Assembly: GCF_002994045.1 (NCBI RefSeq)
Contig: NZ_MQUC01000003.1
Location: 2,394,501-2,458,500 of the forward strand
Origin: Nonlabens agnitus
GTDB taxonomy: Bacteria; Bacteroidota; Bacteroidia; Flavobacteriales; Flavobacteriaceae
Length of the DNA stretch: 64,000 nt
Direction of reading: 5' to 3'
A model generated the notes under the pieces. The model was given only the letters and a program-made list of their open reading frames with translations, had not been told where the DNA came from and did no database searches. This document shows, piece after piece, positions 1 through 64,000 of the stretch. Within the stretch, counting starts at the first letter, position 1; each line of letters opens with the position of its first letter. Position numbers and translations under genes: made by a program.

Positions 1-901
1 AGATATGATGCAAGGTGCGACGATCGTAATATGGTGGGTTGAATAAAATCTTACTCTCCAGTTTATAGGTGCCATTAGGGAAAAATCGCAACGTTTGACG
101 CTCCAGTGGATGGTAAGAATGGCGGTCGCCTAATCCCAGTTCCACAAACTCCAGGATGCTAAAACTATCCTCGTCATAGGAGATTTGAACCTCATCCAGG
201 GCGCTATAAAACAAGCGTACCTGCTCATTGACCATCTCTATATCGACGCGATAATAGTACTCGCGATCTTTTTTGCGTTTGATTTTTCCAGACCAGCAAA
301 TGACAAACTGTTCCTTGAACACTTTGTAAAAAGCTTCCAAACCATTCTCACGCCTATTCATGAAATCTTGAACTCGGTCCAGCGTGAGTTCAATATTATT
401 GCTGGCATTTTTCTCGATTTCATTCACGATGGGCGAATTGACATCGCTTGCCCTGATCCCGAAATCCTTAGGCATGGACATGCTGCCATCCCTAAAGAAC
501 ACGGCGCCACCATAATATTTCCAGATATTCTTGCGCAGCGCCACGACGCCCTTTTGCGCGCGTATGGTCACAAGACCTACCACTTTATCTACCGGTAAAT
601 GCGGGAAAGGCACATTCTCATACATGACCAGTGGCGGGTTGTCCAGATAGGCGTTGATGAGGTTCTGCAATTTTGAATCGTCAAAAAAGTCGACACCTAC
701 AATCTCGTTCTTGCGGTCGTCCACGCCCACGACGATGTAACTGTTGTTTGCAGGGTTTGAATTTGAGAGCGCACAAATGTGTTTGAGAAACTTAGCCTTG
801 CCTTCTTTGGTAGACAAATCCACTCGAAATTTCTTGTCATAAAAGCTATTCTCGTCATTATGAGCGAGTAGATTCTTAACAAGAAGTCGCTTATTGATCA
901 T
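1..901 (-). CDS. AlbA_2/Schlafen-type ATP-binding domain protein, C-terminus cut by window edge
   Basis: The minus frame is open without a stop from an ATG at 901 to base 1, about 300 codons. The N-terminus starts MINKRLLVKNLLAHNDENSF and continues with SNSNPANNSYIVVGVDD at about residues 47-63. That is the nucleic-acid or ATP-binding core typical of AlbA_2 (Schlafen-like) domains, which usually read 'SNxxGGxIvxGVdD'. The rest is mixed alpha/beta with a basic patch (KIKRKKDREYYY). AlbA_2 proteins act as transcription regulators, RNA-binding factors or defence components; nothing here decides which. The gene runs out of the window, so its length and C-terminal domain are unknown. I read this frame by hand; plus-strand open frames opposite it lack any family signature. 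Confidence 0.72.
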   Translation of the reverse strand, partial: MINKRLLVKNLLAHNDENSFYDKKFRVDLSTKEGKAKFLKHICALSNSNPANNSYIVVGVDDRKNEIVGVDFFDDSKLQNLINAYLDNPPLVMYENVPFPHLPVDKVVGLVTIRAQKGVVALRKNIWKYYGGAVFFRDGSMSMPKDFGIRASDVNSPIVNEIEKNASNNIELTLDRVQDFMNRRENGLEAFYKVFKEQFVICWSGKIKRKKDREYYYRVDIEMVNEQVRLFYSALDEVQISYDEDSFSILEFVELGLGDRHSYHPLERQTLRFFPNGTYKLESKILFNPPYYDRRTLHHI

Positions 902-938
902 GGACTTAAATATAGTTCAAGGAGATGGAAATTGATAT

Positions 939-954
939 CGCTTTCGCGAAAGCG
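939..954. repeat. Iterated palindrome copy 1 (intergenic)
   Basis: Perfect CGCTTTCGCGAAAGCG between the divergent AlbA_2 gene and the LpxH-like gene. The symmetry extends outward as TCG...CGA. Confidence 0.95.
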
Positions 955-1020
955 AACTACCTCTTAACACTATGGTAACTGTAGGCAAAATATGGGCCAT
1001 TAGATATGTTGCGGGATTGC

Positions 1021-1028
1021 TATCTTTG
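1021..1028 (+). promoter_or_regulatory. -7 promoter element for the LpxH-like gene
   Basis: TATCTTTG fits the Bacteroidota -7 consensus TAnnTTTG. It ends five bases before the ATG at 1034, so a transcript would be leaderless or nearly so. I see no convincing -33 TTG at the usual distance. Confidence 0.5.
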
Positions 1029-1033
1029 AACCC

Positions 1034-1792
1034 ATGCAGATTCCAGAAGGTAAAAAAATCTATTTTTCCAGTGACAATCATCTGGGAGCACCTACACAGG
1101 AGCTGAGCAAACCGCGTGAGAAAATATTCCTGCAATGGCTGGATATGGTTAAGGAGGATGCTGCCGCGATCTTTTTACTGGGTGATTTGTTTGATTTCTG
1201 GTTTGAGTACAAAACAGTGGTCCCCAAAGGACAGGTGCGTGTACTGGGCAAGCTAGCCGAAATACGCGATAGCGGTATACCCATTTATTTTTTTGTGGGT
1301 AACCATGACTTATGGATGTTCGGGTATTTTGAAGAAGAGCTGGGCATTCCCGTTTATCACGATCCACAGGTTTTCGAGTTTAACGACAAGAAGTTTTTTA
1401 TAGGTCATGGTGATGGTAAAGGACCTGGTGATAAGGGTTACAAACGCATGAAAAAGATTTTTACAAGTCCTTTTTTTCAATGGTGTTTTAAGTGGATCCA
1501 TCCAGATATAGGCATCAGGCTGGCGCGGCATCTTTCTGTAAAGAACAAATTGATCTCTGGCGATGATGATGCGGTTTTTTTGGGCGAAGAGAAAGAATGG
1601 CTGGCGCAATACGCCAAGCGTAAAACGGAGCAGGAGCATTTTGATTATTTCATTTTTGGCCACAGGCATCTACCTATGGAAATCTCCATTTCTGAGAATG
1701 CCACATACTACAATCTAGGTGACTGGATCTCTTATTATACTTATGGTGAATTTGGTGGGCAATCCTTCAAATTAAAGCGTTTTAAGGACTAA
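1034..1792 (+). CDS. lpxH: UDP-2,3-diacylglucosamine diphosphatase-like metallophosphoesterase
   Basis: This 252-residue protein has the ordered metal-binding blocks of the calcineurin-like phosphoesterases: SDNHLG (residues 13-18), GDLFDFWFEY (about 50-59), GNHD (about 90-93), a GHGDG block (about 124-128) and GHRHLP near the end. The FDFWFEY segment after the second block is typical of LpxH, the peripheral membrane enzyme that hydrolyses UDP-2,3-diacylglucosamine to lipid X in lipid A synthesis. Length matches LpxH (about 240-260). It is a single gene, with a probable leaderless start just after a TAnnTTTG element. Paralogous LpxH-like enzymes exist in this phylum, so the exact substrate is inferred. 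Confidence 0.85.
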   Translation: MQIPEGKKIYFSSDNHLGAPTQELSKPREKIFLQWLDMVKEDAAAIFLLGDLFDFWFEYKTVVPKGQVRVLGKLAEIRDSGIPIYFFVGNHDLWMFGYFEEELGIPVYHDPQVFEFNDKKFFIGHGDGKGPGDKGYKRMKKIFTSPFFQWCFKWIHPDIGIRLARHLSVKNKLISGDDDAVFLGEEKEWLAQYAKRKTEQEHFDYFIFGHRHLPMEISISENATYYNLGDWISYYTYGEFGGQSFKLKRFKD

Positions 1793-1938
1793 AGAGTCGG
1801 TCATCGGCCTTCTTTAACATTTCTATTGTGTTTTTAGTCTCATTTATTTACTTTTAATCTATAAATCCGTTTAGGTGATCATTACGTAGATTTTATCGGT
1901 CGAAACTTTTTACCTTTAATAGGAAAACACCCCTAAAA

Positions 1939-3765
1939 ATGGATCAATCTATTCAATTTAAAGCTATTTGGCAGGCTCCTATTGCGATAGCCTATTTAGA
2001 CACTGATCTCAAATACATCGCTTATTCTGCAAAGTGGTTAAGTGATTATAAGTTGCCACAAGAAGATATCATAGGAAAGAGCCACTACGAAGTTTTTCCT
2101 GAAATAGGTGAAGAATGGAAACAGAAGCATCAACGTATTCTTAAATACGGTAATATCGAATCTAATCCTGCCGAGTTATTCGTAAGGTCTGATGGCAGTC
2201 ATCAATGGATCAAATGGGCTGTAAGACCTACTTTTAATCAAAATGGTGAAATCAGCGGTTTAGTAATGTCCACAGAGGATATTACCGAGACTTTAAAACT
2301 TCAAAGTAAGGTCGATCGTGAGCACCAACTCCTCCTAGATGCTGCTGACAAGGCAAAAATAGGAACTTGGGAAATGAATCATATTACCAACGAGCTATAC
2401 TGGTCAATGGTAACAAAAAAGATACATGAGGTTCATAAAGATTTTGTTCCTGATATCGCAACTGGTATTGATTTTTACAAACCAGGAGTTAATCAGGAAA
2501 TAGTCTCTGACTTATTTGCAAGATCGTACAAAACAGGAGAACGTTTTGAAGTCGAGTTGCAGATCATTACCGCAAAAGGCAAAGAGAGATGGGTGCGCAG
2601 TGTTATGAAGGCAGAAATAGTTGACGGCAAATGCATTAGACAATACGGAACTTTTGAAGACATCACCGATAAAGTCGTGTCTGAAAAAAACTATAAGCTC
2701 GCGCTACGCAAATTTCATGATGTTTTTGAAGCCTCTGGAGTTGGGATGATGGTCGTAGATCCTATTGATTTGAGCATTACTGAAGTGAACCCAAAGATTT
2801 GTGAGCTGCTCAATTATCATAGCGACCATATCAAAACTTCTTCTCTTGAAAGATTTGTCCTCAAAGCAGATTTCCCAAAATTATTCAATTCCGTCACTGA
2901 TCTTTTAAATAATAAAATTGACGGTATTGAACTGGACATTCACTTGAAGAAGTCTACAGGAAGGTTTGTGATTTGTTCAGTAATTGGGACATTGATCGAT
3001 GACGATCAAGGTAACCCTATCGACCTAGTGATCCAAGTCATAGATATATCTGGGATCAAAAAGAAAGAAGAAGAATTGCGAGCCTTTACCAAGTACGTAG
3101 AGCAACAAAATGAAAGGCTTCTCAATTTTGCACATATTGTCTCCCACAATTTGAGATCCCATTCCAGTAATTTTGAAGTCTTGCTCAACTTATATCATCA
3201 AGAAACGGATGTTGAGGATCAAAATAACATCATCAAGCTCCTATCTTCTTCCAGTTCTCAACTGGCTGAAACCATAAGTCACCTCAACGATGTGGTTGCG
3301 GTCAATACCAAGAAAATAGAATTGAGTCCCATCTATCTTAAGGAAAACATTTTTAAGGTAATGGAAAACATATCTTCCCAGATTAAGGAATATCACATCA
3401 ATGTAGATGTAGAAATGGATGATGATTTTACAGTAGCAGCATCACCAGCTTACCTTGAAAGTATTATTCTAAATTTGCTTACCAATAGTATCAGGTACAG
3501 AAAAAAAGATGTGCCCGGTAGAATCACCATCAAAGCCTATAAACACAAAGGGAAATCTAGAATCATCTTTGAAGACAATGGTATAGGTATTGATATGAAG
3601 CTTAATGGACATAAGATCTTTGGAATGTATAAAACATTTCACGGGAACAAAGATGCTCGAGGTATAGGTCTTTATATGACAAAAAATCAGGTAGAAGCCA
3701 TGGGCGGAACGATTAGAGTCGAGAGTGAAAAAAATGTAGGTACTAAATTTAATATCACTCTGTAG
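1939..3765 (+). CDS. PAS-domain sensor histidine kinase
   Basis: The 608 residues hold a PAS domain (about 8-115, with a KYIAYSAKWLSDY core), a second PAS/PAC (about 130-250, ending FEDITDK), a third PAS (about 255-375, ending VIDISGIKKKEEE) and a short coiled linker. The phosphoacceptor helix follows at HIVSHNLRSHSSN, with H403 the likely phosphorylated residue. A HATPase_c domain comes last, with the N-box NLLTNSIRYR near 512, the G1 box EDNGIGID near 545 and ARGIGLYMTKNQ as the G2 region. No transmembrane segment is evident, so it probably senses a cytoplasmic signal. The response regulator starts two bases after its stop, so the pair forms a two-component system. The signal is unknown. 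Confidence 0.92.
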   Translation: MDQSIQFKAIWQAPIAIAYLDTDLKYIAYSAKWLSDYKLPQEDIIGKSHYEVFPEIGEEWKQKHQRILKYGNIESNPAELFVRSDGSHQWIKWAVRPTFNQNGEISGLVMSTEDITETLKLQSKVDREHQLLLDAADKAKIGTWEMNHITNELYWSMVTKKIHEVHKDFVPDIATGIDFYKPGVNQEIVSDLFARSYKTGERFEVELQIITAKGKERWVRSVMKAEIVDGKCIRQYGTFEDITDKVVSEKNYKLALRKFHDVFEASGVGMMVVDPIDLSITEVNPKICELLNYHSDHIKTSSLERFVLKADFPKLFNSVTDLLNNKIDGIELDIHLKKSTGRFVICSVIGTLIDDDQGNPIDLVIQVIDISGIKKKEEELRAFTKYVEQQNERLLNFAHIVSHNLRSHSSNFEVLLNLYHQETDVEDQNNIIKLLSSSSSQLAETISHLNDVVAVNTKKIELSPIYLKENIFKVMENISSQIKEYHINVDVEMDDDFTVAASPAYLESIILNLLTNSIRYRKKDVPGRITIKAYKHKGKSRIIFEDNGIGIDMKLNGHKIFGMYKTFHGNKDARGIGLYMTKNQVEAMGGTIRVESEKNVGTKFNITL

Positions 3766-3767
3766 AG

Positions 3768-4178
3768 ATGGCAATAGATTACACGTGGATCATAGATGAT
3801 GACGACATCTTTACCTTTACGATAAAGAAGATGTTGGAGTTAAATCATTTAACCCATCGCATTGACACGTTTTCAAATGGCCTAGAGGCAAAGCAGCAAC
3901 TGGATTTCCGCAAGGAAAATAATTTGCCTTATCCTAATATCATCTTATTGGACATCAATATGCCTATTCTGGACGGCTGGCAGTTTATGGATGAATTCTC
4001 ACAGTTTGCTGACAAGAAAGAAATTATCGTTTACTTAATCAGCTCATCCATTGATCCCAATGACCGGATCAAAGCTAAAAAGTACGAGGACATCAAAGAC
4101 TTTGTGGTAAAACCAGTTACCATAAATGCGCTCTTACAATTGATTGCACATGCCGAGTCATTAATGAATATCCCTTAA
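3768..4178 (+). CDS. Single-domain CheY-like response regulator
   Basis: The protein is only a receiver domain (136 residues). Visible landmarks are the acidic cluster DDDD near residues 10-13, the phosphorylatable D62 in LLDINMP, serines in YLISSS, and K115 in VVKPVT. There is no output domain, so it acts through protein contacts or phosphorelay. It is the probable partner of the kinase immediately upstream, and the short gap indicates co-transcription. Its 3' end overlaps the 3' end of recJ on the other strand by 18 bases. Confidence 0.93.
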   Translation: MAIDYTWIIDDDDIFTFTIKKMLELNHLTHRIDTFSNGLEAKQQLDFRKENNLPYPNIILLDINMPILDGWQFMDEFSQFADKKEIIVYLISSSIDPNDRIKAKKYEDIKDFVVKPVTINALLQLIAHAESLMNIP

Positions 4179-5855
4179 CCTAAGTTGTAAACTGGTCACA
4201 TTATTCCAGGTGTTTTCATCAATGGAATAAGCCATTTTAAACGTTTGATTTTCATTGATCAAACTTATTCTATCTCCTAAATTGAATCCTATCGCATTAT
4301 ATTTTACAGCAGAATTCTTTCCCGTAGTAATGCAGGCCTTGAGATGTTTTCCATCTGCGCCAACCGCTTTTGCATAACCAGTGTCCATTACGTTATCGGT
4401 AAAAAAAACGGGCGTCATATTACCAGGACCAAAAGGTTCCATTTGTTTCAGGATCCTGTAGAACTTAGGTGAGATCGATGTTAACGGCAGTTTCATGTCA
4501 ATAGTGACCTCTTCAGTGCGATCTTGATTTTTGATGGTGGCACAAACTACTTCTTCAAATCGCTTTTTGAAACCTTCATAGTGTTCCTCCTTTATGGTCA
4601 ATCCAGCCGCATATTTATGACCTCCATACTGTTCAATAAATTCAGCACATTGCTCTAGCGCATTATAAACGTCAAATCCTTTGACGCTACGTACACTGGC
4701 TGCCAGCTTATCGCCGCTTTTAGTAAAGACGACGGTAGGTCTGTAATAGGTTTCTATAAGTCTGGAAGCTACAATACCTATAACACCTTTGTGCCAGCTG
4801 GGATCATAAACGACCGTAGAGAAACCATTCTTCTCTTCATTGGCAATGATCTGATCCAGCGCTGCATCGGTGATCCATTTATCGGTTTCTTTGCGATCTG
4901 TGTTGTTTTGTTCAATAGCTTTGGCGAGCGTTATTGCTGTGTCAATATCTTCGGCAGTGAGTAATTCAACGGCGAACAAACCGTGTTTCATTCTTCCCGC
5001 AGCATTGATGCGTGGTGCAATGGTAAAAACAACATCTGTAGATGTGAGCGAGCTTTTGTTGAGCTGGGAAATGATCGCCTGAAATCCTGGTCGTGGACAG
5101 GTATTGATCACATGCAGCCCATGATAGGTTAGTATCCTATTTTCATCTACCATGGGAACGATGTCTGCGCCTATCGCGGTGGCTACTAGATCCAGATAAG
5201 GAATCAATATCTCAAAATCCCATCCTTTGACCTTTGCGATCGCCTGGCACAATTTAAAGCCAACACCACAACCGCACAATTCATCAAACGGATAGTTGCA
5301 ATCTGCTCGCTTTGGGTCCAATACAGCTACCGCATCTGGTAATTCCTTACCTGGCCTGTGGTGGTCACAGATAATAAAATCAATTCCCTTTTCTCGCGCA
5401 TAGGCCACTTTATCTATTGCTTTCACGCCGCAATCCAGGGCAATGATGAGAGTGAAATTATTGTCACTAGCATAATCAATCCCTTTGAAACTAACGCCAT
5501 AACCTTCATCATAACGATCTGGAATATAGGTCGATACTTGAGGATAAAAGCTCTGTAAAAAAGTGGACATGAGCGCAACGCTAGTCGTTCCATCGACATC
5601 ATAATCGCCATAAACCATGATGTTTTCACTGTTTTCTACAGCTTGCAGAATACGATCCACCGCAAGTTGCATATCTGCCATTAAGAATGGATCGTGCAAT
5701 TCTTTAAGAGATGGTCTGAAGAAGGATTTCGCTTTCGCGAAAGCGTCTATACCACGCTGCACCAGCAAACCCGCCAGCTCCGGATCAATATTGAGATCTT
5801 GGGCTAGTTGTTCCTGTTTTTCAGGATCTGGTGGTGGTTTGAGTGTCCAGCGCAA
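4161..5855 (-). CDS. recJ: Single-stranded-DNA-specific 5'-3' exonuclease RecJ
   Basis: The 564 residues match RecJ in length and motif order: motif I DYDVDG (84-89), the ALDCG block, motif III CDHHRPG, then the DHHA1 region with the GGH motif (QYGGHKYAAG) and a C-terminal OB-like part (MEPFGPGNMTPVF). RecJ degrades 5'-ended single strands during RecF-type recombination, base excision and mismatch repair. A copy of the iterated palindrome encodes DAFAKAKS near residues 38-44, in the less conserved N-terminal segment. recQ, a usual functional partner, lies about 3 kb away on the other strand. Confidence 0.95.
   Translation of the reverse strand: MRWTLKPPPDPEKQEQLAQDLNIDPELAGLLVQRGIDAFAKAKSFFRPSLKELHDPFLMADMQLAVDRILQAVENSENIMVYGDYDVDGTTSVALMSTFLQSFYPQVSTYIPDRYDEGYGVSFKGIDYASDNNFTLIIALDCGVKAIDKVAYAREKGIDFIICDHHRPGKELPDAVAVLDPKRADCNYPFDELCGCGVGFKLCQAIAKVKGWDFEILIPYLDLVATAIGADIVPMVDENRILTYHGLHVINTCPRPGFQAIISQLNKSSLTSTDVVFTIAPRINAAGRMKHGLFAVELLTAEDIDTAITLAKAIEQNNTDRKETDKWITDAALDQIIANEEKNGFSTVVYDPSWHKGVIGIVASRLIETYYRPTVVFTKSGDKLAASVRSVKGFDVYNALEQCAEFIEQYGGHKYAAGLTIKEEHYEGFKKRFEEVVCATIKNQDRTEEVTIDMKLPLTSISPKFYRILKQMEPFGPGNMTPVFFTDNVMDTGYAKAVGADGKHLKACITTGKNSAVKYNAIGFNLGDRISLINENQTFKMAYSIDENTWNNVTSLQLRLRDIH
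5730..5745. repeat. Iterated palindrome copy 2 (in recJ)
   Basis: Perfect 16-mer. On the recJ strand it is read as AFAKA. Confidence 0.95.
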
Positions 5856-5891
5856 AATGGTGTTTTAAGACATCAAAGATAAGTTCATTTA

Positions 5892-6824
5892 TCAACTGGC
5901 CTGAATATCTGCCTTCTTATCCTTGAGTTCCACTCGCGTTCTGGGGAAACTTTCTGGATAGTTCTTTTGAATGAACTCAATCATCTTTTCACGCACAAAA
6001 ACCCGCAAATCCCAGGCTGTAGGCGAGTTTTTAGCGCTTACAAGAATTCTGGATTCAATAGAAAATTCTTTGGAGTCTGTGACCTGTAATACATTCACCT
6101 CGCCGTCCCATAAGTCGGTTGACTGCAATACTCTGGTGAGCTCTGCACGCAGCTCTGCAAAAGGAACGCTATAGTCTGTGTATAAAAAGACGGTGCCTAT
6201 GATGTCTGCGCTATTTTTAGTCCAGTTCTGGAATGGCTTTTCCAAAAAGTAGCTGGATGGCAATACCAGCCTTCTCTTGTCCCATATTCTAACGACAACA
6301 TAGGTAAGGTTGATCTCTTCAATCCAGCCCCATTCACCTTCTACCACGACAGCATCACCAAGCCTAAACGGTTGGGTGATGGCTATCTGTATGACTGCAA
6401 GCAAGGCACCTACCATTTTCTGGGCAGATAGACCTATGATGATACCAGCCACACCAGCAGATGCAAAAAGGCCTATTCCTATTTCCTTTATATTTTCAAA
6501 AGAAAGTAATATGAGACCAATTGCTATTAGAAAAGTTATAAATATGAGGATCTTTTCAAGGATGCCAACTTGGGTATGAACTTTTCTGGCTCTAAGGTTG
6601 TTTTCCTTTTGAATATCAAATCTTTGGAGGAATTTACTTTTGATCTTGCGCAGGACGAATACAAATAGGAATGCTAAGCCAAGAATGATAAAGTTGCGGC
6701 TTTGATTGGCAAATCTCAAGAAGTCCAATTCCGTCAAGGAATTCATCCGTGATAGGATAGGCCGCCATAAAGTACCTACAATCAAAAAGAATACACCTAA
6801 GAATAAAGTCAGCCTATTTCTCAT
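5892..6824 (-). CDS. Small-conductance mechanosensitive channel, MscS family
   Basis: This 310-residue protein has hydrophobic segments near residues 5-22, 45-60, 88-108 and 113-145. The last is the Gly/Ala-rich pore helix of MscS (FASAGVAGIIIGLSAQKMVG), followed by the beta domain start PFRLGDAVVVEGEWGWIEEI and the block LPSSYFLEKPFQNWT. The C-terminal alpha/beta domain ends near EFIQKNYPESFPRTRVEL. MscS channels in the inner membrane open under tension and release solutes on hypo-osmotic shock. It stands alone, divergent from the AhpD-like gene. Confidence 0.92.
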   Translation of the reverse strand: MRNRLTLFLGVFFLIVGTLWRPILSRMNSLTELDFLRFANQSRNFIILGLAFLFVFVLRKIKSKFLQRFDIQKENNLRARKVHTQVGILEKILIFITFLIAIGLILLSFENIKEIGIGLFASAGVAGIIIGLSAQKMVGALLAVIQIAITQPFRLGDAVVVEGEWGWIEEINLTYVVVRIWDKRRLVLPSSYFLEKPFQNWTKNSADIIGTVFLYTDYSVPFAELRAELTRVLQSTDLWDGEVNVLQVTDSKEFSIESRILVSAKNSPTAWDLRVFVREKMIEFIQKNYPESFPRTRVELKDKKADIQAS

Positions 6825-6899
6825 GATAGTGATTTAGATGCTTAAAGGTAAACGTGAAAAAATGAATTAAAGAATTTCTCTTACTTCCGGATCATTCTA

Positions 6900-7502
6900 T
6901 TGAAACATGTTGTCAGTAATTCCATTACCGCCAGATCACGTCACGATCCAGAAACTAAAGAACTTGCTGTATTTTTTAATGAGACTTTGGGCTTTTGCCC
7001 TAACTCAGTATGGACCATGCAACGTAGGCCAGCGATCTCAAAAACATTCATAAACCTCAACAAGGCCGTTATGGCAAATGAAGGTCGCGTTACCAGCGCC
7101 TTGAACCGATTGATCGCTTGGGTTTCCAGTAATGCTAAGGGTTGCCGCTATTGTCAGGCACACGCCATTCGAGCAGCAGAACGTTACGGCGCAGAACAGA
7201 AACAGCTTGATAATATCTGGGAATATAGAACATATCCCGGGTTCTCTGCAGTGGAGAGAGCGGCACTAGATTTTTCCCTTGCAGCGAGCCAAATTCCCAA
7301 TGCCGTAGATGCTAGTATAAAGAAGAACTTGCATGAATTTTGGGACGACGGTGAGATCGTAAAAATGCTGGGTGTCATCTCACTCTTTGGTTACCTCAAC
7401 CGGCGGAACGATAACACGGCGACCACGCTAGAAGATGATGCCATTGACAGTGGCAAGCAATTTTTAAGAAAACACAGGTTTGAGGTAGGAAAGCATCAGT
7501 GA
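6900..7502 (+). CDS. Carboxymuconolactone decarboxylase/AhpD-like family protein
   Basis: In this 200-residue, mostly helical protein the AhpD signature is clear: KGCRYCQAHAIRAA with C82, C85 and H88. In AhpD-type enzymes these form a redox-active disulfide with a proton relay that reduces peroxidase partners. The length suits the 'peroxidase-related enzyme' subgroup. The frame opens after a stop at 6855-6857 and has no ATG before residue 40, so the start is the TTG at 6900. Its substrate cannot be told from sequence. It ends against the convergent gene that follows. Confidence 0.83.
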   Translation: MKHVVSNSITARSRHDPETKELAVFFNETLGFCPNSVWTMQRRPAISKTFINLNKAVMANEGRVTSALNRLIAWVSSNAKGCRYCQAHAIRAAERYGAEQKQLDNIWEYRTYPGFSAVERAALDFSLAASQIPNAVDASIKKNLHEFWDDGEIVKMLGVISLFGYLNRRNDNTATTLEDDAIDSGKQFLRKHRFEVGKHQ

Positions 7503-8342
7503 TTATATTTTGGCAAGCACGATACGTTGGGTAGTACCATTTTGATCAAATTCAATCACAAAATTATTACCGTCCTGAAAGCCGAGGCCTGTAAAAGATT
7601 CGGCAGTGATAAGGTAAACCCCAGCAGCAGATTTACGCCCAGAACCCACTACTTCTCCATTCTTGAATAATTGGAAGGTATCCTTTGAATTGTCGAATTT
7701 GATCGATAAGCCAGTAATGCTGACGTCTTCATAGTCCATTTTAATGGCTTCGGGCAACGCGCTAGATACTTCCTTTAGATTGTCTGGTGTAGTCTCCGCT
7801 TTTTCCTCAGCAGTAACATCTACCGTTTTATTTTCTTTTGACTTTACTTCTTTAGCCTTTTTGAGTTGTTGCTCTTCTTGAATGGTAAGTAGTCTGGTAG
7901 GTGCGATATATTGATCATCACCTGTATATTGATAATTCAGATCTTCAAATGACTTAAAGGATTCACGAACAGTGGAAAAATAATCCTTACGGTAATCCTT
8001 TGTATTGCTGCGAGCGGATGGTGTAGTAAAAAGAACCTCTCCACCGCAGTTTACTAATTCTGCATACAATTCCGTTGACAACCAGCCAGATTTGTACACA
8101 TTTAATTTTAGTGAGTTACAAAGCCCGCGATTCAAGTCGGCAGGTAAAATTTCAGAGTTGCGATAGGCATTGAACCCATATTTTTTTAATTCGAAAACCA
8201 TCAACTCATTTAAGCGGTACTCGTTTGCCTCATTTTGAAACTCATACTGATTATCGACCACCACATATTTGTAATCATTAATCGATTGTGCGCCTGCATA
8301 AAAAAAGCAGGAAAAAAAGAGTACAGCTATCAGTTTCTTCAT
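7503..8342 (-). CDS. Exported protein of unknown function
   Basis: It has a signal peptide (MKKLIAVLFFSCFFYAGAQ, cleavage probably after GAQ or AGA) and a mature part of about 260 residues. The first half, with NDYKYVVVDNQYEF and LNELMVFELKKYGF, resembles small periplasmic proteins often found in Flavobacteriaceae. A Lys/Glu-rich linker (KKAKEVKSKENKTVDVTAEE) separates it from a C-terminal beta-rich part ending GTTQRIVLAKI. I do not recognise a functional family. Its stop abuts the convergent AhpD-like gene. Confidence 0.7.
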   Translation of the reverse strand: MKKLIAVLFFSCFFYAGAQSINDYKYVVVDNQYEFQNEANEYRLNELMVFELKKYGFNAYRNSEILPADLNRGLCNSLKLNVYKSGWLSTELYAELVNCGGEVLFTTPSARSNTKDYRKDYFSTVRESFKSFEDLNYQYTGDDQYIAPTRLLTIQEEQQLKKAKEVKSKENKTVDVTAEEKAETTPDNLKEVSSALPEAIKMDYEDVSITGLSIKFDNSKDTFQLFKNGEVVGSGRKSAAGVYLITAESFTGLGFQDGNNFVIEFDQNGTTQRIVLAKI

Positions 8343-8431
8343 ATCAAAAATCTATTTATAATAAGAGTAGGTAAAGATAATGGATTGCTTATCATGTGAT
8401 GAACACCATCGTGCAAAAGCATACTCAATCT

Positions 8432-8461
8432 TTGTGCCGTTTGACTAACTTTATACCTTTG
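8432..8461 (+). promoter_or_regulatory. Promoter of recQ
   Basis: A TTG at 8432-8434 lies 19 bases before TACCTTTG at 8454-8461, matching the Bacteroidota TTG-N(17-23)-TAnnTTTG arrangement. The predicted 5' leader is about 30 bases. Confidence 0.55.
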
Positions 8462-8495
8462 TATTGCTTCAACGCCAGATCAACAAATTCACGCC

Positions 8496-10655
8496 ATGAC
8501 AAAATTAGAATTACTCAAAAAGCACTTTGGGTACGACAGCTTTAGACCGCTTCAAGAAAAGATCATCGACAACGTTATTGACGGCAATGACCTGATGGTG
8601 GTAATGCCTACAGGTGGCGGTAAGTCCATGTGTTTCCAGCTGCCTTCACTCATTCTACCCGGTATTACGCTGGTGATTTCACCACTCATCGCATTAATGA
8701 AGGATCAGGTAGATGCGCTTAATGCAAATGGCATTGCAGCTGGATTTTTCAATAGCTCACAGGATACAGCAGACCAAGATGAGGTGATTAAAAAACTGCA
8801 AAGCAATCAGCTACAACTTCTATACGTGGCTCCAGAAAGCATCTCGCTGTTGCAAAATCATTTAAACGAAGTCAAAATCTCACTTATCGCTGTGGATGAG
8901 GCACACTGTATCTCAACATGGGGACATGATTTTAGGCCTGCCTATACGCAACTTTCCTACCTTAAGAAATCCTTTCCAGAAGCCAGTCTCATTGCACTCA
9001 CCGCAACCGCTGACCGTGCCACTCGAGCCGATATAAAAAAGCAACTGGCTATCGACAATGCAAGAGAGTTTGTCGCGTCGTTTGACAGGCCCAATATCAT
9101 GCTGGAAGTGCGTCCCGGCAACAACCGCATGACGCAAATCTTTAGGTTTTTGAACCATCATAAAGAAAGCTCAGGGATCATTTACTGTTTGAGCCGCAAG
9201 AGCTGCGAGAATATTGCAGCAAAGTTGAAGGGACAAGGGTTCTCTGCTGCTGCCTACCATGCTGGATTGGAAAATCGCTTTCGCGAAAGCGTACAAGAAC
9301 AATTCATAAAGGACGAGGTCAAGATTGTGGTGGCGACGATCGCCTTCGGGATGGGAATCGATAAGTCCAACGTTCGTTTTGTCATCCATTACAACATGCC
9401 TAAAAACGTCGAAGGCTACTATCAAGAAATAGGACGTGCCGGTCGTGACGGTCTTGAATCGCAAGCTTTACTGTTTCACAGCTATGCAGACGTGATCCAG
9501 CTGCGCAAGTTTGCAGAAGGTAGCGGGAATAGCGAGGTGCAGATCGCAAAACTGGAACGAATGAAACAATTTGCCGAGGCGCTCACCTGCCGCAGGCGCA
9601 TGTTGTTGTCCTATTTCAATGAGTTTCTGGAACAAGATTGTGGCAACTGCGATGTTTGCCTCAACAAGCCAGATTTTATGGATGGTACACGACAGGCACA
9701 AATGGCTTTGAGTGCCGTGTACCGCATGGGTCAAAGAGCTACTCTTAATTTGCTGGTAGATGTGTTACGAGGTGCCAATAATGCTGGCGTCATGGAAAGT
9801 GGCTTTGATAAGATCAAGACCTATGGTGCAGGAAAAGAAACTTCATGGAACGACTGGCAACAGTATATCATCCAATTGATCAATCAGGGATTACTGGAGA
9901 TCGCGTTTCATGAAAACAACCATTTGAAACTTACTCCTGAATCTGAAAAGGTATTGTTTGAGGACAAGCCCGTTAGACTAGCAGTAATTCCCAAGTCAGA
10001 GCAGCGAGCTGCCGCAGCGCAATTACAGGAATTGCCCGAAGAGGTTCACAAGGAGTTGTTCAAAGAATTAAAAGAATTGCGTTTAAGCCTTGCCAAGGAA
10101 GAAAATCTGGCGCCGTATATGGTTTTTAGTGACGCAACACTTAAGGATATGGCAGCGCGATTACCACTAGATGATAACGAGTTTGCAGATATTACTGGAG
10201 TTGGTGTCCATAAACATGATAAATACAGTCAACAATTTTTAAAAGTAGTAGAACAACACAAAGAATCTAGACCATCTAGCTTTATCTATCGTGCGGCAAC
10301 TAAAAAGAAAAAGAAGAAACGCTCCAATATCAGCGGATTATCAGATACGGTGATGGAGAGCGTGGAAGCTTTCTGGGCTGGAAAATCCATTGAAGAAATT
10401 GCAGAGGAACGTTCCCTAAAAGCAGATACCATTCTATCACACCTAGGTAAACGTTATGCATCACACCGTGATGTAGAAGTGGATCCATTACTGGATGGTG
10501 TTGACCTAGAAAAGCTGGAAAACATGCTGCCCAACTTCAAAAAGGACCGTTCGATGAAACCGGCTTTTGACTACTTTGATGGTAAAATAGGTTATGGAAA
10601 ATTGCACCTGGGAATGGCCGTTGTTGAAACTAGAACCATGGAACCACAGCGATGA
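8496..10655 (+). CDS. recQ: ATP-dependent DNA helicase RecQ
   Basis: The 719 residues follow the RecQ plan: motif 0 (FGYDSFRPLQ), Walker A TGGGKS (39-44), DEAH (134-137), the motif TATADRATR, and motif VI QEIGRAGRDG. A Zn-binding part follows with C in ALTCRRRM and CGNCDVC, then the RQC winged helix, an HRDC-like region and a C-terminal helix-turn-helix (AGKSIEEIAEERSLKADTI). RecQ unwinds DNA 3'-5' in recombination and fork repair. The iterated palindrome encodes RFRES in AYHAGLENRFRESVQEQF, just before the conserved VVATIAFGMGID motif, without changing local length relative to family norms as I remember them. The next gene overlaps by 4 bases (ATGA). Confidence 0.96.
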   Translation: MTKLELLKKHFGYDSFRPLQEKIIDNVIDGNDLMVVMPTGGGKSMCFQLPSLILPGITLVISPLIALMKDQVDALNANGIAAGFFNSSQDTADQDEVIKKLQSNQLQLLYVAPESISLLQNHLNEVKISLIAVDEAHCISTWGHDFRPAYTQLSYLKKSFPEASLIALTATADRATRADIKKQLAIDNAREFVASFDRPNIMLEVRPGNNRMTQIFRFLNHHKESSGIIYCLSRKSCENIAAKLKGQGFSAAAYHAGLENRFRESVQEQFIKDEVKIVVATIAFGMGIDKSNVRFVIHYNMPKNVEGYYQEIGRAGRDGLESQALLFHSYADVIQLRKFAEGSGNSEVQIAKLERMKQFAEALTCRRRMLLSYFNEFLEQDCGNCDVCLNKPDFMDGTRQAQMALSAVYRMGQRATLNLLVDVLRGANNAGVMESGFDKIKTYGAGKETSWNDWQQYIIQLINQGLLEIAFHENNHLKLTPESEKVLFEDKPVRLAVIPKSEQRAAAAQLQELPEEVHKELFKELKELRLSLAKEENLAPYMVFSDATLKDMAARLPLDDNEFADITGVGVHKHDKYSQQFLKVVEQHKESRPSSFIYRAATKKKKKKRSNISGLSDTVMESVEAFWAGKSIEEIAEERSLKADTILSHLGKRYASHRDVEVDPLLDGVDLEKLENMLPNFKKDRSMKPAFDYFDGKIGYGKLHLGMAVVETRTMEPQR
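9276..9291. repeat. Iterated palindrome copy 3 (in recQ)
   Basis: Perfect 16-mer, read in frame as RFRES inside the second helicase domain. Confidence 0.95.
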
Positions 10656-11140
10656 TAGATCCATTAGAGAATAGCTTTTTTGGTATTGGGATAGAAAATG
10701 GAAAGACGCCAGAAAATCTAGGTGTGCTGTGGCGCAGTGCTCAGAATTTTGGAGCGAGTTTTATTTTTACCATTGGGAATCGTTATGCAAAACAAGCCAG
10801 CGACACTCACAATGCCGTCAATGCCATTCCCTATTTTCACTACAAAACTTTTGACGAGTTTTATAAGCATCTTCCTAAAGGTGCCATGCTCATAGGTGTT
10901 GAGCTGGCAGATCAAGCAACCCTGTTGGAAGAGTTTCACCATCCACGTAATGCGGTGTATTTGCTAGGTGCAGAAGATCACGGATTGAGCAAAAAAGCGG
11001 TTGAAAAGTCACACCATCTCATCAAGTTTATGACGCCTAAAAGTCTCAATGTTTCTGTGGCTGGCAGCATCGTAATGTATGACCGAAGTGTCAAAGGAAC
11101 AACCATTTACATCGATGGCTCACCTAAATTACCATCATAA
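10652..11140 (+). CDS. SpoU/TrmH-family RNA 2'-O-methyltransferase
   Basis: A short (162 aa) SPOUT methyltransferase with the three family motifs: N-terminal ENLGVLWRSAQNFGA (motif 1), YLLGAEDHGLS (motif 2) and LNVSVAGSIVMYDR (motif 3, forming the AdoMet-binding knot). It lacks the extra N-terminal RNA-binding domain of TrmH or RlmB, so it is closer to TrmL-like minimal enzymes. The RNA target cannot be assigned. Its ATG overlaps the recQ stop, so the two are translationally coupled. Confidence 0.85.
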   Translation: MIDPLENSFFGIGIENGKTPENLGVLWRSAQNFGASFIFTIGNRYAKQASDTHNAVNAIPYFHYKTFDEFYKHLPKGAMLIGVELADQATLLEEFHHPRNAVYLLGAEDHGLSKKAVEKSHHLIKFMTPKSLNVSVAGSIVMYDRSVKGTTIYIDGSPKLPS

Positions 11141-11187
11141 AAGCCCATCAATACTGGAAAAAGTAAATAATTTAAGTTATTAACAAT

Positions 11188-11214
11188 TTGGTTCAAAGAA
11201 TCTTATTATGTTTG
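11188..11214 (+). promoter_or_regulatory. Promoter of the cold-shock gene
   Basis: TTG at 11188-11190, a 16-base spacer, then TATGTTTG at 11207-11214. This fits the Bacteroidota -33/-7 consensus and leaves a leader of roughly 20 bases before the ATG. Confidence 0.6.
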
Positions 11215-11240
11215 TGGCTTAATTATTACAATTTTTTATA

Positions 11241-11435
11241 ATGAAACAAGGTACCGTAAAATTTTTCAATGAGTCAAAAGGTTTCGGCTTTATCGTTGAA
11301 GATGGAACAAATCAAGACTGCTTCGTGCACGTAACTGGACTAATCGATGAGGTTAGAGAAGGTGACAAAGTGGAATACGAAGAAAAAGAAGGAAAAAAAG
11401 GGATGAATGCTGTTAACGTTAGAGTTATCCAGTAA
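11241..11435 (+). CDS. cspA: Cold-shock domain protein
   Basis: The 64 residues form one cold-shock OB fold. RNP1 is KGFGFIV (residues 14-20) and RNP2 is DCFVHV (about 28-33). These proteins bind single-stranded RNA or DNA and act as RNA chaperones. The gene is monocistronic, with its own promoter and a strong terminator. Confidence 0.96.
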   Translation: MKQGTVKFFNESKGFGFIVEDGTNQDCFVHVTGLIDEVREGDKVEYEEKEGKKGMNAVNVRVIQ

Positions 11436-11460
11436 TACATATTTATATTTCTTACATCTA

Positions 11461-11489
11461 AAAGCCTGTTCGTTGAACGGGCTTTTTTT
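11461..11489 (+). terminator. Rho-independent terminator of the cold-shock gene
   Basis: AGCCTGTTC, loop GTT, GAACGGGCT, then a run of T. The stem is nine pairs with one G-T wobble. Confidence 0.85.
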
Positions 11490-11514
11490 ATGTGTTGATG
11501 TTGTGCTTCAAATG

Positions 11515-11703
11515 CTAATGACAACCACAATCACCATCGCCGCAATTATTGGAATTATAACGTGACGGGAATAATTTTTTTCTAAACAGCCACACCACGG
11601 CTGCAATCAATAGCAAAATAACGATACCGTACTGCAGATAGATTTGTAATTCGCTTTCGCGAAAGCGAACTAATAACATGAAATGTTGCAACAAGACGTT
11701 CAT
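11515..11703 (-). CDS. FeoB-associated Cys-rich small membrane protein
   Basis: The 62-residue protein has one hydrophobic helix (YLQYGIVILLLIAAVVWLF), a basic stretch (RKKLFPSR) and a Cys-rich tail ending CGDGDCGCH. This matches the small FeoB-associated proteins found downstream of feoB. The ATG at 11703 overlaps the feoB stop as TAATG, so an in-frame extension into feoB is unlikely to be used. The tail may bind iron or help FeoB at the membrane; that role is inferred. The iterated palindrome encodes RFRES just before the membrane helix. Confidence 0.85.
   Translation of the reverse strand: MNVLLQHFMLLVRFRESELQIYLQYGIVILLLIAAVVWLFRKKLFPSRYNSNNCGDGDCGCH
11652..11667. repeat. Iterated palindrome copy 4 (in the FeoB-associated gene)
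   Basis: Perfect 16-mer, read as RFRES. Confidence 0.95.
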
Positions 11704-13826
11704 TACTGCAGGATTTGAAAGGCACCCAACGCCGCAAAATAGGCGATCAAGGTCATTGCCGTGAATTGAACCGCAGGCCATTTCCAGCCATTAGTTTCCC
11801 GTTTGACAATCGCCAGCGTACTCATGCACTGCATGGCAAAGGCATAGAATAACAGCAGGGAAATACCACTGGCAAAAGTGAACAATGGACCACCTAGAAT
11901 GGGATTGGTCTCTGCCTGCATGCGGTTTTTAATGGTTTCTTCTTCGCTACTTTCAACACTGTAAATAGTCGCCAGTGTTCCCACAAAAACTTCACGCGCG
12001 GCAAAGGAACTCACGATCGCAATGCCAATTTTCCAGTCATAACCCAGTGGTCTAACGGCTGGCTCTATCGCTTTGCCTATGTAACCTATAAAGCTGTGTT
12101 CCAGTTCGTGAGATGCAATTTTTTGATCCAGTTCAGTTTGAGATAAGTTCTGACTTGCATATTGCTGGGTGACGATTTCGTCGGCATTTGTGAATTGCTC
12201 TCCTAAACCATAACTGGCAAGTACCCACAAAACAATGCTGATGGCCATAATGATCTTACCAGCACCTAAAACAAAGCTTTTCGTTTTCTCGATAACAGTG
12301 ATCAATACATTTTTGCCCATAGGTAATTTGTAGGCTGGCATTTCCATGACAAAGAAGGTCTTTCTCTTAATAGGAAGTACTTTATTCAGTACCCAAGCTG
12401 AAAAAATAGCCGCACCAAATCCCAATAAATACAACAGCATCAAAGTCAAGCCCTGTAGGTTGAAAATCCACCACAAATCTTGATCTGGAATCACGAGCGC
12501 GATGATGATTAAATATACCGGTAATCTCGCGCTACAGGTTGTAAATGGTACCACCAGAATGGTAATCAATCGCTCTTTCCAGTCCTCGATATTGCGGGTC
12601 GCCATAACGGCTGGTATAGCACAAGCAGTTCCTGAAACCAACGGTACAACGCTCTTACCACTCAATCCAAATTTTTTCATGATATGGTCCATCAAGAACA
12701 CCACACGACTCATGTAACCGCTTTCTTCCAACAGCGAAATAAAGAAGAATAGAAAAGCAATTTGTGGAATAAAAATCACGATACCACCCAATCCTGGAAT
12801 GATACCTTCGGCAATAAGGCTGGTTAGTGGTCCTGCAGGCAAACTTGACGCTGTAATGGCGCTGAAGGATGCAAATAATTGATCGATCCAATCCATTGGG
12901 TAGGAAGACCAATCATAAATCGCTTGAAAAATAACCAGCAAGATCAAGAAGAAAATGAGGTAACCCCAAACCTTGTGCAATAGCACACGATCTAACTTAC
13001 TGCGTAAATCCTTAGCATGCAGTTGATCTACGGTAAGTACTTTTTTGAGTAACCCATTGATAAACTGATAACGTACTACGGTTTCTTTGTGCTGTAACCG
13101 TTTTAAATCTTCTTCAGACTTTATATTGAATGAACCTGATTTGAGTTGATCAAAATCACGGTTACGATCTACTTTTCCAAAATTTACATCTTGGGTAATC
13201 ACCAGCCATAACTTGTAAACCAGCTGTTGCGGATAAGCTTTTCTTAGACGCTCAAAGTATTCAGGATCTATAACGCTTGCATTGACACAAGGATCTGTTT
13301 TGAGCGTTTTATATTGCGTGATAGCATCTTTTAGGTCATCAATACCTCGGTTCTTACGAGCACTTATCAATACCACTTTTGTATTGAGCTCAATTTCCAT
13401 CTGTTCGATGTCCAAGGTAATGGCTTTGCGCTCCATGCGGTCTGCCATATTGATCACGAGAATGGTAGGAATCTCAAGGTCCTTAATTTGGGTAAAGAGA
13501 AGAAGGTTGCGCTTAAGATTTTCAATATCACTCACCACTACTGCAACATCTGGAAAGTCTCGAGAATTCCTATTGAGTAATGTTTCCACAACCACACTTT
13601 CATCCAGCGATGATGTGTTCAAACTATAAGTTCCTGGAAGATCAAGGATATGCGCTTTAAGTCCACGATCTAGTTTACAGACACCTTCTTTTTTCTCTAC
13701 CGTGATGCCAGGATAGTTTCCAACTTTCTGGTTAAGTCCTGTTAACCTATTAAATAAGGAAGTTTTACCCGTATTTGGGTTACCTATAAGTGCAACGTTA
13801 ATAGATCTAGACATAGGGATCGACAT
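11703..13826 (-). CDS. feoB: Ferrous iron transport protein B
   Basis: The 707 residues comprise an N-terminal G domain (G1 GNPNTGKTS at 15-23, G3 region DLPGTYSL, G4 NMAD, G5 SARK), a guanine-dissociation-inhibitor-like helical part, and a C-terminal polytopic domain with the gate motifs FIPQIAFLFFFISLLEESGYM and SGTACAIPAVMATR. FeoB is the inner-membrane Fe(II) transporter. It sits in the order feoA, feoB, small Cys-tailed protein on the minus strand, with overlaps at both ends, so the three are coupled. The length is somewhat below the E. coli protein, as is common in this phylum. Confidence 0.96.
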   Translation of the reverse strand: MSIPMSRSINVALIGNPNTGKTSLFNRLTGLNQKVGNYPGITVEKKEGVCKLDRGLKAHILDLPGTYSLNTSSLDESVVVETLLNRNSRDFPDVAVVVSDIENLKRNLLLFTQIKDLEIPTILVINMADRMERKAITLDIEQMEIELNTKVVLISARKNRGIDDLKDAITQYKTLKTDPCVNASVIDPEYFERLRKAYPQQLVYKLWLVITQDVNFGKVDRNRDFDQLKSGSFNIKSEEDLKRLQHKETVVRYQFINGLLKKVLTVDQLHAKDLRSKLDRVLLHKVWGYLIFFLILLVIFQAIYDWSSYPMDWIDQLFASFSAITASSLPAGPLTSLIAEGIIPGLGGIVIFIPQIAFLFFFISLLEESGYMSRVVFLMDHIMKKFGLSGKSVVPLVSGTACAIPAVMATRNIEDWKERLITILVVPFTTCSARLPVYLIIIALVIPDQDLWWIFNLQGLTLMLLYLLGFGAAIFSAWVLNKVLPIKRKTFFVMEMPAYKLPMGKNVLITVIEKTKSFVLGAGKIIMAISIVLWVLASYGLGEQFTNADEIVTQQYASQNLSQTELDQKIASHELEHSFIGYIGKAIEPAVRPLGYDWKIGIAIVSSFAAREVFVGTLATIYSVESSEEETIKNRMQAETNPILGGPLFTFASGISLLLFYAFAMQCMSTLAIVKRETNGWKWPAVQFTAMTLIAYFAALGAFQILQ

Positions 13827-14037
13827 TTATCTTTGCCGCAGTTTCCCGTCTAATGGCTAGATGCGTACCGTTGATATTCAAATAAATCGGATCCTGAAAA
13901 GGTGCACTCTGCATCATCGTCACTAGATTGCCAGGCAGACAACCCATTTCTAACAATTTTAAGGGAACGTCGGTCTCCTTAAAATTTTTAATGATCGCGA
14001 TCTCGCCGCGCTTTAGATGTGCAATGGTCTTTTCCAA
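13807..14037 (-). CDS. feoA: FeoA domain protein
   Basis: A 76-residue SH3-like protein with the FeoA pattern: LKRGEIAIIKNF, LLEMGCLPGNLVTM and a C-terminal INGTHLAIRRETAAKI. FeoA binds and stimulates FeoB in the cytoplasm. Its 3' end overlaps the start of feoB by 20 bases, and it is the first gene of the operon. Confidence 0.94.
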   Translation of the reverse strand: MEKTIAHLKRGEIAIIKNFKETDVPLKLLEMGCLPGNLVTMMQSAPFQDPIYLNINGTHLAIRRETAAKINVDPYV

Positions 14038-14128
14038 ACCTTATTTAGAATTATTTTGAATAAGCAAAAGTACTACGCAATCAAGGAATAGGAAAATATT
14101 AACCGCTAAATCTTAAGGGTTCAAAGTG

Positions 14129-15649
14129 TTAAACGTGGTCTTGCATTTCCATCAACTCGTCTAGATAAACTCTGGTATTAGAAAGTCTTGGAATTTTATG
14201 CTGCCCGCCTAATTTATTTTTGGACTTGAGCCAATTATAAAACAGGTCTGGTTGTGCAAAATGGATGGTAGGTTCCCGCAAGGTGGTGTTTAAGTAGCGC
14301 TTTGCGGCATAGTCGCTGTTGACTTCTTGCAAATGATGATCCAGCAGCTCCCTAAAAGCCTCTTCGTTTTCTGGAAGTTGGTCAAATTCTATAAGCCATT
14401 CGTGCGCACCTTTCTCTTTGTCTTTCATGAAGATCGGCGCTACCGTGTAATCTTTTATGACACAAGGGATTTTTTTAAGCGTTTTTTTCAGTGCTTGCTC
14501 TGCATTTTCAATAATCAACTCTTCACCAAAAACGTTGATGTGGTGCTTGGTTCTACCGGTCACTTTTATACGGTATGGCGAGGTACTGGTGAATCTAACC
14601 GTGTCACCTATTTTGTAGCGCCACAACCCAGCGTTAGTGGTTATGATGATGGCATAATTCTCACCTATCTCGACTTGCTCCAATGGAATGGCTATCTCAT
14701 CAGGTGTTCCATAGGTTTTCATGGGAATGAATTCATAGAAGATGCCGTAATCCAGCATGAGCAGTAATTCTTTACTATCATTTTGATCCTGTATGGCAAA
14801 AAACCCTTCGCTAGCGTTATAAGTTTCATAGTACTTAATGTCACTACTAGGTAGTAATTTCTTAAAAGGTTCCTGGTAAGGCTCAAAGCTTACGCCACCA
14901 TGAAAAAACACTTCCATGTGCGGCCATACTTGTAGGATATGATCTTTTCCTGTCGTCTCAAGTACTTTATTGAGCAGCACCATCATCCATGAAGGCACAC
15001 CGGCAAGACTTGTGACGTCTTCCTTAATCGTTTCTGCAACGATCGCTGGCATTTTGGTTTCCCAATCGGCCATTAAGGCGACCTCATTAGTAGGCGTAGA
15101 ACTATAATCTGCCCAAAACGGCATGTTGTCTATCAAAATGGAACTCAAATCTCCAGCTGATGTGCCAGAGCTTTTATCCAAGGTCTTGCTGCCGCCTAAT
15201 CGTAAACCACGACCCGTAAACAATCTGGATTCTGGATTGTTGTTAAGGTACATGCATAACAGGTCCTTAGCTGCTGCATAATGGCAGTCCTGTAATGACT
15301 GCTGGCTTACCGGTATGAATTTGCTGCGAGAGCTGGTTGTACCGCTGGACATCGCAAAAAATTTGATCTCTTCTGGCCAGAATATATTGTTGACGCCACG
15401 ACGGGTACGTTCCAGATCTTCTTGTACATCGCTATAATTTGAAATAGGCACTTGATCCCTAAATCGTTCATAGCTGGTAATGGATTGAAAGCCGTATTTT
15501 TTCCCAACCTCGGTATTCTTGGCCTGCTGCACCAGCTCCAGCAATAAGTTGTTTTGCAGTTCTTGTGGGTGTTTCATAAACAACTCCATGTCGTGAATTC
15601 TCTTTTTCAAGAACCAGGAAACTACAGAATTGACTAAAGGTATGGCCAC
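14129..15649 (-). CDS. GH3 auxin-responsive promoter family protein (acyl-adenylating type)
   Basis: The 506 residues show the GH3 pattern: FFAMSSGTTSSRSKFIPVS (the phosphate-binding SSGTTS loop, about residues 99-117), the YNASEGFFAIQD block near 280-291, and LWRYKIGDTVRFT near 355-367. Bacterial GH3 homologues belong to the adenylate-forming superfamily and are thought to activate a carboxylate and join it to an amine; their bacterial substrates are unknown to me. It is followed on the same strand by the Feo operon, with a gap of about 90 bases. Confidence 0.88.
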   Translation of the reverse strand: MAIPLVNSVVSWFLKKRIHDMELFMKHPQELQNNLLLELVQQAKNTEVGKKYGFQSITSYERFRDQVPISNYSDVQEDLERTRRGVNNIFWPEEIKFFAMSSGTTSSRSKFIPVSQQSLQDCHYAAAKDLLCMYLNNNPESRLFTGRGLRLGGSKTLDKSSGTSAGDLSSILIDNMPFWADYSSTPTNEVALMADWETKMPAIVAETIKEDVTSLAGVPSWMMVLLNKVLETTGKDHILQVWPHMEVFFHGGVSFEPYQEPFKKLLPSSDIKYYETYNASEGFFAIQDQNDSKELLLMLDYGIFYEFIPMKTYGTPDEIAIPLEQVEIGENYAIIITTNAGLWRYKIGDTVRFTSTSPYRIKVTGRTKHHINVFGEELIIENAEQALKKTLKKIPCVIKDYTVAPIFMKDKEKGAHEWLIEFDQLPENEEAFRELLDHHLQEVNSDYAAKRYLNTTLREPTIHFAQPDLFYNWLKSKNKLGGQHKIPRLSNTRVYLDELMEMQDHV

Positions 15650-15713
15650 GCTCTACTGGGTTTAGGGTATTTTTGGGGCAATATAATTCAATTTCTTTCA
15701 ACCTATACCTAAA

Positions 15714-16508
15714 ATGATTGTAAGCGGCACCATTCGTAAAATGCAAACAGAACTTCAGGAAACCGTTCAATACTATATGGTTTTTAGGGATGAGTTTGTG
15801 CATGCCAACCAGTTACTCGACCATCATATTACGATCAAACACGTGGCAAACGAGTGCCTCAATTGCGGGCTGGACAAGAAAATATGGCGTCAGGGATTTT
15901 GTTACGACTGTTTTTCCAGCATACCTCAAGCGGGTGATTGGATCATGAAACCAGAACTGAGCCGCGCCCATCTGGATGAGGAAGATCGCGATCTGGAATA
16001 TGAAAAGAAAGTACAACTCAAGCCTCACATCGTTTATTTGGCAAACTCCAGCAACATCAAGGTAGGCGTCACTCGTCAGACCCAAATTCCTACTCGATGG
16101 ATCGATCAAGGTGCCCACGAGGCCGTTGCGATTCTCGAGGCACCTAATCGTTACCTCGCCGGAATCACAGAGGTAGCTTTAAAAGAAAAAGTTGCCGACA
16201 AGACCAATTGGAGAAAAATGCTCACTAATGATATTGAGGATGTTGATTTATTACGCTTTCGCGAAAGCGTGCTCGACCTCATCCCAGAAGAAGCCCGAGA
16301 GTTTATTCTACCCGTAAAGGAAGAAACGCATATTCATTTTCCCGTACTGCAATACCCAAAAAAAGTATCCAGCGTCAATCTTTCAAAAACACCTGAACAT
16401 TCTGGAAAGTTGATAGGTATCAAAGGTCAATACTTCATTTTTGAAAGCGGCAAAGTCATGAACATACGCAGCCATGAAGGCTTTGTGGTGGATTTGAAGG
16501 TGGACTAA
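15714..16508 (+). CDS. DUF2797 family protein with a Zn-ribbon-like Cys cluster
   Basis: The 264-residue protein carries CLNCGLDKKIWRQGFCYDC near residues 46-64, a four-Cys cluster typical of DUF2797, then LANSSNIKVGVTRQTQIPTRWIDQGA, the family's core. The core resembles GIY-YIG-like folds, a similarity I recall only loosely. Function is unknown. The iterated palindrome encodes RFRESVL near residue 182. A TATTTTTG element at 15668-15675 may be its -7 site. Confidence 0.8.
   Translation: MIVSGTIRKMQTELQETVQYYMVFRDEFVHANQLLDHHITIKHVANECLNCGLDKKIWRQGFCYDCFSSIPQAGDWIMKPELSRAHLDEEDRDLEYEKKVQLKPHIVYLANSSNIKVGVTRQTQIPTRWIDQGAHEAVAILEAPNRYLAGITEVALKEKVADKTNWRKMLTNDIEDVDLLRFRESVLDLIPEEAREFILPVKEETHIHFPVLQYPKKVSSVNLSKTPEHSGKLIGIKGQYFIFESGKVMNIRSHEGFVVDLKVD
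16254..16269. repeat. Iterated palindrome copy 5 (in the DUF2797 gene)
   Basis: Perfect 16-mer, read as RFRES. Confidence 0.95.
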
Positions 16509-16536
16509 ATGGTAAGTTTATGGCCTTTGACTAAAG

Positions 16537-17136
16537 TTACAAGTCAAAATGATACCCCAAACTCAACTGGATTAGCGTATTGGTCGCTTGCAAGTCAATA
16601 TCCCTAAATGGATTGCGTTGTTCAAATTGGACATCGATCAGTTCATTAAATCCTTGATATAGGTTGAGTTCAATAAAAAAGTCTTTAATGTCGCAACCAA
16701 CTCCTAAATTAAGACCGTAATCTAAAGTCTTTAAATCTCCATAATCGCGGTCTCTTTTATCTGTGTCTATCAAGAAACCTATTTGCGGTCCAGCGAGAAT
16801 ATATGGCTGATTAAAGAACTTAAAATTCAATGGGGCATTGATGTAAGAGGTAGAATATTGAATACCTCTTATGTCGTCTTCACGATCACCTTGTTGAGAA
16901 TAAACCAATTTAGGTGCGAATGATATTTTGTCTGTAACAACTGTTTCATAATTCACCCCAGCATGGAAAACGAAAGAGTTGCTACTAGTTATTCCAACCC
17001 TTTCTAAGAGGCCATCAGATAAGGATACAGCGCTAACACCTGCAAATACTCCAATTTTATCTTGAGCATTTGATATCATCGATACTAAACTAATGATGCA
17101 AATCGTCACCGCATTTTTCATAGTTCCCTTTTTCAA
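16537..17136 (-). CDS. Outer-membrane beta-barrel protein (PorT-like)
   Basis: The 199-residue protein has an N-terminal signal peptide (MKNAVTICIISLVSMISNAQ if started at the second Met, residue 6). Alternating strands follow, such as VFHAGVNYETVVTDKISFAPKLVYSQ and YGLNLGVGCDIKDFFIELNLYQG, ending in an aromatic barrel terminus (LIQLSLGYHFDL). The pattern is that of small eight-stranded outer-membrane barrels common in Bacteroidota. No specific function is visible. Confidence 0.75.
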   Translation of the reverse strand: MKKGTMKNAVTICIISLVSMISNAQDKIGVFAGVSAVSLSDGLLERVGITSSNSFVFHAGVNYETVVTDKISFAPKLVYSQQGDREDDIRGIQYSTSYINAPLNFKFFNQPYILAGPQIGFLIDTDKRDRDYGDLKTLDYGLNLGVGCDIKDFFIELNLYQGFNELIDVQFEQRNPFRDIDLQATNTLIQLSLGYHFDL

Positions 17137-17194
17137 AATTGTATTTAAAAATAATTATACATATAACTGATATCAGCTCATTATCGAACTACAA

Positions 17195-19876
17195 CTAATT
17201 CTTCCCAGTAGTATCCTTCGTTTTCTTCAGCAAACCGTTCAAAAGATTGCGGGCGGTTTCCTTGACTTGTTCTTTGGGTGCTGGTTTTGCAACAGAGTCT
17301 GTTGGTTTTTTAATAGCGGTAGTATCTTCAGCCGCTGGTTTTTTACCGGTAAGCACATCTTTAATACCACCTAGTGGATTTTTGCCAGTAGTTAAGTCAT
17401 CTATCGCTCCGCCTAGCGCACTCTCACCTCGATCCTTAAGTTTCTGCTTCTGGATTTCTACGATTTGATTGGTCAAATTGGTAATCGCAGATTCCAAATT
17501 CACTTGAACATTAGGAGCCGCAAAAGATCCTGAAAAACGCACAGGAACAGGCACGGTTAGATTCTCAATTTCACTATCCTGAAGTTTTGAAAGCAGCGCA
17601 GCGCCATCTTTACCCAAATACTTAGCAGGTACTTTTAGGTTCATGGTGTAATCCATTTCATTAGTCAAGCTGTGTCTACCACTAGCCGTCACGACAATGT
17701 CCTTGACCTTAAAATCAAACGGACTTACCTGTACCGCACCATCTTGAAACCTCAATTTGGTTTTAAGGTCGGTAAGATCGATGTCTTTGAGGCTAATAAA
17801 GCTTAATTTTTCATCCAGTTTATCCAGTAATGGCGCAGATCCAGGTAAAATTTCTTTGGTAAGTAATTCGGCTAGGGCATCACCACTTATGGAAGTTAAT
17901 ATAGGTGACAGGTCATCTGTCAAGTTTCCTTTTATGTCAATATTGGTATTGATTTTACCTTGTAAGGCTTGAATGATAGGGACGTAGGTCTGGAACATCT
18001 CAAAACCTTGAAAGGACTGCGCAATATCCAGACTGGCCATGTTCAAATTCATGTTGAATTGCGGTGTCGCACCTTTTGTACTCACAGATCCAGCTACCGT
18101 GATCGCACCACCAAAAATATCCGTACTGGTATTGTTCAATGTCAAGGTTTCATCACGCACCATTGCGATTCCTTTTACATTTTTAAGAGTCAATCCATCG
18201 TATAGCACTTGGCCTAAATTGAAGTCCAGTTGCGCATCAAGAAAAGCAGGAATCTTCACTGCCTCGCTAGTGGTTGCTGTAGAAGTTTGATTAGCACTGG
18301 CGACTTCAGTAGTTTCTTCCATAAAGTCAGAAACGTCAAAACTATTGGACCTCAAGTTGAAGTTTCCTTTCAAACCTTGATCTTGTAGCAAGAAACCTAT
18401 CAAATTATTGATGGTCCCACTAGCTTTAATGTCTGTGTTACCAGTGATGGCATCAAAAGCATTAAGCTTTATGGTAGATGTATTCAAATCTATATCTGCC
18501 CTATTGATCAAAAATGGATTTTTAAACGCAGTACCTATGTATTTGAAGTCAGTTAATGATGCGGTTCCTTTAGTTCTTACTCGTTCGTAGCGTTCCTTTT
18601 CAATGCTTTCCATATCAAATTGAGCTGCCATATCCAGCGCTAGCCTACCATCCAGATCTATGTCCTCTGGCAATGGAAAGGATTGTGAAAGGTTACCTAG
18701 ATCCAGATTTCCTTGAGCATTGAGATCCACATTCATATTAGAGGTAAGTGCCGTGATCATGGCGTTACCCTGCATGCGATCCTTACCTATGTTGAAAGAA
18801 GTATTGGCAATATTCAGATAAGTATCATCGACTTTACCCGTTGTGTTCATGAGTTGAGCGTCAATATAGATATTGGTCACTTTTTGTGGTAAATCTGGAT
18901 ATTTGAAAGACGCATTATCAGATTTAACTCGTATATCCAATAATGGGATCAACTCATCTGTCACTTGGCCTTTTATAGAACCGTTCACTGTAAAGTCACC
19001 TGTGGTGGTGATTCCATCTAGATTAGACCTGTAAGTTTCTGGAATGATGGCAAAGAAGTTCTTGAAATCAGATGACGGTGCATTAAAGGTAAGATCTACA
19101 ATGGTAGATTCTTCTTCCAGATCAATGAAACCCTGTAGTTCCAGTTCCAGATCATTGACCAGTGCCTTGTTGTCCTTGAGCGTATATTTTTGATTGTCCA
19201 GATCCATCAGGATATCTGCATCCAGTTGCACACGTTGTCCTGATAAATATTCAATATCATCCAGACTGTAGATCACAAGTGCAGACGTTTCTGTATCCAG
19301 CGTACTGCTCGCCAGTGAAAAATCACCATTACCGCTGTGTTGCAGATCAGTTAGGACCAATATGTTTTTAGTGCTGATATCTTCATAGGAGAGTTCAGAA
19401 TTTGTGATCTCGTAATGTTTAAGGTCAAAAGTGAAGCCTGAAGAGGTGTCTTGAGGTTGTTGGGAGTCCGCTTTCGCGGAAGCGATATCCCAGTTAGCCA
19501 CTTCTTCTTCATTGACTTTTAAACGTGAAACAGCATTATTGACAATAAGCTCATTGATACGAATGGGCTCGTCTGCCTTATTGAACACGTCAAAAAGCGG
19601 CAGGTCCAGGTAGGTTTGCTGGGCATAGAACAAGGTGTCGCCGGCAAATGGCTCTTTGTTGATGATGGACAAATCCTCAATGTTGAGACGTGCGTCTGGA
19701 AAGGCTTTGATAAAGCTCAAATCCACCTCGCCAAATTCAATCTGCGCATCCAGAGATGCATTGAGCTTGTCCTTGACAGCCTGCGCGATTTGATCCTGAA
19801 ATAAAAATGGAGCGGCAACGATGGCCAGAACCAGTACTAGAATCACGATTCCCAGAATCTTAAAAAACTTTTTCAT
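17195..19876 (-). CDS. AsmA-like family protein
   Basis: At 893 residues it has an N-terminal membrane anchor (ILGIVILVLVLAIVAAPFLF, about 8-27). A long beta-rich domain starts DLSFIKAFPDARLNIEDLSI, typical of AsmA, and the C-terminal AsmA-like part contains GLTLKNVKGIAMVRDETLTL. The last hundred residues are Lys/Pro/Thr-rich and probably disordered. AsmA and TamB-like proteins form lipid-carrying beta-groove bridges between membranes; transport of phospholipid is inferred for this one. A one-mismatch copy of the iterated palindrome encodes ASAKA near residue 132. Confidence 0.88.
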   Translation of the reverse strand: MKKFFKILGIVILVLVLAIVAAPFLFQDQIAQAVKDKLNASLDAQIEFGEVDLSFIKAFPDARLNIEDLSIINKEPFAGDTLFYAQQTYLDLPLFDVFNKADEPIRINELIVNNAVSRLKVNEEEVANWDIASAKADSQQPQDTSSGFTFDLKHYEITNSELSYEDISTKNILVLTDLQHSGNGDFSLASSTLDTETSALVIYSLDDIEYLSGQRVQLDADILMDLDNQKYTLKDNKALVNDLELELQGFIDLEEESTIVDLTFNAPSSDFKNFFAIIPETYRSNLDGITTTGDFTVNGSIKGQVTDELIPLLDIRVKSDNASFKYPDLPQKVTNIYIDAQLMNTTGKVDDTYLNIANTSFNIGKDRMQGNAMITALTSNMNVDLNAQGNLDLGNLSQSFPLPEDIDLDGRLALDMAAQFDMESIEKERYERVRTKGTASLTDFKYIGTAFKNPFLINRADIDLNTSTIKLNAFDAITGNTDIKASGTINNLIGFLLQDQGLKGNFNLRSNSFDVSDFMEETTEVASANQTSTATTSEAVKIPAFLDAQLDFNLGQVLYDGLTLKNVKGIAMVRDETLTLNNTSTDIFGGAITVAGSVSTKGATPQFNMNLNMASLDIAQSFQGFEMFQTYVPIIQALQGKINTNIDIKGNLTDDLSPILTSISGDALAELLTKEILPGSAPLLDKLDEKLSFISLKDIDLTDLKTKLRFQDGAVQVSPFDFKVKDIVVTASGRHSLTNEMDYTMNLKVPAKYLGKDGAALLSKLQDSEIENLTVPVPVRFSGSFAAPNVQVNLESAITNLTNQIVEIQKQKLKDRGESALGGAIDDLTTGKNPLGGIKDVLTGKKPAAEDTTAIKKPTDSVAKPAPKEQVKETARNLLNGLLKKTKDTTGKN
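19469..19484. repeat. Iterated palindrome copy 6 (one mismatch, in the AsmA-like gene)
   Basis: CGCTTTCGCGGAAGCG, one base off the consensus. The gene strand reads ASAKA. Confidence 0.9.
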
Positions 19877-19891
19877 ATCACTTAAAATGTA

Positions 19892-20590
19892 TTAATCAAT
19901 TTGAATTTCTTGAGCCTGTTCCAGACGAAACAGTCTTCTAAATATATAGACACCGGCATATAGCAATGGTGTGTCAAACAAGGCCACGAGCACTTTAAAA
20001 AAGAAACCAGCGCCCAATAATGGCCAGAACTTATCCCAAGACAATATTCCTGCATAACACAGCAATAACAGTACCGACATGGTATCTACAAACTGTGAGA
20101 AGAACGTGCTCAAATTATTACGCAGCCATAGCATCTTTCCCTTTGTAACCCTTTTCCAAAAATGGTAGATCTGTATGTCCACAAATTGGGCAAACAAATA
20201 AGCCATCATGCTGGAGATTACGGCCAGCGTGGTAGCGCCAAAGACCTTTGTAAACACATCGTCCTGTATGGCACTTTCCGGAATCGCCGGTGCAATATCC
20301 GCCACATGAATAATCCCTAAACTAAAGACCGATGCAAAGATTCCTGCTAGAACCAGATCGTTTGCCTTGCGCCTGCCATAGATCTCACTCACGAGGTCAG
20401 TAATCAAAAAAGTAATGGGATATGGCAGTAAACCAACCGAGAGTTCAAACCTGAACCACCCAAAGGGATTCCAGTAAAAGAACTTCTGGAAGATCAAATT
20501 TGATACTACCAGCGAGCAAATAAACAAGGCGGCGAGCACCAGATAAATACGGTGAGCCAGTCGTAAATCCTTGCCTATGAGCTGTTTCAT
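19892..20590 (-). CDS. yhhQ: Queuosine precursor transporter (VUT/YhhQ family)
   Basis: A 232-residue polytopic membrane protein with about six helices. Family landmarks are FRFELSVGLLPYPITFLITDLVSEIYGRRKA (the PITFxxTDxxSEIYG signature near residues 55-75) and the central FAQFVDIQIYHFWKR. These transporters import preQ0/preQ1 for queuosine synthesis. The start lies seven bases after a minus-strand TACTTTTG promoter element, so the transcript is nearly leaderless. The next minus-strand gene, asmA-like, follows with a 15-base gap. Confidence 0.9.
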   Translation of the reverse strand: MKQLIGKDLRLAHRIYLVLAALFICSLVVSNLIFQKFFYWNPFGWFRFELSVGLLPYPITFLITDLVSEIYGRRKANDLVLAGIFASVFSLGIIHVADIAPAIPESAIQDDVFTKVFGATTLAVISSMMAYLFAQFVDIQIYHFWKRVTKGKMLWLRNNLSTFFSQFVDTMSVLLLLCYAGILSWDKFWPLLGAGFFFKVLVALFDTPLLYAGVYIFRRLFRLEQAQEIQID

Positions 20591-20592
20591 AA

Positions 20593-20647
20593 TGCTGCAA
20601 AAGTACCAAAGCAGTTCGCTAATATTCCTTAATTTGCTGCAAAAGTA
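20593..20647 (-). promoter_or_regulatory. Duplicated minus-strand -7 element upstream of the queuosine transporter
   Basis: The 13-mer TGCTGCAAAAGTA occurs at 20593-20605 and again at 20635-20647. On the minus strand each reads TACTTTTGCAGCA and contains TACTTTTG, a perfect TAnnTTTG element. The proximal copy would place the start of transcription at or just before the ATG at 20590. The distal copy overlaps the presumed 5' end of the divergent folK gene. Confidence 0.55.
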
Positions 20648-20677
20648 ATTGCCATCACGCTACATCATAACCATAAG

Positions 20678-21862
20678 ATTTTCATAGCATTAGGAAGTAA
20701 TCTAGGCGATAGGTTTGAGAACCTATGCGACGCCGTAGATCTTATTGAGCAGCAATTGGGGCTCATCATCAAAGTGGCGCCGGTTTATGAAGTTCCTGCC
20801 ATGGGTTTTGACGGCAATGACTTTTTGAACAGCTGCATACTGGTGCATGCGATCAAAACACCTGCGGAAGCCCTAGAAATCTTGCAGGGCATCGAGAAGT
20901 CCATGGGACGACTGCCCAAAACTGGTGAGAGCTATGAAAACCGAGTTATTGATCTGGACATACTTCTTTATGACGATGTGATCATGGACGATCCACAGCT
21001 CACGGTACCGCATCCACATATGCTGGATCGAGATTTTGTCCTGAAACCTTTAAGCGCCATCGCCAGTGATGTAGAACATCCTGTTCTCAAAAAAACGATA
21101 GGTTCACTGGCATTTTCAAAAGAACTAGAACATTTGGTGGAGGAAAGTGGAATATCGCTTTCGCGAAAACAGATTCTCGACAATCTTATTTCCAAGAATA
21201 AAAGCAGCCTGGACAACGATCATCTTGCCTTGAATAGATTTCCCATTGATCAGCTCAACTTTATTGCGATTGAGGGAAATATAGGATCTGGAAAAACCAG
21301 CCTGGCCCATAAGATCAGTGAGGATTTTAAAGGTAAATGCGTACTGGAACGTTTTGCGGACAACCCGTTTTTACCACTTTTCTATGAAGATAAAGAGCGT
21401 TACAGCTTTCCGCTAGAGATGTCCTTTCTAGCAGATCGCTACCAACAGCTTAGTGATGATGTGGCACAGCATGAGCTGTTCTCCAACTTTACCGTGGCAG
21501 ATTATTATGTAATCAAGTCATTGATTTTCAGTAAAATCACCTTACATTCAGAAGAGTACGCGCTTTACAAGCGTCTCTTCAATATGATGTATAAGGAACT
21601 GGTCAAGCCAGACCTTTACGTATATCTCTATCAAACCGAGGAACGATTACTCGAAAACATCAAGAAACGCGGTCGCGACTATGAACAAAATATTGAAGCC
21701 AGTTATTTAGCGCAGATACAACAAGGGTATTCTGACTTCATCAGATCGCAGAAGGACCTAAAGATAAAAGTCATTGACGTGACAGATCTGGATTTTGTGA
21801 ATAATCAAGCAGATTACATCAAGGTTTTAGAACAAATAAGTGAAGCTATCGTAGCCAACTAA
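20678..21862 (+). CDS. folK: FolK-deoxynucleoside kinase fusion protein
   Basis: The N-terminal part is HPPK: ALGSNLGDRFEN (coded from 20687), PVYEVPAMGFDGNDFLNSC, then the RVIDLDILLYDD and VPHPHMLDRDFVLKPL signatures. FolK pyrophosphorylates 6-hydroxymethyl-dihydropterin in folate synthesis. From about 21250 a deoxynucleoside kinase follows: P-loop EGNIGSGKTS, the ERF/DNPFL block, DYYVIKSLIFSKI and RLLENIKKRGRDYEQ. Such fusions are usual in this group. The open frame starts after a stop at 20630-20632 and contains no ATG, GTG or TTG before the conserved ALGSN motif. The first standard start, TTG 20756, would delete that motif, so I place the start tentatively at ATT 20678. A degraded palindrome copy lies in the linker. 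The 3' end overlaps the convergent TrmH-like gene by 17 bases. Confidence 0.85.
   Translation: MFIALGSNLGDRFENLCDAVDLIEQQLGLIIKVAPVYEVPAMGFDGNDFLNSCILVHAIKTPAEALEILQGIEKSMGRLPKTGESYENRVIDLDILLYDDVIMDDPQLTVPHPHMLDRDFVLKPLSAIASDVEHPVLKKTIGSLAFSKELEHLVEESGISLSRKQILDNLISKNKSSLDNDHLALNRFPIDQLNFIAIEGNIGSGKTSLAHKISEDFKGKCVLERFADNPFLPLFYEDKERYSFPLEMSFLADRYQQLSDDVAQHELFSNFTVADYYVIKSLIFSKITLHSEEYALYKRLFNMMYKELVKPDLYVYLYQTEERLLENIKKRGRDYEQNIEASYLAQIQQGYSDFIRSQKDLKIKVIDVTDLDFVNNQADYIKVLEQISEAIVAN
21156..21171. repeat. Iterated palindrome copy 7 (degraded, in folK)
   Basis: CGCTTTCGCGAAAACA: 13 of 16 positions match, with the right arm eroded. Read as SLSRKQ in the linker between the HPPK and kinase domains. 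Confidence 0.75.
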
Positions 21863-22424
21863 TCTTATTAAAGATATCATACATCACGATCCCAGCACAA
21901 ACTGAAATATTTAAACTGTGCTTGGTGCCGAATTGATCCAGTTCAATCACTTCCTTGCAGGCATCTACCACGTCTTGTTGCACACCTTTGACTTCATTGC
22001 CCAGCACGACGGCGACCTTATCACCTTTAGATAGTGAAAAATTGTAGAGGTTTTGAGAGCGTTCTGCCTGCTCGATCGCGCATGTGGTATAACCAGCATC
22101 GTTGAGTGTTTTGATGACATCTATGGTATTTTCTACATATTCCCAAGCGACACTTTCGGTTGCGCCCAGTGCGGTCTTGCGTATCTCTCGATGCGGTGGC
22201 TGCGCGGTAATACCGCACAGATATATTTTCTCTACACGATAGGCATCTGCACTGCGGAAAACGCTTCCCACGTTGTTCAAACTGCGAACATTGTCAAGAA
22301 CGATGATGAGTGGTGTTTTTTCGCTTTCGCGAAAGCGATCTGGTGACAGCCTATCCAGCTCGTCATTGAGAAGTTTTCTGGTTTTGGACAAAACGGTAAG
22401 GCTTATAGGTTCACCGCCGGGCAA
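21846..22424 (-). CDS. TrmH-family RNA methyltransferase
   Basis: A 192-residue SPOUT methyltransferase: motif 1 VRSLNNVGSVFRSADAYRV, motif 2 VAVVLGNEVKGV and motif 3 HSLNISVCAGIVMYDIF. It is a second member of this superfamily in the window, distinct from the one after recQ. The specific RNA is unknown. The ATG at 22424 overlaps the preceding PorP-like gene by 22 bases. The iterated palindrome encodes DRFRESEK in the N-terminal tail. Confidence 0.87.
   Translation of the reverse strand: MPGGEPISLTVLSKTRKLLNDELDRLSPDRFRESEKTPLIIVLDNVRSLNNVGSVFRSADAYRVEKIYLCGITAQPPHREIRKTALGATESVAWEYVENTIDVIKTLNDAGYTTCAIEQAERSQNLYNFSLSKGDKVAVVLGNEVKGVQQDVVDACKEVIELDQFGTKHSLNISVCAGIVMYDIFNKISWLR
22322..22337. 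repeat. Iterated palindrome copy 8 (in the TrmH-family gene)
   Basis: Perfect 16-mer, read as RFRES. Confidence 0.95.
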
Positions 22425-23404
22425 TTACAGCTCCAGCGATCCTTGGTACATAAGAAGTCAATTCCCAACGTGATCTGGTGAAAACCACCACTCGCAAACT
22501 GAACCTCGCCAAATTGCTGGCTATAGGTATAGCCTACGGTAAAGCTGTCAAATTTTGCTCCTATGAAGGGTGACAGTAAGGATAGGTTTTGTTGCTGGAT
22601 ATCGGCTCCATTCTGGAATTCGGCTCCTTCAAAACTTTGACGATAGGAAAGTCCCATGTAAAGGGTTGTATCCTCATTCAAGTCATAGAAAGCTTTGGCA
22701 TTAAGGTCCACAAATTGTTCCTTGGTACGATCTGTACGCTGGTACAATACAGATGGTTCAAATTGCCAGTCAGATTTTCTGGGAGCGATCAAATAGCCGG
22801 CATTTACGATGTAGCGCAGCTGGTTGGTACTCTCAAAACCTTCTGAGTATATCTCACGATTTTGAAAAATGGGGTTTTTCAGCGTGGCATGAACAAAGAA
22901 ATCCTTGTACAGATAAGACATCCCAAAATCAATGTTGAAATAGGAGTCACTAACGAGAACGCCAGTAATAATAGGGTCAAAGTTCGTACGGTCAAAGCTG
23001 GTCTCATCCAGGCGGCTTTGTACCAATCCTACATTTGCGCCAAAAGACAATCGGTTCAAATCCTCATAACCACCACCTACTTGCAAGTGATATGCATAAG
23101 ATAAGTAGGCACCTGTCTGTGAGTGATACCCGTTTTTGTCATTAAATACAATCGCACCTATACCACTATTTTGTCCTATCGCGGTATTAAAACTCAAGGT
23201 TTGCAAGTTAGGAGCATCCTCTTGATCAAACCATTGCTGTCTTGCCGTGGCTCTTACTTTACCGCAATTTGCAGCACCCGCCATGGATGGATGTAATAGG
23301 TACAGATTGTCCATCAAATAATCCTGATACACCGGTATTCCTTCTTGAGCAGTGCTCAAGTTAACAAGGCAGACAAATGAGAGGAAAAAGAAAAAATGCT
23401 TCAT
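22403..23404 (-). CDS. PorP/SprF family type IX secretion membrane protein
   Basis: Starting at the Met that opens a clear signal peptide (MKHFFFFLSFVCLVNLSTAQ) gives 333 residues; the frame extends nine codons further upstream, but that would bury the signal. The mature start EGIPVYQDYLMDNLYLLHPSMAG and RATARQQWFDQEDAPNLQTLSFN are hallmarks of the PorP/SprF family. These outer-membrane barrels accompany the type IX secretion and gliding machinery and help anchor surface proteins. The C-terminus SGGFHQITLGIDFLC continues the barrel pattern. No large adhesin gene lies next to it, unlike many sprF loci. Confidence 0.88.
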   Translation of the reverse strand: MKHFFFFLSFVCLVNLSTAQEGIPVYQDYLMDNLYLLHPSMAGAANCGKVRATARQQWFDQEDAPNLQTLSFNTAIGQNSGIGAIVFNDKNGYHSQTGAYLSYAYHLQVGGGYEDLNRLSFGANVGLVQSRLDETSFDRTNFDPIITGVLVSDSYFNIDFGMSYLYKDFFVHATLKNPIFQNREIYSEGFESTNQLRYIVNAGYLIAPRKSDWQFEPSVLYQRTDRTKEQFVDLNAKAFYDLNEDTTLYMGLSYRQSFEGAEFQNGADIQQQNLSLLSPFIGAKFDSFTVGYTYSQQFGEVQFASGGFHQITLGIDFLCTKDRWSCNCPAVNL

Positions 23405-23611
23405 CAAGTAAATTCTACAGAAATAACGCAAGGCGGTACTATTTGTTTTATCGCGACAAATACATTTTGCCTGTTATTGTCCATTGCTTCAAATATATCA
23501 TATAATAGCAACAATCAGGCAAGGCATCTAGTCTAGGTTAACGATTGTATTTGACCATTGAACCATAAAAGAATGCATTTACAAATAAAGCCGATTGATC
23601 TATGATCGCTC

Positions 23612-23619
23612 TATCTTTG
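23612..23619 (+). promoter_or_regulatory. -7 promoter element of the NifU-like gene
   Basis: TATCTTTG, 19 bases before the ATG. A TTG at 23595-23597 lies 14 bases upstream, a short spacer for a -33 element. Confidence 0.45.
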
Positions 23620-23638
23620 CAAGCATAATAATTAAGCT

Positions 23639-24547
23639 ATGAGCACACACACCATAAAAGTCGTTTCCACTACAAATGATGCTATCGTTAAGTTTGAAAG
23701 CAACCAGTTTTTAGTGAAGAATCACAGTTATGAGTTTAAAAATATTGATGAGGCAAAGCCATCACCACTAGCACAACAGCTTTTCTACCTGCCGTTTGTG
23801 AAAACGGTCTATATCGCCCAAAACTTCATTGCTATTGAACGCTATGACATTGTTGAATGGAGCGATGTACAGGATGAGGTCGCAGAACAAATCGAACAAT
23901 ACCTCAACAGCGACAAGCCTCTACTACCAGAAGAAGGCGAAGTCAAGAAGGTTCCAGTAACTGTTTATGCAGAGGCTACTCCTAATCCGTCCGTGATGAA
24001 GTATGTCGCTAATAAGAAGCTGACGGTCACCAGTCAGGAGTTTAAAACAATTGAGGATACTGAATCTGGTTCGCTTTCGCGAAAGCTGTACACCTTTCCA
24101 TTTGTAAAAGAAATCTTTGTGGATGAGAACTATATATCAGTCACAAAGCATGATATAGTTGAGTGGCCAGAAATCACCAATGAAATCAGGTCATTTATAA
24201 AAGAGTCCATTGAAAACGGCGAAGAGATAGGTGTTTCCAAATACAGTGCGGGCACTTCCAAAGAGAAAGGCGAGGAAATGAGCTTGCCTAAGTTTGAGAA
24301 TTTGAGTGAGGTCTCAAAAAAGATCGTAGAAATACTAGATGAGTACATACGACCAGCTGTAGCGAGTGATGGTGGTAACATAGCCTTTGAAAGCTATGAT
24401 GAAAACTCCCAAGAGGTAAATGTCATACTTCAAGGAGCTTGTAGCGGTTGTCCTAGTTCAACCATGACCCTAAAAAATGGAATCGAAACGATGTTGAAAG
24501 AAATGATTCCAGGTAAAATCAATAGAGTTGTGGCGATAAATGGGTAA
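23639..24547 (+). CDS. NifU-like Fe-S scaffold with two Nfu N-terminal domains
   Basis: The 302 residues contain two tandem Nfu N-type domains (about 5-95 and 107-195) and a C-terminal NifU domain with the cluster-binding C268 and C271 in GACSGCPSS. The second N domain begins ATPNPSVMKYVANKKL; the first has lost that NPxxxK start. Both end in a matching (Y/H)DIVEW block. The protein assembles and hands over Fe-S clusters in the cytoplasm. A near-perfect palindrome copy encodes SLSRKL in the second domain, where the first has PLAQQL, with no length change. Confidence 0.9.
   Translation: MSTHTIKVVSTTNDAIVKFESNQFLVKNHSYEFKNIDEAKPSPLAQQLFYLPFVKTVYIAQNFIAIERYDIVEWSDVQDEVAEQIEQYLNSDKPLLPEEGEVKKVPVTVYAEATPNPSVMKYVANKKLTVTSQEFKTIEDTESGSLSRKLYTFPFVKEIFVDENYISVTKHDIVEWPEITNEIRSFIKESIENGEEIGVSKYSAGTSKEKGEEMSLPKFENLSEVSKKIVEILDEYIRPAVASDGGNIAFESYDENSQEVNVILQGACSGCPSSTMTLKNGIETMLKEMIPGKINRVVAING
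24072..24087. repeat. Iterated palindrome copy 9 (15 of 16, in the NifU-like gene)
   Basis: CGCTTTCGCGAAAGCT; only the last base deviates. Read as SLSRK(L). Confidence 0.88.
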
Positions 24548-24652
24548 ATATTGGTCTCCAAACATTTATGCGTATTACTTAGTAATATTCTCAAGTTACA
24601 ATTAATAAGGTTTTTGAATAAAAAGTAAATTCAAAATCTACCTTAAAAAAGG

Positions 24653-25339
24653 TCAATTTGATTTAAACTCCTTCAAGTAAAAGGGTTCAAAATAAGCGAT
24701 GTCTTCTACGATATCGCTTTTTTTATAGGCAGCCATGGCAAGATCACACATAGTTAAGGCGGTCGGTAAGGCATCAACATAAGTGTTCTTATGATCCTTG
24801 TTGAGTTCTTTAAATTTCAAGGCTCCAGAACCTATGACAGTAACATTATTTTCATTTAAAATTTGCTGGAATGTGGTAGGTTCCAAGATGGCAGCTGTCG
24901 TTTCCTTGATCTTTTTATTGTTTTGAAAAACACTGGTATAAACCTCCATGCGACGAGCGTCTAACATCGGGATCACGTAATTAGATGGTTGAGGAGCTTG
25001 CAAGGCAAGTGACTCCAATGTATCGATGGCGATTAATGGTATGTCTAACGCAAAGCATAAGCCTTTTGCACTTGCGACTCCTATTCGTAAACCCGTATAA
25101 GAACCAGGACCTTTACTTACGGCTATAGCATCAAGGTCTGTGGTTGATAACTCATTCCTTTTGAGTATCCCGTCAATAAAAACGTGAAGTCGTTCTCCAT
25201 GGCTGTAAGAGTCGCTTTGATCTTCATTAAGATCCAAGCAGTTCACTACGCCTAAGTCATTTTCAAAACTACCTCGATTAGTTGCTAATGCAACAGAGCA
25301 ATTGGTAGAAGAGGTTTCCAAGCAAAGAATCAAAGGCAT
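24653..25339 (-). CDS. tsaB: tRNA threonylcarbamoyladenosine biosynthesis protein TsaB
   Basis: The 228 residues begin LILCLETSSTNCSVAL, the ASKHA phosphate-1 motif. They contain AVSKGPGSYTGLRIGVASAKGLCFAL, the diagnostic GPGSYTGLRIG block of TsaB, and MLDARRMEVYTSVF. TsaB is a partner of TsaD and TsaE in forming t6A37 on ANN-decoding tRNAs. It is the last gene of the efflux operon, starting nine bases after the second adaptor gene, so it is probably transcribed with it. Confidence 0.93.
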   Translation of the reverse strand: MPLILCLETSSTNCSVALATNRGSFENDLGVVNCLDLNEDQSDSYSHGERLHVFIDGILKRNELSTTDLDAIAVSKGPGSYTGLRIGVASAKGLCFALDIPLIAIDTLESLALQAPQPSNYVIPMLDARRMEVYTSVFQNNKKIKETTAAILEPTTFQQILNENNVTVIGSGALKFKELNKDHKNTYVDALPTALTMCDLAMAAYKKSDIVEDIAYFEPFYLKEFKSN

Positions 25340-25348
25340 ACCAAATGA

Positions 25349-26623
25349 TTATTCAGTCTCAGCTGCTTTTTTATCTGGCGTAGACTTGGCATTTACTTTG
25401 GTTCCGCTTTTGAGAACATCTGTAACTGTTCTATAAGGACCTGTGATCACTGTTTCACCAGGCTCCAAACCAGAAATGATGACAATGTTTTTATCGTCTT
25501 GAATTCCTGTTTTGACCACCTTCAATTTTGCCTTACCATTTTCCTCAACAAAGACACATTCAAACTTTTCAGTGTTCGATGTGACTTCAGGTTTTTTGTA
25601 GGAGCTTGTGGTGTCATTTTTTACTACAATCGCGCTTATAGGCACGGCAATAGCATCTTTACGTTCTTTTGTAATAATATCCACAGTAGCCGTCATTCCA
25701 GGTTTGAAAGGACTGTAATTGTCTGGTTTTCCCTCGGTGAGATCTTTATAGGATTCAGAAAGGATTCTAATTTTAACTTTAAAGTTCGTCACTTGATCTG
25801 CAGTAAGCGTTCCTGTTGCCGTATTTGCAATCTCAGTTACTTGACCCTCAAATTCCTTTTTAAGGTACGCGTCAACTTCCACAATGGCTTTGTCGCCTAC
25901 ATTGATCTTTACAATGTCATTTTCATTGACATCTACCTCAACTTCCATTTGGGAAAGATCTGCTACCCGCAACAATTCAGTACCAGCCATTTGCTGAGTT
26001 CCCACTACTCTTTCACCCAATTCAACGGCAAGAAGAGAAACGGTACCTGTCATAGGTGCATAAATACTGGTACGTCCCAAATTATCTGCAGCTTCATTTA
26101 CGGTTGCTGCCGCACTTTGAACGCTAAAGTAAGCCGAACGTTCTGCTGCCTGAGCACGATCGTAATTAGCTAGCGCAGTATCGTAATCTGATTGCGATAT
26201 GACGCCTTTCTTAAATAATTTTGAGCTGCGCTCAAAATTGGCTTTAGCTTCTGTAAGACTGGCCTGAGCTTGTGCATAGTTAGATCTAGAATTGGAAAGA
26301 CCTGCTCTTGATCTGTTAACACTAGACTCCAACAAATCAGGGTTGATCATAACGAGCAACTGACCTTTCTCTACAGCCTCGCCTTCCTTTACATTTAACT
26401 GAATGATTTCTCCAGGAACTTCAGGTGATATACTTACCTCAATTTCTGGTTTGATTTTACCAGTAGCGCTAACGGTTTCAGTCACGTCCATTTTCTCAAC
26501 GATCATGGTTTCTACCTTAGTACCTTCATCTGAAGATCCTATGACACCTAAAACCTTAAGCGCACCAAACCCGATTACCAGTACTCCAACAATAATTAAT
26601 GCTATTAGTAATTTTCTATTCAT
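25349..26623 (-). CDS. Periplasmic adaptor subunit, HlyD/MacA type (second of the operon)
   Basis: The 424 residues have one N-terminal membrane helix (about 4-27), then the barrel-sandwich start VTETVSATGKIKPEIEVSISPEVPGEI and lipoyl-like LNVKEGEAVEKGQLL. A long coiled-coil hairpin (about 100-180, rich in Ala, Ser and Arg) and a closing YAPMTGTVSLLAVELGE follow, with membrane-proximal beta domains last. Adaptors of this type bridge inner-membrane MacB permeases and the TolC channel. A charged tail (TPDKKAAETE) ends the protein. It lies directly downstream of tolC with a 3-base gap. Confidence 0.9.
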   Translation of the reverse strand: MNRKLLIALIIVGVLVIGFGALKVLGVIGSSDEGTKVETMIVEKMDVTETVSATGKIKPEIEVSISPEVPGEIIQLNVKEGEAVEKGQLLVMINPDLLESSVNRSRAGLSNSRSNYAQAQASLTEAKANFERSSKLFKKGVISQSDYDTALANYDRAQAAERSAYFSVQSAAATVNEAADNLGRTSIYAPMTGTVSLLAVELGERVVGTQQMAGTELLRVADLSQMEVEVDVNENDIVKINVGDKAIVEVDAYLKKEFEGQVTEIANTATGTLTADQVTNFKVKIRILSESYKDLTEGKPDNYSPFKPGMTATVDIITKERKDAIAVPISAIVVKNDTTSSYKKPEVTSNTEKFECVFVEENGKAKLKVVKTGIQDDKNIVIISGLEPGETVITGPYRTVTDVLKSGTKVNAKSTPDKKAAETE

Positions 26624-26626
26624 CTT

Positions 26627-28093
26627 CTATAGTTTTAAATCTGTTGGTTCAATACCAAAGAACAATTCAAGCACTTTAAGTCTAAATAGGTAATTGAATT
26701 TGGCTTGATTCAGATTGATTTTTGAATTGTCATATCTCAACTTACTCTGGCTGAAATCAAAAGCATTCGTCAACCCTACATCATATCGTTCTGTGGCATA
26801 GTTGTAAGCCAGTTCTTGAGACTCTACTGCCTTTTTTGCTGCTTCATAGGACTCGCGTGCACCTTTCACATCTACATAAGCTTGATAAACGTTACTTTCA
26901 AGATCCAGCTTTGCTTGCTCTAATTGATATTCCGTTCTTTTAAGGTTTACTTGGTTGCGCTGCACGTTGCTACGAACACTGAAACCATTGAATATGGGAA
27001 TGCTTAATTGGAAACCATAAGCGATACCATCGTTTTGATACAACTGGTCAATAAATGGATCAGCACCACGTAAGGTGGCTATGGTGTTGGGAAATTCACC
27101 AACCACAGCTTGTCCGGTTTCTTGAACCACACCTATCTGTTCTATAGAAACAGGATTGTCTGGATCTACAGTTTGAGTAAAAGATGTTGCATCAGTGTAA
27201 CGTGTATCATACCCAAAGAACGCGCTCAAACTAGGATAATAGGCTCCTTTGGCGATTTGCAAAGATTTTTTTGCAAGCTCAACTTCCTTTTCGGCGATTT
27301 TAACTTCAGAGCGATTGCTTTCTGCTCCAGCAATAATTTCGCTTACAGGTTTGCTAGCAATACTTTCGTCAATAATCTCATAATCATCGTCTGCGATGTC
27401 AAAAGTCTCGTAGTCTTTTATGAGAAGTAATTGCGCCAGACTTATCTTACTTATGGTAACGGCATTTTGAGCATTGATGATTTGCTGCTGCTCTGATGCG
27501 TTGGTCGCTTGGATCTCAAGAAGATCACCTTTAGGCAATTGTCCAGCGTCTACTAATTCCTTTGTACGCTCGATTTGATCTAGAGTTACTTGATTTTGAG
27601 ATTGAAGAACTTCCAGGTTTGCCTTGTTGGTAAGAATTTCCAAATAACTATTTGCCACAAATAATGAGATGTCATCCTTCATTTTGTCCAGCCTGTACAA
27701 GCTAGCGATCTGAGCGATTTTAGCTTGTTGTAGCTGTCTCACATTTCTCAAACCATCAAATAACGTGTAACCTACATTTATTCTACCAGTAACAGATAGA
27801 AACGTCGTGGTTTGAGCATTGTTTGTCACCGGGTTAAAACTAAGACCTGTATTTTCTGAAACGCCACCTGAAGCATTTGCTGTAGGCAAAAAGTTTCCAA
27901 AGGCGTTAAGTCTATCAGCATCTGCAGATTCTATGTCCAGCTGGCTTTGCTTGATGGATATGTTGTTTTCCAGTGCGTATTGCACACACTCGCTCAAGGT
28001 CCATTGCTTATTGTTAGTAGAGGCTGTTGGGGTTTGCGCTTTCGCGAAAGCGAAACAACCAAAAACTGCCATGCAAATAATTAAGTTCTTCAT
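26627..28093 (-). CDS. tolC: TolC-family outer-membrane efflux channel
   Basis: The 488 residues start with a signal peptide ending CFAFAKAQ. The duplicated OEP repeats follow: WTLSECVQYALENNISIKQ (about 31-49) opens the first, and a second helical half contains YQAYVDVKGARESYEAAKKAV and LTNAFDFSQSKLRYDNSKINL. TolC proteins form the trimeric channel-tunnel that completes tripartite export. The iterated palindrome encodes the AFAKA that makes the signal peptidase site. It is flanked by adaptor genes on both sides in the same operon. Confidence 0.93.
   Translation of the reverse strand: MKNLIICMAVFGCFAFAKAQTPTASTNNKQWTLSECVQYALENNISIKQSQLDIESADADRLNAFGNFLPTANASGGVSENTGLSFNPVTNNAQTTTFLSVTGRINVGYTLFDGLRNVRQLQQAKIAQIASLYRLDKMKDDISLFVANSYLEILTNKANLEVLQSQNQVTLDQIERTKELVDAGQLPKGDLLEIQATNASEQQQIINAQNAVTISKISLAQLLLIKDYETFDIADDDYEIIDESIASKPVSEIIAGAESNRSEVKIAEKEVELAKKSLQIAKGAYYPSLSAFFGYDTRYTDATSFTQTVDPDNPVSIEQIGVVQETGQAVVGEFPNTIATLRGADPFIDQLYQNDGIAYGFQLSIPIFNGFSVRSNVQRNQVNLKRTEYQLEQAKLDLESNVYQAYVDVKGARESYEAAKKAVESQELAYNYATERYDVGLTNAFDFSQSKLRYDNSKINLNQAKFNYLFRLKVLELFFGIEPTDLKL
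28037..28052. repeat. Iterated palindrome copy 10 (in the tolC signal peptide)
   Basis: Perfect 16-mer, read as AFAKA directly before the mature Gln. Confidence 0.95.
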
Positions 28094-28146
28094 AATCTGG
28101 TAATGTCTATAGGTAGTTCTTAATTGGTATTTGTTACAAGATTTTT

Positions 28147-29316
28147 CTAACCGCCGTAATTAGTTGCTGTTGCCGCTGGTTTCAAGGCGTTCCAGACTTT
28201 GATACGATCGTTGCTGGTAATACCACTTTTGATTTCTACATAAATACCGTTACTCAATCCTAACTCTATGTCTCTCTTTTCAAATTCCTGATCTCCAACG
28301 GCTACTTCTACAAATGGCTTTTTGGTAGTTGGGTCGTATTGTACCAAAGCTTCTTTGATCGCGAGAACATCTTCTGCCTTATCCAGAATGATGCTAGCAT
28401 TTGCACTAAGGCCTGCACGTACAAAGGAATTATCTTCACTTTGCTTTAATGTTCCTTTTATAGCAAATTGTATGGCGCCGTTTTCCGCAACACCTTTAGG
28501 AGCGATGTAATCAAGAACGGCATCAAATTTTTTGTTGTCATAGGCACCAACGGTAATTTCCAGTGGTAATCCTTCTTTGATTTTACCTACTTCAGACTCG
28601 TCAACTTTTCCTTCAAATATCATTTTATTAACATCTGCAATAAGTGCGATCGCTGTACCTTCATTGAAGTTGTTTGCTTCTATGACCTGGTTACCAACTT
28701 TAACCGGTACGTCTAGGACCATTCCAGATACTGTGGCTCTCACATTGGTATTGGCATATTCTCCCAATCCTGCGGTGGTACCCGTACGTATGATGTCATA
28801 GTTTTGACTAGCTCCAGTCAAGGCAACTTTTTCTTGTTCAAAGCGTTGTCTAGCATTGTTGTAGTTGTTTTGGGCAATGTCAAAATCGTTTGCAGAAATC
28901 ACTCCTTTATTAAAAAGTTCCTTTTGTCTATTATAGATCGCGGTCTGATTGTCAAATGCCAGTTTTGCTGTTTCCACAGCGTTTCTTTGAGAGGCAATGC
29001 TATTTTTAGCACTGGTCAAAGAACTTACATTAGGTACCACTTTAATATCTGCAATAAGGTCTCCAGCCTCGACATATTCACCAGCTTCTACGTGAATCGT
29101 TTCAATAACTCCAGAAATGTTGGGTTTAATGTTGACTTCTTCCTTAGGAACAATGCTTCCTGTGGCAACCGTCTCTTTTACAATCGTTCTTTGCTCTGGC
29201 ATTTCTGTAGCATATTCTACAGGATCTTCCAGGTCTTTAACGACGATGTACCATATTCCAGCGATGACTGAGAGCACGATAACGGACAGTAGTATGATGG
29301 TTCCTTTTCGTTTCAT
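28147..29316 (-). CDS. Periplasmic adaptor subunit, HlyD/MacA type (first of the operon)
   Basis: The 389-residue protein has a membrane helix (about 6-26), the barrel-sandwich entry ETVATGSIVPKEEVNIKPNISGVIETIHVEAGEYVEAGDLI, and a short coiled-coil hairpin with LFNKGVISANDFDIAQNNYNNARQ. The return strand is NVRATVSGMVLDVPVKVGNQV. It is homologous to but clearly different from the other adaptor in this operon. Two adaptors with one TolC suggest either a mixed complex or two export assemblies sharing a channel. Confidence 0.9.
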   Translation of the reverse strand: MKRKGTIILLSVIVLSVIAGIWYIVVKDLEDPVEYATEMPEQRTIVKETVATGSIVPKEEVNIKPNISGVIETIHVEAGEYVEAGDLIADIKVVPNVSSLTSAKNSIASQRNAVETAKLAFDNQTAIYNRQKELFNKGVISANDFDIAQNNYNNARQRFEQEKVALTGASQNYDIIRTGTTAGLGEYANTNVRATVSGMVLDVPVKVGNQVIEANNFNEGTAIALIADVNKMIFEGKVDESEVGKIKEGLPLEITVGAYDNKKFDAVLDYIAPKGVAENGAIQFAIKGTLKQSEDNSFVRAGLSANASIILDKAEDVLAIKEALVQYDPTTKKPFVEVAVGDQEFEKRDIELGLSNGIYVEIKSGITSNDRIKVWNALKPAATATNYGG

Positions 29317-29345
29317 TTCTAGTTGAGTTTATTCTTTTTGTTTAT

Positions 29346-30605
29346 TTATTCTGTTCTTAATGCGTCTACTGGCTTCATTTGTGTCGCTCTAGATGCTGGT
29401 ATGAATCCAGCTAGCAAACCAGCGATTACCAAAATGGTCAAAGCGATGAAAATGACATTGATATTTACGGTTGGATTGGCAAAATTCTCCACAGGACCAT
29501 TCTGATCCAGGACGAAATTCATGATCCAAATGACTCCAGCAGAAAAAGCAATTCCTGCAAAACCAGCAGCTAATGTCAGGACGACACTTTCCTGCAGGAT
29601 CTGTGCCTTGATATCCCAAGGTGTTGCTCCCAATGCTCTACGTACACCTATTTCATTAGTTCTTTCCTTAACGACAATCAACATAATATTGCTGATTCCT
29701 ATACCACCTGAAATCAAGATTAATCCGCCAACGAAAAAGCCAACAAACGATAGAATATTGAACAGGCCGTTTACTTTGGCAAACTGCTCGGCGATATCAT
29801 AGTTCCCTAGGGCACGCTCATCATTAGGATGCACACTGCGCTGTTCTTTGATGGTAGCCAGTATTTGTGGTTTGAGCTCTGTAATATTATAGTCATCATA
29901 AGCGGTAATCGCCATGAATCCAACATTGTCTCCAGAATTAAAGGATTTTGCAAATGTGGTAAATGGTAGATAAATGGTATTAGCCTCTTCTTCAGAGTCT
30001 CCTGAACTGTTAGGGTTTTGAAACACGCCTACCACTTTAAAATTGACGCCATTGATGGAAATGTACGTATCTATAGGATCTACACCTACATCGTATAGAG
30101 TCTTTACTACATCCACACCTATCACGGCAGACTTTAAATTATTATCGATATCTGAGTAACTAATGAACCTACCCTTAATGATATCCATAGGTTGCTGATT
30201 GATAAATTCTGGGTAATCACCACTGATCTCAAAAGCTCCCGTTTTTTCATTGCGTGTAACGTTGTTAGCGCCACGATAGCCACCTAATCTAAATCTAGGA
30301 GAGACATATTTAAGTTCTGGGAATTTTCTTTTGAGCACATCTACATCGCCTATTTTCAAATCAAAACGACGTCCTTTCTCAAAACCCTTGTAGGGCATGG
30401 AAGTTCTTTGAGCCCACATGAACATGGAGTTGGTAGCAAAGTCACCAAAATCTTTACTAACACCAGTCTTAAGACCATTAGTCATGGCCAGCAATAACAC
30501 TAAAATGAGGATACCCCAAAATACACCAAATGCTGTCAAAAAGGTCCTGAACCTATTTGCGTTGAGCGCTTCTAATATTTCATTCCATCGGTCCTTGCTA
30601 AACAT
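29346..30605 (-). CDS. MacB-type ABC transporter permease (second)
   Basis: The 419 residues show the MacB architecture: an N-terminal helix after RTFLTAFGVFWGILILVLLLAMTNG, a large periplasmic domain (about 45-280), then three helices with the FtsX-type ISGGIGISNIMLIVVKERTNEIGVRRALGAT core and a C-terminal AGFIPASRATQMKPVDALRTE. No ATPase domain is fused; the separate ATPase is encoded two genes upstream. It probably pairs with the other permease of the operon. Confidence 0.92.
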   Translation of the reverse strand: MFSKDRWNEILEALNANRFRTFLTAFGVFWGILILVLLLAMTNGLKTGVSKDFGDFATNSMFMWAQRTSMPYKGFEKGRRFDLKIGDVDVLKRKFPELKYVSPRFRLGGYRGANNVTRNEKTGAFEISGDYPEFINQQPMDIIKGRFISYSDIDNNLKSAVIGVDVVKTLYDVGVDPIDTYISINGVNFKVVGVFQNPNSSGDSEEEANTIYLPFTTFAKSFNSGDNVGFMAITAYDDYNITELKPQILATIKEQRSVHPNDERALGNYDIAEQFAKVNGLFNILSFVGFFVGGLILISGGIGISNIMLIVVKERTNEIGVRRALGATPWDIKAQILQESVVLTLAAGFAGIAFSAGVIWIMNFVLDQNGPVENFANPTVNINVIFIALTILVIAGLLAGFIPASRATQMKPVDALRTE

Positions 30606-30606
30606 A

Positions 30607-31854
30607 TTATTCGTCTCTTAAAGCTTCAATTGGTTTAATGTTTGCCGCTCTACGGGCTGGAATGTATCCTGCGATCGCTCCAGCTATAATCAAAATAATT
30701 ACCGTAGTTAATGATGTCTTGAGGTCTGCTTTAGGATACTTGAGAAAATCGGTCTCTACTAAAGGTCCAATAGCTTCCATGGCAAGAACACCAGCAAACA
30801 ATCCAATGAATCCTGCTATAGCCGTGATAAAAATGGCTTCTTGAAGGATCATTCCCGTAATGGCCGATGGCAGTGCTCCCAAAGCCTTACGTATACCTAT
30901 TTCCTTAGTACGTTCCTTTACAATAATCAGCATGATGTTACTCACGCCTACAATACCAGCGATGATCGTTCCAATTCCTATGAACCAGAACACGGCTCTA
31001 ATAGTATCGATAAGTCCGTAGATTTTTTGTGCCTGCTCTAAAGTATTGTCCACACGTACTGCAGAGCGGTCGTCTGGTGAGACAGAAAATCTGCTTCTCA
31101 AATCCTGATCAATGGACTGTGACATTGCCATACTTAAATCCACAGCCTCATCAAAGTTGTCACTCATTTTTACCGTGTACGCAATACTGCGTATGTTATC
31201 TCCAGCATTAAATACTTGCTGTGCAGTAGTCAAAGGAATAAACAATCTAGACTCTTCTCGATTGCCGCCTGGATCTGTGTAAATACCTACCACTCTAAAG
31301 TTGATGTTGTTATTCAGTAAAATGGTTTTGTTGATAGGATCTTCGTCTTTAAACAAATCCAGTTTCATTTGGTTACCGATGACGGCAACCTTTTTCTTTT
31401 CTTCGAGATCCGTTTGATTGAGGAAACGACCGACGACCATGGATTGATTTTCTATGAATTGCTGGTCGGCATTTGCACCTTCGATACGATAATTACCTTG
31501 CTGCTGCTTATAATTTACCTGGCCACCCCAAGTGGAGTATGTACCCGTTTTATACTCGATCTGGTCTTCATACCGCTGGCTCAAATTATCATAATCGCCG
31601 TTACGCAACTGCAGGTTTCTGCCAGGATTGAGACCGTTATAACTTTTAGTTGTGGTTCCCGTACGTATGGATATTCTATTGGTGGCATCGCTCTCAAATT
31701 CTGACTTCACGCCATTCTCAATACCATTGGAGAATCCCATGAGAATGACTAGAATAAAAATTCCCAAAAACACAGAAAACGCCGTGAGGAACGTGCGTAA
31801 TTTGTTCTTGCGTATGGTTTCAAAAATTTCTTGCCAGCTTTCTATACTAAACAT
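30607..31854 (-). CDS. MacB-type ABC transporter permease (first)
   Basis: The 415 residues have the same layout: RTFLTAFSVFLGIFILVILMGFSNG, a periplasmic MacB_PCD domain, then GTIIAGIVGVSNIMLIIVKERTKEIGIRKALGA and a C-terminal PARRAANIKPIEALRDE. The two permeases share many residues and are adjacent with a one-base gap, so they look like a duplication that now forms a heterodimer. The gene overlaps the ATPase gene by eight bases. Confidence 0.92.
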   Translation of the reverse strand: MFSIESWQEIFETIRKNKLRTFLTAFSVFLGIFILVILMGFSNGIENGVKSEFESDATNRISIRTGTTTKSYNGLNPGRNLQLRNGDYDNLSQRYEDQIEYKTGTYSTWGGQVNYKQQQGNYRIEGANADQQFIENQSMVVGRFLNQTDLEEKKKVAVIGNQMKLDLFKDEDPINKTILLNNNINFRVVGIYTDPGGNREESRLFIPLTTAQQVFNAGDNIRSIAYTVKMSDNFDEAVDLSMAMSQSIDQDLRSRFSVSPDDRSAVRVDNTLEQAQKIYGLIDTIRAVFWFIGIGTIIAGIVGVSNIMLIIVKERTKEIGIRKALGALPSAITGMILQEAIFITAIAGFIGLFAGVLAMEAIGPLVETDFLKYPKADLKTSLTTVIILIIAGAIAGYIPARRAANIKPIEALRDE

Positions 31855-32548
31855 GAGCCAAGGCTTTTACTTGATCCACCATAGTGTCGTCAATGATGCG
31901 ACCGTCTTTAAGGTTCACGATGCGCTTTGTCATTTGAGCAATATCTGGCTCGTGGGTAACGACTAGAATCGTACGACCTTCTTCATTGATTCCTTGGATC
32001 AAATCCATAACTTCATAAGAGGTTTTGGTATCAAGGGCACCAGTAGGTTCATCTGCGAGTAGTACTTTGGGGTCACTAGCCAGTGCTCGGGCGATGGCAA
32101 CACGTTGCTTTTGTCCACCAGAAAGTTGGTTAGGTAGATGGTCTGCCCATTCTGCAAGGCCTACTTTTTCCAGATAATGCATGGCCTTTTCTTCTCGTTC
32201 TTTACGAGAGATCTTTTGGTAATATAGCGGTAAAGCAACGTTATCGATTGCATTTTTGTAGCCAATCAAATTGAAGGATTGAAATATGAAGCCCAAGAAT
32301 TTGTTGCGGTAACGCGCTGCGATCTTTTCGTTAAGGTTTTTGATGGGTGTACCGTCTAGTGTGTAGCTGCCTTCATCTGCCTCATCCAGCATTCCCAGAA
32401 TATTTAACAGTGTTGATTTACCAGATCCTGAAGACCCCATGATGGAGACCAACTCACCTTCTTTAACGCTAAAATTGATTCCCTTGAGTACGTGTAGCGA
32501 GTTACTACCTGTTTTGTAGGACTTATGGAGGTCTTTGATTTCAATCAT
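31847..32548 (-). CDS. ABC transporter ATP-binding protein (MacB/LolD type)
   Basis: Starting at the Met of [20 protein letters not shown] gives 233 residues; an upstream in-frame Met adds ten residues with no family support. Walker A is GSSGSGKST (38-46), followed by a Q-loop in FIFQSFNLI, signature LSGGQKQR, Walker [13 protein letters not shown] and switch H in VVTHEPD. The sequence is typical of ATPases driving MacB-like mechanotransmission rather than substrate import. It is the first gene of the six-gene operon that ends with tsaB. Confidence 0.94.
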
Positions 32549-32631
32549 GGGCAAATATTTCAGCGCACAAAAGTGCACCTATATAGACTCCAATTAAATC
32601 CAATAGTTACATAATGGCTGTTAAATATGCG

Positions 32632-32850
32632 TTAATTCACCTTTTTGCGTGAGGTACTGCGATAGATCATGTAAATAATTCCGCCTACCAGTAGGTATGG
32701 GAAAATCATGAGATAGGTGATTCCGTTATTCAATCCTTCAGCTTCGGCAGTGCTACCGCCACTTTCAATAACGGCACGGCACATGGCACATTGCGCTTTC
32801 GCGAAAGCGGAAAAAAGAAGAACTACAATAAGAGTAACGAGCTTTTTCAA
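32632..32850 (-). CDS. Small exported membrane protein of the oxidase cluster
   Basis: A TTG at 32850, five bases after the DUF420 stop, opens a 72-residue protein with signal peptide MKKLVTLIVVLLFSAFAKAQ. The mature start CAMCRAVIESGG has a CxxC-type pair, followed by a single membrane helix (YLMIFPYLLVGGIIYMIY) and a basic end. The frame extends further upstream into DUF420, but the signal peptide fixes the start. Similar short proteins occur beside flavobacterial oxidase biogenesis genes. The role is unknown; the CxxC could handle copper or disulfides (inference). The iterated palindrome encodes the AFAKA of the cleavage site. Confidence 0.75.
   Translation of the reverse strand: MKKLVTLIVVLLFSAFAKAQCAMCRAVIESGGSTAEAEGLNNGITYLMIFPYLLVGGIIYMIYRSTSRKKVN
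32794..32809. repeat. Iterated palindrome copy 11 (in a signal peptide)
   Basis: Perfect 16-mer, read as AFAKA right before the predicted cleavage site. Confidence 0.95.
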
Positions 32851-32855
32851 GGTAT

Positions 32856-33377
32856 TTAATAATAAGGTTGCATAAACACGTAAACCAAAACACCGGTAAT
32901 GGCAATGTATAGCCAAATAGGAAAGGTCCAACGTGCTATTTTCTTGTGTCGTTCAAATCGCTTGTTCCATGCAAAATACATGGTATATAATACGAGTGGC
33001 AAGATGATACCTGATAATACTATGTGCGTGATCAAGATAAACAGATACACCATGCGCAACGGTGCATCTTCTGGATAGGCAACAGGTTCATTGCTTATTT
33101 TTGAGATGACATAGCTCACGAGAAAAATCGCGCTCAATACAAAAGCTGTTGTCATCACGGCACGGTGCGCCTTGCGATTGCCTGATTTGATAAGGGTCAG
33201 ACCCGTGATGAGCAAAATTGCGGTACTACCATTTAAAATGGCGTGGAACAATGGGAACAGTCCAGATTCTACTCCTAGAAAGTTGTAACGTTCTGGCATG
33301 AACATGAGCACGACCACAACTAGCGGTACGATGATTGAAATTGCGATAATGATCGCTGGGCCACGTTTTTCTAACAT
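32856..33377 (-). CDS. DUF420 family membrane protein
   Basis: The 173-residue protein has about five hydrophobic helices (near 8-28, 40-60, 75-93, 108-130 and 150-170). Conserved His lie in FHAILNG, KAHRAVMTT, ITHIVLSG and RHKKIARWTFPIWLYI. DUF420 proteins are found with caa3-type oxidase assembly genes and resemble heme- or copper-associated membrane proteins. It follows the SCO gene after two bases. Confidence 0.88.
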   Translation of the reverse strand: MLEKRGPAIIIAISIIVPLVVVVLMFMPERYNFLGVESGLFPLFHAILNGSTAILLITGLTLIKSGNRKAHRAVMTTAFVLSAIFLVSYVISKISNEPVAYPEDAPLRMVYLFILITHIVLSGIILPLVLYTMYFAWNKRFERHKKIARWTFPIWLYIAITGVLVYVFMQPYY

Positions 33378-33379
33378 GA

Positions 33380-34081
33380 TTATTTATTCAAAAGGGTTTC
33401 TGCGTCTTCTGTAATCTCCTTGATCATGGCAGGAAAGCCATTTTCTTCAATACCGCTATATACTTTGATCCAATTACCAAAAGCATCCTTACGGGATCTT
33501 ATATAACCTTCCTGATCTACAAGTGCAAAGTTACCGCTGTGCTCAAACCGTATGGCTGGATCGTCGCTTTCCGCAACAAAGGAGCTGAATCCTTCTCGAG
33601 CAAGCTGATAGGTCGCTGCCTTATCTCCTGTCAAAAAATACCAGATCGAATCATTAGCATTATAGCGCGCGGCGTACTCTTTCAAAACTGCTGGAGTATC
33701 GTTTTCTGGATCTATACTTATAGAAATAGATCTATAATCATCATACTTGGCGAGCTTCTCTGTAACGATCGATAGGTTACGACTCATAGGAGTGCATATA
33801 GTGGGACAAGTAGTAAAGAAAAAATCAATAATATATACCTTACCTAAGAGTGTTTCATTGGTAATAGTATCTCCATTTTGATTGATAAACTCAAAGTCTG
33901 GAACCTTATTGAACTTGTATAGAAATTTGTCTGCGACTGGGTCACGGTCCTCGCTGCGGTTGCTGTCCACGACTTTATCCTTCTGGACGTAATCTATAAT
34001 GTTGGTAACGGCAAAATAACCGAAGATCAAAATAATGATCCCAAGTCCTATATAATAAGGCGTATTGTTTTCTTTACTCAT
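33380..34081 (-). CDS. SCO1/SenC-type copper chaperone
   Basis: The 233 residues begin with an N-terminal anchor (about 10-28) and continue as a thioredoxin fold. Copper ligands are visible: C92 and C96 in TTCPTIC and H181 in FEHSGNFALVD. SCO proteins metallate or reduce the CuA site of cytochrome oxidase subunit II on the outer face of the inner membrane. The gene overlaps the preceding SCO-like gene by eight bases. Confidence 0.93.
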   Translation of the reverse strand: MSKENNTPYYIGLGIIILIFGYFAVTNIIDYVQKDKVVDSNRSEDRDPVADKFLYKFNKVPDFEFINQNGDTITNETLLGKVYIIDFFFTTCPTICTPMSRNLSIVTEKLAKYDDYRSISISIDPENDTPAVLKEYAARYNANDSIWYFLTGDKAATYQLAREGFSSFVAESDDPAIRFEHSGNFALVDQEGYIRSRKDAFGNWIKVYSGIEENGFPAMIKEITEDAETLLNK

Positions 34082-34772
34082 CGTCCTTTATTTGATCGTC
34101 GCGATTTTTCTTGAAGGCAAATCTATATTCTGCCAGCAGCACTCGCATATCATCGATCATTGTTTTTTGTAATGCTGCGATGCTTTCTGTATCGTATCCG
34201 TAAAGTGCTGGATCTTTATCATCTGCCTCACGACCGCGCAATGCGCCATTTTTATCAAAGATAAAAGCGTAGTTGGATGAAAGATCTTCATTAAGCTCTA
34301 GCCCAGAATCTAAGGATGCATAAAAGTCCTTGATTTGTTGGTCCGTTGCCGTTACAAAATGCCAGTCTTCAATGTCTGTAGTGCCGCGCATCTGGGAACG
34401 CATCTCTTCAATATCTGCAACACCATCTTGTGGTATGATAGAAATCATTTGAAAGGTGTCAAACTCGTGAAACTCCTTATAGATCTTCTCATTAATATTC
34501 GAAACGTATCCCAACCTGGTATAAGGATTACTTCCTAACAACGTGATGACACTAACACTATCTTGAAGCTGGACTCTATCACCTTCCAAGGTTCTAAAAT
34601 TCTCTAATGAACCAACAGATTCATTCATTACAGGAAGCGTATCAAAATGATGCTTTCCTCCCAAAAAGAATAAGTAAGCTACCAATGGTAGCGCAAACAA
34701 TACCACCAAGACAAAATACTTGGCAAACGGATTCGTTTTCTTGATATCGTAAGTGTCCTTTTTTGCTGACAT
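34074..34772 (-). CDS. Membrane-anchored SCO-like protein without metal ligands
   Basis: The 232 residues have one N-terminal helix (about 20-40), then a domain whose ordering resembles the SCO thioredoxin fold: SVSVITLLGSNPYTR in place of the CxxxC strand, MISIIPQDG, DWHFVTATDQQIKDFY and NYAFIFDKNGALRGREAD. No Cys residues are present, so it cannot bind copper like its neighbour. It may be a structural partner; that is inference. The gene overlaps the true SCO gene and is separated from the oxidase genes by a terminator. Confidence 0.72.
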   Translation of the reverse strand: MSAKKDTYDIKKTNPFAKYFVLVVLFALPLVAYLFFLGGKHHFDTLPVMNESVGSLENFRTLEGDRVQLQDSVSVITLLGSNPYTRLGYVSNINEKIYKEFHEFDTFQMISIIPQDGVADIEEMRSQMRGTTDIEDWHFVTATDQQIKDFYASLDSGLELNEDLSSNYAFIFDKNGALRGREADDKDPALYGYDTESIAALQKTMIDDMRVLLAEYRFAFKKNRDDQIKDDE

Positions 34773-34782
34773 GTTGTGGTAT

Positions 34783-34808
34783 AAAAAAGGACGGAAAAAC
34801 CGTCCTTT
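34783..34808 (-). terminator. Terminator between the oxidase subunit genes and the SCO genes
   Basis: AAAGGACGG, a five-base loop, CCGTCCTTT. On the minus strand the hairpin is followed by six T, so it would stop transcripts coming from the COX4 gene. Confidence 0.8.
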
Positions 34809-34830
34809 ATATGTTTGTAATTAGTATCGC

Positions 34831-35235
34831 CTAGAAGTCAAAACTTACAGCGGCGTTCTTATAAACTTCATATATATAATCACCTTCTACCAGTAGGATC
34901 GCTATCAAATAAATGATAAGGAAAACTCCTGTCCAGACAACGGCACGACGCAAGCCGCTTACCTCATCTCTCATGTGCATAAAGTCCCAAGTGATGTAAT
35001 AGGCTTTTACTAAAGTCAGGATGATAAATATCCAATTCAAGTATTTCAAAGCTAAAAATTGACCGTTCAAAAAGTCAGGCTTGATGTATCCTAAAGCTAC
35101 TTCTACCGTGGTCACAATGGAAAGAAATATTAGGACTCCCCAAATTTTCTGCACATTATTCTTAAACTTCAATCTACCTCTAAAGATTGCCAGTTTATGT
35201 TCGTTATGTTCTGCGTGTGATGCGTGATCTGCCAT
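34831..35235 (-). CDS. Cytochrome c oxidase subunit IV family protein
   Basis: The 134-residue protein has three helices (about 30-50, 64-85 and 100-120). The second begins LKYLNWIFIILTLVKAYYITWDFMHMRDE, whose KAYYITWDFMHM block is the signature of the prokaryotic subunit IV in this phylum. The N-terminus is His-rich (DHASHAEHNEHK). It follows the larger COX3 gene and belongs to the same operon. Confidence 0.9.
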   Translation of the reverse strand: MADHASHAEHNEHKLAIFRGRLKFKNNVQKIWGVLIFLSIVTTVEVALGYIKPDFLNGQFLALKYLNWIFIILTLVKAYYITWDFMHMRDEVSGLRRAVVWTGVFLIIYLIAILLVEGDYIYEVYKNAAVSFDF

Positions 35236-35252
35236 CTTGATATCTTAAAAAA

Positions 35253-36251
35253 TTAAACGAGGTAGAAGAATGTAAATACAAATACCCATACAAGGTCTAC
35301 AAAGTGCCAATATAAACCGACCTTTTCTACCATCTCATAGCTACCTCTGCGCTCATAGGTTCCCAACAAAACATTGAAGAAAATAATGAGGTTGAATATA
35401 ACTCCAGAGAAAACGTGGAAGCCGTGAAAGCCTGTGATAAAGAAAAAGAAATCTGCAAACAACGGCGCACCGTATTCGTTTTCGGTCAAATTAGCACCTT
35501 CTACAACACCTACAGCTTGATTTTCTAGTTTGAATTCAGATTCTTCTCTAGATAAAATAGTCTTTTCTGACGCCCCAGTTTCTTCATTTACAATGATTTG
35601 CTGCGTGCGGATCAATAGATCTGGACGTGCGGCAAATCCTTGTTGTACTTCGGCAAGTGTATAGCTGGCATTCTCATATCCAGATGACTCATACCAGATT
35701 CCTTCACTCTTACCATAAGGGGTCACTTCTCTAGGTCCAACACTTACGAACTCTTCGAGAGCTACTCTTTCGCCTTGAGCGTCAACAAACTGAAGAATTT
35801 TTCCTCCTTTTGTTTTTACTGCACCATACTCACCAGCGATGAAGTTTTTCCATTCCCAAGCTTGTGAGCCAACGAAAATCAAACCACCTATAATGGTCAA
35901 TAATAAATAAAAGGCCACTTTCTTACGGTTCATGTGATGTCCTGCATCTACGGCAAGCACCATAGTTACAGACGAACCGATAAGGATAAACGTCATCAAT
36001 GCCACATAGAACATAGGTGCGTCTACACCATGCATGAATGGGAAGTGGTTGAATACCTCATCTGCGATAGGCCATTCCTCGATAAACTTAAATCTGGAAA
36101 AACCATATGCGGCTAGAAATCCAGAAAAGGTAAGTGCATCAGACAGGATGAAGAACCACATCATCATCTTTCCATAACTCGCGTTGAGTGGTCGTGTGCC
36201 GCCACCCCATTTTTGGCCTTCTGTACCAGTAGCAGCTACTGTCGTTTCCAT
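35253..36251 (-). CDS. Cytochrome c oxidase subunit III, long form
   Basis: The 332 residues have the COX3 helices split by an insert of about 110 hydrophilic residues (about 135-245). These lie between the helix ending WEWKNFIAGEYG and the conserved FFFFITGFHGFHVFSG that starts the next helix. The C-terminal GLYWHFVDLVWVFVFTFFYL is the standard end of subunit III. Subunit III stabilises the heme-copper core and lines proton uptake. The insert is usual in flavobacterial members, as far as I recall, and probably faces the periplasm (inference). Confidence 0.9.
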   Translation of the reverse strand: METTVAATGTEGQKWGGGTRPLNASYGKMMMWFFILSDALTFSGFLAAYGFSRFKFIEEWPIADEVFNHFPFMHGVDAPMFYVALMTFILIGSSVTMVLAVDAGHHMNRKKVAFYLLLTIIGGLIFVGSQAWEWKNFIAGEYGAVKTKGGKILQFVDAQGERVALEEFVSVGPREVTPYGKSEGIWYESSGYENASYTLAEVQQGFAARPDLLIRTQQIIVNEETGASEKTILSREESEFKLENQAVGVVEGANLTENEYGAPLFADFFFFITGFHGFHVFSGVIFNLIIFFNVLLGTYERRGSYEMVEKVGLYWHFVDLVWVFVFTFFYLV

Positions 36252-36288
36252 ATCTTCAGATTAGTTGTAATAAGTGGCAAAAATAGGT

Positions 36289-36879
36289 CTAAAAAATATC
36301 TTTAGCAAAAACTAAAAACAATAGTAAATAGATCCAAAGTACATCTACAAAATGCCAAAACATGGATCCCAACTCAAAACCTAACAAGCTCTCACTGGTA
36401 TATTTACCTCTTATGGTCTGGATGGTCATTACCAGTAGGCATATCAATCCAGCTACAATGTGTGCCAGGTGCGCGACTACAATCACATAGATAAAAGACG
36501 CATTTACATTACTTGCCGCGCCTGTAAAGCGGTAACCCATCTCGATAATGGAGTTGAATCCCATGAACTGCATGACCACAAATGTGGTTCCCAGGACAAA
36601 AGTCACGATGGTAAAAATCATCGCAGCACTTTTATTGTCCTTTTTAATGAGATTTTTAGCCAACCACAGGGTCAAGCTACTTAATAAAATTACACCTGTA
36701 CTATAGAAAAACTCCGACGGCATATCAATATCAACCCAGTCTCTTCTACTACTACTTACCACATAAGCACTCGTCAATCCCGCAAACATCATAACAAGAC
36801 TTGCTATGGCAAACCACATCATCTGTTTTTTGGATCGAGCTAACTTTTGCTCAATGGGTAATTCCGTTACGTCTGTCAT
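36289..36879 (-). CDS. Cytochrome c oxidase subunit III, short form
   Basis: The 196 residues form five helices with the subunit III signatures HLAHIVAGLICLLVM and SMFWHFVDVLWIYLLLFLVF. It is the compact CyoC-like form without a hydrophilic insert. It lies between ctaB and the long COX3 gene, and its ATG overlaps the ctaB stop as TAATG. Two subunit III genes in a row are typical of flavobacterial caa3-type clusters. Confidence 0.92.
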   Translation of the reverse strand: MTDVTELPIEQKLARSKKQMMWFAIASLVMMFAGLTSAYVVSSSRRDWVDIDMPSEFFYSTGVILLSSLTLWLAKNLIKKDNKSAAMIFTIVTFVLGTTFVVMQFMGFNSIIEMGYRFTGAASNVNASFIYVIVVAHLAHIVAGLICLLVMTIQTIRGKYTSESLLGFELGSMFWHFVDVLWIYLLLFLVFAKDIF

Positions 36880-37829
36880 TATCTTAAAAATTTATCTACT
36901 ACGTAGATGATCTGTATTAAAGTTATATAGCTCACACTCACCAGCATCAGCTTGCGTGCGACCGCATTAGTTCGTTCTCTAAACAATTTGACCGAATAGT
37001 ATAGAAACCAAAGTCCCAGCAGCAAAATGATCGCTGCACTCCATATCGTCATATATAAAGAACCTGTCACACCAAAGGCTGGTATCAACGATACCGCGAT
37101 GGTCCAGATGGTATATAAAATAATTTGTATCGCCGTTCCACGGTCTGCGCCGCCGGTAGGCAACATTTTAAAACCACCTGCTTTGTAGTCGCTCTCAAGC
37201 ATCCATCCTATCGCCCAGAAGTGCGGAAATTGCCAGAAAAACTGCAACATAAACAAAGTTCCAGGCTCAATGCCGAAGCTGCCGCTCGCAGCCACCCAAC
37301 CCAGCATGTAGGGAATCGCACCAGGAAATGCGCCCACAAAGACACAAAGCGGTGTTCTAGTCTTTAACGGTGTATACACAGCAGCATAAAGAATGATACT
37401 AAGCGCGCCAAAAAATGCCGTAGGCCAATTGATCAAATACAATAAGTAAACGCCCGTAAGCGCCATGGTCAACCCAAAAATCCAGGCATGATTCACAGCG
37501 ATACGACCCGTGGGAATAGGTCGGTTCATGGTGCGTTTCATGAGCGCATCACGATCACGTTCAATGATTTGATTAAAAACATTTGAAGATCCTACTAGAA
37601 AGTAGCCGCCTATACAAAGTAAGACAATCGTCAACCAGTCATAGGTCACGGCGCCTAAAAAGTACCCAGCAATGGAAGAAAACACCACGACTATAGACAA
37701 GCGTGGCTTTGTGATTTCCACATAGTTTGCCAGCATTCCGGGAGATTTCGCTATGGCTTGTGCCTCACTCAAAAGTGTCGTTTTTAAGGGTTTGCAAAGA
37801 TACCCTACAACCACTTTGTAGCAAAGCAA
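36879..37829 (-). CDS. ctaB: Protoheme IX farnesyltransferase
   Basis: A UbiA-type prenyltransferase of 316 residues with about nine helices. First Asp-rich motif: NVFNQIIERDRDALMKRT, where N and D pairs bind Mg-diphosphate. YTPLKTRTPLCVFVGAFPGAIPYMLGW is also diagnostic of heme O synthase. It makes heme O from heme B for the oxidase encoded downstream. The first residues (MLCYKVVVGYLCKPL) are not family-like; a later start is possible, since the conserved part begins near ANYVEITKPRLS at residue 34. Confidence 0.93.
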   Translation of the reverse strand: MLCYKVVVGYLCKPLKTTLLSEAQAIAKSPGMLANYVEITKPRLSIVVVFSSIAGYFLGAVTYDWLTIVLLCIGGYFLVGSSNVFNQIIERDRDALMKRTMNRPIPTGRIAVNHAWIFGLTMALTGVYLLYLINWPTAFFGALSIILYAAVYTPLKTRTPLCVFVGAFPGAIPYMLGWVAASGSFGIEPGTLFMLQFFWQFPHFWAIGWMLESDYKAGGFKMLPTGGADRGTAIQIILYTIWTIAVSLIPAFGVTGSLYMTIWSAAIILLLGLWFLYYSVKLFRERTNAVARKLMLVSVSYITLIQIIYVVDKFLR

Positions 37830-37920
37830 TTAACAGCCTTTCAAAGGTCTTGTTAAAAGATGTTTTCGCTTTCGCGAAAGCGAGGAATGAACAAGCTTAT
37901 TTGCAAGTGACAAGAATGAC
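37830..37920. other. ctaB upstream spacer
   Basis: Short non-coding stretch before the repeat array. It contains palindrome copy 12 and no clear promoter element for ctaB. Confidence 0.5.
37867..37882. repeat. Iterated palindrome copy 12 (intergenic)
   Basis: Perfect 16-mer upstream of ctaB. Confidence 0.95.
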
Positions 37921-38545
37921 GTATTGAAATCGTTCCTTCTCGACTGCCGCTCGAAGCGGCTTACCAAGTGTGAAACTAATGCCTGTAAATTACATCGAAC
38001 GTCAACATTGCAATGATCATGAAACCAGTGTCGAGCGACAGTCGAGACATGGTTCTTGCACAACCCCAGTCACCACCTGTCATCCTGAACTCGTTTCAGG
38101 ATCTCTTAGATGATTGTTACCATGACATCTTCACTCAAGATCCACGAGACGCTGAAATAAATTCAGCGTAACAATTCGTATACTTAATCGAAACGGCTTA
38201 CATGGTGCGAAACAACAATGCCGTTAAACCAGTGTCGAGCGACAGCGTTGCGGTGAGCCTGTCGAAGTGTCGAGACATGGTTCTTGCACTATCTTCATAA
38301 CAAGCAAATCGCTCCTTCTCGACTGCCGCTCGAAGCGGCTTACATTGTGCGAAACTACAATAGTCTTAAACCAGTGTCGAGCGGCAGTCGAGACATGGTT
38401 TTTCCATAAACCCAGTCACTAGCTGTCATCCTGAACTCGTTTCAGGATCTGATACACTATTGTTCCCATGACTCGTTCCACCTAAGATCCGCGAGACGCT
38501 GAAATAAATTCAGCGTGACGGTTCGTTTATTGACTTGAAGCGGCT
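37921..38545. repeat. Composite intergenic repeat array
   Basis: Four sub-elements recur in the same order. A (begins TCCTTCTCGACTGCCGCTCG) is at 37934-37964 and 38313-38343. B (begins AAACCAGTGTCGAGCG) is at 38022-38060, 38226-38288 (with an internal substitution) and 38368-38404. C (TGTCATCCTGAACTCG...TTCAGGATCT) is at 38077-38104 and 38423-38450. D (GAGACGCTGAA...TTCAGCGT) is at 38146-38169 and 38493-38516. C and D are perfect hairpins with stems ATCCTGAA and ACGCTGAA. The array is two full units of roughly 380 bases plus a partial middle one. It resembles REP/BIME-like intergenic repeats. No open frame is convincing here. Confidence 0.88.
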
Positions 38546-38568
38546 GGTGATTTGCGTGACAACACTGG

Positions 38569-41500
38569 TTATCCTACCACAAAATTCACAATCTTACCGG
38601 GAACGATGATGGTCTTGCGTACCACTTTTCCTTCCAACTGCTCTTGGACTTTTTCGTTTTCCAATACCATTTTTTCTAGATCGTCTTTAGAGATGTCAAC
38701 CGGTAGATCCAGCGTGAATTTCATCTTACCGTTAAACGAAATAGGATAGGTCTTACTGCTCTCGACTAAATATTTCTCCTCAAAAACTGGGAACGGCGCC
38801 TTGCTGATGGATTCGTTATGTCCCAACAATGACCATAGTTCCTCGGCAATGTGCGGTGCGTAAGGTGAAACCAGTATCGCTAGTGGTTCCAGCACCTCGC
38901 GGTGGTTGCATTTTTGAGCGGTCAATTCGTTCACTGCGATCATAAAGCTGCTCACGCTGGTATTGAACGAGAAGTTCTCAATATCCTCGCGGGTTTTCTT
39001 GATGGTCTTATGCAGTGTTTTCATGCTGTCTGGCGATGCTTTCTCGTCAGAAACATTAAACCCATTCTCATCATGATAGAGCTTCCACAGTTTTTTCATA
39101 AAACCGTAAACCCCTGTGATTCCTGCCGTGTTCCACGGTTTGGCCTGCTCCAGCGGACCTAAGAACATCTCATACAAACGCAAGGTATCTGCTCCATATT
39201 GATCACAGATGTCGTCTGGGTTCACAACGTTGTATTTGGACTTGGACATTTTTTCTACTTCACCAGAAACTCTAAATGTTCCATCTTTTTCTTTAAGAAA
39301 ATAACCAGAAGCTAATTCTGGTCTAGCCTTATCTAGTTTTTGAAAATTTAATTCATAATCCTTAACTAAGGATATATCAATTCTGACATCGTTGATAGCT
39401 GTTGACAATAAACTCGGATGAATTATCTCATCATCTATTTCTTCAAGAAAGTTTTTGAAGTCTTCTAGTTTATATTTTTCAATGAGCTCGTTGAATGAAG
39501 GGCTGTTACCATTATTATCCATTAACATTTTAAAGCTTACGTAAGCATCTGGTAGCCTAGCAGCCAATTCATTGAAATATTCAATTTGTTTCGAAGAGTA
39601 TCCTGATTTCCCAGCAAAAGCCGTTCTGGCTAGCACGATTTTGGATATAAAATTTCCTTCCCCAAGTATCATCCCTTGATTGATCATCTTTTGGAACGGC
39701 TCGTTGACTGTGACTTTTCCTAAATCGTGCAGCAACTTTACCCAAAATCTACTATACAACAAATGGCCCGTAGCGTGCTCGCTACCGCCTATGTATAGAT
39801 CGACGTTTTGCCAGTATTCCTGTGCTTCTTTAGAGAACATTTCGTTCTCGTTATTGGCATCCATGTACCTAAACATGTACCAAGAACTTCCTGCCCAACC
39901 CGGCATAGTATTCAATTCTAACGGATACACGCAGTCGCGATCGTCATCATTGGAAACCACTTTGTTTTCTTTGGTACACCAGCTCCAAGTGGTCGCACGA
40001 CCAAGTGGTGGCGCACCATCTTCAGTAGGTAGGTATTCGTCAACTTCTGGTAATTCCAGCGGCAAATGCTTGCGGTCGATCATTTGTGGCAAACCGTCCT
40101 TATAATATACTGGGAACGGCTCGCCCCAATAGCGTTGTCTGGAGAACACCGCATCGCGTAATCTATAATTGGTTTTTCCTTTTCCAGCACCGACTTCTTC
40201 CAATTTGTCAATAGCAGCTGCCATCGCACCAGAAGCATAGCTCATTCCGTTAAGGAAATCGCTGTTGGTGAGTTTGGTATCGTCTTTAGCGGCATAAGCT
40301 TCCTCGCTTACATCTACATCTTTGAAAATGTTTTTGATTTCGGGCATTCCGTTTTGACCGGCAAAGAAATTGGCAAACGCATGGTCGCGCTCATCACCAC
40401 ATGGTACGGCCATAACAGCTCCAGTCCCATATCCTGCCAAAACATAATCACCTATCCAGACCGGTATTTTTTCACCGCTTAATGGATGCGTGGCATAAGA
40501 ACCCGTAAATACTCCAGAAATCGTCTTCACATCTGCCATACGCTCGCGCTCTGATCGTGCTGCGGTGGCTTTTTTGTAGGCCTCGACCGCTTCTTTTTGT
40601 TCTGGGGTTGTGATGATGTCAACCAGTTCATGTTCTGGTGCTAGCGTCATAAACGTAACTCCATAAATGGTGTCTGGACGAGTTGTAAATACATCAATTT
40701 TAGCCCCATTGCCTGCGGTATTTCCCCTAAAGGGAAAGTTCCCTTCAAGTTTGAAAGAAACCATGGAACCAATGGATTTTCCAATCCAGTTGCGTTGTAT
40801 TTCTTTGATGGATTCACTCCAGTCCAGGTCTTCCAGGTCGTTCAATAAACGCTCTGCAAACGCACTAATTCTCATCATCCATTGGCGCATTTTCTTGCGC
40901 ACCACAGGATGGCCACCACGCTCGCTCACACCATTGACAATCTCATCATTTGCCAGCACGGTTCCCAGTGCTGGACACCAGTTCACTTCGGTATCAGCCA
41001 GGAATGTCAGGCGATAATCGAGTAGGATTTTTTGTTGCTCCTGATCGGTGTACGAGTTCCATTCGGCAGCTGTGAATTGTTTCAGATCTTCGTCTGTTGC
41101 AGCATTGATGGAGGTTGTTCCGCTTTCGCGAAAGCGAGCTACCAATTCTTCAATAGGACGTGCCTTATTCAAATCGTTATCGTACCAGCTCTCAAACAAC
41201 AGGATAAAAATCTCTTGGGTGTACTTGTAATAGCTGGGATCACTGGTCTTGACCTCGCGCGACCAATCAAAACTGAAACCGATGCGGTCCATCTGCTCGC
41301 GGTATCTCGCAATGTTTTCCTTAGTCGTGATGGCTGGATGCTGTCCGGTCTGGATCGCGTACTGTTCTGCCGGCAAGCCAAAGCTGTCATAACCCATGGG
41401 ATGCAGGACATTGAAGCCTGTGTGGCGCTTGTATCTGGAGACGATGTCACTCGCAATGTAACCCAATGGGTGACCCACGTGCAGTCCAGCGCCACTGGGA

Positions 41501-41625
41501 TATGGGAACATATCCAGCGCATAGAATTTAGGCTTGTCAGAGTGGTTTTGAGCGTGGAACGTGCCGTTTTGAGCCCAATAGTTTTGCCATTTCTTCTCAA
41601 TTTCCTTGTGGTCGTACAGTAGCAT
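38569..41625 (-). CDS. leuS: Leucyl-tRNA synthetase
   Basis: The 1018 residues contain the class I signatures HVGHP (49-53, the HIGH motif) and EKMSKSKYN (KMSKS, near 790), the CP1 editing domain with VTFMTLAPEHEL and AVMAVPCGDERDHAFA, and a C-terminal anticodon-binding part. LeuRS charges tRNA-Leu and edits mischarged products. Residues about 660-785, just before KMSKS, correspond to the variable leucine-specific insert; their DNA (39270-39640) is visibly more AT-rich than the rest of the gene. The iterated palindrome encodes ARFRESGTTS near residue 169. A minus-strand TATTTTTG (41646-41653) is its likely -7 element. Confidence 0.95.
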   Translation of the reverse strand: MLLYDHKEIEKKWQNYWAQNGTFHAQNHSDKPKFYALDMFPYPSGAGLHVGHPLGYIASDIVSRYKRHTGFNVLHPMGYDSFGLPAEQYAIQTGQHPAITTKENIARYREQMDRIGFSFDWSREVKTSDPSYYKYTQEIFILLFESWYDNDLNKARPIEELVARFRESGTTSINAATDEDLKQFTAAEWNSYTDQEQQKILLDYRLTFLADTEVNWCPALGTVLANDEIVNGVSERGGHPVVRKKMRQWMMRISAFAERLLNDLEDLDWSESIKEIQRNWIGKSIGSMVSFKLEGNFPFRGNTAGNGAKIDVFTTRPDTIYGVTFMTLAPEHELVDIITTPEQKEAVEAYKKATAARSERERMADVKTISGVFTGSYATHPLSGEKIPVWIGDYVLAGYGTGAVMAVPCGDERDHAFANFFAGQNGMPEIKNIFKDVDVSEEAYAAKDDTKLTNSDFLNGMSYASGAMAAAIDKLEEVGAGKGKTNYRLRDAVFSRQRYWGEPFPVYYKDGLPQMIDRKHLPLELPEVDEYLPTEDGAPPLGRATTWSWCTKENKVVSNDDDRDCVYPLELNTMPGWAGSSWYMFRYMDANNENEMFSKEAQEYWQNVDLYIGGSEHATGHLLYSRFWVKLLHDLGKVTVNEPFQKMINQGMILGEGNFISKIVLARTAFAGKSGYSSKQIEYFNELAARLPDAYVSFKMLMDNNGNSPSFNELIEKYKLEDFKNFLEEIDDEIIHPSLLSTAINDVRIDISLVKDYELNFQKLDKARPELASGYFLKEKDGTFRVSGEVEKMSKSKYNVVNPDDICDQYGADTLRLYEMFLGPLEQAKPWNTAGITGVYGFMKKLWKLYHDENGFNVSDEKASPDSMKTLHKTIKKTREDIENFSFNTSVSSFMIAVNELTAQKCNHREVLEPLAILVSPYAPHIAEELWSLLGHNESISKAPFPVFEEKYLVESSKTYPISFNGKMKFTLDLPVDISKDDLEKMVLENEKVQEQLEGKVVRKTIIVPGKIVNFVVG
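41121..41136. repeat. Iterated palindrome copy 13 (in leuS)
   Basis: Perfect 16-mer, read as RFRES. Confidence 0.95.
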
Positions 41626-41645
41626 GCGAGTGGTTTTGTAAGGCG

Positions 41646-41653
41646 CAAAAATA
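41646..41653 (-). promoter_or_regulatory. -7 promoter element of leuS
   Basis: On the minus strand TATTTTTG, 20 bases before the ATG. A divergent match for ftsX lies about 60 bases away. Confidence 0.45.
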
Positions 41654-41715
41654 ATCCCTTTGCAACAAGTAGGAAACTTATAGCGTTGTAAACCCAGACA
41701 GCTCGGGAACTTTGT

Positions 41716-41723
41716 TATTTTTG
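41716..41723 (+). promoter_or_regulatory. -7 promoter element of ftsX
   Basis: TATTTTTG, 28 bases before the ATG at 41752. No -33 TTG at the usual distance. Confidence 0.4.
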
Positions 41724-41751
41724 TTCTCTTAATTCATTGCAACAGCGATTT

Positions 41752-42630
41752 ATGGCATCCTCTTCTTCCTATCAAAAACGCCGCTTGTTCAGCTCCTATT
41801 TTTGGGTCGTGATCAGTGTTTTCTTGGTACTTTTTATGTTGGGCCTGCAAGGATTTTTCTTGCTGAATAGCCAGAAGTTGGCCGATTACTTCCGCGAGCA
41901 GGTGCCTATGTCCATCTATTTTAAGGATAGCGCCAAGGATGTAGAGATGCAACAACTGGAGAAATCCCTGCAAATGGCAGACTATACCAAGAGTGCTGTT
42001 TTCGTCAGCAGTGAAGAAGGCGCAAAACAAACCATGGAAGATCTGGGCGAGAATTTTGTGGCAAAACTGGATGGTTTTAACCCTATTCCCAATTCCATCG
42101 ACGTGCGTTTGAACGCTAGCTTTGTGGATGATAGCCAGATCCAACAAATCGCTGATGATCTTGCCGCTAAGGATTTTGTGCAGGAAGTGAGTTATGACAA
42201 GCCGCTGGTTTCTTTGCTTAACGAGAATGTGAAGCGCATCTCTTTCTGGATGTTGATCGTGAGTGGTGTTTTTATTTTTATCGCATTTTTATTAATCAAC
42301 AGCTCCATCAGGTTATCGATTTATGCCAAGCGTTTTACCATCAAAACCATGCAAATGGTAGGTGCGACCAAAGGTTTTATACGCAAACCTTTTATCCTGA
42401 CCAGCATCAAACTGGGCATTATAGGTGCGTTGCTGGCACTGGTAGCGCTGGGCGCCGTGGTCTACTGGATGGATGGTTATGTGCCAGAACTGGAGATTTT
42501 ACAGAACTATAAAATGCTGGCGATCTTGTTTGTGGGCGTTTTGGTTTTTGGTGTATTGATCAGTTTGATCAGTACCTTTTTTGCAACGACCAGATATTTG
42601 AATTTGAGAGCGGATGAGTTGTATTATTGA
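41752..42630 (+). CDS. ftsX: Cell division protein FtsX
   Basis: Starting at the ATG of MASSSSYQKRRLFSSYF gives 292 residues; an in-frame TTG five codons earlier is less likely. It has one N-terminal helix (VVISVFLVLFMLGLQGFFLL), an extracytoplasmic domain (about 55-155, opening DYFREQVPMSIYFKD), then three helices with LLINSSIRLSIYAKRFTIKTMQMVGATKGFIRKPF, the FtsX signature. With FtsE it forms the ABC-like complex that activates peptidoglycan hydrolases at the septum. ftsE is not in the window. The downstream uppP and DUF3098 genes fit an envelope role. Confidence 0.92.
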   Translation: MASSSSYQKRRLFSSYFWVVISVFLVLFMLGLQGFFLLNSQKLADYFREQVPMSIYFKDSAKDVEMQQLEKSLQMADYTKSAVFVSSEEGAKQTMEDLGENFVAKLDGFNPIPNSIDVRLNASFVDDSQIQQIADDLAAKDFVQEVSYDKPLVSLLNENVKRISFWMLIVSGVFIFIAFLLINSSIRLSIYAKRFTIKTMQMVGATKGFIRKPFILTSIKLGIIGALLALVALGAVVYWMDGYVPELEILQNYKMLAILFVGVLVFGVLISLISTFFATTRYLNLRADELYY

Positions 42631-42714
42631 CCACTCTTGAGAATAGGAAGCAAGACCGCTGCGCTGCAAGAATATGGAGCATAGACCTATTATTGAAGTG
42701 TGGTGTGGATATAT

Positions 42715-42750
42715 CGCTTTCCTGTCTGCCGACAGGCAGGCGCGAAAGCG
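42715..42750. repeat. Iterated palindrome copy 14, split by a second palindrome
   Basis: CGCTTT (42715-42720), then the 20-base palindrome CCTGTCTGCCGACAGGCAGG with one mismatched pair (42721-42740), then CGCGAAAGCG (42741-42750). Removing the inner 20 bases restores a perfect 16-mer. It lies between ftsX and the DUF3098 gene. Confidence 0.92.
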
Positions 42751-42767
42751 GAATTTTAAAAAGCATT

Positions 42768-43052
42768 ATGAGTAAAAAAGTCAAAAAGAACGAACCTGTC
42801 CAAAACAACGAGCCTGATTATGTCAAGCCGGTTTTTGGTTTTGTGTTCAAGAAGAAAAATTACACATGGATGATCATAGGTCTTGCCGTGATCGCGCTTG
42901 GATTTATATTAATGATAGGCGGTGGCAGTGATGATCCTGCTGTTTTCAATCCAGGTATCTTTCACTGGCGACGTATACGACTGGCGCCAGCGCTAGTGAT
43001 TATTGGGTTTGGGATACAAGTTTATGCGATCCTTTTAGATCCTGACAAATAA
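42768..43052 (+). CDS. DUF3098 family membrane protein
   Basis: From the ATG of MSKKVKKNEPVQNNEP the protein has 94 residues; the frame is open upstream to 42627 but that part is the interrupted palindrome and has no homology. Two helices: WMIIGLAVIALGFILMIGG and RIRLAPALVIIGFGIQVYAILL. DUF3098 proteins sit between ftsX and uppP in many Bacteroidota. Function unknown. Its stop overlaps the uppP ATG as TAATG. Confidence 0.88.
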   Translation: MSKKVKKNEPVQNNEPDYVKPVFGFVFKKKNYTWMIIGLAVIALGFILMIGGGSDDPAVFNPGIFHWRRIRLAPALVIIGFGIQVYAILLDPDK

Positions 43053-43849
43053 TGGAGGCTATTGATGCGATGATCCTAGGAGTTATTCAAGGATTAACGG
43101 AATTTCTACCGGTTTCTTCCAGCGGCCATTTAGAATTAGGCAAAGCCATTCTAGGCGATAGCTCGGTTCCTGAAGAAAGTCTGATGTTTACGGTGGTGCT
43201 GCACTTTGCGACCGCATTGAGTACGATTGTAGTTTTTAGAAAAGACATTCTAAAATTGCTGAAAGGTGTTTTCTCCTTTCAGTGGAATGAGGAAACCCAG
43301 TTTGCCGCAAAAATCGTGCTGTCGATGATTCCAGCAGTTTTCGTCGGTTTATTATTTGAAGAAGAGTTGGAGTCGCTTTTTGGCGGTAACGTCTTGCTGG
43401 TGGGCTTTATGCTAATCGTGACAGGTTTGCTACTGTTTCTTGCTGGCCGAGCAAAAAACACGGGCAAAGCCGTGACCTGGAAAGATGCTGTTATTATAGG
43501 TGTGGCTCAGGCGATTGCTATTTTGCCAGGCGTTTCACGTAGTGGTGCCACCATTTCTACATCGGTATTATTAGGAAACGATCGTACCAAAGCAGCTCGA
43601 TTTTCATTTTTGATGGTAGTACCGTTGATCTTGGGTAAAATTGCCAAAGACGTGATGAGCGGCGACCTCAATTATGAAAGCAGCGCCAGCTTGCCATTGC
43701 TTTTTGGATTTATTGCGGCGTTTATCACTGGTTTGATCGCATGTACCTGGATGATCTCTTTAGTCAAGAAGGCTAAGCTGCACTACTTCTCCTATTATTG
43801 TTTTGCAGTAGGTATTATAGCCATCATCGCCGGTAGCCTAGCTGCCTAA
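43052..43849 (+). CDS. uppP: Undecaprenyl-diphosphatase (BacA type)
   Basis: A 265-residue membrane protein with about eight helices and both catalytic motifs: QGLTEFLPVSSSGHLELG (about 14-31) and GVAQAIAILPGVSRSGATISTS (about 149-170). It recycles undecaprenyl pyrophosphate to the monophosphate carrier for peptidoglycan and other envelope polymers. It is translationally coupled to DUF3098 and followed by truB after 34 bases. Confidence 0.95.
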   Translation: MEAIDAMILGVIQGLTEFLPVSSSGHLELGKAILGDSSVPEESLMFTVVLHFATALSTIVVFRKDILKLLKGVFSFQWNEETQFAAKIVLSMIPAVFVGLLFEEELESLFGGNVLLVGFMLIVTGLLLFLAGRAKNTGKAVTWKDAVIIGVAQAIAILPGVSRSGATISTSVLLGNDRTKAARFSFLMVVPLILGKIAKDVMSGDLNYESSASLPLLFGFIAAFITGLIACTWMISLVKKAKLHYFSYYCFAVGIIAIIAGSLAA

Positions 43850-43883
43850 CTGCAGCCCAACTATTCATTAGAAATTTAAAGTA

Positions 43884-44585
43884 TTGAGTTCCCAAGTTCC
43901 TGACAATCCCTATCTCACTGGTAAAGTCCTACTATTTGACAAGCCTTTAAACTGGACCTCTTTTCAAGTGGTCAACAAAGTACGCTGGATGATCAAACAG
44001 CGCTACGGATTGAAGAAAATCAAGGTAGGTCACGCTGGAACGTTGGATCCACTAGCGACCGGTTTGCTGATTATATGCACAGGAAAGGAAACCAAAAACA
44101 TCACTACCTATCAAGCTCAAGAAAAAGAGTATACAGGAACCATAACTTTGGGAGCTACCACACCTAGTTATGATCTGGAAACCGAGATTGATCAAACCTT
44201 TTCTACCGACCACTTAACAGAAGAGCTACTACAGTCAACCACCGTACCATTCACTGGTGATATACAGCAACGACCGCCCATTTTCAGTGCTATAAAACAA
44301 GAAGGAAAGCGATTGTACGAGCTGGCTCGAGAAGGAAAAACAACCGAGATTCCAACTCGTGCGGTTCATGTTTCTGCGTTTGAACTCACTAAAATAGAAC
44401 TGCCCGAAGTAGATTTTAGAATCTCCTGTAGTAAAGGAACCTACATCAGGTCACTAGCAAATGATTATGGTGCTGCCTTAAATAATGGTGGTCACTTGAG
44501 CGCGTTGCGCCGGACCAAAATTGGTGACTACAACGTGCAGGATGCGATGGATCTTGAGGAGTTTGAGAAATTTTTAGAAACATAA
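43884..44585 (+). CDS. truB: tRNA pseudouridine(55) synthase
   Basis: The 233 residues show the TruB catalytic loop GHAGTLDPLATG with catalytic D55, then the YTGTITLGATTPSYD block and RISCSKGTYIRSLANDYGAAL. It makes pseudouridine 55 in the T loop of tRNAs. The frame has a TAG at 43869-43871 and no ATG, so TTG 43884 is the start. The C-terminal 27 residues (TKIGDYNVQDAMDLEEFEKF and neighbours) are repeated, diverged, about 900 bases downstream as a pseudogene fragment. The allele here may therefore be a replacement. Confidence 0.94.
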   Translation: MSSQVPDNPYLTGKVLLFDKPLNWTSFQVVNKVRWMIKQRYGLKKIKVGHAGTLDPLATGLLIICTGKETKNITTYQAQEKEYTGTITLGATTPSYDLETEIDQTFSTDHLTEELLQSTTVPFTGDIQQRPPIFSAIKQEGKRLYELAREGKTTEIPTRAVHVSAFELTKIELPEVDFRISCSKGTYIRSLANDYGAALNNGGHLSALRRTKIGDYNVQDAMDLEEFEKFLET

Positions 44586-44587
44586 CA

Positions 44588-45319
44588 ATGAAAAAAGCTT
44601 TATTACTTCTTATAATTTTTTCAAACCTTTCCATGGGTCAAATGGAGTTTTTAACAAACATGCCAGATGAGCTGACTAATATACCGCCAGGAACCATTAG
44701 GATTAATGATAGCTTATTTATAGATAAATCTCCAGTCACACATAGCATGTATTTGGAAATGATTGAGACCATCAAAAAAGGTTGGAATTACGATCTGATT
44801 CTTAAGCGTGACTCCTTAAGTATGGAAGAGATCATTGACATACCGATGGATACTTTGAAAAGTGAAGTTTTTCTAAATCTAGTTTATCCTGAAGATTGGT
44901 TCTATCAAGATTTACAAAAACAAGATTATTCAAAATATTATTATCGCGACGTTGAATATTCGAGAAACCCTGTTACGATGGCTACACAACAGCAAGCAAG
45001 ATTATTTTGTAGCTGGAGAACGAACATGCTTTATTTATTGCAAAAAAACGACAGTAGGTATAGTGAGTTACCCTATAGTAAATTTAATTACTTTTTATCC
45101 ACGAGTGAAGTATTAAAAGTAGCGAAAGAGCAATTTACAGAATCAAAAAAACTCAAAATTATCGATAAGGGACCTTTGGATGTTGAAGGTTTGAAACTTA
45201 GAAAATATTATGATCGAGGTAAGTTCATACTTTTTAGTGATCGCAAATTTCTTGAACTAACGCAATCATCATCAGAGAGCGAAACAGGTATTTTTAGGTG
45301 CATGTGTGCCGTGAAGTGA
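44588..45319 (+). CDS. Exported SUMF1-like (formylglycine-generating enzyme fold) protein
   Basis: The 243 residues begin with a signal peptide (MKKALLLLIIFSNLSMGQ). The mature part resembles SUMF1/GldK-type domains: IPPGTIRINDSLFIDKSPVTHSMYLEMIE near the start, PVTMATQQQARLFCSWRT in the middle, and a C-terminal GIFRCMCAVK in place of the usual GFRCV end. Many motif residues of true enzymes are missing, so it is probably a structural or degenerate member. The gene is very AT-rich (one 60-base line, 44881-44940, has 14 G or C; a truB line has 25). It starts two bases after truB and is followed by a truB remnant, signs of acquired DNA. Confidence 0.65.
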   Translation: MKKALLLLIIFSNLSMGQMEFLTNMPDELTNIPPGTIRINDSLFIDKSPVTHSMYLEMIETIKKGWNYDLILKRDSLSMEEIIDIPMDTLKSEVFLNLVYPEDWFYQDLQKQDYSKYYYRDVEYSRNPVTMATQQQARLFCSWRTNMLYLLQKNDSRYSELPYSKFNYFLSTSEVLKVAKEQFTESKKLKIIDKGPLDVEGLKLRKYYDRGKFILFSDRKFLELTQSSSESETGIFRCMCAVK

Positions 45320-45350
45320 TTATTAAATGTAAATAGATTCATTTTATCTT

Positions 45351-45394
45351 AAAATATGCCTTCATTAAAATACATTTTAAATAAGGCATATTTT
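45351..45394 (+). terminator. Large hairpin terminator after the SUMF1-like gene
   Basis: A 12-pair outer stem AAAATATGCCTT (45351-45362) with AAGGCATATTTT (45383-45394), and a nested stem TTAAAAT / ATTTTAA inside. The right arm ends in four T. Confidence 0.75.
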
Positions 45395-45404
45395 ATTCTG
45401 ATTA

Positions 45405-45497
45405 GGTCTGAACGCACTACACAAAACCAAAATTGGTGACTACAACGTACAGGATGCGATGGGTCTTGAAGAGTTTGAGAAATTACTTTCTTCTTAG
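45405..45497 (+). pseudogene. Leftover 3' end of a diverged truB
   Basis: One frame reads LNALHKTKIGDYNVQDAMG and then LEEFEKLLSS and stop. This aligns without gaps to the end of the intact TruB upstream (LSALRRTKIGDYNVQDAMD, LEEFEKFLET). The two DNAs differ at many positions, so this is a divergent allele, not a fresh copy. There is no start and no upstream part of the gene. The most economical reading is that foreign DNA carrying truB plus the SUMF1-like gene recombined into the original truB and left its 3' tail behind. Confidence 0.85.
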
Positions 45498-45545
45498 AAT
45501 AGCATTACAAAATATTCTATCTTAACCTTCTATAATTCAGTAGCT

Positions 45546-46049
45546 ATGAGATTAAAATTGATCTATGTACTTGCCTTTTGCGTCGGGATAACTGCATGCA
45601 AGACTCAAGAAAAAAACGACACGACAGCACAAACACCAGAGCTGGAAGAAATGAGTCGGTTTGCCGAGGCTAAAATAGGTGTTGGCGACGCTTCGACTTT
45701 TCAGCTGGCAGTAACAGAATCATCTCTTTTAAATGCCGCAACTAAATTTATTATGGAGAGTAACGACGGCAATTTAGTTTCCTATACCTACAAGATAGAA
45801 ACCATTGATGGGAATAGGTTTTTGAGATTGTACAGAGAAGATGGAAAGATTACTACCATAGCGATTGATTATAATTCTGAAAAAGGAGCCTATTATACAG
45901 GCAACACTATTTGCACCTCAAGTTCCAGTTCAAAGGGTTGCATACCAGACGGTAAAGCCTGCTCCAAAATTGAGAATACAGATGCAACTGGCCAGTGCAC
46001 TAAAACTTCCATTGCATTTTATGACGATGATCTATCTAAAGAAGGATAA
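45546..46049 (+). CDS. Small lipoprotein of unknown function
   Basis: The 167 residues begin MRLKLIYVLAFCVGITACKT, a lipoprotein signal with lipobox-like ITAC. The mature part has NGDLVSYTYKIET-like beta strands and three Cys in a short stretch (CTSSSSSKGCIPDGKAC), which may pair as disulfides. I do not recognise a family. It ends one base before the convergent regulator gene. Confidence 0.65.
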   Translation: MRLKLIYVLAFCVGITACKTQEKNDTTAQTPELEEMSRFAEAKIGVGDASTFQLAVTESSLLNAATKFIMESNDGNLVSYTYKIETIDGNRFLRLYREDGKITTIAIDYNSEKGAYYTGNTICTSSSSSKGCIPDGKACSKIENTDATGQCTKTSIAFYDDDLSKEG

Positions 46050-46050
46050 A

Positions 46051-46809
46051 TCAACTCGTCAACTTTCGTAATTCCTCCATCTGTTGTTGAAGGGCATTCA
46101 TTTTGCTCGATATATCATTAGCAATTTCAGGCAGTCGACGGTAAAAGACATAACGTGCGCGCCATACTTGCTTGACTTGTGATAATTCCAGCGTCATGTC
46201 TTCAATCTTATTGTGGTCAGCCCTTAAGGTCAACTTCTTGCCGGTAAGGTACATTCTACGCAAAATAAATTGATCTGCTGTCACGACCAGGACCATGGTG
46301 CCAGCATTAAGTTTAGAAACAACGTTAGCGGGAACAAACTCGGCAATCACAATATCTTTAGGGAACAAGCCCTCATCACGGCTTGTCATTTCCAGACTAT
46401 CTACGGTGTAAGCAATGAATTTCTTATCTAGATTAATAGGTAATTGAAGCTGCGGCATGTCCTGCATAAATTGCTCATTCAGGCTGTATTCTAGGTAATC
46501 GCCAGCATTATTAGGCGTGATGCAGGGCACACTGGCAAACTTCTCACGCTCCAGCTCTTCGGGAGAAACGGTAAGTTGATCATTAAATCGTAATAATTGG
46601 TTCACCGTTAACTCGGCAGTTAACATGTCGTCTATTGAAATGCTAAAATAATTAGCAATCGTGATAATGGTCTCGATCTTTGGTTCACTACGACCTTCTT
46701 CATAAGCCCCTAAAGTACCGCGCTTTAAGTCAAACATATCGGCAAATGCCTGTTGAGACAAACCCTTAACACCACGTATCTTTTTAATGTTTTTACCAAA
46801 AAACGACAT
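46051..46809 (-). CDS. XRE-family regulator with an S24/LexA-like C-terminal domain
   Basis: The 252 residues carry an N-terminal helix-turn-helix (GKNIKKIRGVKGLSQQAFADMFDLKRGTLGAYEEGRSEPK, about 5-45), a helical linker, and a C-terminal domain (about 120-220) with IAYTVDSLEMTSRDEGLFPKDIVIAEFV and MVLVVTADQFILRRMYLTG. That domain matches the beta-rich fold of S24 repressors. The catalytic Ser/Lys pair is not obvious (SLEMTSRDEGLFPKD lacks the usual SM motif), so it may sense a ligand rather than cleave itself. It is divergent from the PspA/flotillin cluster and could control it (inference). A coiled tail ends the protein. Confidence 0.78.
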   Translation of the reverse strand: MSFFGKNIKKIRGVKGLSQQAFADMFDLKRGTLGAYEEGRSEPKIETIITIANYFSISIDDMLTAELTVNQLLRFNDQLTVSPEELEREKFASVPCITPNNAGDYLEYSLNEQFMQDMPQLQLPINLDKKFIAYTVDSLEMTSRDEGLFPKDIVIAEFVPANVVSKLNAGTMVLVVTADQFILRRMYLTGKKLTLRADHNKIEDMTLELSQVKQVWRARYVFYRRLPEIANDISSKMNALQQQMEELRKLTS

Positions 46810-46813
46810 TATT

Positions 46814-46894
46814 TTGCTAATTTTATTTGCAATTAAAACTTTTTGTATATATTTACACTAACAATATTAGCAATATATATTGGATGTTGCTAAT
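46814..46894. promoter_or_regulatory. Candidate operator of the XRE regulator
   Basis: TTGCTAAT at 46814-46821, ATTAGCAA at 46866-46873 and TTGCTAAT at 46887-46894. The last two form an inverted repeat with a 13-base spacer; the first is five bases from the regulator ATG. Placement suits autorepression. Confidence 0.5.
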
Positions 46895-46970
46895 TATTTG
46901 AACATTAATGTACCTATATGACTGTTATTGATCAACAAAGTAGAACGATGCAATAGGCCAGTGCAGAGTT

Positions 46971-46986
46971 CGCTTTCGCGAAAGCG
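46971..46986. repeat. Iterated palindrome copy 15 (intergenic)
   Basis: Perfect 16-mer in the divergent region; symmetry extends to TTCGC...GCGAA. Confidence 0.95.
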
Positions 46987-47124
46987 AAATAGTAAAAGTT
47001 AAAAAATCTATCCAACTTAAAACTACATCTATGACCACACTTATTCTACTTTACCTTCAAGAATGCCTTACGGTTTTCCTGTGATCTCGCAAGAGCTTTT
47101 CGTAATATTAAACCAGTAATAAAA

Positions 47125-47526
47125 ATGCCTATGGACAACTATTTTAATACAATTAAGGATTTCTTACAGGAACTTAATTTTGAGATTACCAGAGAAAACC
47201 GGACTGACGGCATTCTTGTCATTGAAAAAGAAAGTGTAGGCGTCAAGAACCTTATTCTAGGTATCGCGCCACCCATTCTAATTATGGAGCAATACATTTT
47301 CAAGATCAATAATAAAAACGAAGAGGTGTTTAAAAGCCTGCTTCAAAAAAATAGAGACATCATTCACGGCGCTTTTGTCCTGGACGAGAGTGGAACTAAA
47401 GTCATCTTTAGGGACACGCTACAAATAGAAAACATCGACCTGAATGAGCTTGAAGGCACTCTTAACTCGTTAAGCTTGCTCTTAAGCGAGTACTCTGACC
47501 AGATTATTAAATTTTCAAAATACTAA
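47125..47526 (+). CDS. YbjN/CesT-like small protein, first gene of the PspA cluster
   Basis: The 133 residues look like the type III chaperone-like/YbjN fold: helix FNTIKDFLQELNFEITRE, strand pair GILVIEKESVGVKNLILGIAPPILIMEQYIF, helix EEVFKSLLQKNRDI, strands GAFVLDESGTKVIFRDTL and a final helix. The family assignment is from this pattern and from context, since such proteins accompany PspA. The start could also be the second Met, at 47131 (MDNYFNTI). pspA begins 11 bases after its stop. Confidence 0.6.
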   Translation: MPMDNYFNTIKDFLQELNFEITRENRTDGILVIEKESVGVKNLILGIAPPILIMEQYIFKINNKNEEVFKSLLQKNRDIIHGAFVLDESGTKVIFRDTLQIENIDLNELEGTLNSLSLLLSEYSDQIIKFSKY

Positions 47527-47537
47527 AAACGAACATC

Positions 47538-48251
47538 ATGAACATATTCAAACGACTTTTCAAAATAGGACAGGCAGAAGCAAACGCAGCGGTCAACAAC
47601 ATGGAAGACCCCATCAAAATGACCGAACAAGGAATTCTTGACATGAAAGAAGACCTCAACAAAAGTGTCGAGGCAATGGCACAGGTCAAGGCACTCGCCA
47701 TACGCTCTAAAAATGACAAGGAAGAGCATGCTGCTATCGCAAAGGATTATGAACAAAAAGCGATTATCATTCTCAAAAAAGCCCAAAGTGGCGAGATAGA
47801 TAGTGCAGAGGCAGATCGCCTTGCAAAAGAAGCACTTGCCAAAAAAGAGGCAGCACAGCTTAATGTGGAACGCGCCCAGAAGGAAAGTGAGAAGTTTGAA
47901 AACAACGTGGGTCAATTAAAATCGACTATTGACACGATCAAGTCAAACATCACCAACTGGGAAAATGAATTAAAAACATTGAAGGCACGTGTCAAAGTGA
48001 GCGATGCTACAAAAAATGTCAACAAGCAAATGGCAGAACTGGACAGCACTGGCACGGTAAGCATGCTGGAACGCATGAAGGAAAAGGTAGCACAAGACGA
48101 GGCTCTTGCCGAAGCCTACAGCGAGATGGCTGGCTCTAAAACAAGTGTAGATGATGAGATCGATGCTGCGGCAGATACAAAGCAGACCAAAGTAGAAGAT
48201 GATCTTGCCAAGTTGAAAGAGCAACTAGGTATTAAAAAAGATGAGGCGTAG
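47538..48251 (+). CDS. pspA: Phage shock protein A/IM30 family
   Basis: The 237 residues are almost wholly helical coiled coil, with the PspA N-terminus FKRLFKIGQAEANAAVNNMEDPIKMTEQGILDMKEDLNKSVEAMAQVKA and a long middle hairpin. PspA/Vipp1 proteins are ESCRT-III-like and assemble on stressed inner membranes to limit leakage. The C-terminal tail (KLKEQLGIKKDEA) is longer than in E. coli PspA. Its neighbours (YbjN/CesT-like, YqiJ-like, flotillin, giant ATPase) fit an envelope-repair unit. Confidence 0.93.
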   Translation: MNIFKRLFKIGQAEANAAVNNMEDPIKMTEQGILDMKEDLNKSVEAMAQVKALAIRSKNDKEEHAAIAKDYEQKAIIILKKAQSGEIDSAEADRLAKEALAKKEAAQLNVERAQKESEKFENNVGQLKSTIDTIKSNITNWENELKTLKARVKVSDATKNVNKQMAELDSTGTVSMLERMKEKVAQDEALAEAYSEMAGSKTSVDDEIDAAADTKQTKVEDDLAKLKEQLGIKKDEA

Positions 48252-48297
48252 GTTTCTATTGCCAGCGCAAGTTGTCAGTCTAAGCATTTCTAAGACG

Positions 48298-48381
48298 TGT
48301 CGTTAAGCAACAAGTTTTTGTCCAGTCCCAACTCGACAGGCTTGTGCTGAGTTTATCGAAGTGCTCAGAGTGACAAGAAAA
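48298..48381. repeat. Degenerate intergenic repeat after pspA
   Basis: Contains CTCGACAGGCTTGTGCTGAG and TTTATCGAAGTGCTCAGAG, related to the GAGCCTGTCGAAGTGTCGAG variant inside the 38-kb array. A shorter piece (CTGAGCTTGTCGAAGAC) lies at 49130-49146, after the YqiJ-like gene. Confidence 0.6.
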
Positions 48382-48404
48382 CTCTAACCATTAACAACCA
48401 ACCA

Positions 48405-49112
48405 TTGGAAAACTATTTCAACATACTATTTTCTGAAGTGAACATCACACTTACGGTGCTGCTGCTCATCCTCATTGTCTATTGGATTTTTACCATGATT
48501 AGCGGTATTGATCTTGACCTGGATGTAGACGTTGACATCGATGTAGATGCAGATCTGGACATGGATTTTGACAGCATTGAAGGTGGTAACCTTGATTTTG
48601 AAGATGTTGCTAATGCCGAGGTAGATCGCGAGCACGTCGTCAATAAGCGCACGCGCCAGCTCAAATGGTGGCAAATCATCTTAATCTACTTCAATTTTGT
48701 GGGTTTGCCGTTCATGTTCACCTTTACCTTTTGGATCTTCATATGGTGGCTCATGAGCGTTTTAACCACGGCCGTTACGGGAAGCTATGACAACATTTTT
48801 GGCTTCATCATCGTGCTGGCAGCGATCATTCCAGCGCTATTTGTGACTAAAGTGTTGACCACGCCTTTTAAGGCCTTTTTCAAAAACTTGAATAAAGATG
48901 GAGACAAAGCAGTGGACTTTTTGGGTCGCAGCGCTATCTTGATGTCCTCCATTTCTGGCGATAAATTGGGCAATGCAGAAGTGCTTGCCGATGGAAACCC
49001 TATGAGTATTTATGTCAAGTCGCTGGATGGATCAGAATTACGCTTTCGCGAAAGCGTGCTCATCATCAAGCAATCAGACGATAAAAACTATTTTTTAGTG
49101 AGTAAAGCGTAA
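48405..49112 (+). CDS. YqiJ-like membrane protein with OB-fold tail and alternating-Asp strand
   Basis: The TTG at 48405 opens 235 residues: helix NITLTVLLLILIVYWIFTMI (13-32); a strand with Asp at every second position from 36 to 56 (11 Asp, hydrophobic residues between); two more helices (about 85-110 and 120-150); and a C-terminal OB/NfeD-like barrel (GRSAILMSSISGDKLGNAEVL, YVKSLDGSELRFRES). This matches E. coli YqiJ, the partner of flotillin YqiK, in layout and gene order. The Asp strand could bind cations or face a basic partner (inference). The palindrome encodes RFRESVL in the barrel. Confidence 0.82.
   Translation: MENYFNILFSEVNITLTVLLLILIVYWIFTMISGIDLDLDVDVDIDVDADLDMDFDSIEGGNLDFEDVANAEVDREHVVNKRTRQLKWWQIILIYFNFVGLPFMFTFTFWIFIWWLMSVLTTAVTGSYDNIFGFIIVLAAIIPALFVTKVLTTPFKAFFKNLNKDGDKAVDFLGRSAILMSSISGDKLGNAEVLADGNPMSIYVKSLDGSELRFRESVLIIKQSDDKNYFLVSKA
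49041..49056. repeat. Iterated palindrome copy 16 (in the YqiJ-like gene)
   Basis: Perfect 16-mer, read as RFRES. Confidence 0.95.
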
Positions 49113-49215
49113 TCCATCAACATATCAGTCTGAGCTTGTCGAAGACATTTCACAATTAAAAAATTAATTAATAATAACCACCGCAGAAATCCTTCTGCAC
49201 AACCAAAAAACAACT

Positions 49216-51288
49216 ATGGACGGAATTTTAGGAATTATTGTAACAGGACTGGGAATTCTCCTTTTCCTAGTCATCGTTTACTTCGCAATCATTGCGATGT
49301 TTTACAAAAAAGTACATCAAGGACAGGCGCTGGTGCGTACAGGTTTTGGAGGTACAAAAGTCGCTACAGACAAAGGGTTGTATGTAGTGCCGGTTTTCCA
49401 CCGTGTGGAGACCATGGATATTTCGGTTAAGAAAATCCAGATTGAGCGAATGGGCGTGGAAGGTTTGATATGTAAGGACAACATGAGAGCCGATATTAAA
49501 GTAGCTTTTTTTGTACGCGTCAATAACGAGGTAGAGTACATCAAGAAAGTGGCGCAAACCATAGGTGTGCAACGTGCCTCTCGCATTGAAACGCTAGAAG
49601 ATCTTTTTGAAGCCAAGTTCTCTGAAGCGCTTAAAACAGTTGGAAAGAAGTTCCAGTTTATCGATTTGTATGAAGCACGTCGCGAGTTCCGTGACGAGAT
49701 TGTTGATATCATTGGAACTGACCTGAACGGCTACACGTTAGAAGACTGTGCCATTGACTTTTTAGAGCAAACCAGTGTAGAATTCTTGAAAAAAGACAAC
49801 ATTCTGGATGCAGAAGGTATCAAGAAGATTACTGAATTAACGGCAGCTCAAAACATCAAGGCCAACTTGATCACACGCGATGAAGAAAAAACCATTCGCA
49901 AACAAGATGTAGAAGCGCGTGAAGCCATCCTTGAACTGGACAAACAACTGGCAGAAAAAGAAGAGCAACAAAAACGTGAGATTGCAAACATAAAATCTCG
50001 TGAGGAAGCAGAAACCCTAAAAGTCTCTGAAGAAGAACGACTCAAATCAGAAACTGCTCGTATAGCAACTGAGGAAAAGGTAAAAATTGCCGAAGAGAAC
50101 ATGCAGCGGCAGATTATCGTGGCAGAAAAGAACAAGCAACGTACCGATGCGGTTGAAACTGAGCGTGTAGAAAAAGACCGATTACTAGAAGCGACAGAAC
50201 GTGAAAGAGTCGTTACTCTAGCTCAAATCGAGAAAGAAAAAGTAGTTGAGGTTGAGAAGAAGAACATTCAGGATGTCATTAGAGATCGAGTGGTTCTGGA
50301 AAAAGGAGTGGTAGAAGAGCAGGAAAATATGAAAGACATCGAGGCTTTCAAATCTGCAGATCGTGCAAAACAAGTGGCCATCACTAATGCAGAGGCCAAA
50401 GCGCAGGACGAGTTAATAAGAATTACCATTGCTGCAGAGGCTTCTAAACAAGCGGCTATTCAAAAAGCAGAAGAGATCAACATTGAAGCCTTGGCTCACA
50501 AAGAAGCTAGTGAAAAAGAGGCAGATGCCCGTAAGATTCTTGCTGAGGCGCAAGCTAAAGAAGAAGCTACCGTAGGTCTTTCTGAAGCACAAGTAATGCA
50601 TGCAAAAGCAGAGGCTAGCGAGCGTCAAGGAATTGTAGATGCACTCATAATCCAGAAAAAAGCAGAAGCCGAAGCCAGCGGAATTACCGCCAAAGCTGCT
50701 GCAAAACGTCAAGATGGACTGGCAGAGGCAGAAGTAATCAAAGAAAAAGCCCTTGCAGATGCCGCTGGTATTGAAGAGAAAGCAAATGCCATGAAGAAAC
50801 TGGACGGTGTAGGTAAGGACCATGAAGAGTTCAAACTACGTCTGGATAAAGAACTTCAAGTAGACCTGGCACAAATCAATATCCAGAAAGATATTGCAGA
50901 CGCACAAGCGCAAGTGATAGGAGATGCATTAAAAGCAGCTAAGATTGACATTGTAGGTGGTGAGACCATGTTCTTTGAACAAATCATAGGTCAAATCACT
51001 AAGGCTAAAGGCTACGACAGACTGGTCAAACATTCTGAAACCGTATCTGAGGTCAAAGATGCCATTCTAGGAAGCGACGATGTGAAAGGAAACCTACTCG
51101 ATAAAGTAAAGGACTTTGCAGACCGTTATGACATCAGTTCTGAAGATATCAAGAACCTGACGATTGCTAATTTGTTGATCGATCTACAAGCCAGAGTTGA
51201 CAATAATGAAGACCAGAACATGTTGACCAACCTCATGAACCTTGCTAAGGGAATGGGATTATCCAACAAAAAGTTGGGGAATATCTAG
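49216..51288 (+). CDS. Flotillin/YqiK family protein
   Basis: The 690 residues start with one membrane helix (GIIVTGLGILLFLVIVYFAIIAMFY). The SPFH/band-7 domain (about 30-200) follows, with VHQGQALVRTGFGGTKVATDKGLYVVPVFHRVETMDI, then about 300 residues of coiled coil rich in Glu, Ala and Lys (AEAKAQDELI, AEAEASGITAKAAAK), and the flotillin C-terminal domain (GGETMFFEQIIGQITKAKGYDRL). Flotillins build membrane microdomain cages. With the YqiJ-like neighbour upstream it forms a YqiJ/YqiK-type pair. A coiled-coil partner role for PspA or the large ATPase is plausible. Confidence 0.92.
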   Translation: MDGILGIIVTGLGILLFLVIVYFAIIAMFYKKVHQGQALVRTGFGGTKVATDKGLYVVPVFHRVETMDISVKKIQIERMGVEGLICKDNMRADIKVAFFVRVNNEVEYIKKVAQTIGVQRASRIETLEDLFEAKFSEALKTVGKKFQFIDLYEARREFRDEIVDIIGTDLNGYTLEDCAIDFLEQTSVEFLKKDNILDAEGIKKITELTAAQNIKANLITRDEEKTIRKQDVEAREAILELDKQLAEKEEQQKREIANIKSREEAETLKVSEEERLKSETARIATEEKVKIAEENMQRQIIVAEKNKQRTDAVETERVEKDRLLEATERERVVTLAQIEKEKVVEVEKKNIQDVIRDRVVLEKGVVEEQENMKDIEAFKSADRAKQVAITNAEAKAQDELIRITIAAEASKQAAIQKAEEINIEALAHKEASEKEADARKILAEAQAKEEATVGLSEAQVMHAKAEASERQGIVDALIIQKKAEAEASGITAKAAAKRQDGLAEAEVIKEKALADAAGIEEKANAMKKLDGVGKDHEEFKLRLDKELQVDLAQINIQKDIADAQAQVIGDALKAAKIDIVGGETMFFEQIIGQITKAKGYDRLVKHSETVSEVKDAILGSDDVKGNLLDKVKDFADRYDISSEDIKNLTIANLLIDLQARVDNNEDQNMLTNLMNLAKGMGLSNKKLGNI

Positions 51289-51306
51289 GTACATTTTAGG
51301 ACGCTC

Positions 51307-51334
51307 CACTATTCTTTCTTGGGAAAGAATAGTG
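51307..51334. repeat. Perfect hairpin 1 at the flotillin-AbiC junction
   Basis: CACTATTCTTTC, loop TTGG, GAAAGAATAGTG: 12 perfect pairs directly after flotillin. It lacks a T run, so it is more likely a repeat or insertion scar than a simple terminator. Confidence 0.8.
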
Positions 51335-51361
51335 TCGGGCTATCCGCTTTATCTTTTGAAT

Positions 51362-51390
51362 ATCTCACAGGTTTTAACAACCTGTGAGAT
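51362..51390. repeat. Perfect hairpin 2 at the flotillin-AbiC junction
   Basis: ATCTCACAGGTT, loop TTAAC, AACCTGTGAGAT: 12 perfect pairs, 27 bases after hairpin 1. Similar CACAGGTT hairpins recur in flavobacterial spacers, as I recall. Confidence 0.8.
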
Positions 51391-51443
51391 CTCAAAAGGA
51401 TGTCGCTGCTATCCCTAGCAGGGATTACAAAATATTAAATTCA

Positions 51444-52595
51444 ATGGCAGAAGAAGTAAATAATTATTCAGGCAAACTAAGCACATTTTCAATCATATTG
51501 ATTGTAATCGCTTTTCTATTTATCGTTTTTTCATTTTTTGCTCCTTATATATTTACTGAATTCTCATGGTTGATATTAAGCGATAATAGTCCACTCGGCG
51601 ATACACTTGGTGGTATAATGAATCCATTTATCGCAATTGGTGCAGCTATTCTAACTTTTCTTGCATTTTATATGCAATTCAAGGCAAACAAGCAGCAAAG
51701 AGAGCAGTTTACTCAGCAATTAAAAGAAGATAAAAGACAATTTTCAGAAGAATTAGAGGAGCAAAGAAAACAGTTTGAGCGAACTCAATTTGAAAATCAA
51801 TTTTATGAAATGATTCGTTTACATAAGGAAAATGTAAATGAAATGAAGATTATCCAGTACTCTCATCCAATTCCTGATAAATCAAATGATCATAGAGTAA
51901 TCACTGGACGAGAAGTATTTGATATTTATTTGAAGGAATTCAATATTATTTACCAAATAGCATCCTTCTATAAAGAAACATCAATTGGTTTTAATCAATT
52001 CAAATCTGCATATTCAATCTTTTATGACGGCGCAAGTTTAGTACCACATATACTTAAAGACCAAACTAATATTAATTCAATAATCAACTTGAAAGAGCCA
52101 AATTTGAATGGTGATTTATATGATGTTTCAAAGGTCTATCAAGAATCAAAGTATTATCGTTTGAGTTCTTGGGTTAATAAGTTGAGATTAGTTAAAGGAT
52201 TATCAATTGAAGACTTGAGGATTGATGTATTTAAAGGTCATTCATCACAGTTGTCACACTATTACAGACATCTCTATCAAACTGTAAAGTTTGTCTGTAA
52301 TCAAAGAAGAGAACTTTTGAAATATGAGGATAAGAGAAATTACTTAAGAATATTGAGAGCTCAACTTTCAAATGAAGAACAAGTGCTTTTATTCTACAAT
52401 TGGCACGCTGACTATGGAAATAATTGGGAAAATTCAAATCATAAGTTCTTTACTGATTATAGAATGATCCATAATATCAGAGAAAGTTTGCTTGTATCAG
52501 ATATTGATATAGTTCAAATATTTAATGATGTACATCCTAATATCAGAAAAGAAGATGGAAGAGAAAATGATCCTTTGTTTGAATTTCAGGATTAA
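51444..52595 (+). CDS. Putative phage abortive-infection protein (PF16872-like)
   Basis: From the ATG of MAEEVNNYSGKLSTFS the protein has 383 residues; the frame also runs 20 codons upstream into a hairpin region. Two helices (IILIVIAFLFIVFSFFAPYIF and MNPFIAIGAAILTFLAFYM) lead into a charged coiled coil (FKANKQQREQFTQQLKEDKRQF) and a C-terminal domain with ENQFYEMIRLHKENV, HYYRHLYQTVKFV, LSNEEQVLLFYNW and FTDYRMIHNI. These blocks fit the putative AbiC-type family. It is markedly AT-rich (17 G or C in each of two 60-base lines, 52081 and 52321; an ATPase line at 53221 has 31). It interrupts the otherwise conserved-looking cluster. Confidence 0.8.
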   Translation: MAEEVNNYSGKLSTFSIILIVIAFLFIVFSFFAPYIFTEFSWLILSDNSPLGDTLGGIMNPFIAIGAAILTFLAFYMQFKANKQQREQFTQQLKEDKRQFSEELEEQRKQFERTQFENQFYEMIRLHKENVNEMKIIQYSHPIPDKSNDHRVITGREVFDIYLKEFNIIYQIASFYKETSIGFNQFKSAYSIFYDGASLVPHILKDQTNINSIINLKEPNLNGDLYDVSKVYQESKYYRLSSWVNKLRLVKGLSIEDLRIDVFKGHSSQLSHYYRHLYQTVKFVCNQRRELLKYEDKRNYLRILRAQLSNEEQVLLFYNWHADYGNNWENSNHKFFTDYRMIHNIRESLLVSDIDIVQIFNDVHPNIRKEDGRENDPLFEFQD

Positions 52596-52618
52596 CTAAT
52601 AAAATACCTACCATTTCA

Positions 52619-55600
52619 ATGGCAGAAAAAGATACATCTAACACTACCCAACTGGACTCAGGAACCTATGAGATCATCCAGAGTCGTTTGCTCAAGCAAA
52701 AAAATGACTTGCAGCAGCGTCTGGCAGCACTCAATGACGAGCGTAAAAAAGTCTTCGGTTCGCTAGAGACACGGCTTATTGCAAATGATCGCGTCAATAC
52801 AGAGAATAACTGTATCGCTCGTGATATTGTGACCATAGGCAATTACAGCCTCTTTGGGTACAACGTACATTTTGGCCTGCGTACAGAGATCAAGTTGAGC
52901 GACGTTTTTAATGTCTATGAGTTTGATCGTGATGGTGAGGCTGGTGATGCATTACGCTTTCGCGACCTGCCTGCCGGCAGGCAGGAAGCTGGTCAAGGTC
53001 TAGAAATCATTTCGGATCCTATCTTTCAAACCGATTTTGAAAACCTTTACAAATACTACCGCAATACCATATTCTCCAAGTTTGCCATTGTTGGGAATTA
53101 CTTGCACATGGTGTTTCAGCTTAGTGATTCCGTGACTGATATCAAGACCTTTAAATGGTTGATTAAGGAAAACGAACTACAATACATAGACAATCGCAGC
53201 GAGCACGAGTATAGATTTCCGCCGCAATATGGATTTCAATGGAAGGAAGCCGGACGTGACAATCAGCGATCTGGAAGGCATGGTCACGTGTCTATTTTGG
53301 ACAAGGTTTTTGTAGAAACCATAGGTGGTGACCTCACGATTAAGGTCGAGGATAATACAGATGATGGTCAAGGGATTTACCGCGAGGACGTAGAACATCG
53401 CGACCAGACACTGGACGATGGTCAGTACCGCTATGCAGATTTAGGCAACTTGATAATTCTTGAGATCAAACCCTTCCAGGAAGAACCACGCTATTTTGTC
53501 TACAATCACAAGATCAAAGAAGTTCAAAAAATAGACAGCATTGCGCAGGCAGCTGTACTGCTTCCAGACGAGCAAGGAATTATATTTCCTAGCGGTTATT
53601 ACCTACAAACTGGAGAATACAACGTATTTCCCAGCGACGCTGGCAAACTAAAGTTTGAGCAAAAGATAGCGTCACCTAATGGCGAGGATCATTTATATGT
53701 ATTCTACAATGCCGCTCAAGGGTTGTATGCATTGATGTCGTATAACGTGATTGACCAGACGGTCAAGACACCTATAATCTGCAGTGGTTTTACGATTTTG
53801 GAACGTGGTGAGCTGTGTTACTTTAGAGCTGGAGAAGAGCAGACTAAGCATCACATCATGCAAATATGGCAAACACCCTATTTGAAAGGTGATATCATGC
53901 CGTCTGAGCATCAAGATACTATGCTCTATAAAATTGGTAACAAAGACATTGTAAAAGCCATGGCCGAAGCCAATGAGCTTTTGACGCTATTAAACAAGGA
54001 AGATAGTTATGCCGGTTTGTACGATGATATCGCTCGTACCTCTAAGGATATTCTCGATGCCTATTACTGGTTGTCTGAAGATGAAACCCAGCAAATCAAC
54101 ATACCGCTTCTTGAAATCAACAAAGCGTCTAACGCAGCGATTGATGAGTTTGAGAAAGTCAAGCAAATGCGCAAACAAGCCGCTGCCGACACTAAAGATA
54201 TTTCAAAAAAAGCCGAAGCACTTTTCAGCAAAGTAAAAAGTACGTCGTTCAAATCCATTAATGATTTTGTAGAGCTTTTGACCCAACTGCGCAGTTTGCG
54301 CGGTGAGGCGATAGGTCTATATGAAATACGATATGTAGATACCGATTTCATCAAGGGAATTGAGGAGCAGATCGTTGAGCAGAATGAGGTGATATCACGT
54401 CGTGCGGTAACTTTCTTGCTGGATGATAAAGCACTAGCTCCATACCACGATGCGGTTGCCCAAAAGCAAAAAGCACTAGACGACACTAAAAAAGTCATCG
54501 GGATTAAAAACCTTGAAAAAGAGGTCAATCAGATCGCTGAAGATCTTGAGCTACTCATAGAAATAGTTTCTAACCTAGATATTGAGGACACCTCGCATTC
54601 AACCAAAATAATTGAGAACATCTCTTTGATTTTTGCGACCATCAATCAGGTAAAGGCTGCTATTAAGAATAAGATTAAAACCGTAGGTAAAAAAGAAGCA
54701 CAAGCCGATTTTGCAGCACAGTTAAAGTTGATCGATCAGAGTATCATCAATTATCTAGATATTGCCAACACACCAGAAAAATGTGATGAATTCCTGACCA
54801 AAATTTCTATTCAGCTAGAAGAGCTGGAAGGAAAGTTTGCAGATTATGACGAGTATATCACAGAGATTATTGCTAAACGTGAAGAAGTCTATGCCGCTTT
54901 TGATAACCGTAAGAGCAGCCTGGTAGAAGCACGTAATAAGAAAGCTATTTCTTATCAAAATGCTGCAGAACGCATCATCAAAGGTGTCCAAAAACGAGCG
55001 CAATCACTAGATAGCATCACAGAAATCAATGGTTATTTTGCCAGCGATTTAATGATCAATAAGGTGCGAGACATTGTCGCGCAATTAAAGGAGCTGGACG
55101 ACGCTGGTAAAGCGGAAGCTATTGAAACCGCCCTAAAAGTAGCTCGTGAAGATGCCTTGAGAAAACTTAAGGATAAGAACGAGCTTTATGAAGATGGTGA
55201 TAATATCATCAAGCTGGGTAAGCACAAATTTGGCGTCAATAAACAACAGCTGGATTTAACCATCGTCTTCAAGGATAATGCGCTATTCTACCATCTTACT
55301 GGTACAGATTTTTATCAAGAATTACACAATGAAATCCTGACACAGTCTAAAGGAATCTGGAATCAAGAACTGGTTTCAGAAAACGCACAGGTATATCGAT
55401 CTGCCTACCTAGCCTACTCAATTTTCAAAAATGGAGATAAAGAAGTCCTCAGGATGATGAGTCCGGCAGACTTACTAGTTCACGTTCAAGAAATAGCTGG
55501 TGGGAACTATTCTGGTGGTTATGTAAAAGGTGTTCATGATCATGATGCCGCACAGATCTTAAGTGTGCTTTTACATAAGGACCATGATTTAGGATTACTC

Positions 55601-57514
55601 ACCTATGCGCCACAAGTACGTGCACAAGCGCAATTTTTCTGGAATAGTCTTGATGATCAACGACGCCTCCATCTTAACCGCACGCTAAAAAGTGCTGGTG
55701 AGGTTTTATCTGTTTTTCCAGATAGTAAAGAGTATAATTTTATTATCGACGAGCTGACAGAAGAGATTTTCAATGTTTCGAAATTGATTGATAATCTATC
55801 AGTAGCTAGATATTTATTTGACGAGCTCAAGGATAATGATCACTTTACGGTGAGCCACAGCGCCATTCAATTAAAGGAAGCTTTTGAAAAGAAAATCAAA
55901 GCTCAAAATGCCGATTTGAAATTCAAGAAAAGTCTGGAGACCTGCGATAATGAAAAAGATAAAATAGAATTAGTGAGACACTGGGTTTCCGCTTTCGCGA
56001 AAGCGAACTCAAAACAAGCTTTATTGCCTTACATAGACGAGTGTGTGGCAAATATTCTTTACGGTGAGTTGACGGCAGATAAAACCGTAGCCGTATCACC
56101 GGAAGAAACCATCCAAAACTTAAAAGGAGCGCATGCAACGATAGAAGAAGGAACTTTCCAATTCAATTATCATGATTTTGTAGCAACACTAGAGCATTTT
56201 ACAACGATAAAAGTACCTGCATACGAGACTTTTAGAGCCGCAAAACATCAAGTAACTGAGGAGCTGAAAGAATCCTTGCGATTAGAAGAATTCAAGCCAC
56301 GCGTGTTGAGCTCGTTTGTACGTAATAAATTAATCGACCAGGTATATTTCCCATTAATAGGAGACAATCTTGCCAAACAATTAGGTACGGTAGGCGATAC
56401 CAAACGTACCGACCGCATGGGGTTGTTGCTATTGATATCACCACCAGGTTACGGTAAAACGACCTTGATGGAGTACATGGCAAACCGACTGGGATTGATT
56501 TTTATGAAAATTAATGGGCCAGCAATAGGTCACGATATCACATCAGTTGATCCAGAAGCAGCGTCAAATGCAGCCACAAGAGAAGAACTCAAGAAACTGA
56601 ATCTTGCCTTTGAAATGGGTGACAACGTGATGTTGTATCTGGATGATATTCAGCACTGTAATCCAGAGTTTTTACAAAAATTCATCAGCCTGTCTGATGG
56701 TACGCGTAAGATTGAAGGCGTTTTCAATGGCAAGCCCAAAACTTATGACCTGCGCAGTAAGAAATTTTGCATAATCATGGCTGGTAATCCATATACTGAA
56801 AGTGGAGATAAATTCCAGATTCCAGATATGCTCGCCAACCGTGCCGATATCTACAACCTAGGAGATATCATAGGCGATACAGCGCATTTATTTGAGCTGA
56901 GTCTGATAGAAAATGCGTTGACCAGCAATCCTGTGCTGCAACAATTGAGTAATAAACATTTTGATGATGTGTACGCTCTGATTGATCGGGTTCAAAATGG
57001 AGCTTCCGACAATGAACTAAAAGGCAACCATAGCAATCAAGAAATTGCAGATTATGTAGCTGTAATTGAAAAAGTGTTAAAGATTAGAGACACGGTTCTC
57101 AAAGTCAATGAAACTTATATCGCCAGCGCAGGAATGGAGGATACGTATCGTACAGAACCTAGTTTTAAACTACAAGGATCTTATCGAGACATGAATAAAC
57201 TGGTCGCAAAGGTTGTCCCAATCATGGATGATAAGGAATTACAAACCTTACTACTATCACACTATGAAAGTGAATCACAAACCTTAACCAGCGCCGCTGA
57301 AGCAAATCTTTTGAAATATAAAGAACTAGTCAACACCATCACTCCTGAGGAACAGCAACGATGGGAAAATATCAAGAAGATTTTTGCAAAAAACAACAAA
57401 CTCAACGGCCTAGGCGGACAGAATCAAATGTCACAGGTCTTGAGTCAGATGATGGATTTTACTGAAAATCTAGAAGGTATCAAAGAAGTCCTGCGTAAAG
57501 GATTGTCGAAATAG
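52619..57514 (+). CDS. Giant AAA-type ATPase of the PspA/flotillin cluster ('DNA repair ATPase' type)
   Basis: The 1631 residues open with a coiled coil (IQSRLLKQKNDLQQRLAALNDERKKVF). A large beta-rich part (about 60-480) follows, then extended coiled coils (about 500-880). A globular stretch leads to an AAA core: Walker A PPGYGKTT (1275-1282), Walker B LYLDDIQH (1339-1346, with D1342 and D1343), a sensor region FCIIMAGNPYTESGDKFQIPDMLANRAD and a helical lid. Public annotations often call such proteins DNA repair ATPases; I know of no direct proof. Next to PspA and flotillin it more likely remodels membrane-associated assemblies (inference). It contains two palindrome copies, one split by a second palindrome and still in frame. 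Confidence 0.82.
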   Translation: MAEKDTSNTTQLDSGTYEIIQSRLLKQKNDLQQRLAALNDERKKVFGSLETRLIANDRVNTENNCIARDIVTIGNYSLFGYNVHFGLRTEIKLSDVFNVYEFDRDGEAGDALRFRDLPAGRQEAGQGLEIISDPIFQTDFENLYKYYRNTIFSKFAIVGNYLHMVFQLSDSVTDIKTFKWLIKENELQYIDNRSEHEYRFPPQYGFQWKEAGRDNQRSGRHGHVSILDKVFVETIGGDLTIKVEDNTDDGQGIYREDVEHRDQTLDDGQYRYADLGNLIILEIKPFQEEPRYFVYNHKIKEVQKIDSIAQAAVLLPDEQGIIFPSGYYLQTGEYNVFPSDAGKLKFEQKIASPNGEDHLYVFYNAAQGLYALMSYNVIDQTVKTPIICSGFTILERGELCYFRAGEEQTKHHIMQIWQTPYLKGDIMPSEHQDTMLYKIGNKDIVKAMAEANELLTLLNKEDSYAGLYDDIARTSKDILDAYYWLSEDETQQINIPLLEINKASNAAIDEFEKVKQMRKQAAADTKDISKKAEALFSKVKSTSFKSINDFVELLTQLRSLRGEAIGLYEIRYVDTDFIKGIEEQIVEQNEVISRRAVTFLLDDKALAPYHDAVAQKQKALDDTKKVIGIKNLEKEVNQIAEDLELLIEIVSNLDIEDTSHSTKIIENISLIFATINQVKAAIKNKIKTVGKKEAQADFAAQLKLIDQSIINYLDIANTPEKCDEFLTKISIQLEELEGKFADYDEYITEIIAKREEVYAAFDNRKSSLVEARNKKAISYQNAAERIIKGVQKRAQSLDSITEINGYFASDLMINKVRDIVAQLKELDDAGKAEAIETALKVAREDALRKLKDKNELYEDGDNIIKLGKHKFGVNKQQLDLTIVFKDNALFYHLTGTDFYQELHNEILTQSKGIWNQELVSENAQVYRSAYLAYSIFKNGDKEVLRMMSPADLLVHVQEIAGGNYSGGYVKGVHDHDAAQILSVLLHKDHDLGLLTYAPQVRAQAQFFWNSLDDQRRLHLNRTLKSAGEVLSVFPDSKEYNFIIDELTEEIFNVSKLIDNLSVARYLFDELKDNDHFTVSHSAIQLKEAFEKKIKAQNADLKFKKSLETCDNEKDKIELVRHWVSAFAKANSKQALLPYIDECVANILYGELTADKTVAVSPEETIQNLKGAHATIEEGTFQFNYHDFVATLEHFTTIKVPAYETFRAAKHQVTEELKESLRLEEFKPRVLSSFVRNKLIDQVYFPLIGDNLAKQLGTVGDTKRTDRMGLLLLISPPGYGKTTLMEYMANRLGLIFMKINGPAIGHDITSVDPEAASNAATREELKKLNLAFEMGDNVMLYLDDIQHCNPEFLQKFISLSDGTRKIEGVFNGKPKTYDLRSKKFCIIMAGNPYTESGDKFQIPDMLANRADIYNLGDIIGDTAHLFELSLIENALTSNPVLQQLSNKHFDDVYALIDRVQNGASDNELKGNHSNQEIADYVAVIEKVLKIRDTVLKVNETYIASAGMEDTYRTEPSFKLQGSYRDMNKLVAKVVPIMDDKELQTLLLSHYESESQTLTSAAEANLLKYKELVNTITPEEQQRWENIKKIFAKNNKLNGLGGQNQMSQVLSQMMDFTENLEGIKEVLRKGLSK
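52955..52990. repeat. Iterated palindrome copy 17, split by a second palindrome (in the ATPase gene)
   Basis: CGCTTTCGCGA (52955-52965), then the perfect 20-base palindrome CCTGCCTGCCGGCAGGCAGG (52966-52985), then AAGCT. It is read in frame as RFRDLPAGRQEAG. Frame continuity implies a 21-base gain or a compensated change. Confidence 0.9.
55990..56005. repeat. Iterated palindrome copy 18 (in the ATPase gene)
   Basis: Perfect 16-mer, read as AFAKA in SAFAKANSKQ. Confidence 0.95.
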
Positions 57515-57550
57515 CAAACACAAAAGCATTTCTAGATTAATTGAAACAAA

Positions 57551-57580
57551 AAAACCCAATCCAGCACTGGATTGGGTTTT
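57551..57580. terminator. Bidirectional terminator between the ATPase and azoreductase genes
   Basis: A-rich left arm, AACCCAATCCAG, two-base centre, CTGGATTGGGTT, then six T. It serves both convergent genes. Confidence 0.88.
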
Positions 57581-57601
57581 TTCATGATTTGCCTATTTCT
57601 A

Positions 57602-58186
57602 TTACAAAGCATCAATGGCTTTAGTGGCCTTTTCTATGCTTGCTTCTCTTGATTGACTGGTTAAGTCTGCAGCAATGAATGTAACGTCAGTAATTCCTAA
57701 GAAGCCAAATAAAGTTTTTAAATAAGGTGACACAAAATCTACCTCGCTACCTACTGGTGTGCCGCCAGTTGAGATGATGGCGTATACTTTTTTGTTTTTC
57801 AGTAATCCTACAGGACCTTCTGGAGTATAATTAAATGAAATTCCCGCTCTGGAAATCAAATCGATATAGGTTTTTAAAGCTGCGGTTACCGTAAAATTAT
57901 ACATAGGTACACCAATAATGTAGGCGTCTGCTGCTGCAAATTCGATCGCCAGCTCGTTGCTACCTTCTATTTCGGTTCTTTGTACATCTGTAAGATTTTC
58001 AGAAGGTGTGAAAAAAGCAGAATAGCGCTCTTTATCACCTAAACTAACGAGCTCATCATAATAAAGATCACGAGTTCCTGTGATGAGATGTCCTTGAGAT
58101 TCCAACTTCTTTTGAAGCACGTCATTCAGCTCTCTGCTTATGCTGGCTTCCTTCATTGGGCTGCTATCAATTCTTAGAATGTTCAT
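57602..58186 (-). CDS. azoR: FMN-dependent NADH-azoreductase/NAD(P)H quinone reductase
   Basis: From the Met of MNILRIDSSPMKEASISREL the protein has 194 residues; 27 upstream codons in frame lack homology. Flavodoxin-like landmarks are the phosphate loop SSPMKEASIS (8-17), the FMN contact VPMYNFTVTAALKTYIDLI, and the strand KKVYAIISTGG before the GSEVDFVSPYLKTLFGFLGI region. AzoR reduces quinones and azo compounds as a homodimer with FMN, often as an oxidative or thiol stress response. Confidence 0.92.
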   Translation of the reverse strand: MNILRIDSSPMKEASISRELNDVLQKKLESQGHLITGTRDLYYDELVSLGDKERYSAFFTPSENLTDVQRTEIEGSNELAIEFAAADAYIIGVPMYNFTVTAALKTYIDLISRAGISFNYTPEGPVGLLKNKKVYAIISTGGTPVGSEVDFVSPYLKTLFGFLGITDVTFIAADLTSQSREASIEKATKAIDAL

Positions 58187-58323
58187 ATTTGTAGGTATTT
58201 TAATTGTATGTACAAATAAATAACAGATTTTGATAATATCCATAAACAAACTGTTAAACATCATCATGTGATGGAAATTGAAAAGAAGCAGATATAAACG
58301 ATAGGTTCATCTAGGTACTGCCA

Positions 58324-58926
58324 TTAAAGAGCTTCAAGCAATTGCATTAGATCATTCTCGGTGTTCTTTCCCTTATCCTCATTGTACCAGTTTTGTAACT
58401 CTTGCTTGAATTCTGCCGACAGTTCTCCTTTTAGTGCTTTCTCTTGCGCCACAAGGATTGTTGCTTTGCTAGGTCTTGGACCCCATTGGGATAGAACTTT
58501 TGTATGGCTCGCATCCAGTACCAACAGCTTTGCTATGGATCTACTGCCATTCGTTAAAAAGTGATCCATCAATTCCAAGTTTTCGTCTCGCAAAACAATT
58601 TTTAGATCTATTCCAGCTGCCATACCTACTTTATTGATCATGGGCATGGTTTGAGCAGCATCGCCGCACCAGCTTTCGGTAATAATCAAAAAGCTAATTT
58701 TTTTATCAAACCGATTCAAAAAGTCCTGGATTTCTGGCTCTAGCTTCATGGTTTTGTCCAGTCGCTTCATGCGCTGGTGATTGAGCTTTGTATATTCTGT
58801 TAGTGCTGGTGTCACCTCAGCGCCGCTGTTGGTGCCATTGACCACGTGCGCCTCCACAAAAGCTCTGTATTGTTGATAGGATAAGGTGTTCTGTAATGAC
58901 TTCTCTATAATTTGTTCTAATTCCAT
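58324..58926 (-). CDS. Thioredoxin-family protein with a single active-site Cys
   Basis: The 200 residues contain a thioredoxin-fold strand and site FLIITESWCGDAAQTMPMINKVG (about 75-97), then IDLKIVLRDENLELMDHFLTNGSRSIAKLLVLD, where the cis-Pro strand is expected. The usual CxxC is reduced to CGDA, so it can form mixed disulfides but not an internal redox disulfide. Similar proteins in Bacillota and Bacteroidota are annotated thioredoxin family. It is monocistronic. Confidence 0.85.
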   Translation of the reverse strand: MELEQIIEKSLQNTLSYQQYRAFVEAHVVNGTNSGAEVTPALTEYTKLNHQRMKRLDKTMKLEPEIQDFLNRFDKKISFLIITESWCGDAAQTMPMINKVGMAAGIDLKIVLRDENLELMDHFLTNGSRSIAKLLVLDASHTKVLSQWGPRPSKATILVAQEKALKGELSAEFKQELQNWYNEDKGKNTENDLMQLLEAL

Positions 58927-59000
58927 TTTACAAAAGTAAGCTCATGAAATCTCGCAGAAAGGTTTTAGCGGTCATTTAAACTGATACATTCTTCCTATTG

Positions 59001-60470
59001 TTAACTATTAGAGCCTTGGGCAACTAAATCTATGGTGGCTTGAAATATGGTTTTTCGCTCCATTTTTGATTTGAGATAGGCATAAAAGCTCATTGCAAAA
59101 ATATCTTCACGGTCAACTGGTTTCCAGATGAAGGCTTGTTCTACTTTATTCTTGAAAGTTTTTTGTGTCGCCAGATAGGGCTCGTCAAAATAATTACGAA
59201 GCAGTTTCATAAAGGTAATTACTCGTTCCTCCTTTATACCAAGCAGTGAATTCTTATAACGCTTTTTAAAGCTGCGCATTTTAGACTCTACGAGATCTGG
59301 TTGACTCAGTTCCATATAGATCAAGATCTCCAATATATTTTTGTACAGAACAAACAACAGGCCTTCTTTTCTCTCATAAAATCGATCGGTATGCTTGAGC
59401 TCGTTGAGTTTCCTGCGTGCGGCGTTAAATTCTGTTTGTTGAAATAAAAGCATTGCGTGAACTACCACAATTCTTGTAGTGGGCTTCTTTAAATGGGTAA
59501 TCAATTGCATTGCTTCTATAGGCCTGTTGGTATAGTTAAAGTTCAAAGCCTTCAACAATAAAACACGTTCTCTAAATTGTGACTCAAAAGCACCTCGTTG
59601 CTTTAACAACTGCACTTCCAGTTCTGTTAGAGTTTTTTGAGATGCTATAAAGTCCCTATTTCTAAAATAGGTTCCTGACATAAGGTAGAGAATCTCACAA
59701 TGATAGTACAGATGTTTATCTGCAAGATGCTTCTTGACTTTAACCAGTTCAAAGACGTGGTTCATGAAGAGTGATACACCAGCATAATCTGATTTAAGAG
59801 TTGCTGCATCTGTCACGATGTTCATGATCTGAAACAGCGTTTTAAACGACAAGCTTGCATCTATTTGTAGATCATATTCTTCTAGTTTTTCTTTTATCAG
59901 ATCAAAGATGTTTGCTGGATTCTGGGTAAGTTCTCTCTTTAGAATCGCATACAGCTTCACCCATTTGATTTCAGTTTCATAAAGCGACTGGTTACGGTTG
60001 TAAGCTGCAATTAATTGGTCTAGATCGCATTTAGGATCTAGATGCGCGTATTGTACATAGGTATGATAGCACTCTTGAAGGATGGCATAGGATTCCAATT
60101 TAGAAGACGATCTAATCGCTTTATGGAGCGTTTTAAAACCCATGGAGAACTGCTCCTTTTCCAAAAATATTCTGGCGGCTAGCAACAATTTGAGCAATTG
60201 TAATTCTTCCAATGATTCGTTGCTAAAACCACGACTGGCCGTAAAGTCTATCAGGTTTTCCTTCAACCTGTTTTTTAGGGCATTCAGCGCGTTTTTATTC
60301 CCTTTACCATAGATTTTTAGGTCCAGATCACGGCGTACGCCAGACCTTATGAGGTCAAACAACATGATGTTTTTTACATCAGATCGCTGGTTTTTCGCTT
60401 TCGCGAAAGCGATAAAATCTTCAGCTTCATCACTTTGCATCGATCTAATCAATTCTATTAAATCGTTCAT
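59001..60470 (-). CDS. Large helical protein of unknown function
   Basis: The 489 residues appear all-helical with repeated Leu-rich pairs that could be TPR-like (for example YTNRPIEAMQLITHLK, FNAARRKLNELKHTDRFY, LFVLYKNILEILIYMEL). No catalytic motif or membrane segment is seen. It is divergent from the YiaA/B gene across about 130 bases. The iterated palindrome encodes IAFAKAKNQ near residue 23. I do not recognise the family. Confidence 0.7.
   Translation of the reverse strand: MNDLIELIRSMQSDEAEDFIAFAKAKNQRSDVKNIMLFDLIRSGVRRDLDLKIYGKGNKNALNALKNRLKENLIDFTASRGFSNESLEELQLLKLLLAARIFLEKEQFSMGFKTLHKAIRSSSKLESYAILQECYHTYVQYAHLDPKCDLDQLIAAYNRNQSLYETEIKWVKLYAILKRELTQNPANIFDLIKEKLEEYDLQIDASLSFKTLFQIMNIVTDAATLKSDYAGVSLFMNHVFELVKVKKHLADKHLYYHCEILYLMSGTYFRNRDFIASQKTLTELEVQLLKQRGAFESQFRERVLLLKALNFNYTNRPIEAMQLITHLKKPTTRIVVVHAMLLFQQTEFNAARRKLNELKHTDRFYERKEGLLFVLYKNILEILIYMELSQPDLVESKMRSFKKRYKNSLLGIKEERVITFMKLLRNYFDEPYLATQKTFKNKVEQAFIWKPVDREDIFAMSFYAYLKSKMERKTIFQATIDLVAQGSNS
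60396..60411. repeat. Iterated palindrome copy 19 (in the helical protein gene)
   Basis: Perfect 16-mer, read as AFAKA. Confidence 0.95.
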
Positions 60471-60602
60471 TACAAATTCCTTTTTTATTGGCTTTTAGTG
60501 TTTTAGGTATTGGATAACTACATTCCAATCGTACATAATCCACTAAAATAGGTCATTCCAAACGTTTATGAGGTCGCAACTTTGACCCATCAAAACAAAA
60601 AC

Positions 60603-61067
60603 ATGGAAAATCAAATTAATTATTCTACAGAGAAAAAAGAAAATCTCAAAAAGCCAACCGTATTTAACGGCAAGCCTACGGCAGCATTTATCGCAGCCTC
60701 GTGGACGGCGCTACTTGTAGGAATGATATCCTACTGCGTGGGATTGTGGAATGCAGAAATGATGCTTAACGAGAAAGGTTACTACTTTGTGATACTGCTA
60801 TTTGGATTATTCTCGGTTATTTCAGTGCAAAAAGCAGTGAGAGACAAACAAGAAGGCATTGCAGTTACAGATATTTATTATGGTATTAGCTGGTTTGTGA
60901 CGATCGCTTCCATCGTTTTACTAATCATAGGATTGTGGAATGCCGATTTGTGGCTGAGCGAAAAAGGCTTCTATGCCATGTCATTCCTTCTAAGCCTCTT
61001 TGCAGCGATTGCCGTTCAAAAAAACACCAGGGATATAAAGTTTCTTGATGAAAACGGTGCCGACTAA
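60603..61067 (+). CDS. YiaA/YiaB-type inner membrane protein with two repeats
   Basis: From the ATG of [18 protein letters not shown] the protein has 154 residues; an in-frame TTG at 60582 is less likely. Two copies of a YiaAB unit are plain: [35 protein letters not shown] and [35 protein letters not shown], each a hairpin of two membrane helices. Function unknown. Its stop overlaps the next ATG as TAATG. Confidence 0.88.
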
Positions 61068-61372
61068 TGGTAAAGGAAATGAAAGAGAGTTATGAGAAAG
61101 GCACGGCCGTTTTCTATGCGTCAATAGGTAATGCGTTATTTTTTATTTGGGTTTATCTAACCTATGTCTTTGAAATAGATTGGGTTATTGCAGGCGTGTT
61201 TCATGAGCTTCTAATGATCCCTATGATCATTGCTGCTCCAGTACTATTAATAACATCCATCTGGATGCTTTTACAAAAACCCTTTCAATGGACGGTGGTG
61301 GTCAGCTTAGTTCTAACTGCCTTTGTAACGGTGGCGATTACGTATCTTTTTTATAGAGATTTCTCATCCTAA
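61067..61372 (+). CDS. Small membrane protein coupled to the YiaA/B gene
   Basis: The 101 residues have three hydrophobic segments (FYASIGNALFFIWVYLTYVF, LLMIPMIIAAPVLLITSIWMLL and WTVVVSLVLTAFVTVAITYLFY). It is coupled to the YiaA/B gene by TAATG. No family recognised. Confidence 0.75.
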   Translation: MVKEMKESYEKGTAVFYASIGNALFFIWVYLTYVFEIDWVIAGVFHELLMIPMIIAAPVLLITSIWMLLQKPFQWTVVVSLVLTAFVTVAITYLFYRDFSS

Positions 61373-61404
61373 AACCGGCTTGTGCCTAATGACAAGCCTG
61401 TTTT
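61371..61404 (+). terminator. Terminator after the YiaA/B operon
   Basis: GGCTTGT, eight-base loop, ACAAGCC, flanked by AAAAC and GTTTT so the symmetry continues. Confidence 0.75.
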
Positions 61405-61416
61405 GATGTGTGAAAG

Positions 61417-61443
61417 CGACCTTTTCTTTGAAAGGGTCGTTTT
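61417..61443. terminator. Second hairpin before the convergent ArfB gene
   Basis: GACCTTTT / AAAGGGTC stem, then GTTTTC. It may back up the first hairpin. Confidence 0.55.
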
Positions 61444-61457
61444 CTAGTTTTTAAGAT

Positions 61458-61856
61458 CTAGCCGCGATATTTCCTATTTGCCTTTTTCTCGCTGTGCTTC
61501 TTTTTATCGTTCAAGCGCTTGCGCTTTACAGAAGCTGGCACGACTCGTTTCCTGCGCACTTTTTTGGGCTTGCGAGCCTTGTTCAAGACGTCTATAAGCT
61601 TCTGGAAGACTCTTTCTTTATTGGTGGCTTGACTGCGAGTGTCTTGGGAGCTTAGCTGCAAGCGTCCATCTTTGGTAAGTCGGTTTTTTAAGGCCTCCAG
61701 GATTCTCTCGTGTTCCGCTTTCGCGAAAGCGATACTTTGCTCCACATCAAAATCCAATTGCACTCGAGTGGCTACCTTATTGACATGCTGCCCGCCAGCG
61801 CCACTGGAAGTTGTTGCGGTGTAATTTACCTCACGATGCAGCTGGTCGATGTCCAT
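61458..61856 (-). CDS. arfB: Ribosome-rescue peptidyl-tRNA hydrolase ArfB
   Basis: The 132 residues carry the catalytic GGQ (21-23) in SSGAGGQHVNKVATRVQLDFD, a release-factor-like core with DTRSQATNKE, and a Lys/Arg-rich C-terminal tail (RKPKKVRRKRVVPASVKRKR) that enters the empty mRNA channel of stalled ribosomes. ArfB frees peptides on non-stop complexes. The palindrome encodes IAFAKAEHE. It is adjacent to the DUF4301 gene, with no spacing. Confidence 0.94.
   Translation of the reverse strand: MDIDQLHREVNYTATTSSGAGGQHVNKVATRVQLDFDVEQSIAFAKAEHERILEALKNRLTKDGRLQLSSQDTRSQATNKERVFQKLIDVLNKARKPKKVRRKRVVPASVKRKRLNDKKKHSEKKANRKYRG
61716..61731. repeat. Iterated palindrome copy 20 (in arfB)
   Basis: Perfect 16-mer, read as AFAKA. 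Confidence 0.95.
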
Positions 61857-63410
61857 CTATGCCTGGTGTGCGGGCTTGAGTAAGTCGTTGACGGTCTTGA
61901 CAGGGTTGAAAGTAATAAGCGGCACCTCTACAAAAATGGTATTCCAGTGCGCCATGGCACCATTCCATAATCCTGGAAGTTCTTGGGCTTTTAGTTCATG
62001 ACCCATTCTGGATTTATGGGTGATAAATCCGGTTTCAAGGTCTCTAAATTGCGACAGGTCAAACTTATTGCCTTGAAAATCACGCACGCCACACACCAGA
62101 TCTACCGGATTAAAGTGCGTGCAATTGGCCGCGATTTTACGCTGACGGTAATCATCGCTATCCACTTGTGCACTCTCGACGATTTGCAGGCTGCTCTGAC
62201 CAAATTCATTGGTTACCCAAAACGGGCCACCACCAGGCTCACCTTCATTTTTTACCATACCGCAAACCCTCAACGGCCTGTTTAACGCCTCAATCAACGC
62301 TTCACGTTTGTACTGTTTGGTGTACTTATGGTAATCTCGCGGCAAGCGGCGCAACAATTGATCGCTTATAAATTGTTCCATCTCATCAAAAGCACCATGG
62401 TCAACGGAATTTTTTTGAAGTTCATTCAAGTAGGCAAAGGCTTTTTCTTGAAGCTTTAGCAATACTCCAGCAAGCATTTTCTTGTATACGCTCACATCTT
62501 CATCCATCGTGGAAACGGTCACATTATCGATGTTCTTGATAAAGATAATGTCTGCATCCTGATCGTTAAGATTCTCAAGTAAAGCACCATGACCAGCAGG
62601 TCTAAAGAACAGCTTTCCATCTTTGTCAACGATAGGTTGATCCTGCATATCGACGGCTATGGTGTCCGTACTTGGCTTTTGATAGGAGAATGATATTTCA
62701 TAATTCTTACCGGTTTTTGCTTCTACAGCCTCTTCAATTCTGTTAAATTCTTTGACAAAATGGTTTTGATAAGCCGGTGCGATAGTAAAATGTAAACAAG
62801 CTACATTTCTAGTAGCCGCATATCCAGAAGCCTCATGTAAATGCTCTTCAAAAGCAGTCACTTTGTGATCGCCATAACTGTGAAACGGAACTAAACCTTT
62901 AGGCATCGCACTAAAATTAAAGCCATCCTTGAACAACATTTTACGTACAAAACGCTCCTTTTTATCTCGGTCAGTGAGGCTTTGCCAGTTATCTACATCC
63001 TTTTTTAATGAGTTGATGACCGCATCATAGAATGGGAACTTTTCAATCCCAACAAAAAAGGTAAATAGGTCTCTAGCATTTTTGCGGTTGATAAAGGAGT
63101 TGATGGATTCTACACTGGCATCGTATTCTTGAAGGAATTCATGCAAAAACTTAAACATTCTGGTAGCGGCACCACTAGCTGGAACAAATTTGAGAATATC
63201 AAGCTGCTCTCTTTTGGATTCATAAAAATCCACGTATTCCTTAATTTCTGATTCTGGAATACGTACGATCCCATCGCCTACCGTGGCAGCCTTCTTAAGT
63301 TTCACCGTTGGAAATCCATTGACAAATCTGCTTATTTGTTTTTGCAGGGTTTCTTGAGAGATTCGTTTTTCCTTAAGTTGTTCCTTTTGTATGGCGGTGA
63401 GTTCTATCAT
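61857..63410 (-). CDS. DUF4301 family protein
   Basis: The 517 residues contain FVPASGAATRMFKFLHEF (about 77-94), FFRPAGHGALLENLNDQDADIIFIKNIDNV (about 268-297) and GGGPFWVTNEFGQSSLQIVESAQVD. The SGAATRM and GHGALLENLN pieces resemble sugar-nucleotidyltransferase motifs, so it may activate a sugar (inference). The family is typical of Bacteroidota. Its ATG overlaps the NadR-type kinase stop as ATGA. Confidence 0.85.
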   Translation of the reverse strand: MIELTAIQKEQLKEKRISQETLQKQISRFVNGFPTVKLKKAATVGDGIVRIPESEIKEYVDFYESKREQLDILKFVPASGAATRMFKFLHEFLQEYDASVESINSFINRKNARDLFTFFVGIEKFPFYDAVINSLKKDVDNWQSLTDRDKKERFVRKMLFKDGFNFSAMPKGLVPFHSYGDHKVTAFEEHLHEASGYAATRNVACLHFTIAPAYQNHFVKEFNRIEEAVEAKTGKNYEISFSYQKPSTDTIAVDMQDQPIVDKDGKLFFRPAGHGALLENLNDQDADIIFIKNIDNVTVSTMDEDVSVYKKMLAGVLLKLQEKAFAYLNELQKNSVDHGAFDEMEQFISDQLLRRLPRDYHKYTKQYKREALIEALNRPLRVCGMVKNEGEPGGGPFWVTNEFGQSSLQIVESAQVDSDDYRQRKIAANCTHFNPVDLVCGVRDFQGNKFDLSQFRDLETGFITHKSRMGHELKAQELPGLWNGAMAHWNTIFVEVPLITFNPVKTVNDLLKPAHQA

Positions 63411-63961
63411 AATAATTGATCTATAGCAGTGATGGCGTGCTTCAATCTGCGGTCGCCCAACCCAGAAATTTTAGAATAAGGTTGACCAAAATCATTGAGG
63501 GCTTGCTCAAATCTATCAAACATTTCCTTACGGTCATCGGGTTTATCTCTTAAATCGTCCTTAACCCATGGTGTGTCAATGTCCAGCAGCAAGTAATGAT
63601 CATAACTGGATTTGTGCAATGCTTCCAGCAATTCTTGAGGTGCTTTGTCAAAATAAGCTATGGAATAGACATAGGTCTCCAGTATGTCTGTATCGCAAAA
63701 GAGTATTTTTTTCGCTTTCGCGGAAGCGATATTCTCTGCAGCTCGTTGTCCTACAGCAATGGGCAGGATGTCCTCAAATGTGCAGATATGACCGTCCTTA
63801 TCAAAAAGCTCCTGAAGATAATCCCGAGCAAACTCTGCCACCTGTGGCTCACGATAGTACGCTGCAAGCTGATGAGCTAACGTCGTTTTGCCAGTACTTT
63901 CAGGACCGTAGAGCACGACTCTTAAACCGTCAAAATGGGTTTGTCTAGGTATTTTATCCAT
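63407..63961 (-). CDS. NadR-type nicotinamide riboside kinase-like ATPase
   Basis: The 184 residues form one P-loop kinase: Walker A GPESTGKTTL (19-28), VAEFARDYLQEL, FCDTDILETYVYSIAYF and a lid-like segment LRDKPDDRKEMFDRFEQAL. This matches the ribosylnicotinamide kinase domain of NadR without its adenylyltransferase domain. It would phosphorylate imported nicotinamide riboside for NAD salvage. It overlaps the end of a probable pnuC by 40 bases, which supports that role. A one-mismatch palindrome encodes IASAKAKK. Confidence 0.88.
   Translation of the reverse strand: MDKIPRQTHFDGLRVVLYGPESTGKTTLAHQLAAYYREPQVAEFARDYLQELFDKDGHICTFEDILPIAVGQRAAENIASAKAKKILFCDTDILETYVYSIAYFDKAPQELLEALHKSSYDHYLLLDIDTPWVKDDLRDKPDDRKEMFDRFEQALNDFGQPYSKISGLGDRRLKHAITAIDQLL
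63713..63728. repeat. Iterated palindrome copy 21 (one mismatch, in the NadR-type gene)
   Basis: CGCTTTCGCGGAAGCG, the same single change as copy 6. Read as ASAKA on the gene strand. Confidence 0.9.
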
Positions 63962-64000
63962 CTTTTATATCCTATGTAAGCAATGATTGAAAGGAAAATA
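63922..64000 (-). CDS. C-terminal end of a probable PnuC nicotinamide riboside transporter
   Basis: Twenty-five codons are visible, reading IFLSIIAYIGYKRWIKYLDK, then PILTV and stop. A membrane helix followed by a basic W-containing tail is how PnuC proteins end. The next gene downstream is a NadR-type kinase, the usual partner of pnuC. The call rests mainly on that context; the rest lies outside the window. Confidence 0.4.
   Translation of the reverse strand, partial: IFLSIIAYIGYKRWIKYLDKPILTV

What the first reader, a model, noticed from the sequence alone, without database searches (positions are those of the whole stretch)
939..63728. A 16-bp palindrome occurs 21 times in 64 kb, mostly inside genes
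CGCTTTCGCGAAAGCG is present in 15 perfect copies, 4 near-perfect copies (19469, 21156, 24072, 63713) and 2 interrupted copies (42715, 52955). A random 64-kb sequence would be expected to hold about 0.00001 copies of a given 16-mer. Seventeen lie in coding sequences and four between genes. Depending on frame it gives RFRES, SLSRKR or AFAKA, and because it is palindromic both strands give the same peptides. This recalls HIP1 of cyanobacteria, a highly iterated palindrome, but with a different and longer sequence.
Basis: seen in the sequence. Interest (0 to 1): 0.85.

Follow-up and report, generated by a model that had tools for sequence, protein, structure and literature searches.

The report
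Evenly spaced genome-wide palindrome with arms
Marine bacteria of the genus Nonlabens, and two related genera, carry hundreds of copies of one exact palindromic DNA word, spread a few thousand letters apart through their chromosomes and found in some phages too, and kept in place by evolution; this points to an undescribed system that reads DNA genome-wide.

Summary
In detail: 15 perfect, 4 near-perfect and 2 interrupted copies in the window; shuffles average 0.14. The genome, Nonlabens (Flavobacteriaceae), has 676 copies of the 16-mer and 762 of its 14-bp core. Of 397 family genomes, only Nonlabens, Dokdonia and one unnamed genus exceed 13 copies.

Tools added four things. (1) The core is rigid: one-mismatch forms vary almost only at the outermost base and one inner position. 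(2) In the listed parts of three genomes, sites are never closer than 602 bp and pairs under 1 kb are strongly depleted. (3) Positions are kept: at 74-75% identity 29 of 39 aligned cores are identical, against 2-3% of background 14-mers; diverged phages mostly keep shared sites. (4) Each site has dyad-symmetric arms, C-poor on the 5' side and G-poor on the 3' side, in coding and intergenic DNA.

Most likely this is a DNA-level element for an unidentified symmetric DNA-binding machine that maintains or organises resident DNA. The HIP1-methyltransferase analogy is weakened: neither methylase family tested is universal.

The parts
939..954 (.). perfect 16-bp palindrome, intergenic
   Evidence: outside ORFs
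5730..5745. perfect palindrome in recJ (AFAKA frame); site at the same codons in the 6 Nonlabens and in G234, relic in Dokdonia, absent in 22 of 22 other genomes; lost in Nonlabens G008
9276..9291 (.). perfect palindrome in recQ (RFRES frame)
11652..11667 (.). perfect palindrome, intergenic, beside feoB
16254..16269 (.). perfect palindrome in a DUF2797 gene; site at the same codons in G234 (outer base differs)
19469..19484 (.). variant CGCTTTCGCGGAAGCG in an AsmA-family gene; the variant core is kept in G007, G020, G019 and G018 (G008 has another base there)
21156..21171 (.). copy with 2 mismatches in a gene with HPPK and deoxynucleoside kinase domains
22322..22337 (.). perfect palindrome in ORF 21846-22424
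24072..24087 (.). copy with altered outer base in an Nfu/NifU-type gene; the variant is kept in G007, G020, G019 and G018, lost in G008
28037..28052 (.). perfect palindrome in an outer membrane efflux (OEP) gene, near its start
32794..32809 (.). perfect palindrome, intergenic
37867..37882 (.). perfect palindrome, intergenic
41121..41136 (.). perfect palindrome in a leucyl-tRNA synthetase gene
42715..42750 (.). palindrome interrupted by a 20-bp second palindrome (42721-42740), intergenic; uninterrupted in G020, interrupted likewise in G007
46971..46986 (.). perfect palindrome, intergenic
49041..49056 (.). perfect palindrome in ORF 48405-49112
52955..52990 (.). palindrome interrupted by CCTGCCTGCCGGCAGGCAGG (52966-52985), inside ORF 52619-57514; uninterrupted in G007, interrupted likewise in G020
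55990..56005 (.). perfect palindrome in the DUF3686/AAA ATPase gene 52619-57514
60396..60411 (.). perfect palindrome in ORF 59001-60470, near its start
61716..61731 (.). perfect palindrome in a short ORF 61458-61856
63713..63728 (.). variant CGCTTTCGCGGAAGCG in ORF 63407-63961 (AAA_28)

Best explanation
The palindrome is the centre of a genome-wide array of two-fold symmetric DNA recognition sites. Each site is a nearly invariant 14-bp core, GCTTTCGCGAAAGC, in a 16-bp palindrome, flanked by about 18-25 bp arms that avoid C on the 5' side and G on the 3' side. Shown: rigid core, depletion of close pairs, kept positions in chromosomes and mostly in phages, symmetric skewed arms, absence without a gap in the two genes where several genera could be compared, and no preference for one kind of intergenic context. 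Inferred: a dimeric or otherwise symmetric DNA-binding machine, not yet identified, loads at the site and acts on a few kilobases of DNA around it (nucleoid organisation, protection or repair of resident DNA). Every stretch of a few kilobases then needs one site, and a redundant neighbour is lost.
For: Rigidity: in 458 kb of the own genome, 85 perfect copies and 27 one-mismatch copies, of which 17 differ at the outermost base, 8 by one change at position 6 and 2 at position 2. Coverage: in 94 of 676, 50 of 857 and 100 of 408 sites (the consecutive ones that the tool listed) of Nonlabens, Dokdonia and G234, minimum spacings are 768, 602 and 1319 bp; pairs under 1 kb are 2, 2 and 0 against 16.4, 10.2 and 12.8 expected. 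Position: core identical at 12 of 15, 8 of 10 and 9 of 14 aligned sites at 74-75% identity, against 3.4, 2.3 and 2.5% of background 14-mers. Phage stretches at 64-72% identity keep shared cores, with a single core base changed in two of them. Arms: 96 of 103 own sites are skewed in the expected direction, against 42% of 1232 random places. The arms are not an extended hairpin: complementarity is close to that expected from base frequencies, except next to the core in the own genome. No paired change inside the core among the two-mismatch copies, and intergenic contexts are used in proportion to their length. At the recJ and DUF2797 sites, orthologues in genera without the word carry other codons and no gap.
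Against: No protein has been found. A duplicated ParB/Noc-type binder is not supported. The strand-asymmetric arms are unusual for a simple dimer site. One lytic phage of the host (P12024S) has no site, so the site is not indispensable for all DNA in the cell. The phage contigs were fetched because they hold a site, which biases the conservation seen there, and one shared phage site is altered in the core at 90% identity (L153/L156). In the Nonlabens list the overall spacing variation is not lower than chance (P 0.11), because of several long gaps.
Confidence: 0.45

Rival explanations
1. Chi-like recombination hotspot working in both directions: AddAB entering at a break from either side meets the site and loads RecA on the G/T-rich 3'-ending strand of the arm.
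For: The density (one 14-mer core per 4.2 kb) is close to E. coli Chi (1008 in about 4.64 Mb, passage). RecA prefers TGG repeats, and TG-rich DNA near Chi is thought to stabilise its filament (passages). The 3'-ending strand of each arm is the C-poor, G/T-rich one. T preference with a 3-nt phase outside ORFs (Dokdonia P 0.011, Nonlabens P 0.069). The AddB-type nuclease domain PF12705 is present in 30 of 30 genomes. The lytic phage without sites encodes its own ERF and YqaJ recombination proteins. Some phages carry several sites.
Against: Known Chi words are short and not palindromic (recalled). AddB of 10 site-bearing against 10 other genomes shows only 3 diagnostic columns of 990, with exceptions allowed. 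The presence of AddB throughout the family does not explain the restriction to three genera. GT-rich islands near E. coli Chi have been ascribed to codon usage (reference titles seen), although here the skew flips at the site and is also intergenic.
Confidence: 0.2
2. DNA uptake (self-recognition) sequence for natural transformation.
For: Hundreds of copies, reported even spacing and an excess in non-coding DNA are features of uptake sequences too (passages); uptake words are shared by related species (titles).
Against: Uptake sequences are not palindromes, and by the same paper's account evolve gradually and are less evenly spaced than a compaction element would be; here near-misses are nearly absent. 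Phage genomes mostly keep the sites at shared positions, which uptake selection does not predict.
Confidence: 0.12
3. HIP1-type word created and kept by methylation-linked mismatch repair.
For: A highly iterated palindrome mostly inside genes, with deviations concentrated at the outer positions, as in HIP1.
Against: PF01555 methylases in 13 of 25 and PF00145 in 15 of 25 bearing genomes; G006, G007 and G009 have neither. A 14-bp target is far longer than methylase sites (recalled). One-off forms inside the core are rare. Regular spacing is not predicted by a repair bias (inference).
Confidence: 0.08
4. RNA hairpin (terminator, pause or processing site) in transcripts.
For: By its sequence the 16-mer can fold as a hairpin, and it is enriched between genes.
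Against: No paired changes inside the core; double changes at the outer pair 1/16 do occur (1, 1 and 5 copies in Nonlabens, Dokdonia and G234). No extension of pairing into the arms beyond the first base. Contexts in proportion to length (30 tandem, 13 divergent, 9 convergent sites). Many sites inside genes.
Confidence: 0.04
5. Mobile or inserted repeat (MITE-, REP- or integron-like).
For: Identical word repeated hundreds of times; a different 20-bp palindrome is found inserted into it.
Against: No gap at recJ and DUF2797 in orthologues that lack the site. Sites are shared at the same position between species and partly between genera. In the parts of five Nonlabens genomes that align to the window, sites missing from the window occur only where the window copy is interrupted.
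Confidence: 0.02

Closest known systems
HIP1 and alternate HIPs of cyanobacteria (PMC4390886; abstract and sections 2.3 and 2.6 read)
   Same: Palindrome repeated across a genome, largely in genes, with variation concentrated at outer positions.
   Different: 14-16 bp instead of 6-8; lower density; few one-off forms inside the core; skewed arms; no universal methylase in the two families tested.
DNA uptake sequences of Neisseriaceae and Pasteurellaceae (PMC1939737; passages read)
   Same: Hundreds of copies, even spacing reported, excess in non-coding DNA.
   Different: Palindromic, rigid, with few near-misses, and found at kept positions in phages.
Chi sites (AddAB/RecBCD; passages of PMC3763553 and PMC6343036 read, otherwise recalled)
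   Same: Similar density; G/T-rich 3'-ending strand beside the site.
   Different: Long, palindromic, close pairs depleted, position-conserved.
parS and Noc-binding sites (recalled)
   Same: About 16-bp near-invariant palindrome of the form TTTC..GAAA.
   Different: Hundreds of sites without regional restriction in the sample; no extra Noc-like ParB in most bearing genomes; half-sites one base closer together than in parS (recalled sequence).

Membership tests
HIP (HIP1 / alternate HIP) | highly over-represented palindrome | tested here: met
   676 copies, backwards control 0
HIP (HIP1 / alternate HIP) | cognate orphan methyltransferase in genomes with the word | tested here: not met
   PF01555 13 of 25, PF00145 15 of 25; G006, G007 and G009 neither; D12 and other families not tested
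HIP (HIP1 / alternate HIP) | one-off forms common | tested here: not met
   27 one-mismatch against 85 perfect copies; 25 of the 27 at the outer base or position 6
DNA uptake sequence | over-represented, evenly spaced, clade-specific | tested here: met
DNA uptake sequence | non-palindromic word that evolves through graded near-misses | tested here: not met
DNA uptake sequence | raises DNA uptake in competent cells | not testable with these tools
   needs transformation assays
Chi | AddAB or RecBCD present | tested here: met
   AddB-type PF12705 domain in 30 of 30 genomes
Chi | AddAB specificity changed together with the word | tested here: inconclusive
   3 diagnostic AddB columns of 990 (10 against 10 genomes); 0 of 576 in RecJ and 1 of 320 in ParB; AddA could not be compared, its gene was cut in most stretches
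Chi | short, non-palindromic, orientation-dependent | tested here: not met
   the word is a perfect 16-bp palindrome
parS / Noc-binding site | cognate extra ParB-family CTPase | tested here: not met
   one ParB in 7 of 9 site-bearing genomes; G019 and G018 also have longer ParB-like proteins, as do some genomes without the word. Recognition helix as usual in Dokdonia, small differences in Nonlabens
Mobile palindromic element | insertion relative to empty sites | tested here: not met
   no gap at recJ and DUF2797 in genomes without the site

The most novel reading that the evidence does not exclude
A new genome-wide DNA element of about 52-66 bp, with an invariant palindromic core and strand-skewed arms that show T preference phased every three bases. 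It marks resident DNA every few kilobases in three flavobacterial genera for an undescribed symmetric DNA-maintenance or recombination machine, and phages of these hosts maintain it in their own essential genes to live under that machine.
Probability: 0.4. Interest if true: 0.92.

Novelty: new variant of a known kind. Interest (0 to 1): 0.82.

Why it matters
A rigid 14-bp word kept at hundreds of fixed places, even at the cost of rewriting protein sequence and also in phages, means that something reads it as DNA. The purpose of iterated genomic words such as HIP1 is still debated.

Tried and rejected
ParB/Noc-type reader: 7 of 9 site-bearing genomes have a single ParB of usual size, and the recognition helix is not altered in Dokdonia. 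Extended hairpin: arm complementarity is close to expectation (next to the core in the own genome it is 0.64 against 0.47). Analogous palindromes in other genera: in 20 genera at 20 kb each, no palindrome of 12 bp or more reaches 3 copies; six 10-mers, mostly AT-rich, reach 3, and one stretch has a non-palindromic internal repeat. Seven stretches that I chose from site-bearing genera are all detected, but stretches with only 1-2 sites would be missed (3 of 19 full own stretches and 6 of 10 G234 stretches have 2 or fewer), so the test is strong only for a Nonlabens-like density. Chi specificity in AddB: inconclusive; the script stopped at AddA, which was cut in the stretches. Phage database: 3 records and 8, not informative. 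Literature: searches gave no paper on this word. The term palindrome has 0 occurrences in the 20 of 25 papers listed; one search lists 10 papers that hold the 10-mer TTTCGCGAAA, none about a flavobacterial repeat by title and start of abstract; two searches found 0 papers. The library holds only open-licence papers. The small clusters in other genera that I read proved to be metal-resistance islands and were set aside as passengers.
Full report
WHAT IS THERE. The whole genome, 3.216 Mb in 4 contigs, holds 676 copies of the 16-mer and none of the word read backwards; the 14-bp core occurs 762 times. In one search all 23 genomes of the genus (own included) have 180-737 copies; of the 36 others one has 4 and 35 have none. 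In one search (397 family genomes) only Nonlabens (4 genomes, own included), G250 (630) and G234 (153) exceed 13 copies; 48 of the 397 have at least one. In one search (296 genomes of the phylum, without G250 and G234) no genome but the own has more than 4 copies of the 14-mer. The genus is Nonlabens because G008, of the same genus, has a contig of the same length as a named Nonlabens contig; G250 matches Dokdonia sinensis SH27 in the same way. These names rest on contig lengths.

RIGID CORE. In 458 kb of the own genome (window plus 20 stretches) there are 85 perfect copies, 27 with one mismatch, 5 with two, 5 with three and 9 with four. Of the 27, 17 differ at the outermost base, 8 by the change that gives CGCTTTCGCGGAAGCG, and 2 at position 2. 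In the Dokdonia sample (80 kb) all 6, and in the G234 sample (200 kb) all 12, one-mismatch forms differ at the outermost base.

EVEN COVERAGE. The tool lists only the first places of a genome. For those, 94, 50 and 100 consecutive sites in Nonlabens (16-mer), Dokdonia and G234 (14-mer), minimum spacings are 768, 602 and 1319 bp. Pairs under 1 kb number 2, 2 and 0, where uniform placement gives 16.4, 10.2 and 12.8. The coefficient of variation is low in Dokdonia (P 0.008) and G234 (0 of 5000 simulations) but not in the Nonlabens list (P 0.11), which has several gaps of 14-34 kb. Counts per 20 kb in 22 pieces of the own genome are under-dispersed (variance/mean 0.53, P 0.037).

POSITIONS ARE KEPT. 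Against the parts of five other Nonlabens genomes that align to the window (32-61 kb each), the core is identical at 18 of 19, 11 of 14, 12 of 15, 8 of 10 and 9 of 14 aligned sites at 95, 80, 75, 75 and 74% identity; background 14-mers are identical in 58, 7.1, 3.4, 2.3 and 2.5%. The variant core at 19469 is kept in four of the five. In recJ the site lies at the same codons in the 6 Nonlabens (three with one mismatch) and in G234 (one mismatch). Dokdonia has a four-mismatch form that I read as a relic, and the other 22 genomes have no site, with other codons and no gap. Not all Nonlabens keep it: G008 has lost it. A DUF2797 site is shared with G234. The recQ, AsmA and ORF 21846-22424 sites are not shared with the other genera in which the gene was found, and for the remaining sites the comparison was incomplete or absent. 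So sites form and decay by substitution where this could be seen, change protein sequence, and are partly older than the genera. A recJ tree places the three genera in one weakly supported group (81/89) together with two genomes without the word, G024 and G069; it needs two changes of state, and one origin is not excluded.

ARMS. Flanks avoid C on the 5' side and G on the 3' side. In 126 own sites the 17 bases before the palindrome hold on average 1.30 C and 4.67 G, and the 17 after it 4.49 C and 1.29 G; 97 Dokdonia sites behave alike; the skew fades after about 25 bp. It is present in coding sites of all three frames (weakest in the LSRK frame, 14 sites) and outside ORFs: 96 of 103 sites have the expected sign, against 42% of 1232 random places. 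It is weaker in phages (23 of 31) and G234 (34 of 40), present in metal islands (22 of 26), and not seen in viral contigs of 50% GC or more, where the word is probably chance (2 of 6); 9 of 14 copies in other named taxa have the expected sign. Opposite arm positions are not paired beyond expectation except next to the core in the own genome. T is preferred at -6, -9 and -12, also outside ORFs. A three-base phase is supported in Dokdonia (P 0.011) and only suggestive in Nonlabens (P 0.069) at sites without an ORF of 100 aa; I looked for it after seeing the profile.

PHAGES AND ISLANDS. One search gives 41 viral stretches with the word. I tested 10 proteins of 4 of them: L168 has terminase, portal and tail sheath genes, L178 portal and tape measure genes, L185 a baseplate hub gene and L153 an integrase; one L153 protein had no hit. 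Related stretches at 64-72% identity keep the core at the shared position, with a single core base changed in L175 and L163; at 90% identity one site is altered in L156. All were fetched because they hold a site somewhere. The lytic Nonlabens phage P12024S has none (nearest 4 mismatches). The small clusters in other genera whose stretches I read lie mostly in copper/heavy-metal resistance islands with sites at recurring places, which I take for passengers from site-bearing donors (the output was cut).

CONTROLS. In 20 other genera, 20 kb each, no palindrome of 12 bp or more reaches 3 copies, while seven chosen stretches from site-bearing genera are detected; thin arrays such as that of G234 could be missed.

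MECHANISM. The symmetry, the rigidity of the core, the lack of paired core changes and the indifference to intergenic context point to a symmetric protein that reads DNA. Depletion of close pairs suggests that each site serves a few kilobases. Phage retention suggests that the benefit arises inside the cell. I therefore favour a DNA-maintenance machine, at 0.45. The arm skew and the density leave a bidirectional Chi-like role as the main rival. Methylation, uptake, RNA and mobility are less likely for the reasons given under rivals. No reader protein was identified; an extra ParB and two methylase families are unlikely to be it.

KNOWN WORK. Searches found no paper on this word. The nearest described elements are HIP1 (PMC4390886), uptake sequences (PMC1939737) and Chi.

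Noticed in passing
window 42721-42740 and 52966-52985; L205 13353; L255 5083; L260 554; L211 7324: A second 20-bp palindrome (CCTGYCTGCCGRCAGGCAGG) is found mostly inserted inside copies of the 16-mer. The 52966 insertion is shared with G020 (80% identity) but absent from the closer G007 (95%), which suggests clean loss or replacement.
   Followed up: partly
L217 16851 and 16963 (G234): Two copies of the same palindrome sit in tRNA-like sequence next to a tRNA cluster; ARAGORN calls no tRNA there.
   Followed up: partly
L273-L292: Copper/heavy-metal efflux islands (CusA-, OEP- and CopA-like genes) in several flavobacterial genera carry the palindrome at recurring spacings of about 933 and 2446-2481 bp.
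   Followed up: partly
L288 and L291, OEP gene: In these islands the usual signal-peptide site (AFAKAQ) appears to be replaced by a longer in-frame insertion.
   Followed up: no
G000 C4 about 298-353 kb: Gaps of 34 and 20 kb in the array of 16-mers, possibly acquired islands.
   Followed up: no
AddB alignment, G000 residues 282, 321, 536: Three columns separate site-bearing genera from others (K to G, S to A, F to Y), each with at most one exception per side.
   Followed up: partly
L331 (phage P12024S): The lytic host phage without sites encodes ERF and YqaJ recombination proteins and a DNA methyltransferase.
   Followed up: no
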